Shown here piece after piece: positions 1-64,000 of a stretch of 64,000 bases of DNA (positions are counted from its first letter, which is position 1; each line of letters begins with the position of its first letter). The notes below the pieces were generated by a model that saw only the letters and a list, made by a program, of their open reading frames with translations, had not been told where the DNA came from and searched no databases. Source of the stretch: Poseidonibacter lekithochrous (GTDB taxonomy: Bacteria > Campylobacterota > Campylobacteria > Campylobacterales > Arcobacteraceae); the NCBI RefSeq assembly GCF_013283835.1, contig NZ_CP054052.1, positions 248,001 through 312,000 on the forward strand. The letters run 5' to 3'. The position numbers and the translations under genes are program-made.

Positions 1-588
1 CCAACTACATTTAATATACCTTGTGTAATTTTATGTGGTGGTAGAAGTTCAAGAATGGGGGAAGATAAATCTCTTCTTCCCTTTGATCACTCAAACTCTC
101 TAACTCAATATCAATACGATAGATTAAAACCTTATTTCAAAGAACTATATATATCTTCAAAGATAAACAAATTTGATTTCTTAGAAGATGAATCATCACT
201 AATTTTAGATGAAGGTGAAGTTTTTTCTCCTTTAGTTGCTTTAGATACAATAATTAAAAAATTCGAAAATCAAAAAATATTTATAATAACTGTTGATACA
301 CCTTTAGTTAGTATTGATACTATAAATAAAATTATCAATTCTTCTAATGATTATGATATTACAGTAGCACAAACAGAAAGAATTCATAATTTATGTGGAG
401 TATTTTCATCAAGTATAAGAAATTCTATTACTAAAATGTTGTCAGATGATATACATAAAGTTGGATATTTATTAAAACAAAATAATACAAATGTAATAAA
501 TTTGCCTGAAAATGGGGAGTTTATTAACCTAAATGATAAAGATGAATATAACAAGGCTTTAGAAATTATAAGTTTATCTAATAACTAA
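1..588 (+). CDS. mobA: MobA-like molybdenum cofactor guanylyltransferase (5' end outside window)
   Basis: The reading frame is open from base 1, so the gene begins upstream of the window and the ATG at 55 is internal. Bases 25-69 encode the nucleotidyltransferase signature LCGGRSSRMGxDK, the GTP-binding loop of MobA/IspD-like enzymes. MobA attaches GMP to molybdopterin to make the bis-MGD cofactor of cytoplasmic Mo/W oxidoreductases. The visible part ends in the usual short, poorly conserved C-terminus after about 195 codons, close to the normal MobA length, so only a few N-terminal residues are missing. A TVDTPLVS segment fits the conserved acidic metal-binding motif. No other molybdopterin gene is visible. 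A different NTP transferase of the same fold is the main alternative. Confidence 0.85.
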   Translation, partial: PTTFNIPCVILCGGRSSRMGEDKSLLPFDHSNSLTQYQYDRLKPYFKELYISSKINKFDFLEDESSLILDEGEVFSPLVALDTIIKKFENQKIFIITVDTPLVSIDTINKIINSSNDYDITVAQTERIHNLCGVFSSSIRNSITKMLSDDIHKVGYLLKQNNTNVINLPENGEFINLNDKDEYNKALEIISLSNN

Positions 589-693
589 TATTACATAATA
601 ACCAGAGCTTATAAGTCTTACTTTATTTGTTTTTTGCTATTCTTGCGCTATATACATAAATAAGTAAAATTAATAATTGTAAAAGGAAGATAG

Positions 694-2160
694 ATGTCAA
701 AAACAGAATTAGACAAAGCATTAGGTTTAGTTGATCAAGAGATCAAGAAATCTGGTATTTCAAGAAGAGATGCTTTTAAACTTGCTGGTTTAGGTTCAGC
801 TACATTTTTAATGGGTGATACCCAAGCTCAAGCTGCAACTACCGCAAATGCTAGTGAAGCAAAGGGTAAAATCTTAATTATTGGTGGAGGTTTAGCTGGA
901 ATCTCTACTGCTGCAAGACTTTCAAATACATTAAGTAATCCAGACATTACAATAATTGAACCAAATCCAAAATCTGTATCTTATCAACCTGGTAATACTT
1001 TAATTGGTGCAGGAATATATGAAAAATCTGACGTGATGTATGATACTAAAGATTATGTACCAAGTGGAACTAAACTTATTAAAGATAAAGCTGTTGAGTT
1101 TAACCCTAAGAATAATAGTGTAACTTTAGAATCAGGAAAAGAAATAACTTATGATTTTTTAATTGTTGCGGCGGGATTAAAACTGGACTTCGGAAGAATC
1201 AAAGGATTAGAATCAGTAGGAGAAGCATACAGTTTAGGTGAAGCAAAAAAGATTACTGATACTTTTGGTGATTCTGGGGTTTGTTCTATTTATAATACAG
1301 ATTCAGCAGTTGCAACATGGTCAGCTATGCAAAAGTTTATAGAACAAGCAAAAAGTGGTCAAAAAGTAAAAGGTATTTTTACTCATCCAAATACATCTAT
1401 TAAATGTGGTGGAGCACCTAAGAAGATTATGTATCTTGCAAATTCTAGATTAGAAGAAGCAGGTGTTAGACATAATGCTGAATTAACATTCTATCCTAAT
1501 GGTGGAAAAATGTTTGGTGTTCCTGAATATCATGATGCAATTGTAAAACAGTTTGAACAAAGAGAAATGAAATGGAATTATAATCATAATCTTACTGGTG
1601 TTGATTTAGAAAAAAAGATTGCAACTTTTGATAAACATTGGGAAGAAAAAGGTGAGTATGATGAGGATATTGAAGAGTATGATATTGTAAAAAAACATTT
1701 AGATGTTGAAGTATCATTTGATTTCATGCATATAACTCCTCCAATGAAAGCTCCCGATGAAATTGGAAATTCTCCTATTGGTTCAAGAAAAGGTTGGATT
1801 CCAGTTGATAAAGAAACTTTACAACATGTTAAATTTGATAATATCTTCGCCATTGGAGACATTGCTGCGGTTCCTATGGGAAAAACAGGTGGAAGTGTTA
1901 GAAAACAATATAAAGTCCTTGTAGATAACTTAGTGGCTGCGATGGAGGGTAAAGAGTTAAAAGCGAAATATGCTGGATATACTGTTTGTCCATTAATTAC
2001 TGATATTGGTAAAGTTATGTTAGCAGAGTTTAATTGGACTAAGAAACCAACACCATCTTTTCCATTAGATCCAACACAAGAGAGATACATTTGGTGGTTA
2101 ATGAAAGTTTATTTATTAAAACCAATGACAATGCATGGAATGTTATCAGGTAAAGCGTAA
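694..2160 (+). CDS. sqr: Sulfide:quinone oxidoreductase, SQOR-like, Tat-exported
   Basis: A 488-residue flavoprotein that should oxidise sulfide to polysulfide or sulfane sulfur and pass electrons to the quinone pool. Residues 23-45 hold a twin-arginine motif (SRRDAFK) followed by a hydrophobic stretch and an AQA-type cleavage site. The FAD-binding GGGLAG motif is at about 64-69. The two redox cysteines typical of animal-type SQOR are both present: C238 in KCGGAPKK and C432 in YTVCPL. A second nucleotide motif with AIGDIAAVPMGKTGG is at 386-400. The C-terminal region rich in aromatic and hydrophobic residues fits the membrane-anchoring helices of the family. RBS AAGGAAG lies just before the ATG. 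A flavocytochrome c subunit is less likely, because no cytochrome partner is adjacent and the motifs are of SQR type. Confidence 0.88.
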   Translation: MSKTELDKALGLVDQEIKKSGISRRDAFKLAGLGSATFLMGDTQAQAATTANASEAKGKILIIGGGLAGISTAARLSNTLSNPDITIIEPNPKSVSYQPGNTLIGAGIYEKSDVMYDTKDYVPSGTKLIKDKAVEFNPKNNSVTLESGKEITYDFLIVAAGLKLDFGRIKGLESVGEAYSLGEAKKITDTFGDSGVCSIYNTDSAVATWSAMQKFIEQAKSGQKVKGIFTHPNTSIKCGGAPKKIMYLANSRLEEAGVRHNAELTFYPNGGKMFGVPEYHDAIVKQFEQREMKWNYNHNLTGVDLEKKIATFDKHWEEKGEYDEDIEEYDIVKKHLDVEVSFDFMHITPPMKAPDEIGNSPIGSRKGWIPVDKETLQHVKFDNIFAIGDIAAVPMGKTGGSVRKQYKVLVDNLVAAMEGKELKAKYAGYTVCPLITDIGKVMLAEFNWTKKPTPSFPLDPTQERYIWWLMKVYLLKPMTMHGMLSGKA

Positions 2161-2167
2161 TTCTAAG

Positions 2168-2395
2168 ATGTTTTATAAAGTGAAAAAAGAGTTTATTGTA
2201 TTTATAGGTACTTTTATAATATTATCACTTTTAATGCATTTTGCTGAGTTTTTATCTTTTCCATTAACTCATATAAATAATTTAGGAACTTCTGGAGCTT
2301 ATGGCTTTGGAAGTTTTCATCCACTTATTTTTACATTATTAATTTATATTGTGATTTTTATTCCTAGATTCATTTATCGATCTATTTTTAAATAA
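2168..2395 (+). CDS. Small two-helix membrane protein
   Basis: About 75 residues starting at the ATG at 2168. An upstream in-frame ATG at 2135 would lie inside the sqr coding sequence, so the later start is preferred. The protein is basic at its N-terminus and has two strongly hydrophobic segments, a first around FIVFIGTFIILSLLM and a second around FTLLIYIVIFIPRFI. They are joined by a glycine-rich loop (GTSGAYGFGSFHP). It begins 7 bases after sqr and ends just before a terminator, so it is probably co-transcribed with sqr. I do not recognise the family. It could be a membrane partner of the oxidoreductase, but that rests on position only. Confidence 0.6.
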   Translation: MFYKVKKEFIVFIGTFIILSLLMHFAEFLSFPLTHINNLGTSGAYGFGSFHPLIFTLLIYIVIFIPRFIYRSIFK

Positions 2396-2412
2396 AGAGA
2401 AGTTTATAGGCA

Positions 2413-2450
2413 TAAAAAAAGGTTCAAAGTAAAACTTTGAACCTTTTTTA
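2413..2450. terminator. Bidirectional intrinsic terminator between sqr unit and rplT
   Basis: GGTTCAAAG and CTTTGAACC form a perfect 9-bp stem around a short AT loop. The stem is flanked by an A-run on the left and a T-run on the right, so it can stop transcription from both convergent operons. Confidence 0.88.
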
Positions 2451-2467
2451 TATTTGTTGCAAATTTA

Positions 2468-2824
2468 TTAGTTTAATGCTTCTTTAGCTTTTCCAACTAA
2501 TGATACAAATGCATCATAATCATTCATAGCCATATCAGCTAAGATTTTTCTATCTAATTCAATTCCTGATAATTTCATACCGTTCATGAATCTAGAATAG
2601 TTGATATCATTTAATCTACAAGCTGCATTGATTCTTACAATCCAAAGCTTTCTAATATCTCTTTTCTTTTGTCTTCTATCTCTGTAAGCATATACCATTG
2701 AGTGTTCTAATTGCTCTTTGGCCTTTCTAAAGTGCTTACTTCTACCACTAAAAAATCCTCTAGCGGCTTTTAAAACTTTCTTATGTCTTCTTCTTCTAAC
2801 TACACCAGTTTTAACTCTAGGCAT
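2468..2824 (-). CDS. rplT: 50S ribosomal protein L20
   Basis: 118 residues, the normal length of bacterial L20, beginning [19 protein letters not shown], a signature of the family. It is an early-assembly protein that binds 23S rRNA. Its long basic N-terminal extension and globular C-terminal part ([13 protein letters not shown]) are both present. It is the last gene of the thrS-infC-rpmI-rplT operon, 107 bases after rpmI, and is followed by the bidirectional terminator at 2413-2450. The rpmI-rplT spacer contains a short inverted repeat (CCACTT/AAGTGG, 2883-2901) that could be regulatory, though I see no clear L20 autoregulation structure. Confidence 0.98.
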
Positions 2825-2931
2825 ATCTTTCCTTTCTTTACCATATATGTATAATAAGGTGTCAACATATTGTTGAACTTGACCACTTCTATATTAAGTG
2901 GAGGGACTATAAATTATTTATAAAAAAATAA

Positions 2932-3129
2932 TTATGCTTTGTTTAACATTCTTTTAACTCTTGTAGCGTCTACTGCTGCAACAGTTTTTGGACCTCTAAG
3001 GTTTCTTTTTCTCTTCTGTGTCATTTTAGTTAAGATGTGGCTTCTGTAAGCTGATCCTCTTTTGATAGAACCATTTTTCTTCACTTTAAATCTCTTTAAA
3101 GCACCACTATTAGTCTTCATCTTTGGCAT
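2932..3129 (-). CDS. rpmI: 50S ribosomal protein L35
   Basis: 65 residues, typical for L35, starting [18 protein letters not shown] and ending in the family pattern around RVKRMLNKA. It is strongly basic with the conserved SHILTKM motif. It sits between infC and rplT in the conserved translation operon. The RBS AGGAGG lies just upstream of the ATG at 3129. The 145-base gap to infC is longer than the other spacers in the operon. Confidence 0.98.
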
Positions 3130-3274
3130 TGGAAGAATCCTCCTATAAAATTTGCATTTTCAATTTAATGAAAAAGTTCGTGATTTTACTTAAAAATTAC
3201 TTAAAATATGTTTAAGGGGAATTGTTTCTTGAGAGCAGAAGAGAAAAATTCTCTTCTGAAAGTACTAATATAAA

Positions 3275-3817
3275 TTAGTTTTTGTGATGTTCGTTTTTAG
3301 GAACAACGTACATATTTACGTATCTTCCTTCTAACTTAGGTTGTTTATCCATTACACCGATTTCTTCGATCATTGGCCAAACTCTTTTAAGAACTTCTAC
3401 ACCAGCTTCTGGGTGAGCCATTTCTCTACCTTTTAAGAAAACTCTGAATTTTACGTGTTTTCCAGCTTCTAAGAATTCAATTGCATGTTTAACTTTGTAG
3501 TTAACATCATTTTCAGCAATTTTAACAGAAAGTTTAATCTCTTTAACTTCGATAACTTTTTGTTTTTTCTTAGCTTCTTTTTTCTTTTTTTCTTGTTGGT
3601 ATTTGAATTTACCATAATCCATGATTTTTGCAACTGGTGGTTTACCATCTGGCGCGATTAAAACTAAATCTAATCCTAAATCATCTGCAGTTGATTGTGC
3701 TTCTCTTGTTGAAATGATACCGTAGTTAGTACCATCATCTCCCATACATCTTACTTCTTTAGCTGTAATCATGTCATTCATGATTGCTTCTGGTTTTTTT
3801 GGTCCTCTAGTACTCAA
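3275..3817 (-). CDS. infC: Translation initiation factor IF-3, TTG start
   Basis: 180 residues with the two-domain IF3 layout. The N-terminal domain contains [18 protein letters not shown]. It is followed by a lysine-rich linker helix ([11 protein letters not shown]) and a C-terminal domain with [14 protein letters not shown], the segment that contacts 16S rRNA. IF3 prevents premature 50S joining and proofreads start codons. The start is a TTG overlapping the thrS stop codon as TTGA. The next in-frame ATG, at the Met of IMNDM, would leave a shorter N-terminus. A non-AUG start is of interest because IF3 discriminates against such codons and can thereby repress its own synthesis, as known for the AUU start in E. 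coli. Confidence 0.95.
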
Positions 3818-5622
3818 ATTCTGCTCCCTGTGTTAATTTGATTCAGCATAGTGAAAAATTCAGCTCTGCTCATATTTGATTGTTCTCTTTTTCTTCTATC
3901 TCTTAATGCAATTGTTTGATTCGCAACTTCTTCATCACCAACAACAACAATCATTGGTACTCTTTGTTTTTCAGCCATTCTAATTCTTTTGTTTAGTGAC
4001 TCATTCATATCAAAGATTTTTGAATCCATTTCATTATAAGTTAACTCTTTTTGTAAGTCTTTTGCATACTCAACATGAGTATCAGCAATTGGTACAAAGA
4101 TTACTTGAGTTGGTGCAATAACAAATGGGAATTCCCCTGCGCAGTGCTCAGTTAAAATACCGATGAATCTCTCAAATGATCCTAAGATTGCTCTGTGAAT
4201 CATTACTGGTTGCTCTTTAGCACCCTCAGCATTGATATATTCAACTTCAAATCTCTCTGGTAAGTTCATATCTACTTGAACAGTACCACATTGCCATTTT
4301 CTTCCAATAGCATCAAGGATTTTGATATCGATTTTAGGACCGTAGAATGCTCCACCACCTTCATCAATTCCATATGGTAAGTTCTCTGAATCTAAGGCAT
4401 CCATGATACCTTTTGTAGTCATTTCCCAGAATTTGTCATCACCGATTGCTTTTTTAGGTTTAGTAGAAACTTCCATTTCATATTTGAAATCGAATTGTTT
4501 CATTAATGAATCAACAAACTCTAATACATCAATAATTACATCTTTTACTTGATCTTGAGTACAGAAAATATGTGCATCATCTTGAGTAAATTCTCTTACT
4601 CTAAATAATCCGTGCATTGCTCCTGACATTTCATGTCTGTGAACTACACCATATTCAAATAACTTCTTAGGTAAGTCTTTATATGAAACTAAATCATTTT
4701 TAAAGATTTGAATGTGACCAACACAGTTCATAGGTTTGATCCCATATTCTTGCTCGTCAATTTCTGTAAAGTACATATTCTCTTTATAGTTTTGGTAGTG
4801 ACCAGAAATTTTCCACATGTCAGATTTTAACATCTCTGGACCTCTTACTGGCTCATAACCTCTAACTCTATGTGCTTTATATAAAAGATGTTCTAATTTA
4901 GATCTTAATCTAGAACCATTTGGTAACCATAATGGTAAACCAGCACCCACATCTTCATTAAATGTGAATAGTTCTAATTCAGTTCCTAATTTTCTATGAT
5001 CTCTTTTTTTAGCTTCTTGTAACATTCTAACGTAATCGTTAAGTTCGTTTTTATCAAAGAAAGCAATACCATAGATTCTAGTAATCATTTCATTTTCTTC
5101 ATCACCACCAAGATAAGCTCCCGCTACTCTTATTAGTTTAAATGCTCTAATCATACCAGTTGTTGGTAAGTGAGGACCTCTACATAAGTCTTCGAAATCA
5201 CCTTGCTTATACATAGTTAATGTATCATCAGTAATTCTTGATAAAACAGCTTGTTTTAATTCATCATCAGCAAATTTTGTAAGAATTTCATCTCTAGTAG
5301 TTTCATATCTTTCGATTTTAAGCTTTCTGTTTGCAATCTCTTTCATTTTCTTTTCAATTGCAGGTAAGTCTTCATCTGATATTTTTGCGTCTACTTTAAA
5401 ATCATAGTAAAAACCTTCGGTTACTACAGGTCCTACAAAAAATTTAGCATCAGGATAAAGCTCTTTAATGGCTTGTGCCATCATGTGAGCACATGAATGT
5501 CTTAGAATTTCTAAGGACTCAGCAGAGTTGTCAGCTTTAATAACATCACCTTGGATGTTTAAAGCTTCAGCAGTTTGAAGGTCGTATATTTGACCATCAT
5601 TTAATACACCAATTGGTTCCAA
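3814..5622 (-). CDS. thrS: Threonyl-tRNA synthetase
   Basis: 602-residue class II synthetase that charges tRNA-Thr. An N-terminal editing region has [11 protein letters not shown], the HxxxH zinc/editing motif, and a second motif HxxxC is at CRGPHL. The catalytic core has class II motifs including [33 protein letters not shown] and a final [17 protein letters not shown]. The anticodon-binding domain is C-terminal ([10 protein letters not shown] and following). It lacks most of the TGS domain, as other Campylobacterota ThrRS of this length do. The start is TTG at 5622 with RBS AAGGAAAT about 5 bases upstream; I see no in-frame ATG that fits better. It is the first gene of the operon with infC, rpmI and rplT. 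Confidence 0.97.
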
Positions 5623-5733
5623 TAATTTCCTTTTTTCTTAATATGTATTATTAAATTTAGCTTATTTTATCGCAAAGAGACTTAAACTAAATCAGATATG
5701 ACATAATTTAATAAAATTTTGTTACAATAATGT

Positions 5734-6249
5734 ATGATTTTAAACCTATCAAAGATAAAAACGGAAAGCTTATTATTGTTTTGTAAAGATCTAATTTATT
5801 CATATAAGGATAAAGAAGATATCCAAATTTACAATGTAGATAAAGAAGTGATGAGTAAGTTTAACTCTATTAGTGATGATATGTTAAAACAGATTACTAA
5901 TGTAACTTTTCCTAATGAATACTATTTACAGAATAGAAAACACTATCGAATTAAAGCTGTTTTAGACTCTTATAATTTTATAAATAAAGAGATATCAAAA
6001 GAGTTAGAAGTCTTAAAATCATTTAACCCTTCTATGTTATATTTTTCATTATTAGCTTTATGGTTTAAAGAACTAAATAAAGAATCAAAATCTAAAGAGT
6101 ATATTTATTTTACAATTTATCCATATTCACATGTATATGATGAGTTTTTAGTAGGTATTAAAAATGAAGATTTTAAACAATTAAATATTTCAATGATAGA
6201 ACTTGCGGAGAGAATTATCTATAAATTAGATAAGTATTCTTTTAAATAA
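5734..6249 (+). CDS. Hypothetical protein, 171 aa
   Basis: A soluble, lysine- and aromatic-rich protein with no signal peptide or clear membrane helix. I do not recognise a family. It starts at an ATG about 110 bases from the divergent thrS start and ends 24 bases before the convergent porin gene, so it is likely monocistronic. Codon use matches the neighbours, which supports a real gene. The segment SMLYFSLLALWFKELNKESK is the most hydrophobic part and probably forms a buried helix. Confidence 0.7.
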   Translation: MILNLSKIKTESLLLFCKDLIYSYKDKEDIQIYNVDKEVMSKFNSISDDMLKQITNVTFPNEYYLQNRKHYRIKAVLDSYNFINKEISKELEVLKSFNPSMLYFSLLALWFKELNKESKSKEYIYFTIYPYSHVYDEFLVGIKNEDFKQLNISMIELAERIIYKLDKYSFK

Positions 6250-6272
6250 AAAGAGGATTTAACCCCTTCTTA

Positions 6273-7763
6273 TTAAAATTTATATCTCATATATGCTTTT
6301 ACATCTTGTGCTTCACTAACCGCATTAGTAGCTTGAGCTGAGCTTGTACTACTTGGATTTCCAAAGTCTCCAAAGAATCCATTACTTCCTGTATAATCAT
6401 AATCTATATATAAATAAGACATAGTGAAACTTAAAGCTTTTGTTAATTGTTGATGTCTATATACTTCCCATGCTTGACCACGTGCAGCAATTTTTGAACC
6501 GGCCATTGTATCTTCACCATAAGTCATTGGTCTCCAATATTTACTACCTTTATTCCATTCAAATCCAATTTTTGAATTATCAGGATCTATTGGACATGGA
6601 GCATTTACTCCTAACCAAAAAGAGTGTCCAGTTTCAGAAGATGTAGAACCTAACATAGCTTTTCCAGCATCTGGAGAAGTTTTACTTTGTGCATAAGAAG
6701 CAAAGAATAAAGTATTATCTAAATAATCACTAATTCCATCTCCAATTCCATCAACTTTAAACATTGTAGTAAAGTACTGAATATCTCCAAAGTCTTCAAA
6801 ATTACCAGTATCAGCAGTTCCATCTTGGTTAGCATCAGCTAATCCTATAAGGTTCCATGATTTTGCATAGTTCATATGTACTGAGTATTGCCCATCATCA
6901 TAAGGTACTGCGATTAAACCTGCCATGTCAATATTTTGAGTTGCATCATCTTTTGTATAATCTTGACCATCTGAAGAGAATCTGAGTTTTGTATTTGTAA
7001 GACCTCTACCTGCACAGAATTTAATCCAAGCTCCATCTAATCCTGTTACTTCTGATAATTCAAATTTACTACTTGCCCCATCAAATTCAACATTAACTGT
7101 ATGTGAAAGTGCAGATTTTCTATTTTGATTTGCTCTGAAGTTAATTCCTAATCCATCAGTTGAAGGACGTCTCCCAACACTTGCAGTCCAAGGAACATCA
7201 GTACCTAAGAAAGTGTCATTTTTATATAGCCAATAAGCTTCTTTTAGTTTGATTTCATTGTCATTTGTAGCAGATTCATTTGTAACCCAATCAAAGTTAG
7301 AATTATTAGTTGTTTTAGATTGATTATCTCCATATACTTTATTGTAAGATAGAGTTCCATAGAAAATAGAGTTTTCATCAGCTTGATATTTCATCCCAAG
7401 CCAAAGTCTATTTGTCATTAAAGCTTCATTTTTAAGTTTTTTCCCATTACCTAATTTGTATTGTAAATTATCAATTTGAGTTCTGAAGTCTACATTCCAT
7501 TTTAGGTTATCCCCGGCACTTTGGGCTTTTGCAATATTTGCTTTTTTAGAAACTTTTTTAAGTTTTTTTTCTATTTTAACAATTCTTTTCTCATCTATAG
7601 TAGTTTTTTGAACTTTTTGTTGAGCTTTCATTTGTTCTTCTAAAGCTTCGATTTTTGCTTTAAGAGCTTGAATTTGTTCAAACATTTGAGTATTAAGATC
7701 ATTTGCAAAAGATGCTGTTGATAATGCTGCAATTGCTGAAAGAGTAATTATACTTTTTTTCAT
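6273..7763 (-). CDS. Outer-membrane porin-like protein, DUF3373 family
   Basis: 496 residues. A Sec signal peptide (about 1-20, ending in ASFA) is followed by a predicted coiled coil rich in K, E and Q (about 25-75). A long beta-rich region of alternating hydrophobic and polar residues ends in the terminal phenylalanine (MRYKF) needed for BAM recognition. This is the layout of the DUF3373 proteins of Campylobacterota, thought to be trimeric outer-membrane channels whose coiled coil spans the periplasm. It is transcribed alone from an AT-rich upstream region (7764-7880). Substrate is unknown. It could also be described as a MOMP-like porin. Confidence 0.85.
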   Translation of the reverse strand: MKKSIITLSAIAALSTASFANDLNTQMFEQIQALKAKIEALEEQMKAQQKVQKTTIDEKRIVKIEKKLKKVSKKANIAKAQSAGDNLKWNVDFRTQIDNLQYKLGNGKKLKNEALMTNRLWLGMKYQADENSIFYGTLSYNKVYGDNQSKTTNNSNFDWVTNESATNDNEIKLKEAYWLYKNDTFLGTDVPWTASVGRRPSTDGLGINFRANQNRKSALSHTVNVEFDGASSKFELSEVTGLDGAWIKFCAGRGLTNTKLRFSSDGQDYTKDDATQNIDMAGLIAVPYDDGQYSVHMNYAKSWNLIGLADANQDGTADTGNFEDFGDIQYFTTMFKVDGIGDGISDYLDNTLFFASYAQSKTSPDAGKAMLGSTSSETGHSFWLGVNAPCPIDPDNSKIGFEWNKGSKYWRPMTYGEDTMAGSKIAARGQAWEVYRHQQLTKALSFTMSYLYIDYDYTGSNGFFGDFGNPSSTSSAQATNAVSEAQDVKAYMRYKF

Positions 7764-7885
7764 ACAATTTCCTTATAATTAAATTTTGTATAATTATAAG
7801 ATTAAATTATTTAACTATTGATTAATTATAGATAAGTATAAGTTATAATACTTATTATGTGTAAGATAAAAATAAATTATGTATA

Positions 7886-7918
7886 TAAAAAAAGCCATCT
7901 TATAAAAGATGGCTTCAA
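7886..7918 (-). terminator. Intrinsic terminator of the minus-strand region ahead of the porin
   Basis: GCCATCTT and AAGATGGC form an 8-bp stem around ATAA. Read on the minus strand the stem is followed by a T-run (TTTTTTTATATAC), the normal form of an intrinsic terminator. It ends the transcript of the small gene at 7934-8254. Confidence 0.85.
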
Positions 7919-7933
7919 TGAATTAAATGTTGA

Positions 7934-8254
7934 TTAACAAGAAGGTACATTTCCTGAGTCATTTGCATATTCATAAGAGAAGTCGTAGATGTGGTTAATC
8001 CACTTGTCTTTGATTTTATTCTCATTTATATCTGGACAAATTTTCATTAATTCTTCTTTGAAGTTTCCATTTTCTTGAATGCTTTCCCATTCATCTTGAG
8101 TATGTTGTGCTGCAAACTTTGCGCCATTCATTCCACAAGATTTTTTGAACTTTTTAATGAATAGTTTTTGACCTTTTACAGGGTCAGCAAAAGCTGTAGT
8201 TGAAGCCACACTAATTAAAAGAGTACCTGCCATTGCAATCTTTAATAATTTCAT
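7934..8254 (-). CDS. Small secreted cytochrome-c-like protein without a haem motif
   Basis: 106 residues with a Sec signal peptide (cleavage after AFA, about residue 23). The mature part begins DPVKGQKLFIKKFKKSCG, resembling the first helix of class I cytochromes c. A CxxCH motif is absent: a lone cysteine precedes GMNGAKFAAQHT. Two further cysteines occur (MKICPD and the C-terminal SC). The family is common in Campylobacterota as cytochrome-like proteins. Haem attachment is therefore doubtful here; a disulfide-stabilised periplasmic protein is more likely. It is followed by its own terminator and probably forms a single-gene transcript. Confidence 0.7.
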   Translation of the reverse strand: MKLLKIAMAGTLLISVASTTAFADPVKGQKLFIKKFKKSCGMNGAKFAAQHTQDEWESIQENGNFKEELMKICPDINENKIKDKWINHIYDFSYEYANDSGNVPSC

Positions 8255-8339
8255 TTTATCTCCTAATGATAAGTTTGGTATAATAATATCTAATATTTAT
8301 GTAAAAAAATCTTAGAAATATTAATAAAGCGAATAACAC

Positions 8340-9668
8340 ATGAAACATTTTTTGTTAAAACAAGTAGTATCTTTTTTGGCTGCAAATGCCCAAAATATAA
8401 GGCTTTGTAAGCGTATAGATAACAATATAATTATAATAGAATTTAATAATAGAAATATTCTATATTTTGATATGTCAAAAGGAAATAGTTCTATTTTTAA
8501 GTGCGAAAAAATACTAAAAACTAAAAAAGATTTTAATGCACCCTTTGATGTTGTACTTCAAAAGAGGTTTAATAACTCAAAAGTTGAAGAAGTTTCTTTG
8601 TATAACGATGACAAAATTATCAATATAAAAGTTCATTCAAGTTCATCATATAAAAAGCAAATTACAACATTACAATTAGAGTTTACAGGTAAACATACAA
8701 ACATAATAATTTTAGATGAAAATAGAGTTATTTTAGAAGCCTTAAGACATATTGATGAATTTTCATCAAGTAGGGTAGTAAAGGTAGGAATTAGTTTAGA
8801 TGAAATACCTAAACAAGATTTTATTCCTAAAGTAGATGCTGTTGAAAATATAGATGAATATCTTTTTGAAGTATATAAACAAAAAGAAGAAAAAAACCTT
8901 GAGAATTTGAAAAAACAAAAAATTCAACAAATTCAGAAAAAAGCAAAGAAATTAGAAAAAACAATTTCATCTTTACCTAAAAAAGAAGAATTAGAAGAGT
9001 TATCAGCTCAAACTTATGAAAAAGCAAACCTAATTTTAGGGCATATTCATAATATAAAACCTTATCAGGATTTTTTAGTAACTTATGATTATTCAGGAAA
9101 TGAAGTAAAAATTGATTTAGAAAAAACAGCTTCAGCTTCACGATATTCAAATGATTTATTTAAAAAAGCAAAAAGAGCAAAACAAAAAGCAGAAAATATT
9201 TCTTTAGAAAAAGATAATCTAGATGAAAAATATGCTTTCTTAATTAGAATGATTCAAAATCTAACAAATGCAATTACAATTGAAGAGTGTGAATTCTTAT
9301 TCCCTAAAAAAGAGAGAAATCAAGCAAAAGTTAAAAAAGCACAACCATATGAATCTTTTTTCTTTGAAGGATATAAGATAATGTTAGGAACTAGCGAGAG
9401 AGAAAATATATTTTTATTAAAGAACTCAAAAGCAAGTGATTTTTGGTTCCATTTAAAAGATAGAACATCAGCCCACGTAATAGTACAGAATAATAAAAAA
9501 ACTTTACCTGATTCTGTGATAGAGCAAGCATCCATGTTATGTGCTAAATTCTCAATGGATTATGCTGGAACTTACGAAGTTGATTATACTCAAAGAAGAA
9601 ACGTGAATATTCAATCTGGTTCTAATGTTTTATATAACCCTTATACGACAATTGTAGTAAAAGTTTAA
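8340..9668 (+). CDS. NFACT family protein (RqcH/Rqc2-like)
   Basis: 442 residues. The N-terminal NFACT-N part has the FTGKHTNIIILDENRVILEALRH pattern typical of the fibronectin-binding/Rqc2 family. A long central coiled coil (about 175-300) is rich in K and E. The C-terminal NFACT-R domain has DFWFHLKDRTSAHVIV and a YTQRRNVNIQSGS segment. Family members bind peptidyl-tRNA on stalled 50S subunits and add C-terminal alanine tails in bacteria that have the pathway. At 442 residues it is shorter than RqcH of Firmicutes (about 570), as is usual in Campylobacterota. It is transcribed alone. Whether it supports tailing is not visible from sequence. Confidence 0.85.
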   Translation: MKHFLLKQVVSFLAANAQNIRLCKRIDNNIIIIEFNNRNILYFDMSKGNSSIFKCEKILKTKKDFNAPFDVVLQKRFNNSKVEEVSLYNDDKIINIKVHSSSSYKKQITTLQLEFTGKHTNIIILDENRVILEALRHIDEFSSSRVVKVGISLDEIPKQDFIPKVDAVENIDEYLFEVYKQKEEKNLENLKKQKIQQIQKKAKKLEKTISSLPKKEELEELSAQTYEKANLILGHIHNIKPYQDFLVTYDYSGNEVKIDLEKTASASRYSNDLFKKAKRAKQKAENISLEKDNLDEKYAFLIRMIQNLTNAITIEECEFLFPKKERNQAKVKKAQPYESFFFEGYKIMLGTSERENIFLLKNSKASDFWFHLKDRTSAHVIVQNNKKTLPDSVIEQASMLCAKFSMDYAGTYEVDYTQRRNVNIQSGSNVLYNPYTTIVVKV

Positions 9669-9820
9669 AAAAGTATTACTTTAATTATTAATCATTAAAA
9701 CTAAATACAAAAATATTGAAATAAGTGAGTTTTTATCAATTTGAAGATAATATTTTATTGTTATTAAAAAATAATTTTATGTAATCTTTTTAGTAACAAT
9801 AATTATAATTAGGATGAAAA

Positions 9821-10366
9821 ATGTATAAACATTTACTTACTTTACTTGGGAGTCTTGCAATTATGACTCTACTTACAGGATGTGGTCAACCAGATAGACC
9901 TGCTTTAGTTCCTGTTGATGATTTAACTAACAAAACTGTTGTTATTAAGCCTGTTATTCCATATGGAAAAGATTCGATTATTCAAGCATCAATTAGAAAA
10001 GAGTGTATGATTCAATCTCAATTAGCTGAATTTGTAAAAGAATATTCTGTAAAAGAAGATGTGAATGTTGTTCTTGATACTAAGGCAAATAAAAATAGTG
10101 AGTATTTTTTAGATTTAGAAATTGTAGGTGCGGTTAGTAAGGGTAATGCTTTTTTAGGACATAATAAAAGTACTAGAGTAAAAGGTGTGTTATATAAAGA
10201 AGGAAATAAAATTGCTTCATTTAGTGGATTTAGACATTCAAGTGGCGGATTTGGTGCAGGATTTAAAGGTTCTTGTTCTGTATTAGGAAGAACAGTTGAT
10301 GCACTTGGTGAAGATATTTCAGTTTGGTTAAAAAAACCAACTATGAATGATTATATAGGGCAGTAA
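9821..10366 (+). CDS. Predicted lipoprotein, 181 aa
   Basis: A lipoprotein signal peptide ends in the lipobox LTGC at about residues 18-21, so the mature protein should be acylated and membrane anchored. The rest is a soluble domain with strand-rich pattern (NVVLDTKANK, YFLDLEIVGAVSKGNAFLG) and a glycine-rich segment SSGGFGAGFKGSCSVLG. The layout resembles small secretion- or envelope-associated lipoproteins with a DUF4410-like fold, but I cannot assign a family. It lies upstream of the pigment cluster, separated by 190 bases from the next gene, and may or may not belong to it. Confidence 0.7.
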   Translation: MYKHLLTLLGSLAIMTLLTGCGQPDRPALVPVDDLTNKTVVIKPVIPYGKDSIIQASIRKECMIQSQLAEFVKEYSVKEDVNVVLDTKANKNSEYFLDLEIVGAVSKGNAFLGHNKSTRVKGVLYKEGNKIASFSGFRHSSGGFGAGFKGSCSVLGRTVDALGEDISVWLKKPTMNDYIGQ

Positions 10367-10558
10367 TATTTTTAAATTATATTTGAATAATTAAAATTTG
10401 TAAAAATATATATTTTACATACAAATTATACTAAAAGTAATAAATAATTAAGTAAAATATTGATTATTTACATATAAAGAAAAAAAAGAAAATTTAATTT
10501 TAAAGATATATAATTTCTTTTTAGTTATTATTATTTAATTATAACTCTTGGAGGAAAC

Positions 10559-10957
10559 ATGAATAAATTTGTTAAGTACGGTGTAGCAGCACTATTAGGA
10601 CTATTTGTATTAACTGGTTGTACTACATTAGCTATTCAAAATGTAGAAAAAGCACCTGTTATTAGTGAAAAGAAGCTATCAGCAACACAAGTAAAAAATA
10701 TCATTAAAAAATCAGGTGAAAAAATTGGATGGAGATTCAAAGAAATTGCTCCTGGTAAAATGATGGGTATTATTAATGTTAGAAATAAACATACTGCAGC
10801 TATAGATATTAAATATGATAAAAACTCATATTCTATTAACTATAAGAAAAGTACTAATTTAAAATATAATGCGGAAAATCAAACAATTCATAAAGCATAC
10901 AATAGTTGGATTACTAACTTAAAAAATGCAATTGATTTTGAATTATCATTAATCTAA
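10559..10957 (+). CDS. Predicted lipoprotein at the head of the DAR block
   Basis: 132 residues with a lipoprotein signal and lipobox LTGC (about 18-21), followed by a small basic domain (KSGEKIGWRFKEIAPGKMMGIINVRNKHTAAIDIKYD). A strong RBS (TTGGAGG, 10548-10554) precedes the ATG. The stop is 4 bases before the darA-like start, so the two are almost certainly co-transcribed. This makes it the first gene of the plus-strand DAR block. I do not recognise a function; an envelope role in pigment placement is inference from location. Confidence 0.72.
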   Translation: MNKFVKYGVAALLGLFVLTGCTTLAIQNVEKAPVISEKKLSATQVKNIIKKSGEKIGWRFKEIAPGKMMGIINVRNKHTAAIDIKYDKNSYSINYKKSTNLKYNAENQTIHKAYNSWITNLKNAIDFELSLI

Positions 10958-10961
10958 AAAT

Positions 10962-11909
10962 TTGAAAAAAGTACTTATTGTAAGTTACTCTCAAACAGGT
11001 CAACTTAGTGAAGTTACATCTTCATTAAGTGCACCTTTGAGATGTAAAGAAATTGAAATACATCATAAAATAATTAAACCAAAAAAAGAATATCCTTTCC
11101 CTTGGAGCTTTTTTGAGTTTATGGATTGTTTTCCAGAGTCTGTTTATTTAGACCCGTGTGAAATCGAAGAAATTGAAGATTCTAATGATTACGATTTAGT
11201 AATTATCTCTTATCAAGTGTGGTTTTTATCACCTTCTATTCCTATTACTTCATTTTTAAAATCAAAGTTTGCAAAAGAAAAATTAAAAGATAAACCTGTA
11301 ATAACTGTTATTGCCTGTAGAAATATGTGGGTTATGGCACAAGAAAAAATGAAAAGTTTATTATCTGATATAAATGCAAAACTTATTGATAATATTGTTT
11401 TAATTGATCAAGGAAGTTCCCTTGCTACATTTATTACAACGCCTAGATGGATGTTAACTGGTAGAAGAAATGCATTTTGGAAAATATTTCCAAAAGCTGG
11501 AGTTGATGAAAAAGAGATTAAAAATGCTTCAAGATTTGGTTTTGCTATAAAAGAGGCTTTGGAAAATAATTTGGAAAAAGAACAAAGAAGTATTTGTTCT
11601 GGACTAAAAGCTGCTAATGTTGATGAAAAATTGATTAAAAGTGAACAAATTGGTACTAAGAGTTTTATGATTTGGGGAAAACTAATTAGAAAGATTGGTA
11701 AAGCAGGGGAATTAAAAAGAAGGCCTTTTATTGCTTTATATACAGTTTTTCTAATTTTAATAATTATGACAGTAGTACCAATTAATATGATTGTTCAAAC
11801 AATTATAAGAAAAATAAGTAAAGAAAAAATATTAAAACAAAAAGCATTTTATGAAATGCCATCAGGTAATGATGATTTTAGGATGAAGGATTTTGCTAAG
11901 AATGAATAA
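10962..11909 (+). CDS. darA: DarA-like dialkylresorcinol condensing enzyme
   Basis: 315 residues. The N-terminus VLIVSYSQTGQLSEV looks like a flavodoxin-type fold start and matches proteins annotated as dialkylresorcinol condensing enzyme. One hydrophobic helix near residues 265-290 (ALYTVFLILIIMTVVPINMI) suggests membrane attachment. In known DAR pathways DarA acts with the ketosynthase DarB to condense and cyclise a beta-ketoacyl thioester with an alpha,beta-unsaturated one, giving the ring that is later aromatised. The start is TTG 4 bases after the lipoprotein gene; no in-frame ATG near the conserved N-terminus is available. It overlaps the darB-like gene by 8 bases. Direct adjacency to a DarB homologue makes the assignment firm. 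Confidence 0.85.
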   Translation: MKKVLIVSYSQTGQLSEVTSSLSAPLRCKEIEIHHKIIKPKKEYPFPWSFFEFMDCFPESVYLDPCEIEEIEDSNDYDLVIISYQVWFLSPSIPITSFLKSKFAKEKLKDKPVITVIACRNMWVMAQEKMKSLLSDINAKLIDNIVLIDQGSSLATFITTPRWMLTGRRNAFWKIFPKAGVDEKEIKNASRFGFAIKEALENNLEKEQRSICSGLKAANVDEKLIKSEQIGTKSFMIWGKLIRKIGKAGELKRRPFIALYTVFLILIIMTVVPINMIVQTIIRKISKEKILKQKAFYEMPSGNDDFRMKDFAKNE

Positions 11910-13041
11910 TGTGTATATAAATAATGTTCAAAAGTATATGCCAAATGAACCAGTTTTTAATGATGATATTGAAGATTATTTAGGTTGTATAGGTGGTAAA
12001 AAATCAAAAGCTAGAAAAATTGTTTTAAGAAGCAATGGTATAAAAAGAAGATTTTATGTTTTAGAAAAAGGAACACAAAAGGCACTTTATTCAAATGCAA
12101 GACTTACTGCAAATGCAATTAGAAAACTAGAAAATGATAACTTTAAATTGGATGATTTAGAGTGTTTATCATGTGGAACAACATCTCCTGATCAACTTAT
12201 GCCAAATCATGCTTTAATGGTTCATGGGGAACTAAAATTAGATGAAATTGAGGTACTAAGTGCTGCTGGTATTTGTTTAAGTGGTATTAATGCTTTAAAA
12301 TATGTTTATTATGCAGTGAAATGTGGTGAAATAAAATCTGGAGTATCAACTGGGTCTGAAACTGCATCTGCGATATTAAGTGCGAAAAATTTTGAAGAAG
12401 AATCAAAAAATCTTCAAGACTTAGAGCAAAATCCACAAGTAGCCTTTGAAAAAGATTTCTTAAGATGGATGTTATCAGATGGTGCAGGAGCTATGCTTCT
12501 TCAAGATAAGCCAAATGAGCATAAAGACTCATTGAAAATTGAATGGATTGATGCTTTATCTTATGCGGGTGAAATGCCAGTTTGTATGTATAGTGGTGGA
12601 GAAGTTGATAAGAACTCTTTCTCTGGGTGGAGAAACTATACTCAAGATCAAGTTATGGAAAAATCTTTATTGAGTGTATCTCAAGATGTGAAACTATTAA
12701 ATGAAAATATTGTTGAATATACTGTAGTAAAACCTCTTAGAAAAATACTTAAAAAAAGAGATATTAAAGTGGAAGATGTTGATTACTTCTTGCCTCATTA
12801 TTCATCTGAATTTTTCAAAGATAAATTATATGCTGGATTAAAAGAGGTTGGTTTTGAAATACCTTTTGAAAAATGGTTTACAAACTTAACACAATTTGGA
12901 AATACTGGTTCTGCATCTATTTATATTATTTTAGAAGAATTATTTAACTCAGGGAAACTAAAAAAAGGTGAAAAACTACTTTGTTATGTTCCTGAAAGTG
13001 GAAGATTCTCAACTGCATTTATGTTATTAGAAGTAGTTTAA
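11902..13041 (+). CDS. darB: DarB-like beta-ketoacyl-ACP synthase III
   Basis: About 379 residues of the KASIII (FabH-like) thiolase fold. The Cys-His-Asn triad is readable: C125 in AAGICLSG, H299 in FLPHYSSEFF, N334 in QFGNTGSAS. DarB condenses the acyl precursors for the dialkylresorcinol head group. I chose ATG 11902 (MNNVYINN) rather than the TTG at 11893, because the AAGGA at 11886-11890 is well spaced only for the ATG. The start overlaps the darA-like stop. The next gene begins at the last base of this stop codon, so the block is translationally coupled. Confidence 0.88.
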   Translation: MNNVYINNVQKYMPNEPVFNDDIEDYLGCIGGKKSKARKIVLRSNGIKRRFYVLEKGTQKALYSNARLTANAIRKLENDNFKLDDLECLSCGTTSPDQLMPNHALMVHGELKLDEIEVLSAAGICLSGINALKYVYYAVKCGEIKSGVSTGSETASAILSAKNFEEESKNLQDLEQNPQVAFEKDFLRWMLSDGAGAMLLQDKPNEHKDSLKIEWIDALSYAGEMPVCMYSGGEVDKNSFSGWRNYTQDQVMEKSLLSVSQDVKLLNENIVEYTVVKPLRKILKKRDIKVEDVDYFLPHYSSEFFKDKLYAGLKEVGFEIPFEKWFTNLTQFGNTGSASIYIILEELFNSGKLKKGEKLLCYVPESGRFSTAFMLLEVV

Positions 13042-13442
13042 TGAAAGAAATAGAAGTTCCAAAAGAAGAAAATAAAACCTTAGATGGTATGCAAAAAGTA
13101 ATGTATACAAAAGACTCTCAAGGAGATTTTATTACAGAGAACTATGGAAGTAATATAGAAGAATTTGCAACTAAAACAGCTGTAGATGAATATGAACTTT
13201 TAAAAGAAGAAGCTCTTTTAGATATGTCAAAAGGGATTTCTTCTCCTATTTGTTTTTTTATGTATGAAAATAGAATGGATTTGCCAACACTAGCTAGTAT
13301 GGTAGGTATGTTTGCATTTAGAGTAAAAAGACATCTTAAAATGAAACATTTCAAAAAATTAAATGAAAAACTTTTACAAAAATATGCAGATACTTTTAAT
13401 ATTAGTATTGATGAATTAAGGAATTTTAAATATGGAAAATAA
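13041..13442 (+). CDS. Small HTH-like protein between darB and BtrH-like gene
   Basis: 133 residues. The C-terminal half (about 78-128) reads like a Cro/C1-type helix-turn-helix: LPTLASMVGMFAFRVKRHLK followed by KLNEKLLQKYADTFNISIDELRNF. The latter matches the usual HTH ending in which helices 4-5 carry an F-I-x-x-x-E-L pattern. The N-terminal half is acidic and unfamiliar. It overlaps the previous gene by one base and the next by 11, so it belongs to the DAR block. A small protein in this position has been seen next to BtrH-like genes in flexirubin-type clusters, from memory. It may act as a regulator or as a partner of the BtrH-like protein. Confidence 0.68.
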   Translation: MKEIEVPKEENKTLDGMQKVMYTKDSQGDFITENYGSNIEEFATKTAVDEYELLKEEALLDMSKGISSPICFFMYENRMDLPTLASMVGMFAFRVKRHLKMKHFKKLNEKLLQKYADTFNISIDELRNFKYGK

Positions 13443-14421
13443 CTTTAAACACTCTCAATTTGCACACTGTGAAAGTGGAGTAATTTCTACATTAATTTCA
13501 TCTTATGGGCTAAAACTATCAGAACCTATGGCTTTTGGTATTACTAGCACTTTATCTTTTGTTTTTATTCCTTTAGTAAAAATAAATGGAATGCCTTTAA
13601 TTGCTTATAGAGATTTACCTAAAAATATTGTAAAAAAAATATCAAAAGTTCTAAATATTAAAATGAATAAAAAAGTTTATTCAAATAAAGAAGAAGCAAA
13701 TGAGGAATTAACATCTTTAGTAAATGATGGAAATCTTGTGGGGCTTCAAACTTCTGTATTTTATCTTCCATATTTTCCAAAAGATATGAGATTTCATTTT
13801 AATGCACATAATTTACTAGTTTATGGAAAAGAGAATAATGATTATCTTATCTCTGATCCAGTATTTGAAGAAGAAGTAAAATGTAATGAAAATGAATTAA
13901 ACAAAGCTAGATTTGCAAAAGGTGCTTTTGCACCTAAAGGTTTTATTTATTATCCGGATGAAATTCCAAAAGATATTGATTTTTCTTCTATTATAAAAAA
14001 AGCTATAAAGAAAAATGCAAAATCAATGCTTACTCCTTTTCCATTTGCAGGTGTAAAAGGAATGAATAAATTAGCAAAGAAAATCTCTACATTAAAAAGA
14101 GATAATAATGATAGGTTTTTAAAAAACTATTTAACTCATATTGTTAGAATGCAAGAAGAAATAGGAACAGGTGGTGGGGGATTTAGATTTCTTTATGCTG
14201 CTTTTCTAAGTGAATCAAAACAGTATAATTTAGATGAAAAGATTTTAGATGAAGCTTCAGCTTTATTAATAAAATCTGGAAATACTTTAAGAGAGTTTGC
14301 TCTTTTATGTGTAACAGCTAGTAAAAACTTAGATAAGTTTGATGCTAAGGTAATTGCCAAAAAATTAGAAGAAGCTTCTTCTTATGAAAAAGAAGCTTTT
14401 ACTTTATTAAAAAAAATATAG
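13432..14421 (+). CDS. BtrH N-terminal domain protein, putative acyltransferase
   Basis: 329 residues. The first 35 residues (QFAHCESGVISTLISSYGLKLSEPMAFGI) match the start of the BtrH N-terminal domain, with the conserved His-Cys pair and SE/FG motifs. The C-terminal part resembles the DUF4872 extension. In butirosin synthesis BtrH transfers an acyl chain from an ACP to an amine or hydroxyl acceptor. Members occur in APE and flexirubin-type clusters. A plausible role here is ester bond formation between the polyene acyl-ACP and the resorcinol hydroxyl. That role is inference. It ends one base from the stop region of the convergent operon. Confidence 0.78.
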   Translation: MENNFKHSQFAHCESGVISTLISSYGLKLSEPMAFGITSTLSFVFIPLVKINGMPLIAYRDLPKNIVKKISKVLNIKMNKKVYSNKEEANEELTSLVNDGNLVGLQTSVFYLPYFPKDMRFHFNAHNLLVYGKENNDYLISDPVFEEEVKCNENELNKARFAKGAFAPKGFIYYPDEIPKDIDFSSIIKKAIKKNAKSMLTPFPFAGVKGMNKLAKKISTLKRDNNDRFLKNYLTHIVRMQEEIGTGGGGFRFLYAAFLSESKQYNLDEKILDEASALLIKSGNTLREFALLCVTASKNLDKFDAKVIAKKLEEASSYEKEAFTLLKKI

Positions 14422-14449
14422 GCTATTTAGTTAACTTTACTAAATAACC
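14410..14449. terminator. Hairpin at the convergent end of the two pigment operons
   Basis: GGCTATTTAGT (14421-14431) and ACTAAATAACC (14439-14449) form an almost perfect stem. On the minus strand it is followed by TATATTTTTTTT, a good U-tract, so it should end the 14-gene minus-strand operon. The stem includes the final codons and stop of that operon. On the plus strand the U-tract is weaker. Confidence 0.65.
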
Positions 14450-15244
14450 CTTATTATTCTTATCCAGTGATAAATAAACAAAACTTTTTTTGTCACTATC
14501 TAACATAGAAATAATGTTCACACTTCCATGTATATTATCATGAGAAAGAATCAAGTTTTCATTTATTTCTAATTCCTTTATTTGTTTTGTAGCATATTGA
14601 TTTAATGATATTAATTCAAAGTCAATATTTAAAAGTAATTCTTTTAGCTCTTTAAGATTTGAGAATTGAGTAAATTCTTTTATCTCTGCAAGGGAATTTT
14701 CTTTTTCTTTATTTATATAAATCCAAGAACTAATATCTTTTGATGGGTTTTCATTTACATTAGATACATACTTATTAAAATCATCTATTTCACTAATAGA
14801 CTCATCTACATTACCAATTAATAAATCATCTATTTCGTTTAGTTCTAAATCAAATAAAGCAAGTTCTAGTGTTTTTTCAAAAGATAAATCATGTGAAGTT
14901 AACACCATATTTTTACCATTTGATTTAAGGGCTTGAGATACGTAAAAACTTACATTGTTACTATTTATATTTAGAAAATCAAATGGCATAACAATACTAT
15001 CTTGACTAACTTGTTCTAATACAGTCTTTACACTTGTAATTGAACCATATTCACTTGCAACATAAATTCCCATGTTTTTGCTAATATTTTTTTCATTCAT
15101 ACATCTTAAAGCACCTAAAATTGCTAAGATATTAAACTTACTAGACCTTCGTAAATTTATTTTTGATATCTCTTTTAGAGCACTTTTATATGTTTTAATA
15201 CTTTGGTTTTCATTGTTTAATGTGTAGGTTTTATGAATATACAT
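14423..15244 (-). CDS. Ketosynthase-like protein without catalytic residues (CLF-type partner 1)
   Basis: 273 residues, shorter than a full ketosynthase (about 400). It resembles the beta-ketoacyl synthase N-terminal-like family: there is an LRRSSKFNILAILGALRCM helix and a GIYVASEYGSITSV strand-turn that matches the KS fold, but no Cys nucleophile or active-site histidines at the expected places. In E. coli APE synthesis such proteins act as chain-length-factor-like partners of an active KS. It follows the active KS (15246-16397) by one base in the same operon, so the two likely form a heterodimer. It is the last gene of the operon. Confidence 0.72.
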   Translation of the reverse strand: MYIHKTYTLNNENQSIKTYKSALKEISKINLRRSSKFNILAILGALRCMNEKNISKNMGIYVASEYGSITSVKTVLEQVSQDSIVMPFDFLNINSNNVSFYVSQALKSNGKNMVLTSHDLSFEKTLELALFDLELNEIDDLLIGNVDESISEIDDFNKYVSNVNENPSKDISSWIYINKEKENSLAEIKEFTQFSNLKELKELLLNIDFELISLNQYATKQIKELEINENLILSHDNIHGSVNIISMLDSDKKSFVYLSLDKNNKGYLVKLTK

Positions 15245-15245
15245 T

Positions 15246-16397
15246 TTAACTCTTATTACTTAATATAATTGAACTATTATTTCCACCAAATGCTACAAAA
15301 TTAAATAAAATAGTTGCTTTATTTATATTAGTTTTGTGCTCCTTTAAAGGAATAAATTTTATTTCTTCTTCGGCTTTTTCAAATCCTAAAGTTGCAGGTA
15401 AAAAATCTTTTTCAATACAGTAAAGTAAAAATGCAATTTCATTTGTACCACATGCACCTAGGGTATGACCTAAATAAGGTTTTAGTGCTGTTACTTCTGT
15501 ATTTGTTTCATAAGTATTAAATAAAGTATTTATAGCTTTAGCTTCAGAAGAGTTATTATTTTCACTTCCTGTTGCATGTGCTTTTATTAAATCAATATCA
15601 TTTAATGTTAAATTAGCACTTGTTATTGAATCATTCATGCAATTAAAAATTGGTTCACCACTTGGATTACTTGTTGTTTCTGAATAATTATCACAAATAT
15701 TTGAAGATGAAATATATTTAAAATCACTGTCTTTATTTTTTTTTGAATCTAAAACAAGAGCAGAACATCCTTCTCCTAGAATAATTCCATCACTTTTTTC
15801 ATCAAAAGGTCTATAAACTTTATTTTGAGATAAAAGCATAAGAGAAGAAAAACCATTAAAAGTACTTTTATTAAATAACTCTATTCCAATTACTATAGCT
15901 TTTTTGATTTTCCCATGTTTAATTAGTTTTGATGCATAGGCTAAAGCATTTGTACTTGAAGTACATGCTGTTGAGAAGATATTAGATTTATATTTACTTT
16001 GTAAATACTCCTCTATAAATGTACCAATATGACCATATCCAATATGTGATAACTCATCTGTATGTTTTTCTTCATGAAATTCTTTATTTATTTGTTCATC
16101 AACAGAAATTCCCATAGATGTTGAACCTATAAATATATGTAATTCTTCTTTCTCATTTGAATTTATTTTAGCATCAATAAGAGCATCATCAATTACTTTT
16201 TTTAAAATGTCAAAAAATTTGTTTTTTTGGCAAGAGTAAGATTCTTCAATTTCATAAAAAGCTTTATCTTTAAATTTATTTTCTAAAAAAGATAAATAGT
16301 TATTTTGATTTAAACTATTAACTTTTTGAGTAATACTTTCTTTATTATTACCCAAGTTACAATGTAGGGATTTACCTATAATATAAGTTTCTTTCAA
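15246..16397 (-). CDS. Beta-ketoacyl-ACP synthase (FabF-like), pigment ketosynthase 1
   Basis: 383 residues with a complete KAS I/II Cys-His-His triad: C145 in STACTSSTN, H274 in KAHATGSEN and H311 in YLGHTLGACG. It catalyses decarboxylative condensation of malonyl-ACP with the growing acyl chain. It is placed between the ACP gene (2 bases upstream) and the CLF-type partner. A GGNNSS C-terminal motif is also typical. It is co-transcribed with the starter lyase and ligase, so it is likely the polyene elongating enzyme or one of two with different chain length ranges. Confidence 0.9.
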   Translation of the reverse strand: MKETYIIGKSLHCNLGNNKESITQKVNSLNQNNYLSFLENKFKDKAFYEIEESYSCQKNKFFDILKKVIDDALIDAKINSNEKEELHIFIGSTSMGISVDEQINKEFHEEKHTDELSHIGYGHIGTFIEEYLQSKYKSNIFSTACTSSTNALAYASKLIKHGKIKKAIVIGIELFNKSTFNGFSSLMLLSQNKVYRPFDEKSDGIILGEGCSALVLDSKKNKDSDFKYISSSNICDNYSETTSNPSGEPIFNCMNDSITSANLTLNDIDLIKAHATGSENNNSSEAKAINTLFNTYETNTEVTALKPYLGHTLGACGTNEIAFLLYCIEKDFLPATLGFEKAEEEIKFIPLKEHKTNINKATILFNFVAFGGNNSSIILSNKS

Positions 16398-16399
16398 AT

Positions 16400-16666
16400 T
16401 TATTCCGGTTGAATATAGTCAGCTAAAGTATTAATAGAAACCATAATCTTTCTAAGTTTTTTACTATCATTAGCTTCTATTCCATACTCTTTTTGTAAAG
16501 CCATTGATATTTGTAAAGCATCCATAGAGTCAAGCTCTAATGCGCACTCTTCACTAAATAAAATATCATCATCATTTATATCTGATGCCTCTATATCCTT
16601 ATCACATTCTTCAATTATAAGCTCTTTTAACTCTTTTTTGAAGTTATCATCTTTTGAACCAATCAT
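16400..16666 (-). CDS. Acyl carrier protein 1 of the pigment cluster
   Basis: 88 residues, acidic, helical. The phosphopantetheine site is S47 in LELDSMDAL. It carries the growing polyene as thioester. It follows the ABC permease with a 4-base overlap (ATGA-like) and precedes the ketosynthase, an order usual in type II PKS operons. No phosphopantetheinyl transferase gene is visible, so the cell's general enzyme must modify it. Confidence 0.88.
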   Translation of the reverse strand: MIGSKDDNFKKELKELIIEECDKDIEASDINDDDILFSEECALELDSMDALQISMALQKEYGIEANDSKKLRKIMVSINTLADYIQPE

Positions 16667-17823
16667 TTACTACCTTTTTTTATTAATAATATATAAGAAA
16701 TAATGAAGCATATTATAGCAAAAAGAGTTAATTTAAAAATATACTCTTTTATATCTACAAAAGTTCCACCTTTTACAAAAATTTCTAAGAAACTATCTAA
16801 TGCCCAAGACATTGGAGAGAGTTCTGAAATCTCTTGCATACTTTGTGGCATTATGAACTTAGGCACCATAATTCCACCAAGGGCTGCTAGAATAATATTT
16901 GATATTCCACCTATTGTTGTAGCATCTTCACTTTTATTAGCTATGTTTGCAATAACTAAGGCAAAAGATATTGCACTTAATGAAACAACTGAAGCTAATA
17001 AAAATATAAGAGCAATATTCCCTTTAATTTGTAAACTATCTGCTCCTAAAATAGGCATTAAATAAATACCAATAAGAATCATAAATAGAACTTGAAACAA
17101 GTTAATTACATAATAAGGAACAATTTTTCCTAGTAAAATTGGCATCATTGATACATTAATGCTTTTTATTCTATTTAATGTTCCAAAGTTCTTTTCATTT
17201 ATAAATGTATTTGATATTGGAATTAGAATAAAAAACATAGAAAATATAAGCCAAGCAGGTACACTTTGTTGTACAGAAGTTATATTAAAACTATTCTCTT
17301 TTGATATATAATGATGTTTAATACTTTTATTAAAATCTTTTGTTTCTTGGGTATTTACATCAAGTTGGATTAATAAATTTTTGATTAGTTGTTTACTAAT
17401 ATTTGAGCTAATAAGGCTTTTTAAAAGATTAATATTTTGAATAGACATATCAGATGTTGAAAAAACATCAACATTTATATCTTTGTTTTTTTGTATGTCT
17501 TTTAAATATGAACTTGGTATTTCTATTAAAAAACTATAATTTTGTGAATATAAAATATCTTTTTTATTTTGTGTTGATTTAGAAAACTTAACATTAAAAT
17601 AGTTATTATCTTGAAGTTTATCTAATAAATCTTTTATATCTTTAGACTCTTTTTCTGATGTTAAAAGTACATCAAATTTTACATCAATACTATTTGAATA
17701 TGTGTTTTTTAAAGCTAATGACATAATAATGATAAAAACACTAGGCATTACAAATAAAACAAGTAAAGCATGTAGATTTCTAAAGATTAATAAGAACTCT
17801 TTTTTTAGTATATATTTAAACAT
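16663..17823 (-). CDS. ABC-2 type transporter permease
   Basis: 386 residues with the ABC-2 layout. An N-terminal transmembrane helix (about 20-40) is followed by a large extracytoplasmic domain (about 45-185) and five to six C-terminal helices (from PAWLIFSMFFILIPISNTF to FAIICFIISYILL). The conserved LSPMSWALDSFLEIF segment before the last helix is typical. It pairs with the ATPase immediately upstream, whose start it abuts. Together they should export or flip a hydrophobic product. Its position inside the operon suggests a pigment or lipid precursor as cargo. That is inference. Confidence 0.9.
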   Translation of the reverse strand: MFKYILKKEFLLIFRNLHALLVLFVMPSVFIIIMSLALKNTYSNSIDVKFDVLLTSEKESKDIKDLLDKLQDNNYFNVKFSKSTQNKKDILYSQNYSFLIEIPSSYLKDIQKNKDINVDVFSTSDMSIQNINLLKSLISSNISKQLIKNLLIQLDVNTQETKDFNKSIKHHYISKENSFNITSVQQSVPAWLIFSMFFILIPISNTFINEKNFGTLNRIKSINVSMMPILLGKIVPYYVINLFQVLFMILIGIYLMPILGADSLQIKGNIALIFLLASVVSLSAISFALVIANIANKSEDATTIGGISNIILAALGGIMVPKFIMPQSMQEISELSPMSWALDSFLEIFVKGGTFVDIKEYIFKLTLFAIICFIISYILLIKKGSK

Positions 17824-18683
17824 TAATCTCTTAAATCCTGTTTTGTGATTTTTAAAAACATCTCTTCTAAACTTTTGTTTCCATACTCTATATTAAGTAT
17901 TTGTTTATTCTCTTTTTTTAGTTTTGTACAAAGCTCTAGGAAATCATCATAACTATCTTGAGTATTTATTTTAAACTCTTCATCTTTTGTAAAAATTGTA
18001 ACTACAGAGTTTTCATTTAAAAGATTTACTTTAGAATCTTTTTTGATAATATGACCTCTATCCAAAATAGCTATTTCATCACATAAGTATTCTATTTCAT
18101 CCATATAATGTGAAGTGTAAATAATAGTAGTTTTTTTATTGATATTAATTTCTTTGATTATATCAAGAATATATTTTCTAGATTGGGGATCAATTCCTAC
18201 TGTTGGTTCATCTAAATATAAAATCTTTGGCTCATTTAATAAACCAATTGCAATATTTAGTCTTCTTTTTAAACCACCTGAAAAAGTTTTTGCTTGTTTA
18301 TTTCTATATTTTTCTAAAGCAGTCATTTTTATACAAGAGTTTATTACTTCTTGCATTTTATTTGTTTTGATTTTATATAAAGCAGCAAAAAATTCTAAAT
18401 TCTCATAAGCCGTTAAATCTGGATAAAAAGCATAAGATTGAGGTACGTAACTGCTAATACTTTGAATGTACTTTTTATTTTTTTCATAAGTTTTTCCAAA
18501 AACTTCTATATTTCCTGAATCTTTTTTTTCTAGATAATTTAAAATAGAAACTAAAGTTGTTTTTCCTGCACCATTTGGTCCTAATAGCCCAAATATTTCC
18601 CCTTCTTTTATATGTAAGTTTAGATTTTCTAATACAGCATATTTATCATAGTTTTTATTTAGAGATTTTATTTTAATTGCCAT
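17823..18683 (-). CDS. ABC transporter ATP-binding protein
   Basis: 286 residues. It has Walker A GPNGAGKTT (about 34-42), Q-loop VPQSYAFYPDLTA, signature FSGGLKRRLNIA, Walker B ILYLDEPTVGIDP and the switch histidine in YTSHYMDEIE. This is the DrrA/NodI-like class that energises ABC-2 permeases. It shares one base with the permease gene downstream and one with the AMP ligase gene upstream, showing tight coupling. Confidence 0.95.
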   Translation of the reverse strand: MAIKIKSLNKNYDKYAVLENLNLHIKEGEIFGLLGPNGAGKTTLVSILNYLEKKDSGNIEVFGKTYEKNKKYIQSISSYVPQSYAFYPDLTAYENLEFFAALYKIKTNKMQEVINSCIKMTALEKYRNKQAKTFSGGLKRRLNIAIGLLNEPKILYLDEPTVGIDPQSRKYILDIIKEININKKTTIIYTSHYMDEIEYLCDEIAILDRGHIIKKDSKVNLLNENSVVTIFTKDEEFKINTQDSYDDFLELCTKLKKENKQILNIEYGNKSLEEMFLKITKQDLRD

Positions 18684-19900
18684 TAAATATTTACCCTAAG
18701 TTTCTTACCTACACTTGATGTTGGGATTTTATCAATACATCTTAAATCCATAGAAAACTTCAAGTTAGATAGATTGTTTTGTAAAATTTGTTTTATTTCT
18801 TTTGCTCTAAACTCTTTTTTTGTTTCTAAAGTAACATCTAGAATTTCACCTCTTAATGAATCTTTATCTGTTTTTACAAATACTAAAGCTTTATTTATAT
18901 GCTCTTGCTCTTCTAAGATATTTTCTATTTGAATGGTAGAGTATCTTTTCCCTGCAATTTTTAGTATTTGTGAGCTTCTTCCTATTAATTTAAACTTTTC
19001 ATTTTCTCTTTCAATAAAATCAAAAGTTTGTATTTCACCTCTTGTATCTATAAAATCTTTTTCAAATAATACCTTTGAAACAAAAGGAGACTTTACTTTT
19101 AGCTCATTATTTATATTAGTTTCAATAACTACATTTTCCAATGGTGTCCATAAAGCATCATCATTAAACTTATAAGCAATACCACCAGTTTCAGTAGAGC
19201 CAAATAATTGCATTACAGGGCAAGAAAACTTTTCATTGAACTCTTTTGCCTCTTTTGGATCTAAAGGTGCTGTAGAGCTTAAAAATAGTGATTTAGATAG
19301 GTCTTTACTTGCAGTGATTTTATTTAGAGCTTTTATATAAAGTGGAGTAGTAACTACTAAAGAATTATCATCACAAATTTCAAGTAAATCATTTGGCAAG
19401 AAGTGTTCTTTTAATATGATATCAATATCATTAAAGTATGGATAAAAAAGCCCAGTTAATGAACCATAAATATGAATAAACGGAACAGTTACAATAACTC
19501 TTTTTATATTATATTTTTTAAGTAAAGAGCTTAGAGCTTTTATTTCACTTTCTATGTTTTGTTTTGTTTTTAATGCGGCTGTACTTTCCCCTGTACTTCC
19601 ACTCGTAAAATAAACAAAAGAGAAATCTTTTTTATTAAAAATTGTAGATGTATTATTTTTATCTTCAAAACTAGGAATATTTAAACTCTCTAATTTTTTA
19701 ACTAAAAGTTTATTTGTATCATCAAATAGAATTGATTTTGCATTAGAAAAATATGATTTGAATATATTTAAAGCATTTATTTCTTTTGATGTACTAGAAA
19801 TATATGAAACTTTGTTTTCATATTCATTATTTGTAAATTCATTTTTATCTATTTTATATGAATTTATAGACGCATTATCGTTATAAACTTTTAGATGCAT
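18683..19900 (-). CDS. AMP-dependent acyl/aryl-ACP ligase
   Basis: 405 residues of the adenylate-forming superfamily. The P-loop is FTSGSTGES (about 98-106), the A5-type motif is QLFGSTETGG, and a C-terminal hinge RSSQILKIAG leads to a small domain ending TSSVGKKLRVNI, with the catalytic Lys region. It is shorter than typical acyl-CoA synthetases (about 500). In APE clusters the equivalent enzyme activates the aromatic starter acid and loads it on the ACP. The next upstream gene overlaps it by 20 bases. The adjacent lyase in the same operon supplies a fitting aryl acrylate substrate. Confidence 0.85.
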   Translation of the reverse strand: MHLKVYNDNASINSYKIDKNEFTNNEYENKVSYISSTSKEINALNIFKSYFSNAKSILFDDTNKLLVKKLESLNIPSFEDKNNTSTIFNKKDFSFVYFTSGSTGESTAALKTKQNIESEIKALSSLLKKYNIKRVIVTVPFIHIYGSLTGLFYPYFNDIDIILKEHFLPNDLLEICDDNSLVVTTPLYIKALNKITASKDLSKSLFLSSTAPLDPKEAKEFNEKFSCPVMQLFGSTETGGIAYKFNDDALWTPLENVVIETNINNELKVKSPFVSKVLFEKDFIDTRGEIQTFDFIERENEKFKLIGRSSQILKIAGKRYSTIQIENILEEQEHINKALVFVKTDKDSLRGEILDVTLETKKEFRAKEIKQILQNNLSNLKFSMDLRCIDKIPTSSVGKKLRVNI

Positions 19901-21983
19901 TAGCTACCTTTTGGAAGAAAATTAAAATTAAAATTGCGAATATTCCTAATGTGGCAACACTTCCAATTGAAAATAGTGAATTAATATCCGAAAATATTAA
20001 AACTCCAAATCCTGCAAAGGAACTAATCGCAGAGAATATTATTGCTTTATTTGTTTGCTTTGAATTATCTTTACTAGAATAAATTGCATAATCTATACTA
20101 ATTGAAAGAATAATAAAAAACATAAAAATATGTAAAATATTTACAGGAATAAAACTTAAGTATATAAATATCAAAGCACTTGGAAATAATAAAAAATTAA
20201 GTGCCTGAATCATTTTTCTTTTTGTGATAAATATTATTACAAATGTTATAAAAATAAGGCTTGAAAGACCTAATATAATTATTCTTTTTAGTTCACTTTG
20301 TAGATTTTTCTCAAATAATGTTTTTAAACTTAATGAATAAATATAATCTTTTTTTAAAACGTCATTATATTTATCTTTTGAAACATTTATATATGAAATA
20401 TATGAGTTATTATATCTTTTGATATGAACTTTATATTCTAGTAATTTTTCATATGAATATATTGGAGGATTGAGTTCATATCTATATGCATTGTCAAATG
20501 AATCTTTTTTAAAAGCTGTATCTTTTATATATATTTTTAGATCATCTTTTATTTTTTGAAGTTTACTTACTGATAGTATTTTATTTATTTTTATAAAACG
20601 CTCTTTGCTAATTAGCTTATCTAATGATGAAGTAGCACTAGTGTCTATTTTCTTAATTTCCTCATTATATAAAATTAGCTCATTAATACTTGAGGCTTTA
20701 ATTAGAACAGTTTGTGTATCTTTATTATTTAGCTTTTCTTTGAAAAAAAGTTCTTTTTCTTGCAGACTTTTATTATTATAATCTAAAGATTTTATATCAA
20801 AATCAAATGTTATACTGCTAAGTGAAAATAATAAAAATATAAGTGAGAATAAAAAGAAATAAGTTTTTTTGACTTTTATATTTTTTTGTTCATATAGTTT
20901 AAATTCTTTTTGTTTAAAAGTAATTCTTGGATATATAAATGCAAATAATAAATAAGAAACTAAAAGTGAAATCATTGCAAAAATAGTAATTTGCTCAATT
21001 AATAAAAAGTTACAAAAACTTAAAATAAAAAAAGCAGTAAAAGTAGTAAAGAATCCTAAAAATACTTCTTTATTAAAACCTTGTTTGCTCTCATAGTTTT
21101 TGTGAAAGTAGTGATGAAACATATAATCAATTGCAATTGTACTAATTGATAAACCAAAAACTAAAACAAATAAAGATATTTCATCATATATAAAAGTCAA
21201 AAATATAGTGGCTAATAAAGATGATGAGGCTAAAGATAAAAGAGTATTACTTAATAAGCTAATATTTCTTAGAATAAAAAAGTATAAAATAATTAATAAT
21301 ATAAGTGCTAATAATACAATTTTATTAACATCATTTTTTATATATCTTGAGTTTTCAACAAAATAATAAATAGATGAAAAAGTACCTATATTACTTGTCT
21401 CATATTTTTTTATTTTATCATAGATTCTTTCATAATCATTTAATGAATTTATACTTTTATCTAAGGTAAATAATGAAATATATCCATAATCTTTTAATAC
21501 TAATTTTCCATTTTTGATATTGAATTTTATATCTTCTTTTTTAATCAATTCAAAAGGGTCATTTTTGTTAATATTTACAGTTAAAAAGGAGTTTATAATA
21601 GATTCATATAAACTATCTAATTCTTTTTTTACATCTAAGTTAGTTGTTTTTTTTATATTCAATTCATTTAGATAAAAATAGTATTTATCTTGATACTCTT
21701 TAAAGCTACTTACAGTGATTTTATTGTCTCGTTTTATACCATCTATTTTTAGAATATTTTCTTCAAACTCACGTAATTCTTTTAATGCTTTTTTATCAAA
21801 ACCTTTTATACTTACTAATATTTTTTTGTTTGATTCAAAACTTAGAAACTCTTTGAGTAGTTCTTTATTTTCTGATTGAGGTAATAATGAGTGAATATTT
21901 GTAGATATTTTATTATTAATATTAAGAATAAAAAATAGACTTATTAATATAGAAAATAAAATATAGTTAAAATATTTAATCAT
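19881..21983 (-). CDS. MMPL/RND-family exporter
   Basis: 700 residues with two repeats of six transmembrane helices, each preceded by a large periplasmic loop. The first helix is at the N-terminus, and the second bundle starts near residue 555 with IIILGLSSLIFITFVIIFI. Charged residues inside helices (IAIDYMFHHYFH and ISIDYAIYS) fit the proton-relay positions of MMPL proteins. Such exporters are a standard part of APE clusters. They are thought to move the finished lipid-linked polyene toward the outer membrane, with the LolA-like protein encoded just upstream (8-base overlap). Confidence 0.85.
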   Translation of the reverse strand: MIKYFNYILFSILISLFFILNINNKISTNIHSLLPQSENKELLKEFLSFESNKKILVSIKGFDKKALKELREFEENILKIDGIKRDNKITVSSFKEYQDKYYFYLNELNIKKTTNLDVKKELDSLYESIINSFLTVNINKNDPFELIKKEDIKFNIKNGKLVLKDYGYISLFTLDKSINSLNDYERIYDKIKKYETSNIGTFSSIYYFVENSRYIKNDVNKIVLLALILLIILYFFILRNISLLSNTLLSLASSSLLATIFLTFIYDEISLFVLVFGLSISTIAIDYMFHHYFHKNYESKQGFNKEVFLGFFTTFTAFFILSFCNFLLIEQITIFAMISLLVSYLLFAFIYPRITFKQKEFKLYEQKNIKVKKTYFFLFSLIFLLFSLSSITFDFDIKSLDYNNKSLQEKELFFKEKLNNKDTQTVLIKASSINELILYNEEIKKIDTSATSSLDKLISKERFIKINKILSVSKLQKIKDDLKIYIKDTAFKKDSFDNAYRYELNPPIYSYEKLLEYKVHIKRYNNSYISYINVSKDKYNDVLKKDYIYSLSLKTLFEKNLQSELKRIIILGLSSLIFITFVIIFITKRKMIQALNFLLFPSALIFIYLSFIPVNILHIFMFFIILSISIDYAIYSSKDNSKQTNKAIIFSAISSFAGFGVLIFSDINSLFSIGSVATLGIFAILILIFFQKVANASKSL

Positions 21984-22455
21984 TTATCTCTCTAATTGTA
22001 GTGATATTTCCATTTGTCATTTTGATAGTTAGGAATTCAAGTTTTTTATCTTTTTTAAACTCTACATTTTCAATATAACTTTGTAAAGAACTCTTTGGCT
22101 CTAATGTAATTAACTTATTGTTTTTATGTATTTTAAAATGCTCTTGTAATGTTTGTAAATCATTGGTATGTATAGCTTCAATTAGTAAGAATATCATTTT
22201 TAATGCAATTTGTTTATTTAAATCAATAGTTTGAGTATCTTCGTTATTTTTAATAGTAAGATTATCTTCTTTGTATATTAACACTCTATTTGAATTTTTA
22301 TACTTTAAAGTTATTTGATTCTCTTTGAAATCTAAACTTCCTTTTTTGATAACAGTATTATCAATAACTTCTATATATTTTTCCTCTTGGAAATTAATAG
22401 TTGAAGCATTAAGATTTAATATAATAAATGATAGTAATAAAATAAACTTAATCAT
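21976..22455 (-). CDS. LolA-like outer-membrane lipoprotein-carrier family protein
   Basis: 159 residues with a Sec signal peptide (about 1-17, ending LNAS). A beta-rich mature part with alternating hydrophobic pattern follows (KGSLDFKENQITLKYKNSNRVLIYKED). The G-x-x-x-F segment followed by lipid-shielding strands matches LolA-like proteins encoded in APE clusters next to the MMPL exporter. It likely shuttles the hydrophobic pigment across the periplasm. It overlaps both neighbours by 8 bases. Confidence 0.72.
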   Translation of the reverse strand: MIKFILLLSFIILNLNASTINFQEEKYIEVIDNTVIKKGSLDFKENQITLKYKNSNRVLIYKEDNLTIKNNEDTQTIDLNKQIALKMIFLLIEAIHTNDLQTLQEHFKIHKNNKLITLEPKSSLQSYIENVEFKKDKKLEFLTIKMTNGNITTIREIND

Positions 22456-22987
22456 GTAAAGCCTTTAAAAAAACAAATTTTCTATGTAAATATTGAATAA
22501 TTCCAGCAGATATAAATAAAAAATACCAACCAAAAGAACTATAAAATATCCAAGAGCTTATATCTTCACTTTGAAATATAAGGGAATGAATATAAATATT
22601 TACACAAGATATTATAATCCAAAAAAGTGTAGATTTGTGAATATACTCTTCTTCTTTTTTAGAGATTTCTTTTTTTGAAAACTTCTTTGCAAAATATAAA
22701 ATTACAGATTTTTTATTTAAGTATGAAATAAAAATTATAATTGTAAATATTGATGAAATAATTAAAGGCATAGCTTTTAATACTAAAAAGTCTTCAAAAA
22801 AATAAGTACATATTGATAATAAAATATATAAAATAGGGTATAAAGACTCTTTATATGATTTCTTAATTGTAAAAGCAAACCATATAAATGAGCTTAAAAA
22901 AAGAAAGATACTCACTAGTTGAATATCAAAATATCTTAAAGCTAAAAACACTAAAGGTGCATAAATTAAAGATATTATGATATTCAT
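22448..22987 (-). CDS. Polytopic membrane protein, COG4648-like
   Basis: 179 residues with about five to six hydrophobic helices and basic loops (KKFSKKEISKKEEE in the middle). The layout resembles the COG4648 membrane protein family found in APE clusters. Its biochemical role is unknown. Three bases separate it from the FabG-like gene and it overlaps the LolA-like gene, so it belongs to the same operon. Confidence 0.68.
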   Translation of the reverse strand: MNIIISLIYAPLVFLALRYFDIQLVSIFLFLSSFIWFAFTIKKSYKESLYPILYILLSICTYFFEDFLVLKAMPLIISSIFTIIIFISYLNKKSVILYFAKKFSKKEISKKEEEYIHKSTLFWIIISCVNIYIHSLIFQSEDISSWIFYSSFGWYFLFISAGIIQYLHRKFVFLKALHD

Positions 22988-22990
22988 AAC

Positions 22991-23692
22991 TTATCGAACC
23001 ATTGCACCACTAATGTTTAGTACTTCTCCACTAACATAAGTAGCTTCATGACCCATAAAATAAGCACATTTAGCAACTTCTTCAGTTTTACCAAATCTTC
23101 CTAAGGGAATTGCTTTTTTCATTTGTTTTACATTTGGAATATTTTCAATCATTTCTGATTCAATAATTCCAGGAGCTAGTGCGTTTACTCTAATATTATA
23201 ACGACCAAGTTCAATAGATAATGTTTTTGTAAGAGCAATTATTCCACCCTTAGAAGCAGAATAATTAGCTTGCCCTGAATTACCCACAAGGCCAGATATT
23301 GAAGCTACATTTACTATGCTTCCACTTTTTTGCATCATCATATTTTTAACAACAGTTTTAATAATTTGATAAGGTCCAGAAAGATTTGTATTTATTACAT
23401 CTTCCCACTCTTCATCATTCATAAAGAAAAATAGATTATCTTTGATAATACCTGCATTATTAATAAGTACATCAATTTGAAGATCTGCTAATTTCTCTTT
23501 GATATCTTCTTTATTCTGCATATCAAAAGTAATTAGTTCTCCATATTCTATTTGATCTAAAATATTTTGTGCTTTTTCTTGATTTGAGTTATAGTGAACA
23601 TATACAAAATAATCATTTTTTGCATACTCTTTCACTATAGCTTCTCCAATACTTCCCGTTGCACCTGTTACTAATACTTTTTTTCTGTCCAT
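22991..23692 (-). CDS. 3-oxoacyl-ACP reductase, FabG-like
   Basis: 233-residue short-chain dehydrogenase. It has the NADPH motif TGATGSIG (9-16), NNAG at 78-81 and the catalytic Ser-Tyr-Lys set near S131/S133, Y144 and K148 (YSASK). It reduces the beta-ketoacyl-ACP after each condensation; with the two dehydratases in the locus this gives the conjugated double bonds. It is the only ketoreductase in the cluster, so it must serve both KS systems. No enoyl reductase is encoded nearby, which fits a polyene product. Confidence 0.92.
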   Translation of the reverse strand: MDRKKVLVTGATGSIGEAIVKEYAKNDYFVYVHYNSNQEKAQNILDQIEYGELITFDMQNKEDIKEKLADLQIDVLINNAGIIKDNLFFFMNDEEWEDVINTNLSGPYQIIKTVVKNMMMQKSGSIVNVASISGLVGNSGQANYSASKGGIIALTKTLSIELGRYNIRVNALAPGIIESEMIENIPNVKQMKKAIPLGRFGKTEEVAKCAYFMGHEATYVSGEVLNISGAMVR

Positions 23693-23701
23693 GTTAATTC
23701 T

Positions 23702-25222
23702 TTATATAAATTTTCCATCAGTTAATAATGTTTTTAAGTTCTTAATATCAATATCCATTCTTCTATCTTCATATAGAGGTTTTACAATTGCTCTAATTTC
23801 ATCATGAATATTTTTTAAGTGTGGTGAAACTTCTGCTTCTCCTCTAATATCAACAGCTTGTGCCATTCCAATAAATGCAATTGATAACATATTATGTAAA
23901 TCAGGCATCATTTTTGCAAAATCATTAGCAGCAGTTGTTCCCATAGATACTTTATCTTGATTTAAAGATTCAGTTGGTCTTGAGTGAATAGATGCAGCAG
24001 TTGTATTTTTGATTACATCAGCACTTAATGAACTTAATGAAATCTGCATAGCTTTAAATCCGTGGAAAAATGGCTCTTTTGATAACTTTAAGTTCTCACC
24101 TAATCCTCTATTGAATTTATGGTCAACTAATAATGCAAACTCTTTATCTAATAAGTCAGCTAAGTTAGCAGCACAAATTTTAAGTGTATCCATAGCATGA
24201 GCTACATATCCACCATAGAAGTTACCAGATGTATAAATCTTTTGATTTTCACCATCAATTAATGGGTTGTCATTTACAGAGTTAATTTCTGTTTCAACCC
24301 AGTTTTTAGAGATATTTAAATTGTCTCTAATTACTCCAAGAACTTGAGGTGCACATCTCATTGAGTATGTATCTTGAATATTTAAATGATTATCAGCAAA
24401 GAATTTGTCATATCTATCATCTCTACCATGAGTTAATTTTGAACCTTGAATTTTTGTTTGAATATTTTTTGCACTTGCGATTTGTCCGCTAAATGGTTTT
24501 GAATCATGTACAAAATCAGCAACAGGAGTGTCATCTCCTAATAATACTTCAAACATACCAGCAACATAAGATTCCATTGAATCTAAAATTACTTCAAACT
24601 CTTCAATAGCTTTAAGAGCAATAGCACTCATAATAGTAGTACCATTCATAATTGCTAAGGCTTCTTTAGGCTCAAACTCATAAGGAGTAATATTTAGTTC
24701 ATTATAAACTTCCATTACATCTTTGATTTCACCTTTATAATAAACTTCTCTCTCCCCTGCAACAACAGCTGCAATATAAGACAATGGTGTTAAGTCTCCA
24801 CTTGCACCAACTGAACCTTGAGATGGAATAACTGGAATAATATCTTTTTGAATTAGCATCTCTAATCTATGAAGTAGATTTATTGAAACACCAGAACGTG
24901 CTTTACTTAAAGAGATAGTTCTGCAAATTACTGCATATTTACACACTTCATAACTTAGGTTTTTACCAATACCACAACCATGGAATCTAAAAAGATTTGT
25001 TTGTAATTTTGCGGCATCATCGTAGTTTACATAATTTCTACCTGCATCGCCGTAACCTGTAGTAATTCCATAAATTGGTTTACCTTGTTTAATAGTATTC
25101 ATCATAAAATCATGTGTATGATTAATATATTCTATAAACTCTTTATCTTCAGATATTTTAATACTTTGTGCATTACTAATCTCTTCTAAAGATATGTGCC
25201 TTTTATCTATACTTAATTCCAT
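23702..25222 (-). CDS. Aromatic amino acid ammonia-lyase (HAL/PAL/TAL family)
   Basis: 506 residues. The MIO cofactor forms from A140-S141-G142 in GSVGASGDLTPLSY. The catalytic Tyr is Y51 in YGITTGYG. Other family motifs include MRCAPQVLGVI and SVNDNPLI. It should deaminate an aromatic amino acid to an aryl acrylate. The selectivity pair is F80-H81 (LFRFHGCGIG). By comparison with remembered sequences, HAL and Flavobacterium TAL have Ser-His, PAL has Phe-Leu, and Rhodobacter TAL has His-Leu at these positions, so the substrate is not obvious. Neighbouring ligase and KS genes support a role in supplying the starter, rather than histidine breakdown. Confidence 0.88.
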   Translation of the reverse strand: MELSIDKRHISLEEISNAQSIKISEDKEFIEYINHTHDFMMNTIKQGKPIYGITTGYGDAGRNYVNYDDAAKLQTNLFRFHGCGIGKNLSYEVCKYAVICRTISLSKARSGVSINLLHRLEMLIQKDIIPVIPSQGSVGASGDLTPLSYIAAVVAGEREVYYKGEIKDVMEVYNELNITPYEFEPKEALAIMNGTTIMSAIALKAIEEFEVILDSMESYVAGMFEVLLGDDTPVADFVHDSKPFSGQIASAKNIQTKIQGSKLTHGRDDRYDKFFADNHLNIQDTYSMRCAPQVLGVIRDNLNISKNWVETEINSVNDNPLIDGENQKIYTSGNFYGGYVAHAMDTLKICAANLADLLDKEFALLVDHKFNRGLGENLKLSKEPFFHGFKAMQISLSSLSADVIKNTTAASIHSRPTESLNQDKVSMGTTAANDFAKMMPDLHNMLSIAFIGMAQAVDIRGEAEVSPHLKNIHDEIRAIVKPLYEDRRMDIDIKNLKTLLTDGKFI

Positions 25223-26080
25223 TTACTCTCCCCAAAAATTATAAAAATTGAACCATTGATCTGGATATTCTTTTAGTATCTTTTCTAAAATATTTACATA
25301 TTCTTTCATTGCAGTATCCACTGCAAGGTCTTCTTTTACAGAATAGTCTAATTCAATTTTTAAATGTTTTATTTTATATGTTTGTTTATTTGTATATGCA
25401 ACAAAAAAAACAAGAATGCTCTTTTTTAATTTGTATGCAATTTGAAAGGGATTTTTATTAAATCCTGCTTCTTTATTAAAAAAATCTAATTTTTTATGAT
25501 ATTTTTTGTCATTTGCTCTATCAGCCATCATTGCAACAACTTGGTCATCCATTAATGCATGTGCAATTTTAATAGAAGATGCAATTCCACCTTCATTTAA
25601 ATCAATGATATTAACTTGGAAATTTTGCTTTTCAATTGAGTTTTCAATACTTTTTATTCCATCAAGTAAAGCTTCTTGCATAACTATATTTACTGTATTT
25701 TGTGTAAGTGGTACATTCGCAGCCGTAGCCCAGCCACCATGGTGAGAAGATAATAAAACAGTACCTTCATCTAACGTTTTTGCAAACTCTTCTTTATTAT
25801 CATATTCAAAGTTATATGATGCAGGTGAAAATTTCGAGATAAATCTATCTACCATGCAGTTTGCAAATAGTCTTAAATGAGTAAAATATATATAATTATT
25901 GAAAGGTAAATCTAATTGTTTGTAATATATTTTAAGTGATTTCCTTACATTAGAAGCAAATATAAAATAGAAAAATGTAACAGGATACATTAGGTAATAA
26001 ATAAAGTTGTAACCAAATATTTTATATAAATTAAATACTAATTTAATACTCCAAGCACTACCTCTTTGTTTTGTTTCCAT
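25223..26080 (-). CDS. LPLAT-family acyltransferase-like protein
   Basis: 285 residues resembling the lipid A late acyltransferase (HtrB/MsbB) group found in APE clusters. A basic, hydrophobic N-terminus (FNLYKIFGYNFIYYLMYPVTFFYFIF) anchors it to the membrane. The catalytic block reads SSHHGGWATA: H113 is present, but the residue five places on (A118) is not the usual Glu or Asp. A conserved MMADRANDKK block is seen later. In APE pathways it may acylate the polyene onto a glycerol or lipid carrier. The missing acidic residue leaves its activity uncertain. It starts 3 bases after the GT2 gene. Confidence 0.75.
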   Translation of the reverse strand: METKQRGSAWSIKLVFNLYKIFGYNFIYYLMYPVTFFYFIFASNVRKSLKIYYKQLDLPFNNYIYFTHLRLFANCMVDRFISKFSPASYNFEYDNKEEFAKTLDEGTVLLSSHHGGWATAANVPLTQNTVNIVMQEALLDGIKSIENSIEKQNFQVNIIDLNEGGIASSIKIAHALMDDQVVAMMADRANDKKYHKKLDFFNKEAGFNKNPFQIAYKLKKSILVFFVAYTNKQTYKIKHLKIELDYSVKEDLAVDTAMKEYVNILEKILKEYPDQWFNFYNFWGE

Positions 26081-26083
26081 AAA

Positions 26084-26794
26084 TTACTTTTTTAGACCTA
26101 ATAATTTTAAGAAGTACTTCACCCACTTAAATGGTAAAATTTGTACATGAACCCAAACAATAGCTGCTGTGTCCCAAAACTTACGGAAGTGACTAACTCT
26201 ATCTTCAGAAGTAGGGTAATAACACTCAATTACTACTTCTTTTATTGCTTTACCTGCATCTGCATGTCTTACAATAACTTCCATTTCCCAATCAAATCTA
26301 GATGTTTTAATACTTAAATCTAAAATACTAATAGGGTAAATTCTAAATCCAGATAAAGAGTCTGTGATTTCATGTCCAGTATCCCAAGTAGCCCAGAAAT
26401 TACTAAACCATCTACCAAATTTTGAACCATTTGGAACATTTGAAATATCGAAGTTTCTTGCTCCAATTATTATCTCTTCATCTTCACAATTATCAATTAA
26501 AACTTTTGCTTGGCTTGCAAGGTGTTGACCATCGCCATCTAAACTAACAACATGCGTATATCCAAGCTCTTTAGCTTTTTTAGTACCTGTTATTATTGCT
26601 TGACCTTTTCCTCTATTTTCATTGTGTCTTTCAATAACTAACTTTTCATTTTTAATTAGTAAGTCACTTAGAGGTTTATTAGAACCATCATCAATTACAA
26701 TTACATTATATCCATGAGAAAGTACGTCATCTACTACATCTTGTATAGTATTGAAGTTATTATAAGTAGGTATTATTACAATGAATTTATTCAT
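26084..26794 (-). CDS. Glycosyltransferase family 2
   Basis: 236 residues with GT-A features: IPTYNNFNTIQDVVDDVL at the N-terminus, VIVIDDGSNKPL (nucleotide-binding acidic residues) and VSLDGDGQHLASQA as the DxD-containing motif. It is of the dolichyl-phosphate-mannose-synthase-like class. APE operons commonly carry such an enzyme next to the LPLAT-like gene. Sugar donor and acceptor are not predictable. It overlaps the dehydratase gene upstream by 8 bases. Confidence 0.9.
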   Translation of the reverse strand: MNKFIVIIPTYNNFNTIQDVVDDVLSHGYNVIVIDDGSNKPLSDLLIKNEKLVIERHNENRGKGQAIITGTKKAKELGYTHVVSLDGDGQHLASQAKVLIDNCEDEEIIIGARNFDISNVPNGSKFGRWFSNFWATWDTGHEITDSLSGFRIYPISILDLSIKTSRFDWEMEVIVRHADAGKAIKEVVIECYYPTSEDRVSHFRKFWDTAAIVWVHVQILPFKWVKYFLKLLGLKK

Positions 26795-27089
26795 AAATTA
26801 TCTCACTTATTTTTTTATCTTCAAGATTCGTTATAAGAATCTTATTTTTGATTTGACTAAATATAATTTGATTATTAGGTTTTATAATATTTAAGAACTT
26901 AGTTTTTTTAATTTTTTTAATTTTTATGTTAAATAATTCTTGTGCTATATCAATTTGTAAAAAACCAGGTAATATTGGCATATCAGGGAAATGTGCACAA
27001 AAAACGGGATGTTTCTCATTTGATAAAAGAATTTCTATACTTTTTTCATCTTCTCTAATTATAGTATACAAATCGTTTGTAAAGTTCAT
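26787..27089 (-). CDS. Hotdog-fold 3-hydroxyacyl-ACP dehydratase (FabZ/ApeI-like)
   Basis: 100 residues. The dehydratase signature HPVFCAHFPDMPILPGFLQIDIAQ spans about 27-50, with the catalytic histidine H33 and Asp47 in the place of the acidic partner. It is short for FabZ (about 145) and lacks the usual C-terminal strands, as is often the case in APE cluster dehydratases. It is the first gene of the minus-strand operon and faces the ACP gene at 27244 across a 154-base divergent promoter region. Confidence 0.82.
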   Translation of the reverse strand: MNFTNDLYTIIREDEKSIEILLSNEKHPVFCAHFPDMPILPGFLQIDIAQELFNIKIKKIKKTKFLNIIKPNNQIIFSQIKNKILITNLEDKKISEIIYE

Positions 27090-27243
27090 CTATTTCTTTC
27101 TTGTAAAATTAATGTAATTTTACTTTTTTATCACTAAATATTATATTAACTTAATTATTATTAAATATAAAAAGATGATATAAATTATCTATAAGCACTA
27201 TAATAATATAATTTTTGCAATAAAAAGAAGGAAATGTAAAATA
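27090..27243. promoter_or_regulatory. Divergent promoter region of the two pigment operons
   Basis: This AT-rich stretch separates the minus-strand operon from the plus-strand one. TATAAT occurs at 27199-27204 and again at 27207-27212 on the plus strand, either of which could be the -10 box of the ACP/KS operon. No convincing -35 is seen, which is common in Campylobacterota. AGAAGGA at 27226-27232 serves as the RBS for the ATG at 27244, with a rather long spacing. Confidence 0.6.
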
Positions 27244-27498
27244 ATGGCAATAACAAGTAAAGAATTTAAAGAAGTATTAATTCAAGGATTAAACTTAGAA
27301 GACATCGAAACTGACGAAATAGGTGATGATGATGCACTATTTGGAGATGATGGATTAGGATTGGATTCTGTTGATTCAATTGAACTAGTTTTAATTATTG
27401 AAAAAGAGTATGGAGTAAAAATTCAAAATCCTGAAGAATATAATACAATTTTTGCTTCTGTTAATAGCTTATTAACATTTATTAATGAAAATAAATAA
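27244..27498 (+). CDS. Acyl carrier protein 2 of the pigment cluster
   Basis: 84 residues, acidic. The phosphopantetheine attachment serine is S42 in LGLDSVDSIEL. It opens the divergent plus-strand operon and overlaps the next ketosynthase gene by 14 bases. Two distinct ACPs in the locus parallel APE systems that use separate ACPs for starter loading and elongation. Confidence 0.9.
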   Translation: MAITSKEFKEVLIQGLNLEDIETDEIGDDDALFGDDGLGLDSVDSIELVLIIEKEYGVKIQNPEEYNTIFASVNSLLTFINENK

Positions 27499-28603
27499 AA
27501 AAGCTTATATAAACAACTTTCATGCAATATCTTCTGCTGGAAATTCAGCAGAAGAACTTTTTGAATCAATCTGTGAAAAAAAAGATTGTATCTCTATTGA
27601 CTCAACTTATGTAAAAGATAGAAATGTTGCAATTGGAAAGATAAAAAACGATAAATCTTTTAAAGAATTATTACTTGAAGGTTGTAAAAGGGTATTAGAT
27701 GAATCATCATTAAGTGATTATTCAAATACTTTACTTATTGTTGGATCTTCTGTTGGTGGAATGGGTGTAACTGAAAGTGTATATTTCCAAGATAAATCTT
27801 ATGAAAATATTGATTATAAAGAACATACAATTGATTCTATTGCTTATAATCTAAAAAAAGAGTTTACATTTTATGATGATGTATCTTTTTCAACTGCTTG
27901 TACTTCAAGTGCAAATGCTTTGGGTTATGCAAAAGAGGTATTATCAAAAGGTATTTATAAAAATGTATTAGTTGTAGGGGCTGATTCTCTATGTTCAACT
28001 ACAGTATGTGGTTTTGCTGCATTAAGTGTATTATCTTCAAAACCTTGTACTCCTTTTGATAAAAATAGAGAGGGTATGAATGTATCTGAAGCTATTGCCA
28101 TATTACTTTTACAAGATGAAAAAACAGAAAATAGTGTAGAGTTATGTGGAGTTGGTTATAGTTCTGATTCTCATCATATGACTCAGCCTCATCCTGATGG
28201 ATTAGGTGCAAAAAATGCTATAGAAAATGCTTTGAGTGATGCAAGTATTACTTTTGAACAAGTTGATTATATTAATGCTCATGGTACGGGAACAATTGCA
28301 AACGATAACAGCGAAGCAAATGCAGTTGCTTCTTTATTTACTAATAAACCATATTTAGGCTCAACTAAATCATTTACAGGGCATACATTAGGTGCAGCAG
28401 GTGCTATTGAAGCCATAATATCTGTTATGTGTTTGCAAAAACAAATAGTTGTTCCATGTAAAGATTTGGAAACTCCAAATAGAGATGATATATCTTTTAC
28501 AAATGAAGCTTTATCTTCTAACTTAAACTATGTGGTTAGTAACTCTTTTGCTTTTGGTGGTAATAACACAAGTTTAGTTTTTGGGAAATGTAATGAAAAT
28601 TAA
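27485..28603 (+). CDS. Beta-ketoacyl-ACP synthase (FabF-like), pigment ketosynthase 2
   Basis: 372 residues with an intact triad: C139 in STACTSSAN, H266 in NAHGTGT and H300 in FTGHTLGAAG. Its active-site motifs are closer to those of housekeeping FabF than those of ketosynthase 1. It starts inside the ACP gene and is followed by a CLF-type partner with an 11-base overlap, so ACP, KS and partner are translated together. It probably works with ACP2 at another stage or chain length than ketosynthase 1. Confidence 0.9.
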   Translation: MKINKKAYINNFHAISSAGNSAEELFESICEKKDCISIDSTYVKDRNVAIGKIKNDKSFKELLLEGCKRVLDESSLSDYSNTLLIVGSSVGGMGVTESVYFQDKSYENIDYKEHTIDSIAYNLKKEFTFYDDVSFSTACTSSANALGYAKEVLSKGIYKNVLVVGADSLCSTTVCGFAALSVLSSKPCTPFDKNREGMNVSEAIAILLLQDEKTENSVELCGVGYSSDSHHMTQPHPDGLGAKNAIENALSDASITFEQVDYINAHGTGTIANDNSEANAVASLFTNKPYLGSTKSFTGHTLGAAGAIEAIISVMCLQKQIVVPCKDLETPNRDDISFTNEALSSNLNYVVSNSFAFGGNNTSLVFGKCNEN

Positions 28604-29234
28604 TTTAGAAATACTTAGTGCTACTTATTTAGTTGCAGATGAAGAAATTAGTGATTTACGAACAAAAGAGTTAGTTCCTAAAATGGTTTTTAGAAGAAGA
28701 TTAACAAGAGCTGCAAAACTAGTAGTAGAAGCTGTAGAAAAAGTAGGTTTTGAAAATGGAAGAATTGTTTATGGAAGTGCATTCGGTGAATTAAAAGCAA
28801 GTGCCAATATTCTTAGTGCAATTTTAAATGATCAAATGATTTCTCCTACTGATTTCCAAAACTCAGTTTATAATACTGCTGTATCTTATTTATCAATTCT
28901 AAAAAACAATAAAAATGAGATACTGACTATTTCTAGTGGAGATAAAACTGCTGAAAAAATTCTAAAAGTTGGTGCAATTAAAGCTTTAGATGGTGATGAA
29001 ATTTTATTACTAGCTAGTGAAACAATGAATATAGAAAATATTGAACAAATAAATAAATGTATTAATACTTTAGAAAATGTTGTTGCTTTAAAAGTAAGAG
29101 TTACAGAAGAGAAAGCAAATATAAATATTTTAAATGAAAATAACTCAAAGTATCCAGAATCAATTTCTCAAATGATAGAAATTGCAAAAAACTATGATGA
29201 AAATAAACAAAATGTAATTGAGATTCAAATATGA
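28593..29234 (+). CDS. Ketosynthase-like protein without catalytic residues (CLF-type partner 2)
   Basis: About 213 residues from the ATG at 28593; a TTG at 28581 is also in frame but has no better RBS. The sequence follows the N-terminal KS fold (RRRLTRAAKLVVEAVEKVGFENGRIVYGSAFGELKASANILSAI) and lacks the Cys and His residues. It has the same type as the protein at 14423-15244, though only about 210 residues. It is likely a chain-length-factor-like partner of the KS encoded just upstream. Overlap with the next gene is 4 bases (ATGA). Confidence 0.72.
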   Translation: MKINLEILSATYLVADEEISDLRTKELVPKMVFRRRLTRAAKLVVEAVEKVGFENGRIVYGSAFGELKASANILSAILNDQMISPTDFQNSVYNTAVSYLSILKNNKNEILTISSGDKTAEKILKVGAIKALDGDEILLLASETMNIENIEQINKCINTLENVVALKVRVTEEKANINILNENNSKYPESISQMIEIAKNYDENKQNVIEIQI

Positions 29235-29584
29235 ATTTGCCACATCAAGAACCAATTAGATTTGCAAATGAGGTATTAAGCTCTTGTGATAATAAAATTA
29301 TTGCAAGTTGTAAATTTCCTTTTTCTCCTACTTTAGCAATGGCTTGTGAAGCTGCTGCACAAAGTAGTGCAGGATTTGCACAAGAATCTTCTGATCCTAA
29401 AATAGGATTTTTAGTTTCTTTAAAAGATATTCTTTTAATAGAAGATATGAATTTTACAGAAGCAATTGTAGAAATAGAAAGAACATTTGATTTTGGAAGT
29501 ATGAGTGAATATAGTTTCCAATTAAAAAACAATGATATTGCTTACGTAAGTGGTAAAATCACAATTGCTTTAGATAAAAAATAA
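29231..29584 (+). CDS. Hotdog-fold dehydratase (ApeP-like)
   Basis: 117 residues. LPHQEPIRFANEVL at the N-terminus resembles the LPHRxPMLLLDRVL start of 3-hydroxyacyl-ACP dehydratases of the APE type. H5 is the candidate catalytic histidine and E40 in MACEAAAQSSAGFA the acidic partner. In E. coli the two APE dehydratases work as a complex. Here the second one is the protein at 26787-27089, encoded in the divergent operon. Confidence 0.78.
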   Translation: MNLPHQEPIRFANEVLSSCDNKIIASCKFPFSPTLAMACEAAAQSSAGFAQESSDPKIGFLVSLKDILLIEDMNFTEAIVEIERTFDFGSMSEYSFQLKNNDIAYVSGKITIALDKK

Positions 29585-29592
29585 GGAAAATA

Positions 29593-30663
29593 GTGGAAAA
29601 AGAGTTTTTTAATAACTATGAAGATTTAACTGCGATTGAAGCACAGTATGAAGCCCAAAAAATAGCCTTTGCTCCTATTGTTTTCCAAGTTGTAAGAACA
29701 ATGAGAGATTTAAATATTTTAGATATTTTATCTAAAAGTAAAGATGGTTTCACATATGAAGAGTTAGCAATTAAATGTTCTTTAACAAAGTATGGAATTC
29801 AGGTTTTATGTGAAACTGCATTAAGTGCTGGAGTTGTTTTCATAAAAGATGAAAAGGTAACTCTTTCTAAAATTGGTTTTTTTATTAATAGTGATAAAAT
29901 GACAAATGCAAATATGAATTATAATCATCATGTGAATTATCAAGGTCTGTTTTATTTAGATGCTGCAATCAAGAATGAAAAAGCAGAAGGTTTAAAAGTA
30001 TTTGGCCAATGGGATACAATTTATCCAGCTTTATCAACTCTTCCGAAAGATGCTAAAGACAGTTGGTTTACTTTTGATCATTTATATTCTGATTCAGCTT
30101 TTTCTGCTGCAATTAAAAAACTTGAAGAACTAAAGCCTAAAAGTATTTTAGATATTGGTGGAAATACTGGAAAGTTTGCCACTCTTTTTGCTTCATCTAA
30201 TCCTGATATTGAAATTACAATTATGGATCTTCCTCAGCAAATTAAACTTGCAAAACAAACAATTTATGAAAAAAATATTCAAAATATTGCTACTTATGAG
30301 GCTAATATCTTATTAGAAGATACTGTAATTCCAAAAGGCTTTGATATTTATTGGATGAGCCAATTTTTAGATTGTTTTAAAGAAGAACAAATAGTAAATA
30401 TTCTAAAGAAGATTAGAATTTCTATGAATGAAGATAGTGAAATATGTATTATGGAACCTTTTTGGGATAAACAAAGTAATGAAACAGCAGCATATTGTGT
30501 AATTAATACTTCGCCATACTTTACAGCTATGGCAAATGGATATAGCAAAATGTTTAAATATACAGATTTTATAAAATTTATAGAAAAAGCTGGATTAGAG
30601 ATAATCGAAGACACACATGAACTAGGTCTTTGTCAAACTATTATTAGGTGTAAAAAATGTTAA
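29593..30663 (+). CDS. SAM-dependent methyltransferase with winged-helix dimerisation domain
   Basis: 356 residues. The N-terminal part (about 20-95) is a winged helix of the plant/bacterial O-methyltransferase type (TMRDLNILDILSKSKDGFTYEELAIKC). The C-terminal Rossmann domain has the SAM motif ILDIGGNTGKFATLFA, the acidic motif ITIMDLPQQIKLA and a later YWMSQFLDCF segment. Start is GTG with RBS AAGGAAAA. Methylation of an aryl hydroxyl or ring carbon is common in APE and flexirubin pigments, and this enzyme is the only methyltransferase of the locus. Confidence 0.85.
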   Translation: MEKEFFNNYEDLTAIEAQYEAQKIAFAPIVFQVVRTMRDLNILDILSKSKDGFTYEELAIKCSLTKYGIQVLCETALSAGVVFIKDEKVTLSKIGFFINSDKMTNANMNYNHHVNYQGLFYLDAAIKNEKAEGLKVFGQWDTIYPALSTLPKDAKDSWFTFDHLYSDSAFSAAIKKLEELKPKSILDIGGNTGKFATLFASSNPDIEITIMDLPQQIKLAKQTIYEKNIQNIATYEANILLEDTVIPKGFDIYWMSQFLDCFKEEQIVNILKKIRISMNEDSEICIMEPFWDKQSNETAAYCVINTSPYFTAMANGYSKMFKYTDFIKFIEKAGLEIIEDTHELGLCQTIIRCKKC

Positions 30664-31421
30664 AGAAGATTTTATTATTAAGTATTCTATTTGTTAGTAT
30701 GTATGCCAAAGAGTTAAGTTATGGACTTGGTGTTGGTTTTATTTCTACACCTGCTTATATTGGTTCTAATAAACAAAATAATAGATTTTTACCCTTTCCA
30801 TATATTGATTATAAAGGTAAGTATTTTAATATTAATAGAGATAAGATTTATAATCAATTCTATGATAAAAACAGACTTCAAATGGAAGTAAGTATTAGAG
30901 GTATGTTACCTTCAAAGAGTGAAGATACTGCAAGAGAAGGAATGCCAAATCTAGATACTATTTTAGAATTTGGACCAATGCTTACATATAATCTAAGAGA
31001 AGTAGATAATTCTAAGTTAAGTCTTTTATTACCTCTAAGAGCAGCTTTTTCTTTAGGAAGTGATTCTATGTTTGAATATCAAGGAGCATTGGCTTCTTTA
31101 GACTTACAATATAAAGATAGAATTTTCTCAGAATATAATTTTATTATTACTAGTGGTTTAGGATTTAATGATAAAAAAATTAATGATTACTATTATGAAG
31201 TACAATCTCAATATGTAACTTCATCAAGAGAACAATACTCTTCTAAAAGTGGATATTCAGGTTTTCATACGAGCTTAGCATTAACAAAAAAAGACGATAA
31301 ATTCTGGTATGGTGGTTTTATAAAACACTATTATTTAGATGGTGCAGTATTTGAAAAATCACCTTTAGTTGAGACGAAAAATTCACTATTTTATGGATTA
31401 GCCTTTAGTTATTTATTCTAG
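30657..31421 (+). CDS. MipA/OmpV family outer-membrane protein
   Basis: 254 residues with a signal peptide (about 1-17). The mature part has the MipA/OmpV pattern: YGLGVGFISTPAYIGSNKQNNRFLPFPYIDYKGKYFNIN, in which the YxGS and P-x-P-x-x-x-Y segments are hallmarks. It ends in phenylalanine (FSYLF), as expected for an integral outer-membrane barrel. Its start overlaps the methyltransferase stop by 7 bases, so it belongs to the pigment operon. A role in anchoring or exporting the pigment at the outer membrane is inference. Confidence 0.83.
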   Translation: MLKKILLLSILFVSMYAKELSYGLGVGFISTPAYIGSNKQNNRFLPFPYIDYKGKYFNINRDKIYNQFYDKNRLQMEVSIRGMLPSKSEDTAREGMPNLDTILEFGPMLTYNLREVDNSKLSLLLPLRAAFSLGSDSMFEYQGALASLDLQYKDRIFSEYNFIITSGLGFNDKKINDYYYEVQSQYVTSSREQYSSKSGYSGFHTSLALTKKDDKFWYGGFIKHYYLDGAVFEKSPLVETKNSLFYGLAFSYLF

Positions 31422-31436
31422 TTTCTTATCATTTAC

Positions 31437-31464
31437 ATTTCACTTACAATTCCCAAAGTGAAAT
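31437..31464. other. Inverted repeat after the pigment operon
   Basis: ATTTCACTT (31437-31445) pairs perfectly with AAGTGAAAT (31456-31464) around a 10-base loop. It lies between the MipA/OmpV gene and cdsA. No T-run follows, so it may be a weak terminator, an mRNA 3' end structure or an operator. Confidence 0.4.
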
Positions 31465-31497
31465 AATGGTAATATAACGAAAAAATAAAGGTTTGTT

Positions 31498-32259
31498 ATG
31501 TTGAACATTGTAAAAGAGAGTTCTACAAGAATTAAAACTGCTCTAGTTTTATTTCTAATATTTATATTAGTATCTTATATTGATACTTTATTCTTTATAT
31601 GGTTATTCTTTGGATTCTTTTTAATGGCAGGAATTTCGGAAGCTAAAAAACTATTTAAAGTTGAGAATGACTACTCTGTATATCAATATGCAGGTATTAT
31701 CTGGCTTGTAGCTTATTTCTATCCAAATCCTATGGAATTAACATTTATCGCTTTAGTTGTAATGGGATCAGTTATTGCATATAGCAAAAAAGCTAATCCT
31801 AAAATAATTTTACCAATTTTATATCCTTTAGCTTCATTTTTATTTTTATTATCATTATATACTGAATATGGGATTCAAGTTATTTGGTGGTTATTATTTA
31901 TTGTTGCAGGTGCTGATACTGGTGCTTATTTTGTTGGTAAAAGTATTGGAAAAACAAAATTTTGTGAAACAAGTCCAAATAAAACTATTGAAGGTGTATT
32001 AGGTGGAGTTTTAATCGCAGGTGTTTTAGGAACTTACTTTGCAGATGATCAACTTAGTGCATTTACTGCTGTAATGATTTCAATTATTGTAGCTTTTGCT
32101 TCAGTATTTGGAGACCTTTTTGAGTCATATTTAAAAAGAGAAGCTGGTGTAAAAGATAGTGGTAGTATTTTACCAGGTCATGGTGGAGTATTAGATAGAA
32201 CAGATGGTTACCTTTTTGGTGCTGTAGTTATGCTAATTCTTCTTAGGATGGTAATGTGA
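31498..32259 (+). CDS. cdsA: Phosphatidate cytidylyltransferase
   Basis: 253 residues with about eight transmembrane helices. The C-terminal CDS signature is clear: ESYLKREAGVKDSGSILPGHGGVLDRTDG. It makes CDP-diacylglycerol from phosphatidic acid and CTP in the inner membrane. The gene overlaps dxr by 4 bases (GTGA). The same cdsA-dxr pair is found across Campylobacterota. Confidence 0.96.
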   Translation: MLNIVKESSTRIKTALVLFLIFILVSYIDTLFFIWLFFGFFLMAGISEAKKLFKVENDYSVYQYAGIIWLVAYFYPNPMELTFIALVVMGSVIAYSKKANPKIILPILYPLASFLFLLSLYTEYGIQVIWWLLFIVAGADTGAYFVGKSIGKTKFCETSPNKTIEGVLGGVLIAGVLGTYFADDQLSAFTAVMISIIVAFASVFGDLFESYLKREAGVKDSGSILPGHGGVLDRTDGYLFGAVVMLILLRMVM

Positions 32260-33323
32260 TTGTATTAGGAAGTACAGGTTCTATTGGTGTAAATACTTTA
32301 AATATTGCAAGAAAATTCAACTTAAATGTTGAAGTTCTTGTAGCTGGAAGAAATATTGAAGTCTTAAATGCACAAATAAAAGAATTTAATCCTAAAAAAG
32401 TAGTAATTGCAAACAAAGAAGATATCCATAAAGTAGATCATTCTAATGTATCTTTTGGGGAAGAATCAATTTTAGAAGCAATACAAAACAGTGATTCAAA
32501 AACTGTTGTAAATGCTCTTGTTGGTTTCTTAGGTTTAAAACCTACACTAAAAGCAATTGAATGTGGTAAAAAAATTGCATTAGCAAACAAAGAATCACTG
32601 GTTGTTGCTGGTAAGTTTATTGATCAAACAAAACTAAGCCCTATTGATTCTGAACATTTTGGATTATGGTATTTATTACAAGATAAAAAAATCAATTCCA
32701 TGTTAGTTACTGCAAGTGGTGGTTCTTTTAGAGATTATCCACTGGATCAATTAGCTAATGTATCAATCAAAGAAGCTTTAAACCATCCAAACTGGTCAAT
32801 GGGGAATAAAATCACTATTGATTCTGCAACTATGACAAATAAAATGTTTGAACTAATGGAAGCTGCTTGGTTATTTGATATTAGAAAACTTGATGCCATT
32901 ATTGAAACAAAATCATTAATTCATGCACTTATTAATTTTGAAGATGGAAGCACAACTGCACATATAGCAAATGCTTCTATGCAACTTCCAATTGCTTATG
33001 CAATTTTAGGTAAATGTGATGAACAAATTCTAGAACCAGTAGATTTATTACAAGTATCATCTTTAGAGTTTAAAAAGATTGAAACTTCAAGATACCCAAT
33101 TTGGGAAGCAAAAGATGAGATTATTTCTAATCTTGATTTAGGAGTAGTTCTAAATGCAGCAAATGAAGTTGCTGTATCAAAGTTCTTAAACTCAGAAATT
33201 GGATTTTTGGATGTATCTAAAATGACTCTAAATGCTTTAAATAAATTCAACAATGTAAAACCTACAACAATAGAAAATATATTTGAAATAGATAAAGAAG
33301 TAAGGGCTTATTGTGAGTCTTGA
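32256..33323 (+). CDS. dxr: 1-deoxy-D-xylulose 5-phosphate reductoisomerase
   Basis: 355 residues. Motifs include GSTGSIG for NADPH, ANKESLVVAG, DSEHFGLW with metal ligands, TASGGSFRDYP and HPNWSMGNKITIDSATMTNK. The enzyme makes MEP, the first committed step of the non-mevalonate isoprenoid pathway. Start is GTG overlapping the cdsA stop. Length fits the shorter epsilonproteobacterial form. The stop overlaps the next small gene by 11 bases. Confidence 0.96.
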   Translation: MIVLGSTGSIGVNTLNIARKFNLNVEVLVAGRNIEVLNAQIKEFNPKKVVIANKEDIHKVDHSNVSFGEESILEAIQNSDSKTVVNALVGFLGLKPTLKAIECGKKIALANKESLVVAGKFIDQTKLSPIDSEHFGLWYLLQDKKINSMLVTASGGSFRDYPLDQLANVSIKEALNHPNWSMGNKITIDSATMTNKMFELMEAAWLFDIRKLDAIIETKSLIHALINFEDGSTTAHIANASMQLPIAYAILGKCDEQILEPVDLLQVSSLEFKKIETSRYPIWEAKDEIISNLDLGVVLNAANEVAVSKFLNSEIGFLDVSKMTLNALNKFNNVKPTTIENIFEIDKEVRAYCES

Positions 33324-33597
33324 TTTATTAATTCCTTTTGGAATACTATTAACACTTGTGATATATCTTATTTATACAAGAAGCAAATTTGAAAAAGATA
33401 TAGTACAATTATATGAAAAGAAGTTTGAAGAATGGAAAGATACTTCAACTGTTAATGATAAAGAAGAAGTGCCTCATAAAGAGCTAGTAGGTCTTCTTTA
33501 TAAAACAAAATACAAATTACATATTGAACTTTTAGATGAAAAAGTAAAACCAACTTTGGAAAAAGGAAAGTTTACTATTAATAACTTAAAAGGATAA
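33313..33597 (+). CDS. Small single-pass membrane protein
   Basis: 94 residues with GTG start overlapping the end of dxr. A hydrophobic helix at about 5-21 (LLIPFGILLTLVIYLIY) is followed by a charged cytoplasmic helix rich in K and E. No known family. The tight overlap suggests it is translated with dxr. Confidence 0.62.
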   Translation: MSLDLLIPFGILLTLVIYLIYTRSKFEKDIVQLYEKKFEEWKDTSTVNDKEEVPHKELVGLLYKTKYKLHIELLDEKVKPTLEKGKFTINNLKG

Positions 33598-33600
33598 GTT

Positions 33601-34029
33601 ATGAAATATTTAATACTAATTTTTATTTTTGTATCTCTTTTAGATGCAAGAGTATATAGAAAGAATAATATAGAAGTTGTTTTAGATACTACAAATAACC
33701 TTATGTGGGTTGATAGCTCTTCAGTAATTAAAGTATTAAAAACCCATGAAGATGCAATTACTTATTGTGAAGATCTAATTTTTGCAGGCTACTCTGATTG
33801 GAGAATACCTGTAATCAAAGAATTTGAAACAATAGTTAATAAAAGAAATTATAAAAATTATATAAAAAGAGCTTTCAAATACAATGTTCCAGATGGATAT
33901 TGGGCAGAAAAAGCACATTGGAGAACATTGTGGTTTTATGCTGATTATATGCATTTTGTAAGTGGAACACCATATTATGATAGTAGACATAAAAAGAAAT
34001 ATGTAAGATGTGTAAAAGATATAAAATAA
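33601..34029 (+). CDS. DUF1566 (Lcl C-terminal-like) secreted protein
   Basis: 142 residues with a short signal peptide (about 1-16, ending in LDA). The DUF1566 core is readable: NNLMWVDSS, the ITYCEDLIFAGYSDWRIPVIKEFETIV block and the C-terminal RHKKKYVRCVKD. Members occur as exported proteins of unknown role; one named relative (Lcl) is a lectin-like adhesin. Start is 3 bases after the previous stop. Confidence 0.82.
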   Translation: MKYLILIFIFVSLLDARVYRKNNIEVVLDTTNNLMWVDSSSVIKVLKTHEDAITYCEDLIFAGYSDWRIPVIKEFETIVNKRNYKNYIKRAFKYNVPDGYWAEKAHWRTLWFYADYMHFVSGTPYYDSRHKKKYVRCVKDIK

Positions 34030-34039
34030 AGGTAATTAT

Positions 34040-34594
34040 ATGAACAAAAAAGTTCTAATACTTCATGGTTTAGGTGGAAGTGATTATCCTCACTGGCAAG
34101 CCCAATTAGCAGCTGATTTAATTAAACAACATTCTGTTGTCTCTTTCCCAGCATTTCCAAATAGAAATAATCCAGAGTTATCTATTTGGAAAGAGAATTT
34201 AAAAAAAGAAATTGAACACTTTAATCCCCAAATTGTAATTTGCCATTCATTAGCAAATGTATTATGGTTTCATACTTGTGATGAATTAGATATTTCTTTA
34301 GAAAAATTAATGCTTGTAGCACCAGTTAGTAGAACAAGAGTAGTAAAAGAAGCTCAAAGTTTTTATCCTTACCCAATAGCTAAAGATTTAAAAGCAAAAG
34401 AGATAATTATGTTAGCTTCTACAAATGATCCATATATGAGTGAAGAAGAAGCGATGCAGTTAAAAGAAGCTTTAAATGTTGAAATAAATGTAATGAAAGA
34501 TGCAGGTCATATTAATGCGGATTCTGGCTTTGGTAGTCATGACTTTGCATTAGAGTGGTTAACAAAAGAAGAAAATGATAAGGGTTATGTGTAA
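34040..34594 (+). CDS. RBBP9/YdeN-like serine hydrolase
   Basis: 184 residues of alpha/beta-hydrolase fold. The N-terminal VLILHGLGGSDYPHWQ and nucleophile elbow CHSLAN (S70) match the RBBP9/YdeN family. The late GHINADSGFG segment carries the catalytic histidine and the acidic residue is probably in ASTNDPYM. Natural substrate is unknown. The stop abuts tsaD, suggesting co-transcription. Confidence 0.9.
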   Translation: MNKKVLILHGLGGSDYPHWQAQLAADLIKQHSVVSFPAFPNRNNPELSIWKENLKKEIEHFNPQIVICHSLANVLWFHTCDELDISLEKLMLVAPVSRTRVVKEAQSFYPYPIAKDLKAKEIIMLASTNDPYMSEEEAMQLKEALNVEINVMKDAGHINADSGFGSHDFALEWLTKEENDKGYV

Positions 34595-35599
34595 ATGATA
34601 TTAAGTATAGAAAGTTCTTGTGATGATAGCTCAATAGCTATAACAGATTCACAAACATTAGAATTAGTTTATCATAAGAAAATATCTCAAGAGCTACAGC
34701 ATAGTGTTTATGGTGGAGTAGTTCCAGAACTAGCTGCAAGATTACATATTGAAGCCTTACCTAAAATTCTAGAAGAGTGTGAAGAGTATTTCCCTAAACT
34801 AAAAGCAATTGCTGTTACTAATGCTCCTGGTTTATCTGTAACTTTAATGGAAGGTGTAACAATGGCTAAAGCTTTAGCTATTAGTTTAAATTTACCCCTA
34901 ATTGCAGTTAATCATTTAAAAGGGCACATTTATTCTCTTTTTATAGAAAAACAAGAAATTATGCCTATAACTATTCTTTTAGTATCAGGTGGACATACTC
35001 AGATTATTGAAGCAAACTCTTTAACTGATATGAAAATTATTGCAAGTACTATTGATGACTCTTTTGGTGAAAGTTTTGATAAAGTTTCAAAAATGATGGG
35101 ATTAGGATATCCAGGTGGCCCTGTTGTTCAAGAATATGGATTAAAAGGTGATGAAAATAAAATTGAACTTCCAGTACCTTTAAGACAAAGTCCAGAAATC
35201 ATGTTTTCATATTCAGGTTTAAAAAATGCAGTAAGAATGAAAATAGAAAAACTTGAAAATAGTGAAACTGGTCTTAGTGAACAAGATAAATATGATGTAT
35301 GTGCTTCTTTTCAAAAAACAGCAGTTGCTCATATTATGCAAAAAACAAAAAAACTATTTAAACAAAAAGCTCCAAAAAACTTTGCAATAGTTGGTGGGGC
35401 TAGTGCTAATATATATCTACGAACACAAATAGAAGAATTATGTAATACTCATAAAACAAAACTATTTTTAAGTGAATTGAAATATTGTTCTGATAATGCA
35501 GCGATGATAGGTCGTGTGGCAGTTGAACAATATAAAAACAAAGATTTTATTAGTATTGATGAAATTGATGTTCAAACTAGAATAAAGGCGTGTTCATGA
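34595..35599 (+). CDS. tsaD: tRNA N6-adenosine threonylcarbamoyltransferase
   Basis: 334 residues of the ASKHA fold. The metal site is seen in RLHIEALP and NHLKGHIYS (the HxxxH type motif). ATP-binding segments LVSGGHTQI and [11 protein letters not shown] are present. With TsaB, TsaE and TsaC it makes t6A37 in ANN-decoding tRNAs. Starts with ATG straight after the hydrolase stop. Confidence 0.97.
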
Positions 35600-35919
35600 T
35601 TTTTGAAATGGGTGCAAATTTAGATGGGGATGACTATGATACATCTAAAAATGATAAAAAGAATAAAAAACCTTCAAATGGAATTATTCCAAAGAATCAA
35701 CATCAACTGGTTTTTACTTTTGAAAAAAGAAGAGGAAAACCTGTTACACTTGTAGGAAGATTTTATCTTAATGATAAAGATAAAAAAGATGTACTAAAAC
35801 TTCTTAAGAAAAAACTTGCTTGTGGTGGTTCAATCAAAGATGAATGGATTGAATTACAAGGTAATGTAAAAGACAAAATTAAAACTATTTTAGAAGCAGA
35901 TGGATGGAAATTTAAATAA
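35596..35919 (+). CDS. SUI1/YciH-type translation factor
   Basis: About 107 residues from ATG 35596, which overlaps the tsaD stop as ATGA; a GTG at 35590 is the less likely start. The SUI1 fold is seen in [19 protein letters not shown] and [20 protein letters not shown], ending with [10 protein letters not shown]. Bacterial relatives (YciH) affect start-codon fidelity in vitro. Function in this phylum is not established. Confidence 0.92.
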
Positions 35920-35963
35920 TTTCTTTTCATCCCTTATATTTTTAACTCTTAAAAGGAAAGCAT

Positions 35964-37349
35964 ATGCAAAAAATATTTGACGAGCTTAACTCATTAGATA
36001 AAAGATGTTATGAAGAATTTGCACTTACAGAAGATATACTTATGGAACATGCAGCAAATGCAATGTCCTTACATATTCAAGAAAACTATCAAGATAAAAA
36101 AACTATTTTAATTGTTTGTGGTTCTGGAAATAATGGAGCTGATGGAATAGCCCTTGCACGATTACTTTATAAAAAATACAAAATCAATTTATATTTATCT
36201 TCTCAACCAAAATCTAAAATGGCAATTTTACAATATAAAAGAGTCCAACTTCTTGGTATTAATACAATAGATACTTTAGAAGAAAGTGATATTGTAATAG
36301 ATTGTATATTTGGTTCTGGCCTTAATAGAGCTTTAGATAAAAATTCAATTAAATTAATAGAGCAATTAAACTCTTTTGATTCAGTGAAAATATCTTGTGA
36401 TATTCCAAGTGGTATTAATAGTGATGGACAGGTTGAAGATAATGCTTTTTTTGCAGATACTACCATTACTATGGGTGCTTTAAAAACTAGCCTTTATACA
36501 GATGTGTCAAAAGATTATGTAGGAAATGTAATTGTTGCTAATTTAGCACTTTCTCGAGAAATATATGAAGTTGATACTGATAAATACCTTTTAGAAGAAA
36601 AAGATATTATATTGCCTTTTAGAAATAAGAAAAATACTCACAAAGGCTCTTACGGACATTTAAATGTTGTAGTGGGATGTAAAAAAGGTGCAGGAATTAT
36701 TGCCGCAAAAGCTGCATTTGGATTTGGAGCTGGCTTAGTTAGTGTGGTTTCTCATGAAGATTTAGATTTACCTTATCATATTATGCAAAGTCACTTTTTA
36801 AGTGAGAACTGTTCAGCTATAGGAATTGGTATGGGACTAGGTAAATATGAATTAAATGAAGTAAAAGAAATATTGTCAAAAGAGATTCCTACTATTATTG
36901 ATGCAGATCTATTTTATGAAGATGTTATATTGGATGTTTTACATAAAGATGTAGTTTTAACACCACATCCAAAAGAGTTTTGTGCCTTACTTAAATTATG
37001 TGATATTGCTAATATAAACATAGATACATTACAAGCTAATAGATTTTTATATGTAGAAAAGTTTACAAATAAATATCCTAATGTTATTTTACTTTTAAAA
37101 GGTGCAAATGTAATTATTGCTAATGATAAAACTATGTATATTAACCCACTTGGAAGTTCAATTTTAAGTAAAGGTGGAAGTGGTGATGTTCTTAGTGGTT
37201 TAATTGCATCATTATTAGCCCAAAGGTATAAACCTTTAGATGCAGCAATACATGCTAGTTTAGCTCATACTTTAGCTGCTAGTAAATATAAGAAGAATGA
37301 CTATTCTTTAATTCCATCAGATTTAGTAGAAGAGGTGAAAAAATTATGA
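35964..37349 (+). CDS. nnr: Bifunctional NAD(P)H-hydrate repair enzyme (epimerase/dehydratase)
   Basis: 461 residues. The N-terminal YjeF_N epimerase domain (about 1-200) has CGSGNNGADGIALARLL and SCDIPSGINSDGQ. The C-terminal dehydratase domain (about 215-455) has HKGSYGHLNVVVG, a DADLFYE segment, TPHPKEFCALL and GSGDVLSGLIASLLAQ. Together they epimerise and dehydrate damaged NAD(P)HX. It overlaps cutA by 4 bases. It is the head of a short operon with cutA and thiG after a 44-base gap. Confidence 0.95.
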   Translation: MQKIFDELNSLDKRCYEEFALTEDILMEHAANAMSLHIQENYQDKKTILIVCGSGNNGADGIALARLLYKKYKINLYLSSQPKSKMAILQYKRVQLLGINTIDTLEESDIVIDCIFGSGLNRALDKNSIKLIEQLNSFDSVKISCDIPSGINSDGQVEDNAFFADTTITMGALKTSLYTDVSKDYVGNVIVANLALSREIYEVDTDKYLLEEKDIILPFRNKKNTHKGSYGHLNVVVGCKKGAGIIAAKAAFGFGAGLVSVVSHEDLDLPYHIMQSHFLSENCSAIGIGMGLGKYELNEVKEILSKEIPTIIDADLFYEDVILDVLHKDVVLTPHPKEFCALLKLCDIANINIDTLQANRFLYVEKFTNKYPNVILLLKGANVIIANDKTMYINPLGSSILSKGGSGDVLSGLIASLLAQRYKPLDAAIHASLAHTLAASKYKKNDYSLIPSDLVEEVKKL

Positions 37350-37657
37350 ATGCTGTAATAATACAAACTACATGTTGTTCAAAGCTAGAAGCTAAGAATA
37401 TTGCAAAGGTTTTAATAGAAGAAAAGCTTGCTGCTTGTATTCAATTATCTGAAATTGAATCTTTTTATTCATGGAAAAATGAATTCTGTTGTGATAATGA
37501 AACACTTCTAAATATAAAAACCAGAAAAGAAAACTTTGAAAAAGTCAAAAGCAAAATCAAAGAATTACATAGCTATGATGTGCCTGAAATTATACAAATA
37601 GATATAACAAATTCAAGCAAAAAATATTTAAAATTTATAGGAGAAAACACAATATGA
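37346..37657 (+). CDS. cutA: CutA divalent-cation tolerance family protein
   Basis: 103 residues, the usual CutA length. The core [29 protein letters not shown] and FYSWKNE and [11 protein letters not shown] are characteristic. It forms a PII-like trimer; its role in metal tolerance is not well settled. Overlaps both nnr and thiG by 4 bases. Confidence 0.94.
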
Positions 37658-38436
37658 ATGACAACATTTTAAAAGTTGGTAATTACGAATTTAATAGTAG
37701 ACTTATTGTTGGTTCAGGGAAATATGATTCTTTCCAAACAACTAAAGATGCAACTTTAGCTTCAGGTAGTGAACTTATCACTGTTGCAATTAGAAGAGTT
37801 AACATTACAAATCCAAATGAAGAAAACTTATTAGACTATTTTAAAGATACAAATGTAAAACTACTTCCAAACTCTGCAGGATGTTTTACGGCTGAAGAAG
37901 CAATTACTACATTTAGACTAATGAGAGAAGCTACAGGTATTGATATTATTAAACTTGAAGTTATTGGTGATGCTAAAAAAACTTTATACCCAGATGTTAT
38001 TGAAACAATCAAAGCTTGTGAAGTATTAAAGAAAGATGGTTTTACAGTAATGGCATATACAAGTGATGATCCAATTATTGCAAAACAATTAGAAAGTGCT
38101 GGTGCTGATGCAATTATGCCTTTAGCTGCACCAATTGGTTCAGGACTTGGGATTCAAAATCCATATAATATTGCTTTCATTAGAGATGCTGTTAATGTTC
38201 CTGTATTAGTTGATGCTGGATTAGGTTGTGCTTCTGATGCTTCTTATGCAATGGAATTAGGTGCAGATGGTATTTTAGCTAATACTGCAATTGCACAAGC
38301 TCAAAATCCAATGGCAATGGCAGAAGCATTTAAATATGCAACTATTGCTGGAAGATTATCTTATAAAGCAGGTAGAATTCCAAAAAAACCTTATGCAACT
38401 GCTTCATCTCCAATTGATGGATTAATTCAGTTCTAA
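37654..38436 (+). CDS. thiG: Thiazole synthase
   Basis: 260 residues of TIM-barrel type. The substrate-binding motif [12 protein letters not shown], the Schiff-base lysine region [17 protein letters not shown] and the phosphate-binding [13 protein letters not shown] are all present. It builds thiazole phosphate for thiamine from DXP, so it shares a precursor with dxr nearby. Other thiamine genes (thiS, thiF, thiH) are not adjacent. No TPP riboswitch is seen upstream. Confidence 0.96.
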
Positions 38437-38470
38437 TAAAATAAAAAGAGTTTTTCTCTTTTTATTTTAA
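38437..38470 (+). terminator. Terminator after thiG
   Basis: AAAATAAAAAGAG and CTCTTTTTATTTT form an inverted repeat just after the stop. The stem is AT-rich but long and followed by T-rich sequence. Confidence 0.75.
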
Positions 38471-38737
38471 ATCTTATATATAAAAACTCATAAATTATCT
38501 CTTTTTTTAATCAAATTTAACAAATTTACAAATTCTTTATACTTTTCTCTAGAAATTTCCTAAGCCTAAATAGCTATTTTGTCATAAAAACAGTGATATT
38601 TGAATTTACAATAAGTAAAAAAATGCTAGAATTATTAATTAAATCTTAAAAATATGTCAAAAACCATGCTTAAAAGCAATAAAAAAATAGTAAAAACTAT
38701 AAATTTAAAAATTTACCTATTTTTTTTAAAAAAGTAC
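38471..38737. other. AT-rich non-coding stretch before the tRNA array
   Basis: No plausible coding frame is visible in this stretch. It holds poly-A and poly-T runs that may act as an UP-like element for the strong promoter right after it. Confidence 0.6.
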
Positions 38738-38766
38738 TTGACAAAAGATTAAAAACTTAATATAAT
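38738..38766 (+). promoter_or_regulatory. Consensus sigma-70 promoter of the tRNA array
   Basis: TTGACA (38738-38743), exactly 17 bases, then TATAAT (38761-38766). It is followed by a GC-richer discriminator (TCCGTCC), which is very similar to the one after the rRNA promoters. It drives the six-tRNA array. Confidence 0.9.
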
Positions 38767-38809
38767 TCCGTCCACTTTTTGAGAGAAACAACTCAAAAGG
38801 CATACCAGT

Positions 38810-38886
38810 CGGAGTGTAGCGCAGCCTGGTAGCGCACCTGGTTTGGGACCAGGGGGTCGAAGGTTCGAGTCCTTTCACTCCGACCA
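38810..38886 (+). tRNA. tRNA-Pro (TGG)
   Basis: Acceptor CGGAGTG pairs with CACTCCG, the anticodon loop TTTGGGA gives TGG, and CCA is encoded at the 3' end. First gene of the array. Confidence 0.96.
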
Positions 38887-38901
38887 TTTTTAAATTCATG
38901 T

Positions 38902-38979
38902 GGTAGGTATAGCTCAGTTGGTTAGAGCATCTGGTTGTGGTTCAGAGGGTCGCCGGTTCGATTCCGGTTACTTACCCCA
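38902..38979 (+). tRNA. tRNA-His (GTG)
   Basis: The acceptor GTAGGTA/TACTTAC has the extra G(-1) opposite discriminator C, the identity mark of tRNA-His. Anticodon loop TTGTGGT gives GTG. CCA is encoded. Confidence 0.96.
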
Positions 38980-38994
38980 TTTTTATTTTTTGAT

Positions 38995-39071
<77 letters not shown>

Positions 39072-39119
39072 CTAATTTACATAGGTAAATTATTTTTATT
39101 CTTTTTGTGAAAAGAAATC

Positions 39120-39204
39120 GCGGATGTGGTGAAATTGGTAGACACGCCAGACTTAGGATCTGGTGCCTCACGGTGTGGAGGTTCGAGTCCTCTCATCCGC
39201 ACCA
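39120..39204 (+). tRNA. tRNA-Leu (TAG)
   Basis: 85 bases with a long variable arm (class II tRNA). Acceptor GCGGATG/CATCCGC, anticodon loop CTTAGGA (TAG), encoded CCA. Confidence 0.96.
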
Positions 39205-39244
39205 TTTATACTTAAAGTATCTTCATTTATGAATTTATACTTTT

Positions 39245-39321
<77 letters not shown>

Positions 39322-39324
39322 TTT

Positions 39325-39375
39325 AAAAAGCCTTATATAAATTGTCTTTCAGACTTTTTATGTAAGGCTTTTTAG
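39325..39375 (+). terminator. Hairpin between tRNA-Gly and the second tRNA-Arg
   Basis: AAAAAGCCTTATATAAA pairs with TTTTATGTAAGGCTTTTT and ends in a T-run, a good intrinsic terminator. It would end the first transcript and leave the last tRNA-Arg to partial read-through or its own promoter. Confidence 0.8.
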
Positions 39376-39394
39376 CTTTAAACTAAAATAAGAT

Positions 39395-39471
<77 letters not shown>

Positions 39472-39520
39472 CTTAACCTAAATCAATCCAAAAAAATCAT
39501 AACTTAGCTAAAATTATAAA

Positions 39521-39862
39521 ATGAAAATTTTATTTATACTAATACTACTAATCAATATATCAAACGCAAACTATAAAGAACTACTTTTTAATGGTAACTG
39601 TATTACATGCCATAATACTAATAACAATAATAAATCTGCACCAACTATAATAGAAATACAAACTAAATATAAAGAAGCCTTTCCTAATAAAAAAGACTTT
39701 ATCCATTATATGAGTACTTGGGTATATAAACCAAATGAAATAAACTCTATAATGAAAGATTCAATAGATAAATATAATCTAATGCCAAATCTAGCATATG
39801 ATAAAACAACATTAGAAGAAATATCAGAATACATATATAATAAAGACTTCAATAAAGAATAA
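39521..39862 (+). CDS. Small monohaem cytochrome c
   Basis: 113 residues with a Sec signal peptide (about 1-16, ending SNA). The haem site CITCH follows at about 28-32, and LMPNL near residue 90 may supply the distal methionine. It should be a periplasmic class I electron carrier. No RBS-strong neighbour is seen; it stands alone between the tRNA array and the rRNA operons. Codon bias toward A is similar to adjacent DNA. Confidence 0.87.
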   Translation: MKILFILILLINISNANYKELLFNGNCITCHNTNNNNKSAPTIIEIQTKYKEAFPNKKDFIHYMSTWVYKPNEINSIMKDSIDKYNLMPNLAYDKTTLEEISEYIYNKDFNKE

Positions 39863-39999
39863 AACTCAATAAAATACTTAATAAATAACAACTAATCAAT
39901 ATAACCCAATAAAAAACATGTACTTTTATAATAAACAATTAATAAAACAAGCAAAAAAGAAAGAAAGTAAAAATTTAAAGTTATATTAAGAAAACTCCC

Positions 40000-40028
40000 T
40001 TGACAAAGGGGATTAATTTGTCTATAAT
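40000..40028 (+). promoter_or_regulatory. Consensus rRNA promoter, unit 1
   Basis: TTGACA (40000-40005), 17 bases, TATAAT (40023-40028), then CCCGTCC discriminator. Start is expected about 220 bases before mature 16S, leaving a long leader that includes sites for RNase processing. Confidence 0.92.
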
Positions 40029-40247
40029 TCCCGTCCAATTTCAGAGGAACGACACAAAGTTCTGAAGAGATATGATCTTTAAAAACAGATGGTTTAAAAA
40101 GAAGTAATCTTTATAAACCGAATATAGAATAAACAATAAAACAAAACAAGAACAAGTTTCTTGTCTATTTAAGCTTTTTACATTAAGTAAAAACATTTGA
40201 GTGATAATTTTGTAATTAATACAAAAATTGTCAGTTTCAAACATTCA

Positions 40248-41764
<1,517 letters not shown>

Positions 41765-41864
41765 CAGAGAAAGAGTTTAGATTCGTTTCTAAACTCAAAA
41801 CTAAAAAGGTTTATTGAACCTTTTCTATATTCGGTTTATAAAGATTATTTGTGAATATAAAAAT

Positions 41865-41941
41865 GGGCCTATAGCTCAGCTGGCTAGAGCGCTCGACTGA
41901 TAATCGTGAGGTCCCAGGTTCAAGTCCTGGTAGGCCCACCA
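41865..41941 (+). tRNA. tRNA-Ile (GAT)
   Basis: Acceptor GGGCCTA/TAGGCCC, anticodon loop CTGATAA gives GAT, encoded CCA. Present only in unit 1. Confidence 0.97.
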
Positions 41942-41987
41942 TTTTTTATAAATAATCTTAACCTAACTAAAATAAGTTAACACAGAT

Positions 41988-42063
41988 GGGGAATTAGCTC
42001 AGCTGGGAGAGCGCCTGCCTTGCACGCAGGAGGTCAGCGGTTCGATCCCGCTATTCTCCACCA
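41988..42063 (+). tRNA. tRNA-Ala (TGC)
   Basis: Acceptor GGGGAAT/ATTCTCC, anticodon loop CTTGCAC gives TGC, encoded CCA. Present only in unit 1. Confidence 0.97.
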
Positions 42064-42371
42064 TCTAAAACCAATCCTGATTTACAAAACTAAATATAAG
42101 TACTTAAAAGAAGTATTTATATTTGATTTTATAATCAAAATGATATTTAAAAACATAATGTTAAAGTCTTTAATTTTTTCGTTAATAAAATCTTTCGTAT
42201 GAAGAATTTATTAAAAATAAAAAATTTTATATCTAAAAAAACTTATTTAAATGAAAGTTTAAATAAAAAGTATAGATAGACACAACTAACTTATTAAATG
42301 TAAATTTAATAAGATAGTAGCCAAGGAATAATTATTCAAAAAAGCGGTTGATACTTGTATCAACTAAATTA
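42064..42371 (+). other. 16S-23S spacer, unit 1, after tRNA-Ala
   Basis: AT-rich spacer. Its right part (from about 42140) is shared with units 2 and 3. TTAAATGAAAGTTTAA and the CTTATTAAATGTAAATTTAATAAG inverted repeats probably form the processing stem for 23S. No gene. Confidence 0.7.
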
Positions 42372-45284
<2,913 letters not shown>

Positions 45285-45436
45285 ATAACTTGGTTTACTA
45301 TCTTATTAAGTGTATACTTAATAATTAAGTGTCAACAAAGACGTTAGAAATAACGCAAAGACTTTAACATTACTTTTTATAACTCACTTAATGTGAGTAA
45401 TGAATATATTTTTTATAATATGTTGATTACTCATAT

Positions 45437-45553
45437 TGCTGGTGGTAATAGAGAAGTGGCAATACCCAGTCCCATTCCGAACCTGGAAGTCAAGCACTTC
45501 ATCGCTGATAATACTGCAGGGTCCCCTTGTGGAAACGTAGGCCGCTGCCAGCT
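45437..45553 (+). rRNA. rrf: 5S ribosomal RNA, copy 1
   Basis: GCTGGTGG pairs with the terminal GCTGCCAGC; the internal CCCATTCCGAACCTGGAAGTCAAG is the conserved 5S core. Ends approximate by a few bases. Confidence 0.93.
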
Positions 45554-45565
45554 CTTGAGTTTTTC

Positions 45566-45613
45566 AAAGCTTAGTTCAAAACATTTAGGTGTTTTTAACT
45601 AAGCTTTTTTTTT
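45566..45613 (+). terminator. rRNA operon terminator, unit 1
   Basis: AAAGCTTAGTT (45566-45576) and AACTAAGCTTT (45597-45607) pair perfectly and run into a T9 tract. Confidence 0.88.
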
Positions 45614-45669
45614 AGCCCTTTTTTTATGATTTAATCATATTCTTTTACTTATTAATAGAAAATCCTAAT

Positions 45670-45746
45670 TTAGTTAATGCTTCTTTCCCATCTATTTAAG
45701 AAATCTCCTCTTTTATACATCTTTGCTCCTATATCAAATTTATATT
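45670..45746 (-). pseudogene. 3' remnant of the Aat-like gene, copy in unit 1
   Basis: 77 bases identical to the last 25 codons and stop of the gene at 57489-58202. Homology stops abruptly at 45746. It cannot be expressed as a protein by itself. Confidence 0.88.
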
Positions 45747-46116
45747 TTTACTATTACTAATCTTTATATTTCTATCAATAATTCCTTTATTCTTATTGCT
45801 CTATGTACGTATACTTTCCATTTTAATTCAATATATTTACATTAATAATACAAATTTCAAAATTTGTAAAAGAAATTAGTAAGATTTTTACAATGAAAAT
45901 GAGATAAAAAATATAAAATCATAAATAAATGAAAATAAAAGGTACTAAATTAGAGCAAAAATGAAGAAAATAAGTGAATAAGTAAATAAAAAGAAAAAAA
46001 GAAACACAAAGAATAAAAGAAAAAATAGAGAATAACAATATAAATATAGTAAAAAGACCATAAATTAATAACAATAAGTATAATTATTAACAAATTGAAA
46101 TATTTAAGCCAGAGAC
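45747..46116. repeat. Linker between rRNA units 1 and 2
   Basis: About 370 bases of A-rich non-coding DNA, repeated between units 2 and 3 with one base less (an A-run of six at about 46020 versus five). It is absent before unit 1 and after unit 3. No gene or hairpin of note; it could be the ancestral upstream region of one rRNA operon. Confidence 0.85.
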
Positions 46117-46128
46117 AAGAAAACTCCC

Positions 46129-46157
46129 TTGACAAAGGGGATTAATTTGTCTATAAT
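46129..46157 (+). promoter_or_regulatory. Consensus rRNA promoter, unit 2
   Basis: TTGACA (46129-46134), 17 bases, TATAAT (46152-46157). Same sequence as unit 1, showing that each unit has its own promoter. Confidence 0.92.
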
Positions 46158-46376
46158 TCCCGTCCAATTTCAGAGGAACGACACAAAGTTCTGAAGAGAT
46201 ATGATCTTTAAAAACAGATGGTTTAAAAAGAAGTAATCTTTATAAACCGAATATAGAATAAACAATAAAACAAAACAAGAACAAGTTTCTTGTCTATTTA
46301 AGCTTTTTACATTAAGTAAAAACATTTGAGTGATAATTTTGTAATTAATACAAAAATTGTCAGTTTCAAACATTCA

Positions 46377-47893
<1,517 letters not shown>

Positions 47894-48280
47894 CAGAGAA
47901 AGAGTTTAGATTCGTTTCTAAACTCAAAACTAAAAAGGTTTATTGAACCTTTTCTATATTCGGTTTATAAAGATTATATAAGCCGTAAGTTTGAAACTAA
48001 ATATAAGTTTTACAAAGAGTAAGATTTATATTTGGTTTTATAATCAAAATGATATTTAAAAACATAATGTTAAAGTCTTTAATTTTTTCGTTAATAAAAT
48101 CTTTCGTATGAAGAATTTATTAAAAATAAAAAATTTTATATCTAAAAAAACTTATTTAAATGAAAGTTTAAATAAAAAGTATAGATAGACACAACTAACT
48201 TATTAAATGTAAATTTAATAAGATAGTAGCCAAGGAATAATTATTCAAAAAAGCGGTTGATACTTGTATCAACTAAATTA
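47894..48280 (+). other. 16S-23S spacer without tRNA genes, unit 2
   Basis: 387 bases. The part after TTCGGTTTATAAAGATTAT differs from unit 1: ATAAGCCGTAAGTTTGAAAC replaces the tRNA-Ile/tRNA-Ala block. The right part is shared again from the ATTTATATTTG region on. Confidence 0.9.
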
Positions 48281-51194
<2,914 letters not shown>

Positions 51195-51346
51195 ATAACT
51201 TGGTTTACTATCTTATTAAGTGTATACTTAATAATTAAGTGTCAACAAAGACGTTAGAAATAACGCAAAGACTTTAACATTACTTTTTATAACTCACTTA
51301 ATGTGAGTAATGAATATATTTTTTATAATATGTTGATTACTCATAT

Positions 51347-51463
51347 TGCTGGTGGTAATAGAGAAGTGGCAATACCCAGTCCCATTCCGAACCTGGAAGT
51401 CAAGCACTTCATCGCTGATAATACTGCAGGGTCCCCTTGTGGAAACGTAGGCCGCTGCCAGCT
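51347..51463 (+). rRNA. rrf: 5S ribosomal RNA, copy 2
   Basis: Same as copy 1, shifted by 5910 bases. Confidence 0.93.
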
Positions 51464-51475
51464 CTTGAGTTTTTC

Positions 51476-51523
51476 AAAGCTTAGTTCAAAACATTTAGGT
51501 GTTTTTAACTAAGCTTTTTTTTT
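51476..51523 (+). terminator. rRNA operon terminator, unit 2
   Basis: Same stem AAAGCTTAGTT/AACTAAGCTTT with T-run as in unit 1. Confidence 0.88.
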
Positions 51524-51579
51524 AGCCCTTTTTTTATGATTTAATCATATTCTTTTACTTATTAATAGAAAATCCTAAT

Positions 51580-51656
51580 TTAGTTAATGCTTCTTTCCCA
51601 TCTATTTAAGAAATCTCCTCTTTTATACATCTTTGCTCCTATATCAAATTTATATT
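51580..51656 (-). pseudogene. 3' remnant of the Aat-like gene, copy in unit 2
   Basis: The same 77-base fragment as at 45670-45746 and ending at the same base, so both remnants trace to one duplication junction. Confidence 0.88.
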
Positions 51657-52025
51657 TTTACTATTACTAATCTTTATATTTCTATCAATAATTCCTTTAT
51701 TCTTATTGCTCTATGTACGTATACTTTCCATTTTAATTCAATATATTTACATTAATAATACAAATTTCAAAATTTGTAAAAGAAATTAGTAAGATTTTTA
51801 CAATGAAAATGAGATAAAAAATATAAAATCATAAATAAATGAAAATAAAAGGTACTAAATTAGAGCAAAAATGAAGAAAATAAGTGAATAAGTAAATAAA
51901 AAGAAAAAAAGAAACACAAAGAATAAAAGAAAAATAGAGAATAACAATATAAATATAGTAAAAAGACCATAAATTAATAACAATAAGTATAATTATTAAC
52001 AAATTGAAATATTTAAGCCAGAGAC
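51657..52025. repeat. Linker between rRNA units 2 and 3
   Basis: Copy of the linker at 45747-46116 with one A less in a homopolymer near 51931. Non-coding. Confidence 0.85.
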
Positions 52026-52037
52026 AAGAAAACTCCC

Positions 52038-52066
52038 TTGACAAAGGGGATTAATTTGTCTATAAT
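52038..52066 (+). promoter_or_regulatory. Consensus rRNA promoter, unit 3
   Basis: TTGACA (52038-52043), 17 bases, TATAAT (52061-52066), same as in units 1 and 2. Confidence 0.92.
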
Positions 52067-52285
52067 TCCCGTCCAATTTCAGAGGAACGACACAAAGTTC
52101 TGAAGAGATATGATCTTTAAAAACAGATGGTTTAAAAAGAAGTAATCTTTATAAACCGAATATAGAATAAACAATAAAACAAAACAAGAACAAGTTTCTT
52201 GTCTATTTAAGCTTTTTACATTAAGTAAAAACATTTGAGTGATAATTTTGTAATTAATACAAAAATTGTCAGTTTCAAACATTCA

Positions 52286-53802
<1,517 letters not shown>

Positions 53803-54189
53803 CAGAGAAAGAGTTTAGATTCGTTTCTAAACTCAAAACTAAAAAGGTTTATTGAACCTTTTCTATATTCGGTTTATAAAGATTATATAAGCCGTAAGTT
53901 TGAAACTAAATATAAGTTTTACAAAGAGTAAGATTTATATTTGGTTTTATAATCAAAATGATATTTAAAAACATAATGTTAAAGTCTTTAATTTTTTCGT
54001 TAATAAAATCTTTCGTATGAAGAATTTATTAAAAATAAAAAATTTTATATCTAAAAAAACTTATTTAAATGAAAGTTTAAATAAAAAGTATAGATAGACA
54101 CAACTAACTTATTAAATGTAAATTTAATAAGATAGTAGCCAAGGAATAATTATTCAAAAAAGCGGTTGATACTTGTATCAACTAAATTA
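53803..54189 (+). other. 16S-23S spacer without tRNA genes, unit 3
   Basis: Same tRNA-less spacer as in unit 2, so the change predates the duplication of units 2 and 3 or was spread by gene conversion. Confidence 0.9.
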
Positions 54190-57103
<2,914 letters not shown>

Positions 57104-57255
57104 ATAACTTGGTTTACTATCTTATTAAGTGTATACTTAATAATTAAGTGTCAACAAAGACGTTAGAAATAACGCAAAGACTTTAACATTACTTTTTATA
57201 ACTCACTTAATGTGAGTAATGAATATATTTTTTATAATATGTTGATTACTCATAT

Positions 57256-57372
57256 TGCTGGTGGTAATAGAGAAGTGGCAATACCCAGTCCCATTCCGAA
57301 CCTGGAAGTCAAGCACTTCATCGCTGATAATACTGCAGGGTCCCCTTGTGGAAACGTAGGCCGCTGCCAGCT
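57256..57372 (+). rRNA. rrf: 5S ribosomal RNA, copy 3
   Basis: Same as copies 1 and 2. Confidence 0.93.
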
Positions 57373-57384
57373 CTTGAGTTTTTC

Positions 57385-57432
57385 AAAGCTTAGTTCAAAA
57401 CATTTAGGTGTTTTTAACTAAGCTTTTTTTTT
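57385..57432 (+). terminator. rRNA operon terminator, unit 3
   Basis: Same stem and T-run as in units 1 and 2. It also separates the rRNA transcript from the convergent Aat-like gene. Confidence 0.88.
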
Positions 57433-57488
57433 AGCCCTTTTTTTATGATTTAATCATATTCTTTTACTTATTAATAGAAAATCCTAAT

Positions 57489-58202
57489 TTAGTTAATGCT
57501 TCTTTCCCATCTATTTAAGAAATCTCCTCTTTTATACATCTTTGCTCCTATATCAAATTTATATTGCATATAAGGATGACCTAAATTCCAGAAATGATAG
57601 TTGTTACTTTGTAAATATTGAGCTAAAAGTATAAGTTGCAATTTACCGTAGTTATTATATTTCTTCTCTTTTGAGCTAAATCCAGTAAGTGAAGTGTAGG
57701 TATTATTGATTTTATAACCAATTTCTGCTGCTATTAATTCATTTGTAAATTTATCAGATACTTCAAAACTTAGTATTTGGAAATCTACATACTTGCTTTC
57801 ATAGTGAATTAAATTATTTATAAGCTCTTTGTATTCTTCAATTAACCAATTTGGATTATGATATTCATCAAGTTTTGTTAGGATCTCATCTATTCTACGA
57901 TTTATAGTGAATATGTAGTCTTCTTTATGAATAAGTTTTTTTACCTTTTTACTTATGTGTAAATCTTCAAAATCTAATAGAGCATATTCATATTGTAATT
58001 CTGGTAGTAAATATAAAATATCATCATATTTAGTAGTTGTAGATATAAATCCACTTTTTGCTAAATGAATATAAAAATCACAAGAAAAATCATCACTATA
58101 GTAGTAGTTTGTATTTAAATCAGTGTAAATGTGATTCTTTAATATATTTTCATCTTTTATATCATCATATGATAAATAGTAAATTGTATTATTTGTGCTC
58201 AT
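57489..58202 (-). CDS. Leucyl/phenylalanyl-tRNA-protein transferase-like protein (GNAT fold)
   Basis: 237 residues. The N-terminal part has IYYLSYDDI and CDFYIHLAKSGFISTT, which resembles the YRxGxFPW region of Aat but without its key residues. The C-terminal part is closer: SLTGFSSKEKKYNNYGKLQLILLAQYL, the WNLGHPYMQYKFDIGAKMYKRGDFLNRW segment matching the LxSLGAxxIxRxEFLxxL ending of Aat. Aat adds Leu or Phe to proteins for N-end-rule degradation. The long middle insertion (about 85-145) is not typical, so substrate and even activity may differ. Its last 25 codons are copied twice in the rRNA array. It is transcribed divergently from the helicase gene, with 68 bases between. Confidence 0.65.
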   Translation of the reverse strand: MSTNNTIYYLSYDDIKDENILKNHIYTDLNTNYYYSDDFSCDFYIHLAKSGFISTTTKYDDILYLLPELQYEYALLDFEDLHISKKVKKLIHKEDYIFTINRRIDEILTKLDEYHNPNWLIEEYKELINNLIHYESKYVDFQILSFEVSDKFTNELIAAEIGYKINNTYTSLTGFSSKEKKYNNYGKLQLILLAQYLQSNNYHFWNLGHPYMQYKFDIGAKMYKRGDFLNRWERSIN

Positions 58203-58270
58203 TAAATATCTTTTTAGAAAATGTTTTAGTTTTTATTCCGTATAATCTGTAATTAAAAATAAGGTTTTTT

Positions 58271-61045
58271 TTGAATAGTTTAATTACAAATAGTCATACT
58301 TCAAATTTTCATAATTATATAACAAAACTTTTAAACGAATGTAATTCTTTTACTTTTAATGTTGCATTTATTAATTTTTCTGGTTTACAACTTCTCTTAG
58401 ATACTTTTAGAATACTTGAGAAGAAAAATATAAAAGGTAAAATATTAACTTCCACATATTTAAATTTTACAGAAGTCAAAGCTTTGGAGAAAATATTAGA
58501 GTTTACAAATATTGAATTAAAAATTTATGATTCAAATAAAACTAATATTGGTTTTCATTCAAAAGCTTATATTTTTGAATTTACTGATTTTACAGAAGTG
58601 ATAATCGGTTCATCAAATATTACTGCAAGCGCATTTAAAAGTAATATAGAATGGAATATGACTAATAAATATAAAAAAGATGATATCAGCTTAAATAATA
58701 TTATAAATGAATTTAACTATTTATGGGATCAAGCTTATTTTGTTAATAATGAATTTATTAATGAATATAAAAAATTTAAAGATTCAATTATAGATAAAAA
58801 AGAATTTGTATATAAAAAAGAAATCAGAGCTAATGTAATGCAAAGGGAAGTTTTATCTAAAATAAAATTTCTAAGAGACAATAATGAAAATAAAGCTTTA
58901 GTTATTGCAGCTACGGGTAGTGGAAAAACTTATTTATCATTATTAGATATCTTAGAGTTTAAACCTAAAAGAGTTTTATTTCTAGTTCATAGAGAGAATA
59001 TTCTTCAAAAAGCAATGTTTACTTATGAGACTTCTACTCTAAATAAATCATGTGGATTATTTACTGGAAATAAAAAAGAGTTAAATAAAGAGTATATATT
59101 CTCAACAATACAAACTATGACTAAAAATTATAAGAGTTTTGACAAAGACACTTTTGATTATATTGTAGTTGATGAAGCTCATCATATTAGCTCTAAAAGT
59201 TATAAAGTTGTAATTGATTATTTTAAAACTGAATTCTTATTAGGTTTAACTGCAACTCCTAATAGAATGGATAATCAAAGTATTTATGAATTTTTTGATG
59301 ATAATATCGCTTGTGATATTAGATTAAGTGATGCATTAAATGAAAACCTTATTACTCCTTTTCATTATTATGGAATAAATGATATATCTGATATTGATTA
59401 TTTGGAATTAAATATGAATGATATTTCTGAGCTAAGTAAAGCATTGATGATAAATAAAAGAGTTGAATATATTATTGAACAAATGAACTTTTATTCTTAC
59501 TCTGGTAAAAAAAGAAAAGTGTTAGCTTTTTGTTGTTCTAAAAAACATTGTGAATACATGAGTAATGAATTTAAGAAGAGAGGAATTAACTCAATCTCAC
59601 TAACAAGTGAAGATACTGTTTTATATAGAGAAAAATGTATTAATGAACTTGAGAGTAATGATGACTTATTAGAAGTAATATTCACTGTTGATATATTTAA
59701 TGAAGGTATTGATATTCCTTCTATAAATACTGTTTTATTATTAAGACCAACAGATTCAAGTATTGTATTTACTCAGCAATTAGGAAGAGGTTTACGTAAG
59801 CATAAAGATAAAGAATTCTTAACTGTTTTGGATTTTATTGGTAATCATAATAAAGCTTATTTAGTTGCATTATGTCTTGTTGGAAATAAAAAAATTGATA
59901 AAGAAAGTGTAAAACTTCAAGTATTAAATGATTTTGCTAATATTCCAAATGCTTTTATTTCTATGGATAAAATTTCTAAAGAAAGAATATTAAGTCAAAT
60001 TGAAAAAGAAAACTTTTCTAATATTAAATATTTAAAAGAACAATATTTTGAATTTAAATTAAATTTGAATAATAAGATACCAAAATTAACTGATTATTTA
60101 TCAAATGATGAGACGATCTCAGCTCTTAGTTTTATATCTGAGAGTAAATCATATATAGAATTTTTATTAAGAGTTGAAAAAACTGATGTCTTAAAAAAAA
60201 TATGTTCTAATGAATATTTTATAAAAGTGATTAGATTTATTGAATATTTATTACCAATAAAAAGAATACATGAATTTGTGATAATTAAATACTTGATCAT
60301 TTATAATAGATGTTCTGTTCTTGATATTAAAAATGTATTAACAAAGTATTTAATAGAGATTGATGATAAAACTATTGAACACTCATTTAGATATTTAAAT
60401 CAGGAGTTTTTTGATAGTGCACAAATAAATAGATATGAAAGATTTGTTGAATTTGAAAATAATGAACTAATTTTAACTGATAGTTTTATTGAATTAATTA
60501 AAAATAATAGATATAAAGATTTAATAAATGATTCTATAAATTATGGAATTGTTGATTATGAGAAAAAATTTGGAATAAAAAATTATGGTTTACCATTTTT
60601 TAAACTTTATGAAAATTATAATATGCTGAATATTGCTTTATTATGTAATTTTGAAAAAATCCATTCTTCATTTAGAGGAAGTGGCTTTCTCAAATATAAT
60701 AATGATTTCTTTTTATTTATTTCAATTGAGAAAGATAAATTTTCAAAAGCAGCAAAATATAAAAATGATTTTTTAACAAAAAATAAATTTACTTATATAT
60801 CTAAACCTGGAATGAGTCAAGAAAAAGGTGATGGCTTTAGATTAATTAATAATATAAATGAAAAAATAAATTTACATGTATTTGTAAGAAAATTTGTACA
60901 AGTTGATAAGAAGACACAAAAGTTCATATATTTAGGTCTAGGGGACACTACAAGCTACAAAGGGAATAAACCTATAGAGTTAGAGATAACTCTTAGGAAT
61001 ACTCTTAGTGATGATTTATATGAAGAGTTTACGAAGATAGTTTAA
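58271..61045 (+). CDS. PLD-like / SF2 helicase / DUF3427 fusion protein
   Basis: 924 residues. An N-terminal phospholipase-D-like domain (about 1-160) has FHSKAYIFE (H96, K98) and IIGSSNITASAF. The SF2 helicase core follows: ATGSGKT (214-220), DEAHH (301-305), LTATPNRMD and, in the second RecA domain, FNEGIDIPSINTVLLLRPT and QQLGRGLRKH. The C-terminal DUF3427 domain contains FRGSGFLKYNNDFFLFI and the FVRKFVQVDKKTQKFIYLGLG block. The family is widespread in accessory regions and may act in DNA repair or phage defence; the substrate is not known. The PLD motif carries E instead of the usual D. Start is TTG after AAGG at 58261. No methylase or other defence gene is adjacent. Confidence 0.88.
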   Translation: MNSLITNSHTSNFHNYITKLLNECNSFTFNVAFINFSGLQLLLDTFRILEKKNIKGKILTSTYLNFTEVKALEKILEFTNIELKIYDSNKTNIGFHSKAYIFEFTDFTEVIIGSSNITASAFKSNIEWNMTNKYKKDDISLNNIINEFNYLWDQAYFVNNEFINEYKKFKDSIIDKKEFVYKKEIRANVMQREVLSKIKFLRDNNENKALVIAATGSGKTYLSLLDILEFKPKRVLFLVHRENILQKAMFTYETSTLNKSCGLFTGNKKELNKEYIFSTIQTMTKNYKSFDKDTFDYIVVDEAHHISSKSYKVVIDYFKTEFLLGLTATPNRMDNQSIYEFFDDNIACDIRLSDALNENLITPFHYYGINDISDIDYLELNMNDISELSKALMINKRVEYIIEQMNFYSYSGKKRKVLAFCCSKKHCEYMSNEFKKRGINSISLTSEDTVLYREKCINELESNDDLLEVIFTVDIFNEGIDIPSINTVLLLRPTDSSIVFTQQLGRGLRKHKDKEFLTVLDFIGNHNKAYLVALCLVGNKKIDKESVKLQVLNDFANIPNAFISMDKISKERILSQIEKENFSNIKYLKEQYFEFKLNLNNKIPKLTDYLSNDETISALSFISESKSYIEFLLRVEKTDVLKKICSNEYFIKVIRFIEYLLPIKRIHEFVIIKYLIIYNRCSVLDIKNVLTKYLIEIDDKTIEHSFRYLNQEFFDSAQINRYERFVEFENNELILTDSFIELIKNNRYKDLINDSINYGIVDYEKKFGIKNYGLPFFKLYENYNMLNIALLCNFEKIHSSFRGSGFLKYNNDFFLFISIEKDKFSKAAKYKNDFLTKNKFTYISKPGMSQEKGDGFRLINNINEKINLHVFVRKFVQVDKKTQKFIYLGLGDTTSYKGNKPIELEITLRNTLSDDLYEEFTKIV

Positions 61046-61393
61046 TTAAGATTTCTTTCCATATTCTATCTTTTTCCCATTATTATCTTCTAGTGGATAT
61101 TTCTTCTCATTTAATTTCATTTTCTCAATAATTGCTTCTTCTAAATTAATATCTAGTTTTATGCACATTCTGATTAAATAAACTGCTATATCAGCTATTT
61201 CTTGTTTTGCATGTTCTTTTTTGTCTTTATCTAAATTAGCTGATTGTTCCAATGTTAGCCATTGAAATATCTCCACTAATTCGCTAGCTTCTACGCTAAG
61301 AGCCATTGATAAATTCTTTGGATTATGAAACTCTTCCCAGTTTCTTTCATCTGAAAATTGCAAAATTATTTTTTTTATGTTTTCTATGTCCAT
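61046..61393 (-). CDS. MazG-like nucleotide pyrophosphohydrolase (iMazG/dCTPase type)
   Basis: 115 residues of all-alpha NTP-PPase fold. The metal-binding pattern ExxE..ExxD is present: E35 and E38 in SVEASEL, E65 and D68 in EIADIAVYL. FQWLTLEQ matches the RS21-C6/dCTPase group that hydrolyses non-canonical or modified dNTPs. It converges with the helicase gene, with no gap between the stops. The start ATG has weak upstream signals. Confidence 0.88.
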   Translation of the reverse strand: MDIENIKKIILQFSDERNWEEFHNPKNLSMALSVEASELVEIFQWLTLEQSANLDKDKKEHAKQEIADIAVYLIRMCIKLDINLEEAIIEKMKLNEKKYPLEDNNGKKIEYGKKS

Positions 61394-61502
61394 TGCTACT
61401 CCCTTGCTGTCATTATGGATTATAATTCTGTCATTATAAATAGTCTTATATATAATATATATTAAAAAGTATATAATTATAAAATAAGTAAGGAGAAAAC
61501 TT

Positions 61503-61871
61503 ATGGCAAGCGAAAGACAAATAGAAGATCTAAAAATTTTATTAGAAGAAAAGAAAGAACAGATTCTAAGTAATATTAATGGAAGTAGAAATAATATTGA
61601 TGAATTAAAAGGTCAAGAAATTAATGATGATTTAGATTATGCTGAACTTGTTAGTGATTCTTTTACAGAAGGGATGATTGCAAATCATCAGCTAGATGAA
61701 TTAGAGCAAATTGAAGCTGCACTAAAGAGAATTAAAGATGGAGACTATGGTAATTGTGATATGTGTGGAATTACTATTCCTATTGGAAGATTAAAAGCTA
61801 AACCATTTGCTAGATATTGTACTGAATGTAGACAAGCTTATGAAAATGAGCAAAGTAAAAAAAGTAGTTAA
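61503..61871 (+). CDS. DksA/TraR-family transcription factor
   Basis: 122 residues. A long coiled-coil N-terminal half has a tip sequence DDLDYA (D42, D45, A47) that fits the DxxDxA tip motif needed to modify RNA polymerase. A four-cysteine zinc site is C85, C88, C106 and C109 (CDMC, CTEC). It binds the RNAP secondary channel and usually works with ppGpp on rRNA promoters. The RBS AAGGAG precedes the ATG. It is followed directly by a terminator, so it is monocistronic. The three strong rRNA promoters nearby would be natural targets. Confidence 0.92.
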   Translation: MASERQIEDLKILLEEKKEQILSNINGSRNNIDELKGQEINDDLDYAELVSDSFTEGMIANHQLDELEQIEAALKRIKDGDYGNCDMCGITIPIGRLKAKPFARYCTECRQAYENEQSKKSS

Positions 61872-61877
61872 CATAAT

Positions 61878-61910
61878 TAAAGTTAAGAGTTATAACTCTT
61901 AACTTTTTAT
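61878..61910. terminator. Bidirectional terminator after the DksA-like gene
   Basis: AAAGTTAAGAG and CTCTTAACTTT form a perfect 11-bp stem around TTATAA, followed by a T-run. It serves both this gene and the convergent BamB-like gene, whose stop is right next to it. Confidence 0.88.
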
Positions 61911-62897
61911 TTATGGAAGAGTTATATAATCTTCATCAAAATAAATTTTATTGTCAATTACAATAAGTCTATCTTCATTATTAAAATCAAATTCGTAGAT
62001 TTCATCTCTTACAAATTCTTCATCTATATTAATAATATAACCTTGTGATTCAATTGCATATAATGAATCAGTATAAGCTAGTGCATTTATTTTTGAGTAT
62101 TGGTATTTCTTCTTTGCTACTTCAACTAAACTTGATGTTAATTTAATAATTTGACCATCAATAGTTGCAACATATACAAACTCACCATTAATAATTACAT
62201 CTCTAATTTCATACTCTTTTGCAAGAATTTCTTTTGTTGAAATAGATACAATTTTATTAGGTGTTGCTGTAATTAAAGTTTGCGAATCTTTTAAAACATC
62301 TAAGAATATTATATTATTAAATTGTCCTTTAGGATCAACAGCAATATTTTTAACAGACTCATTATTTAATGATGAAACAATAATAACTTTACCATTTAAT
62401 GTTGGAAATAGAATTAGATTCCCCATAAAATAAGGGTTTGTAATTCTTGAATCATTTGCCAATGAGCTTTGTAAATACTCTTTATATAAAGTTTTTTTAG
62501 TATTAATATCTATTAATTCAATAGAATTATCAGAATAAACTAAAGCTAATTTTTCATCTTTAAGTGCCGCTGCTACTACAACATTTTTAACTAAGATTTC
62601 ATTCTTACCAATAAGAACACTATCTTTATTATTTGTTGCAATTACATCACCTTCATTAGTAAGATTAATAAAATCAAAGTTTTCAGGTAACTTAAATTTT
62701 GACACACCATATTGTGTAATAACAGTTCCATCTTCTAATGTAGCACCAATTCTGTTCATAGATTTGATACTATCAGATAGATCTTTTTTCTCAACTTTTA
62801 ATTCATCATTTACATCTTCTGGTTCAAAATATTTTTTATTTGAACACCCTGTAAATAAAAAAAGAGCAGTTAATGAAATTAATAAATATTTCATCAT
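61911..62897 (-). CDS. BamB-like outer-membrane lipoprotein (PQQ/WD40-type propeller)
   Basis: 328 residues. A lipoprotein signal ends in the lipobox FTGC (about residues 15-18). The rest consists of short beta repeats with recurring patterns such as LALVYSDNSIELIDINTKK and VATIDGQIIKLTSS, typical of PQQ-like propellers. Its neighbour is a YfgM-like protein, as in E. coli where yfgM precedes bamB. Two adjacent ATG codons occur at the start; either fits AAGGA. It likely supports outer-membrane protein assembly with the BAM complex. Confidence 0.8.
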   Translation of the reverse strand: MMKYLLISLTALFLFTGCSNKKYFEPEDVNDELKVEKKDLSDSIKSMNRIGATLEDGTVITQYGVSKFKLPENFDFINLTNEGDVIATNNKDSVLIGKNEILVKNVVVAAALKDEKLALVYSDNSIELIDINTKKTLYKEYLQSSLANDSRITNPYFMGNLILFPTLNGKVIIVSSLNNESVKNIAVDPKGQFNNIIFLDVLKDSQTLITATPNKIVSISTKEILAKEYEIRDVIINGEFVYVATIDGQIIKLTSSLVEVAKKKYQYSKINALAYTDSLYAIESQGYIINIDEEFVRDEIYEFDFNNEDRLIVIDNKIYFDEDYITLP

Positions 62898-62903
62898 TTA
62901 TCC

Positions 62904-63485
62904 TTATTTTGTAAGTAAGTAATGTTTTAATAAACTTGATAACTCATAAGCTTTTGAGCTTTGAGGAATTAAATTTAATGCTGTTTTTGCTTCTTTGAAT
63001 TTACCTTCATTTGCTAATAATAAAGCCTTATTAAATATTGCAAATTCTTTCAATAAGAAATCATTTTCCATTGATAAATTACCTAAATCAGTAATACTTT
63101 TTTTCTCTAAAGCTTTTTGATATAAAGCTAATTCTTTTAAGTATTTAATTTGTACATCTGCAGATTTATTCTCTTCTTTTGCTTGTAAGAAAAGTGCTAC
63201 ATTATATAAACTTTTATTAGTTTCTTTTAATGTCGCTAATGCATCTTTGTCATTTGGGTTTAAAATGATTTTATCAAAAGCAATATTTGCTTTGATTTTA
63301 TTTTCATCTTCCATATAACTATTAACACTAAACGCAATTGCAAGTACTATAACAAGCCCACCTACACCTAAAATCAGTGACTTGAATTTTTTGTAAAATC
63401 TTTCTACTTTTACGAATCCTTCAAGGAACTTTTCTTCGCTGTTTAATTCATCTTTTACAAAATTTACATTTTCTTTCATACTCAT
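62904..63485 (-). CDS. YfgM-like TPR membrane protein
   Basis: 193 residues. A cytoplasmic N-terminus is followed by one transmembrane helix (about 37-57: LILGVGGLVIVLAIAFSVN). The periplasmic part is helical with TPR-like repeats (FNKALLLANEGKFKEAKTALNLIP). This is the YfgM/Anc family, proposed to link SecYEG with periplasmic chaperones. Stop is 6 bases before the BamB-like start, so the pair is co-transcribed. Confidence 0.82.
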   Translation of the reverse strand: MSMKENVNFVKDELNSEEKFLEGFVKVERFYKKFKSLILGVGGLVIVLAIAFSVNSYMEDENKIKANIAFDKIILNPNDKDALATLKETNKSLYNVALFLQAKEENKSADVQIKYLKELALYQKALEKKSITDLGNLSMENDFLLKEFAIFNKALLLANEGKFKEAKTALNLIPQSSKAYELSSLLKHYLLTK

Positions 63486-63598
63486 TGTGATTAACCTCTT
63501 TATAAACTAGTTGATATGTTACAAAAGTTTTAATAAAATCTTACTTTTATAAACTTTTTTGTATAATATATCTTTATAAATTTTAAAGGTCATAATAA

Positions 63599-64000
63599 AT
63601 GAAGAAACTAATCCTAGCCTCGTCAATTGCGTTAGTTTTATCTCAAGGTTTGTTTGCAAAACAGATTTCTCAAGAAGAGCAACAAACTAGATTCGAATCA
63701 CTATCAAAATTAACTAAAGTAATCGGAACTGTTGAAAAGTATTATGTAGATGATATTAAATTACAAGAGATTGTTGATAAAGCTCTAAAAGGTTTAATGC
63801 AAGAGTTAGATGCTCATTCATCGTACTTAGATACTAAATCATCAAAAGAAATGAACATACAAACTAAAGGTGAATTTGGTGGTCTTGGGATTACTGTTGG
63901 ATTAAGAGACGGTGCATTAACTGTTATTTCTCCAATTGATGGTACTCCAGCTTTTAAAGCAGGTGTAAAATCTTCAGACATTATTTTAAAAATAAATGAC
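63599..64000 (+). CDS. CtpA-type C-terminal processing protease (3' end outside window)
   Basis: The first 134 codons are visible. A signal peptide (about 1-20, ending LFA) is followed by a KVIGTVEKYYVDDIKLQEIVDKALKGLMQELDAHSSYLD segment typical of the N-terminal domain of S41 peptidases. The PDZ domain then begins with EFGGLGITVGLRDGALTVISPIDGTPAFKAGVKSSDIILKIND. The catalytic Ser/Lys region lies beyond the window. These proteases process periplasmic substrates and degrade or mature envelope enzymes. Promoter region is shared with the divergent YfgM-like gene. Confidence 0.92.
   Translation, partial: MKKLILASSIALVLSQGLFAKQISQEEQQTRFESLSKLTKVIGTVEKYYVDDIKLQEIVDKALKGLMQELDAHSSYLDTKSSKEMNIQTKGEFGGLGITVGLRDGALTVISPIDGTPAFKAGVKSSDIILKIND

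Follow-up and report, generated by a model that had tools for sequence, protein, structure and literature searches.

The genes of the locus

Poseidonibacter lekithochrous, whose species name means egg-yolk-coloured, is a member of the Arcobacteraceae (Campylobacterota) related to Arcobacter. We analyzed a 64,000-nucleotide stretch of its genome, called the window here, and its ORFs and family profiles revealed a dialkylresorcinol (DAR) and aryl polyene (APE) gene set at 10962-30663. The genes form three blocks, on the plus strand (10559-14421), the minus strand (14423-27089), and again the plus strand (27244-31421). All of the genes named in the initial annotation are present as ORFs where it placed them, in these three blocks, and the window ORFs are all intact. 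A small lipoprotein gene at 10559 and the MipA gene at 30657 are probably outside the core. The features are listed below.

10962-11909 (+): DarA, probable aromatase for the DAR ring, FMN-type with a flavodoxin fold and hydrophobic helices at the C terminus; darB adjoins it, as in Azoarcus
11893-13041 (+): DarB, ketosynthase (KS) forming the cyclohexanedione ring; ATG start probably at 11902
13041-13442 (+): DarG family protein with a weak HTH-like C-terminal half; NF053536, 139 bits (cut-off 70 passed)
13432-14421 (+): DarH, acyltransferase of the BtrH type that is proposed to link polyene and DAR; NF053550, 472 bits (cut-off 300 passed)
14423-15244 (-): tentative KS-like partner, DAR block; 31% identical to the APE KS′ (E 4.6e-5)
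15246-16397 (-): DAR-block KS (DarJ-like); PF00109/PF02801; C145, H274, and H311 motifs
16400-16666 (-): DAR-block acyl carrier protein (ACP; DarC-like); PF00550; LDS motif
16663-17823 (-): ABC-2 permease (DarI-like); PF12698
17823-18683 (-): ABC ATPase (DarF-like); PF00005
18683-19900 (-): AMP-forming aryl ligase (ApeH/FlxY-like role); PF00501 (AMP-binding), 65 bits
19881-21983 (-): RND/MMPL-like exporter (ApeM-like role), from a homologue profile
21976-22455 (-): LolA-like protein, named by size and place
22448-22987 (-): membrane protein in the ApeG place
22991-23692 (-): ketoreductase (KR; ApeQ/FlxB-like); PF00106 (SDR), 170 bits
23702-25222 (-): MIO ammonia-lyase, proposed cinnamate/coumarate starter enzyme; PF00221 (aromatic lyase), 476 bits; ASG and Q motif
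25223-26080 (-): LPLAT-like acyltransferase (ApeD-like); PF03279, 43 bits
26084-26794 (-): family 2 glycosyltransferase (GT2; ApeJ-like); PF00535, 58 bits
26787-27089 (-): dehydratase (DH) subunit with catalytic-type His (ApeI-like); HFP in 16/16 aligned; profile match to FabZ 4zw0, E 4.5e-8
27244-27498 (+): APE-block ACP; PF00550; NF006617, 72 bits (cut-off 70 passed)
27485-28603 (+): APE KS (ApeO-like); PF02801/PF00109; C139, H266, and H300 motifs
28581-29234 (+): APE KS′/chain-length-factor half (ApeC-like); PF13723, 75 bits; PDB 7f28, E 1.1e-7, and 6qsp chain B, E 1.1e-5
29231-29584 (+): DH partner with catalytic-type Glu (ApeP-like role); E of EAAAQ in 14/14 aligned, without HFP
29593-30663 (+): head-group methyltransferase (FlxJ family)
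30657-31421 (+): MipA/OmpV outer-membrane protein, accessory; PF06629, 114 bits

DarA has no Pfam or NCBIfam match at E 0.001, and we identified it from its place, its flavodoxin fold, and an alignment with 8 homologues. Its AlphaFold model (mean pLDDT 83) matched the FMN flavoprotein 3edo with a Foldseek E of 4.4e-6. DarB passed the StlD/DarB family model NF005293 (609 bits, cut-off 450) and matched the solved relative StlD (5gk0) at E 8e-125; its Cys/His/Asn motifs are conserved in the 32 aligned rows that have letters there. The DarG model (pLDDT 77) gave nothing in Foldseek under E 0.001, the best match being at 0.011. DarH has the BtrH_N and DUF4872 domains and keeps the HC(E), NAH/NMH, and SD motifs in aligned rows having letters there. 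For the KS-like partner at 14423-15244, the Pfam ketoacyl-synt match was just E 0.17 and the PDB profile match E 0.037.

Several genes of the APE block were named by indirect means. The sequence of the MMPL-named gene has no MMPL match of its own; 3 of its 16 aligned homologues match Pfam MMPL, with E 0.0019 at best, and a profile built from all 16 found the RND protein HpnN (6wu0) at E 1.2e-5. The LolA-like gene has no family match, nor any meaningful Pfam match even at E 10, and family searches with the ApeG-place protein matched none. Searches of Pfam, NCBIfam, and PDB with the second DH were without a match, and the conserved EAAAQ motif and its place are the whole basis for its role. ApeI and ApeP pair as a heterodimer that has one active site, according to the available part of PMC8041823. 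Promoter and terminator scans of the locus gave counts no higher than those in shuffled sequence.

Comparison with known pigment clusters

The locus shares with the flexirubin clusters of Chitinophaga pinensis and Flavobacterium johnsoniae, as far as described in the part of PMC3992019 available to us, an ammonia-lyase starter, a ligase, a type II FAS-like polyene assembly, a methyltransferase, DarA/DarB, and GT, acyltransferase, LolA, and exporter genes. In contrast to that description, there are far fewer KS genes here, no recognized thioesterase, and another gene order. DarB differs as well: in a single scan, it was nearer in identity to Alteromonadales (54 to 55%) than to Bacteroidota matches (46 to 50%). 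In a DarB tree with just 8 outside rows, the Campylobacterota rows lie near each other, but long branches lead to genome G232 and to a Neisseriaceae row, and these two branches join. The flexirubin-specific models all scored below their cut-offs: FlxA, 354 bits (cut-off 700); FlxB, 244 (340), nonetheless the top NCBIfam score of the KR; FlxJ (NF053543), 460 (560); flexirubin DarG, 116 (170); and DarB (NF053539), 529, narrowly below 550. Since the FlxA, FlxB, FlxJ, and DarG equivalogs were missed, we classed the locus as a relative of flexirubin rather than flexirubin.

The DAR block corresponds gene by gene to Azoarcus sp. BH72 darA, B, D, E, F, I, C, J, and K (PMC3949708 Table 1, source available in part): darA, darB, a conserved hypothetical, a BtrH-like gene, an ABC pair, ACP, KS, and a hypothetical; the APE core is alike too. 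The same table lists PilT-domain and prevent-host-death genes, which are not in the DAR block here. Arcuflavin, the polyene-DAR hybrid product of Azoarcus, is described there as starting from a XanB2-type chorismatase and coming from unlinked arc and dar loci, whereas here there is a MIO lyase in one linked locus, and no XanB2-type chorismatase is among the family matches of the cluster ORFs. The E. coli APE cluster apeA-R, going by the available part of PMC8253772, has in common with the locus a methyltransferase, KS′, LPLAT, ACP, membrane protein, ligase, DH pair, GT, LolA, RND, KS, and KR. The APE block thus runs parallel to apeB-Q. Compared with the E. coli cluster, the locus has no recognized ApeK, ApeN, or ApeR, a single ACP in its APE block, without the second one of the ape list, and an added DAR block and lyase.

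The initial annotation had read the locus as a hybrid APE and DAR gene set of the flexirubin/arcuflavin type in a Campylobacterota genome, with which both the families and the published gene lists agree. DarA and DarB, DarH, APE KS/KS′, KR, DH, ACP, and ligase are found in the same genome. Judged from these genes, the locus has the complete predicted gene complement of a flexirubin-type pigment, in which an aryl polyene and a resorcinol are linked. That the locus is a member of this known pigment kind in an unusual phylum is well supported.

Two separable modules in Campylobacterota

Of 397 Campylobacterota genomes, 22 have DarH, and exactly these 22 also have DarB. Close homologues of the APE KS′ are in 34 genomes, including all 22; this count leaves out 42 genomes with weaker matches (E 1.8e-11 or worse) from a total of 76. 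The co-occurrence has a hypergeometric P of 7e-28, with shared ancestry ignored. Searched with DarB and DarH against the APE KS′, the 397 genomes held no DAR genes without APE. In the 12 APE-only loci, DarA, B, G, and H and the DAR-block KS, KS′, ACP, and ABC permease were each found 0/12 times; DarB and DarH were excluded genome-wide, and the other DAR genes were sought in fetched stretches of about 20 to 36 kb. A genome-wide search for the DAR KS in these genomes returned the APE KS itself as the best match, plus other KSs. The DAR-block KS and the lyase are each present in 21/21 other hybrids. The DAR genes are thus in 22 genomes, always with the APE KS′, and 12 APE-only loci are without them, so the two modules are separable. 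In one hybrid (G276), the two parts lie about 590 kb apart.

The ApeG-place membrane protein is in 18/21 other hybrids and 11/12 APE-only loci. MipA was matched in 1/21 other hybrid genomes and 0/12 APE-only loci, and also in G398, a genome of the same genus. The head-group methyltransferase was not found in the fetched region of genome G391.

Close relatives keep the same gene set, and the gene order is common within the Arcobacteraceae. The order by itself is therefore no predictor of a new pigment, as the initial annotation had suggested it to be, and it tells little of structure. We rejected a recent import, judged by base composition: the GC content of the cluster, 25.9%, is inside the low-GC range of the neighboring stretches, and in other genera the cluster is likewise at the NFACT/cdsA site.

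Proposed pathway and alternatives

We quite confidently expect, judging from gene content, that the product of the locus is a membrane pigment of the flexirubin type. The gene content, the module partition, the conserved catalytic motifs, and the separate HutH are observed here; all reactions we infer from relatives. The MIO lyase would produce an aryl acrylate; this is probably 4-coumarate, derived from tyrosine, and the AMP ligase would load it onto an APE carrier protein. KS/KS′, KR, and the two-subunit dehydratase would then elongate the starter, giving the thioester of an aryl polyene, whose head group the methyltransferase may modify. The second ACP/KS/KS′ set would supply a beta-keto acyl chain, DarB would condense it with a second acyl unit into a cyclohexanedione, and DarA would aromatize this to a dialkylresorcinol. 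DarH would take the carrier-bound polyenoyl group and attach it to a resorcinol hydroxyl, and transport of the pigment to the outer membrane would fall to the ABC pair together with the RND/LolA-like proteins. The least secure steps are the joining by DarH and the use of tyrosine by the lyase. The sequence does not reveal the head group, the length of the chain, or where the ester sits.

The substrate of the lyase may instead be phenylalanine or some other amino acid, which would give a different, e.g., unhydroxylated, head group without an alkali color shift; we consider this possible but rather doubtful. Motif 1 is Phe-His in 14/18 and Phe-Cys in 4/18 Campylobacterota cluster lyases, unlike the His-first motif of TAL; the first position is Phe or His in PAL and His in TAL (PMC3992019 Fig. 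S1 legend). However, FlxA is a tyrosine lyase despite its HAL-like motif 1, and the Gln of motif 2, reported for tyrosine and phenylalanine lyases, is common to TAL and PAL; in the available part of the same paper, lyase specificity is held to be unpredictable from sequence. The best NCBIfam scores of the lyase were BagA/FevW, then HutH, then FlxA, all below cut-off; the top model is that of a tyrosine lyase, though the score was far below its cut-off.

With regard to the joining, the locus might make two separate products with no ester, an APE lipid formed by GT2/LPLAT and exported by the RND/LolA-like proteins and a free dialkylresorcinol exported by the ABC pair. The GT2, LPLAT, RND-like, and LolA-like genes are indeed kept in 11/12 APE-only loci each, ApeD and ApeJ have been proposed to link the APE with a lipid anchor (PMC8253772, available part), and an ABC pair belongs to the DAR block itself. 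Still, we find this unlikely: DarB and DarH never occur without the APE KS′ (22/22), the acyltransferase DarH tracks the DAR block, and Azoarcus, even with unlinked loci, makes the hybrid, according to the accessible part of PMC3949708. The module partition fits an ester of the polyene with the resorcinol, the arrangement that has been proposed for flexirubin and arcuflavin. For flexirubin, the available text of PMC3992019 proposes FlxW for the ester, not a BtrH protein.

A decaying or silent remnant would be in keeping with the patchy spread of the cluster, with DarH in 4/10 same-genus genomes and loss in relatives, but the intact ORFs, the kept catalytic motifs, and the close relatives that retain the same set make it very improbable. 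Scarcely credible is a histidine ammonia-lyase merely sitting in the cluster: HutH models do give 374 to 384 bits (cut-offs 524 and 539), but the genome has its own HutH (606 bits on PF00221) at 2.09 Mb, adjoining HutU, motif 2 is Gln in 18/18 Campylobacterota cluster lyases against Glu in that HutH, and the cluster lyase forms a clade apart. Given the separate HutH beside HutU and the Gln of tyrosine/phenylalanine lyases, the cluster lyase is, as its sequence indicates, different from the histidine-catabolism enzyme.

Wider meaning

Flexirubin-type pigments are a known kind of molecule that has been little discussed in this bacterial branch. A literature search on pigment in Poseidonibacter gave nothing useful, including in the accessible parts of PMC6131481 and PMC9698959, the first of which does not contain the word "yolk" in that part. 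Whole-locus evidence now extends a Bacteroidota chemotaxonomic marker to Campylobacterota, which agrees with the view in PMC3949708 (available part) that such pigments are poor taxonomic markers. We tentatively suggest that Campylobacterota may have a long-established flexirubin-like branch of their own, in which the lyase clade would set a head group absent from the flexirubins of Bacteroidota, while DarH would transfer the polyene directly from its carrier protein to the resorcinol without a thioesterase. If true, the 12 APE-only relatives would make an unesterified or lipid-linked version. The 22 hybrid genomes, the 12 APE-only genomes, and the empty sister sites form a natural test bed for sorting out which genes synthesize the DAR half, which attach it, and which export it. 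APEs are antioxidant membrane pigments that aid biofilms, as described in the available parts of PMC8253772 and PMC9964075, and such a role could matter to marine animal-associated bacteria.

A DAR-APE hybrid locus and its gene content

We analyzed the window (G000:C1:248001-312000) within its 3.57-Mb, single-contig genome. The initial annotation had described a flexirubin-like gene set combining dialkylresorcinol (DAR) and aryl polyene (APE) genes, and we found this set in place between an NFACT-like gene and cdsA-dxr.

Features of the window
8340-9668, NFACT-like gene, one flank of the cluster
10962-18683, DAR block
18683-30663, APE block
31498 onward, cdsA-dxr, the other flank
40248-57372, three rRNA operons in tandem
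58271-61045, 924-aa protein, judged by visual inspection alone a restriction-type enzyme with PLD-like and DEAD/helicase parts

The locus is a real, intact DAR-APE hybrid gene set, found family-wide. Two small lipoprotein-like genes (9821-10366 and 10559-10957) recur next to the cluster in relatives; the second also lies beside some APE-only loci.

Comparison with 12 APE-only loci and 21 other hybrids separated the modules. DarA, DarB, DarG, DarH, the DAR KS, its KS-like partner (KS'), the DAR ACP and the ABC permease were each found in 0/12 APE-only loci; the ABC ATPase matched in 6/12, with 30-31% identity and, in those cases that could be positioned, well away from the APE genes. APE genes were present in 11 or all 12 of these loci, except for the lyase (8/12) and the methyltransferase (7/12), which occur in 21/21 and 14/21 of the other hybrids. 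Gene absences among hybrids (G364, G348 and others) are partly due to contig ends. LolA matched in just 11 of the 21, and an unmatched family of LolA size is present in 8 genomes. In one genome, G276, darA, B, G and H lie ~590 kb from the remaining cluster genes, a split resembling that in Azoarcus, whose loci are described as unlinked in the available text of PMC3949708. The fetched stretch of four APE-only loci (L145, L151, L161 and L143; genomes G056, G206, G380 and G381) contains no lyase, so another enzyme or a source elsewhere must supply their starter. G381 retains only the ACP, KS, KS' and the ApeP-like dehydratase DH2.

Enzymes of the cluster

Both KS proteins retain Cys-His-His motifs, and DarB retains Cys-His-Asn. 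The solved chains 7f28 and 6qsp_B, taken here to be ApeC, match the APE KS', itself a half protein. The predicted structure of DarA is a flavodoxin fold, and FMN would be its cofactor. Its structure matches include GPCR entries, presumably flavodoxin fusion constructs, as entry 6li1 states of itself. Among aligned rows, one dehydratase keeps its His in 16/16 and the other its Glu in 14/14, as would be predicted if the two formed a heterodimer sharing one site, like ApeI/ApeP in PMC8041823.

The genome has two PF00221 (aromatic lyase) genes: the cluster gene, which scores 475 bits, and a second gene adjoining HutU at 2.09 Mb, which scores 606 bits. The cluster lyase retains the MIO triad ASG. 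Motif 1 is Phe-His in 14 and Phe-Cys in 4 of 18 Campylobacterota cluster lyases, and Ser-His in the genome's own HutH; motif 2 has Gln in all 18 and Glu in HutH. According to the portion of PMC3992019 available, motif 2 carries Gln in TAL/PAL and Glu in HAL (Fig. S1 legend), and FlxA is a tyrosine lyase although its motif 1 is HAL-like. Histidine is thus an unlikely substrate; tyrosine and phenylalanine are both candidates. In a tree with very long branches, 32 Campylobacterota cluster lyases fall apart from HutH and a single Alteromonadales row.

Relatives' loci also encode proteins missing from the window, named by inspecting their sequences: an alpha/beta hydrolase (14 loci) and an FAD-dependent halogenase-like protein (10 loci). 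Given these extra genes, family members probably differ in tailoring. The halogenase-like gene lies between the ApeI-like dehydratase gene (DH1) and the ACP gene in several relatives (L139-L140 and others, 10 genomes).

Distribution and insertion site

A DarB scan of named genomes found 13 loci. Among full-length matches, identity was highest for a Halarcobacter MAG (90%), followed by a strain labelled Poseidonibacter lekithochrous A1R12 (89%) and Arcobacter BM102 (74%); a UBA7394 match reached 98% across 111 residues only. Outside the phylum, identities were 54-55% in Alteromonadales and 46-50% in Bacteroidota. DarB of G398, a same-genus genome, is identical to that of A1R12, which puts the window genome in the same genus grouping as that strain.

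DarH (NF053550) scored over cut-off in 22/397 phylum genomes and 0/14 controls, and the StlD/DarB family in the same 22 and 1/14 controls. All 22 fall within the 34/397 genomes with close APE KS' homologues (E 1.3e-40 or better; next match, E 1.8e-11). Weak KS' matches (25-38% identity) occur in 42 genomes, many of family f3, and may represent another APE-like family in Campylobacterota.

Within the genus, 4/10 genomes have DarH; in a fifth case, G400, a contig end cuts inside darB. In five same-genus genomes without DarH, cdsA comes after NFACT, the aligned ends lying 76-840 bases apart. In G397, also of this genus, the site is closed and a DAR-APE cluster lies elsewhere (L084-L085, L169), more divergent (DarB 56%) and in another gene order, which suggests replacement by transfer. 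In other genera, a cluster sits between NFACT and cdsA in G391 and in G323, the latter APE-only; in G273 and G346 the two ends are on separate contigs, and G346 shows the cdsA end only. These arrangements suggest that the location is old and that the cluster was lost there repeatedly and replaced at least once.

As far as our searches go, the hybrid set is new for its phylum and ordinary in kind. In the open-access library searched, we found no report of a Campylobacterota flexirubin-type or DAR-APE cluster; a subscription paper, PMC4123684, may list members. None is reported in the available text of PMC13106412, PMC9964075 or PMC10336517; the last describes an antiSMASH run on Arcobacteraceae, and the available main text contains neither "polyene" nor "resorcinol". 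The available main text of PMC3949708 lists proteobacteria, Bacteroidetes and a single spirochaete as carriers of polyene clusters, counts nine genomes in which DAR genes lie within or adjoin the polyene cluster, and names neither Arcobacter nor Campylobacter. This literature scope is limited, and we therefore do not claim absence in print.

Elsewhere in the window, the 16S genes of the rRNA array are identical (1517/1517 in both comparisons), and tRNA-Ile and tRNA-Ala occur in the first operon only. Positions 46021-51656 are identical to a stretch 5909 bases further on. The 924-aa restriction-type candidate directly follows the array.
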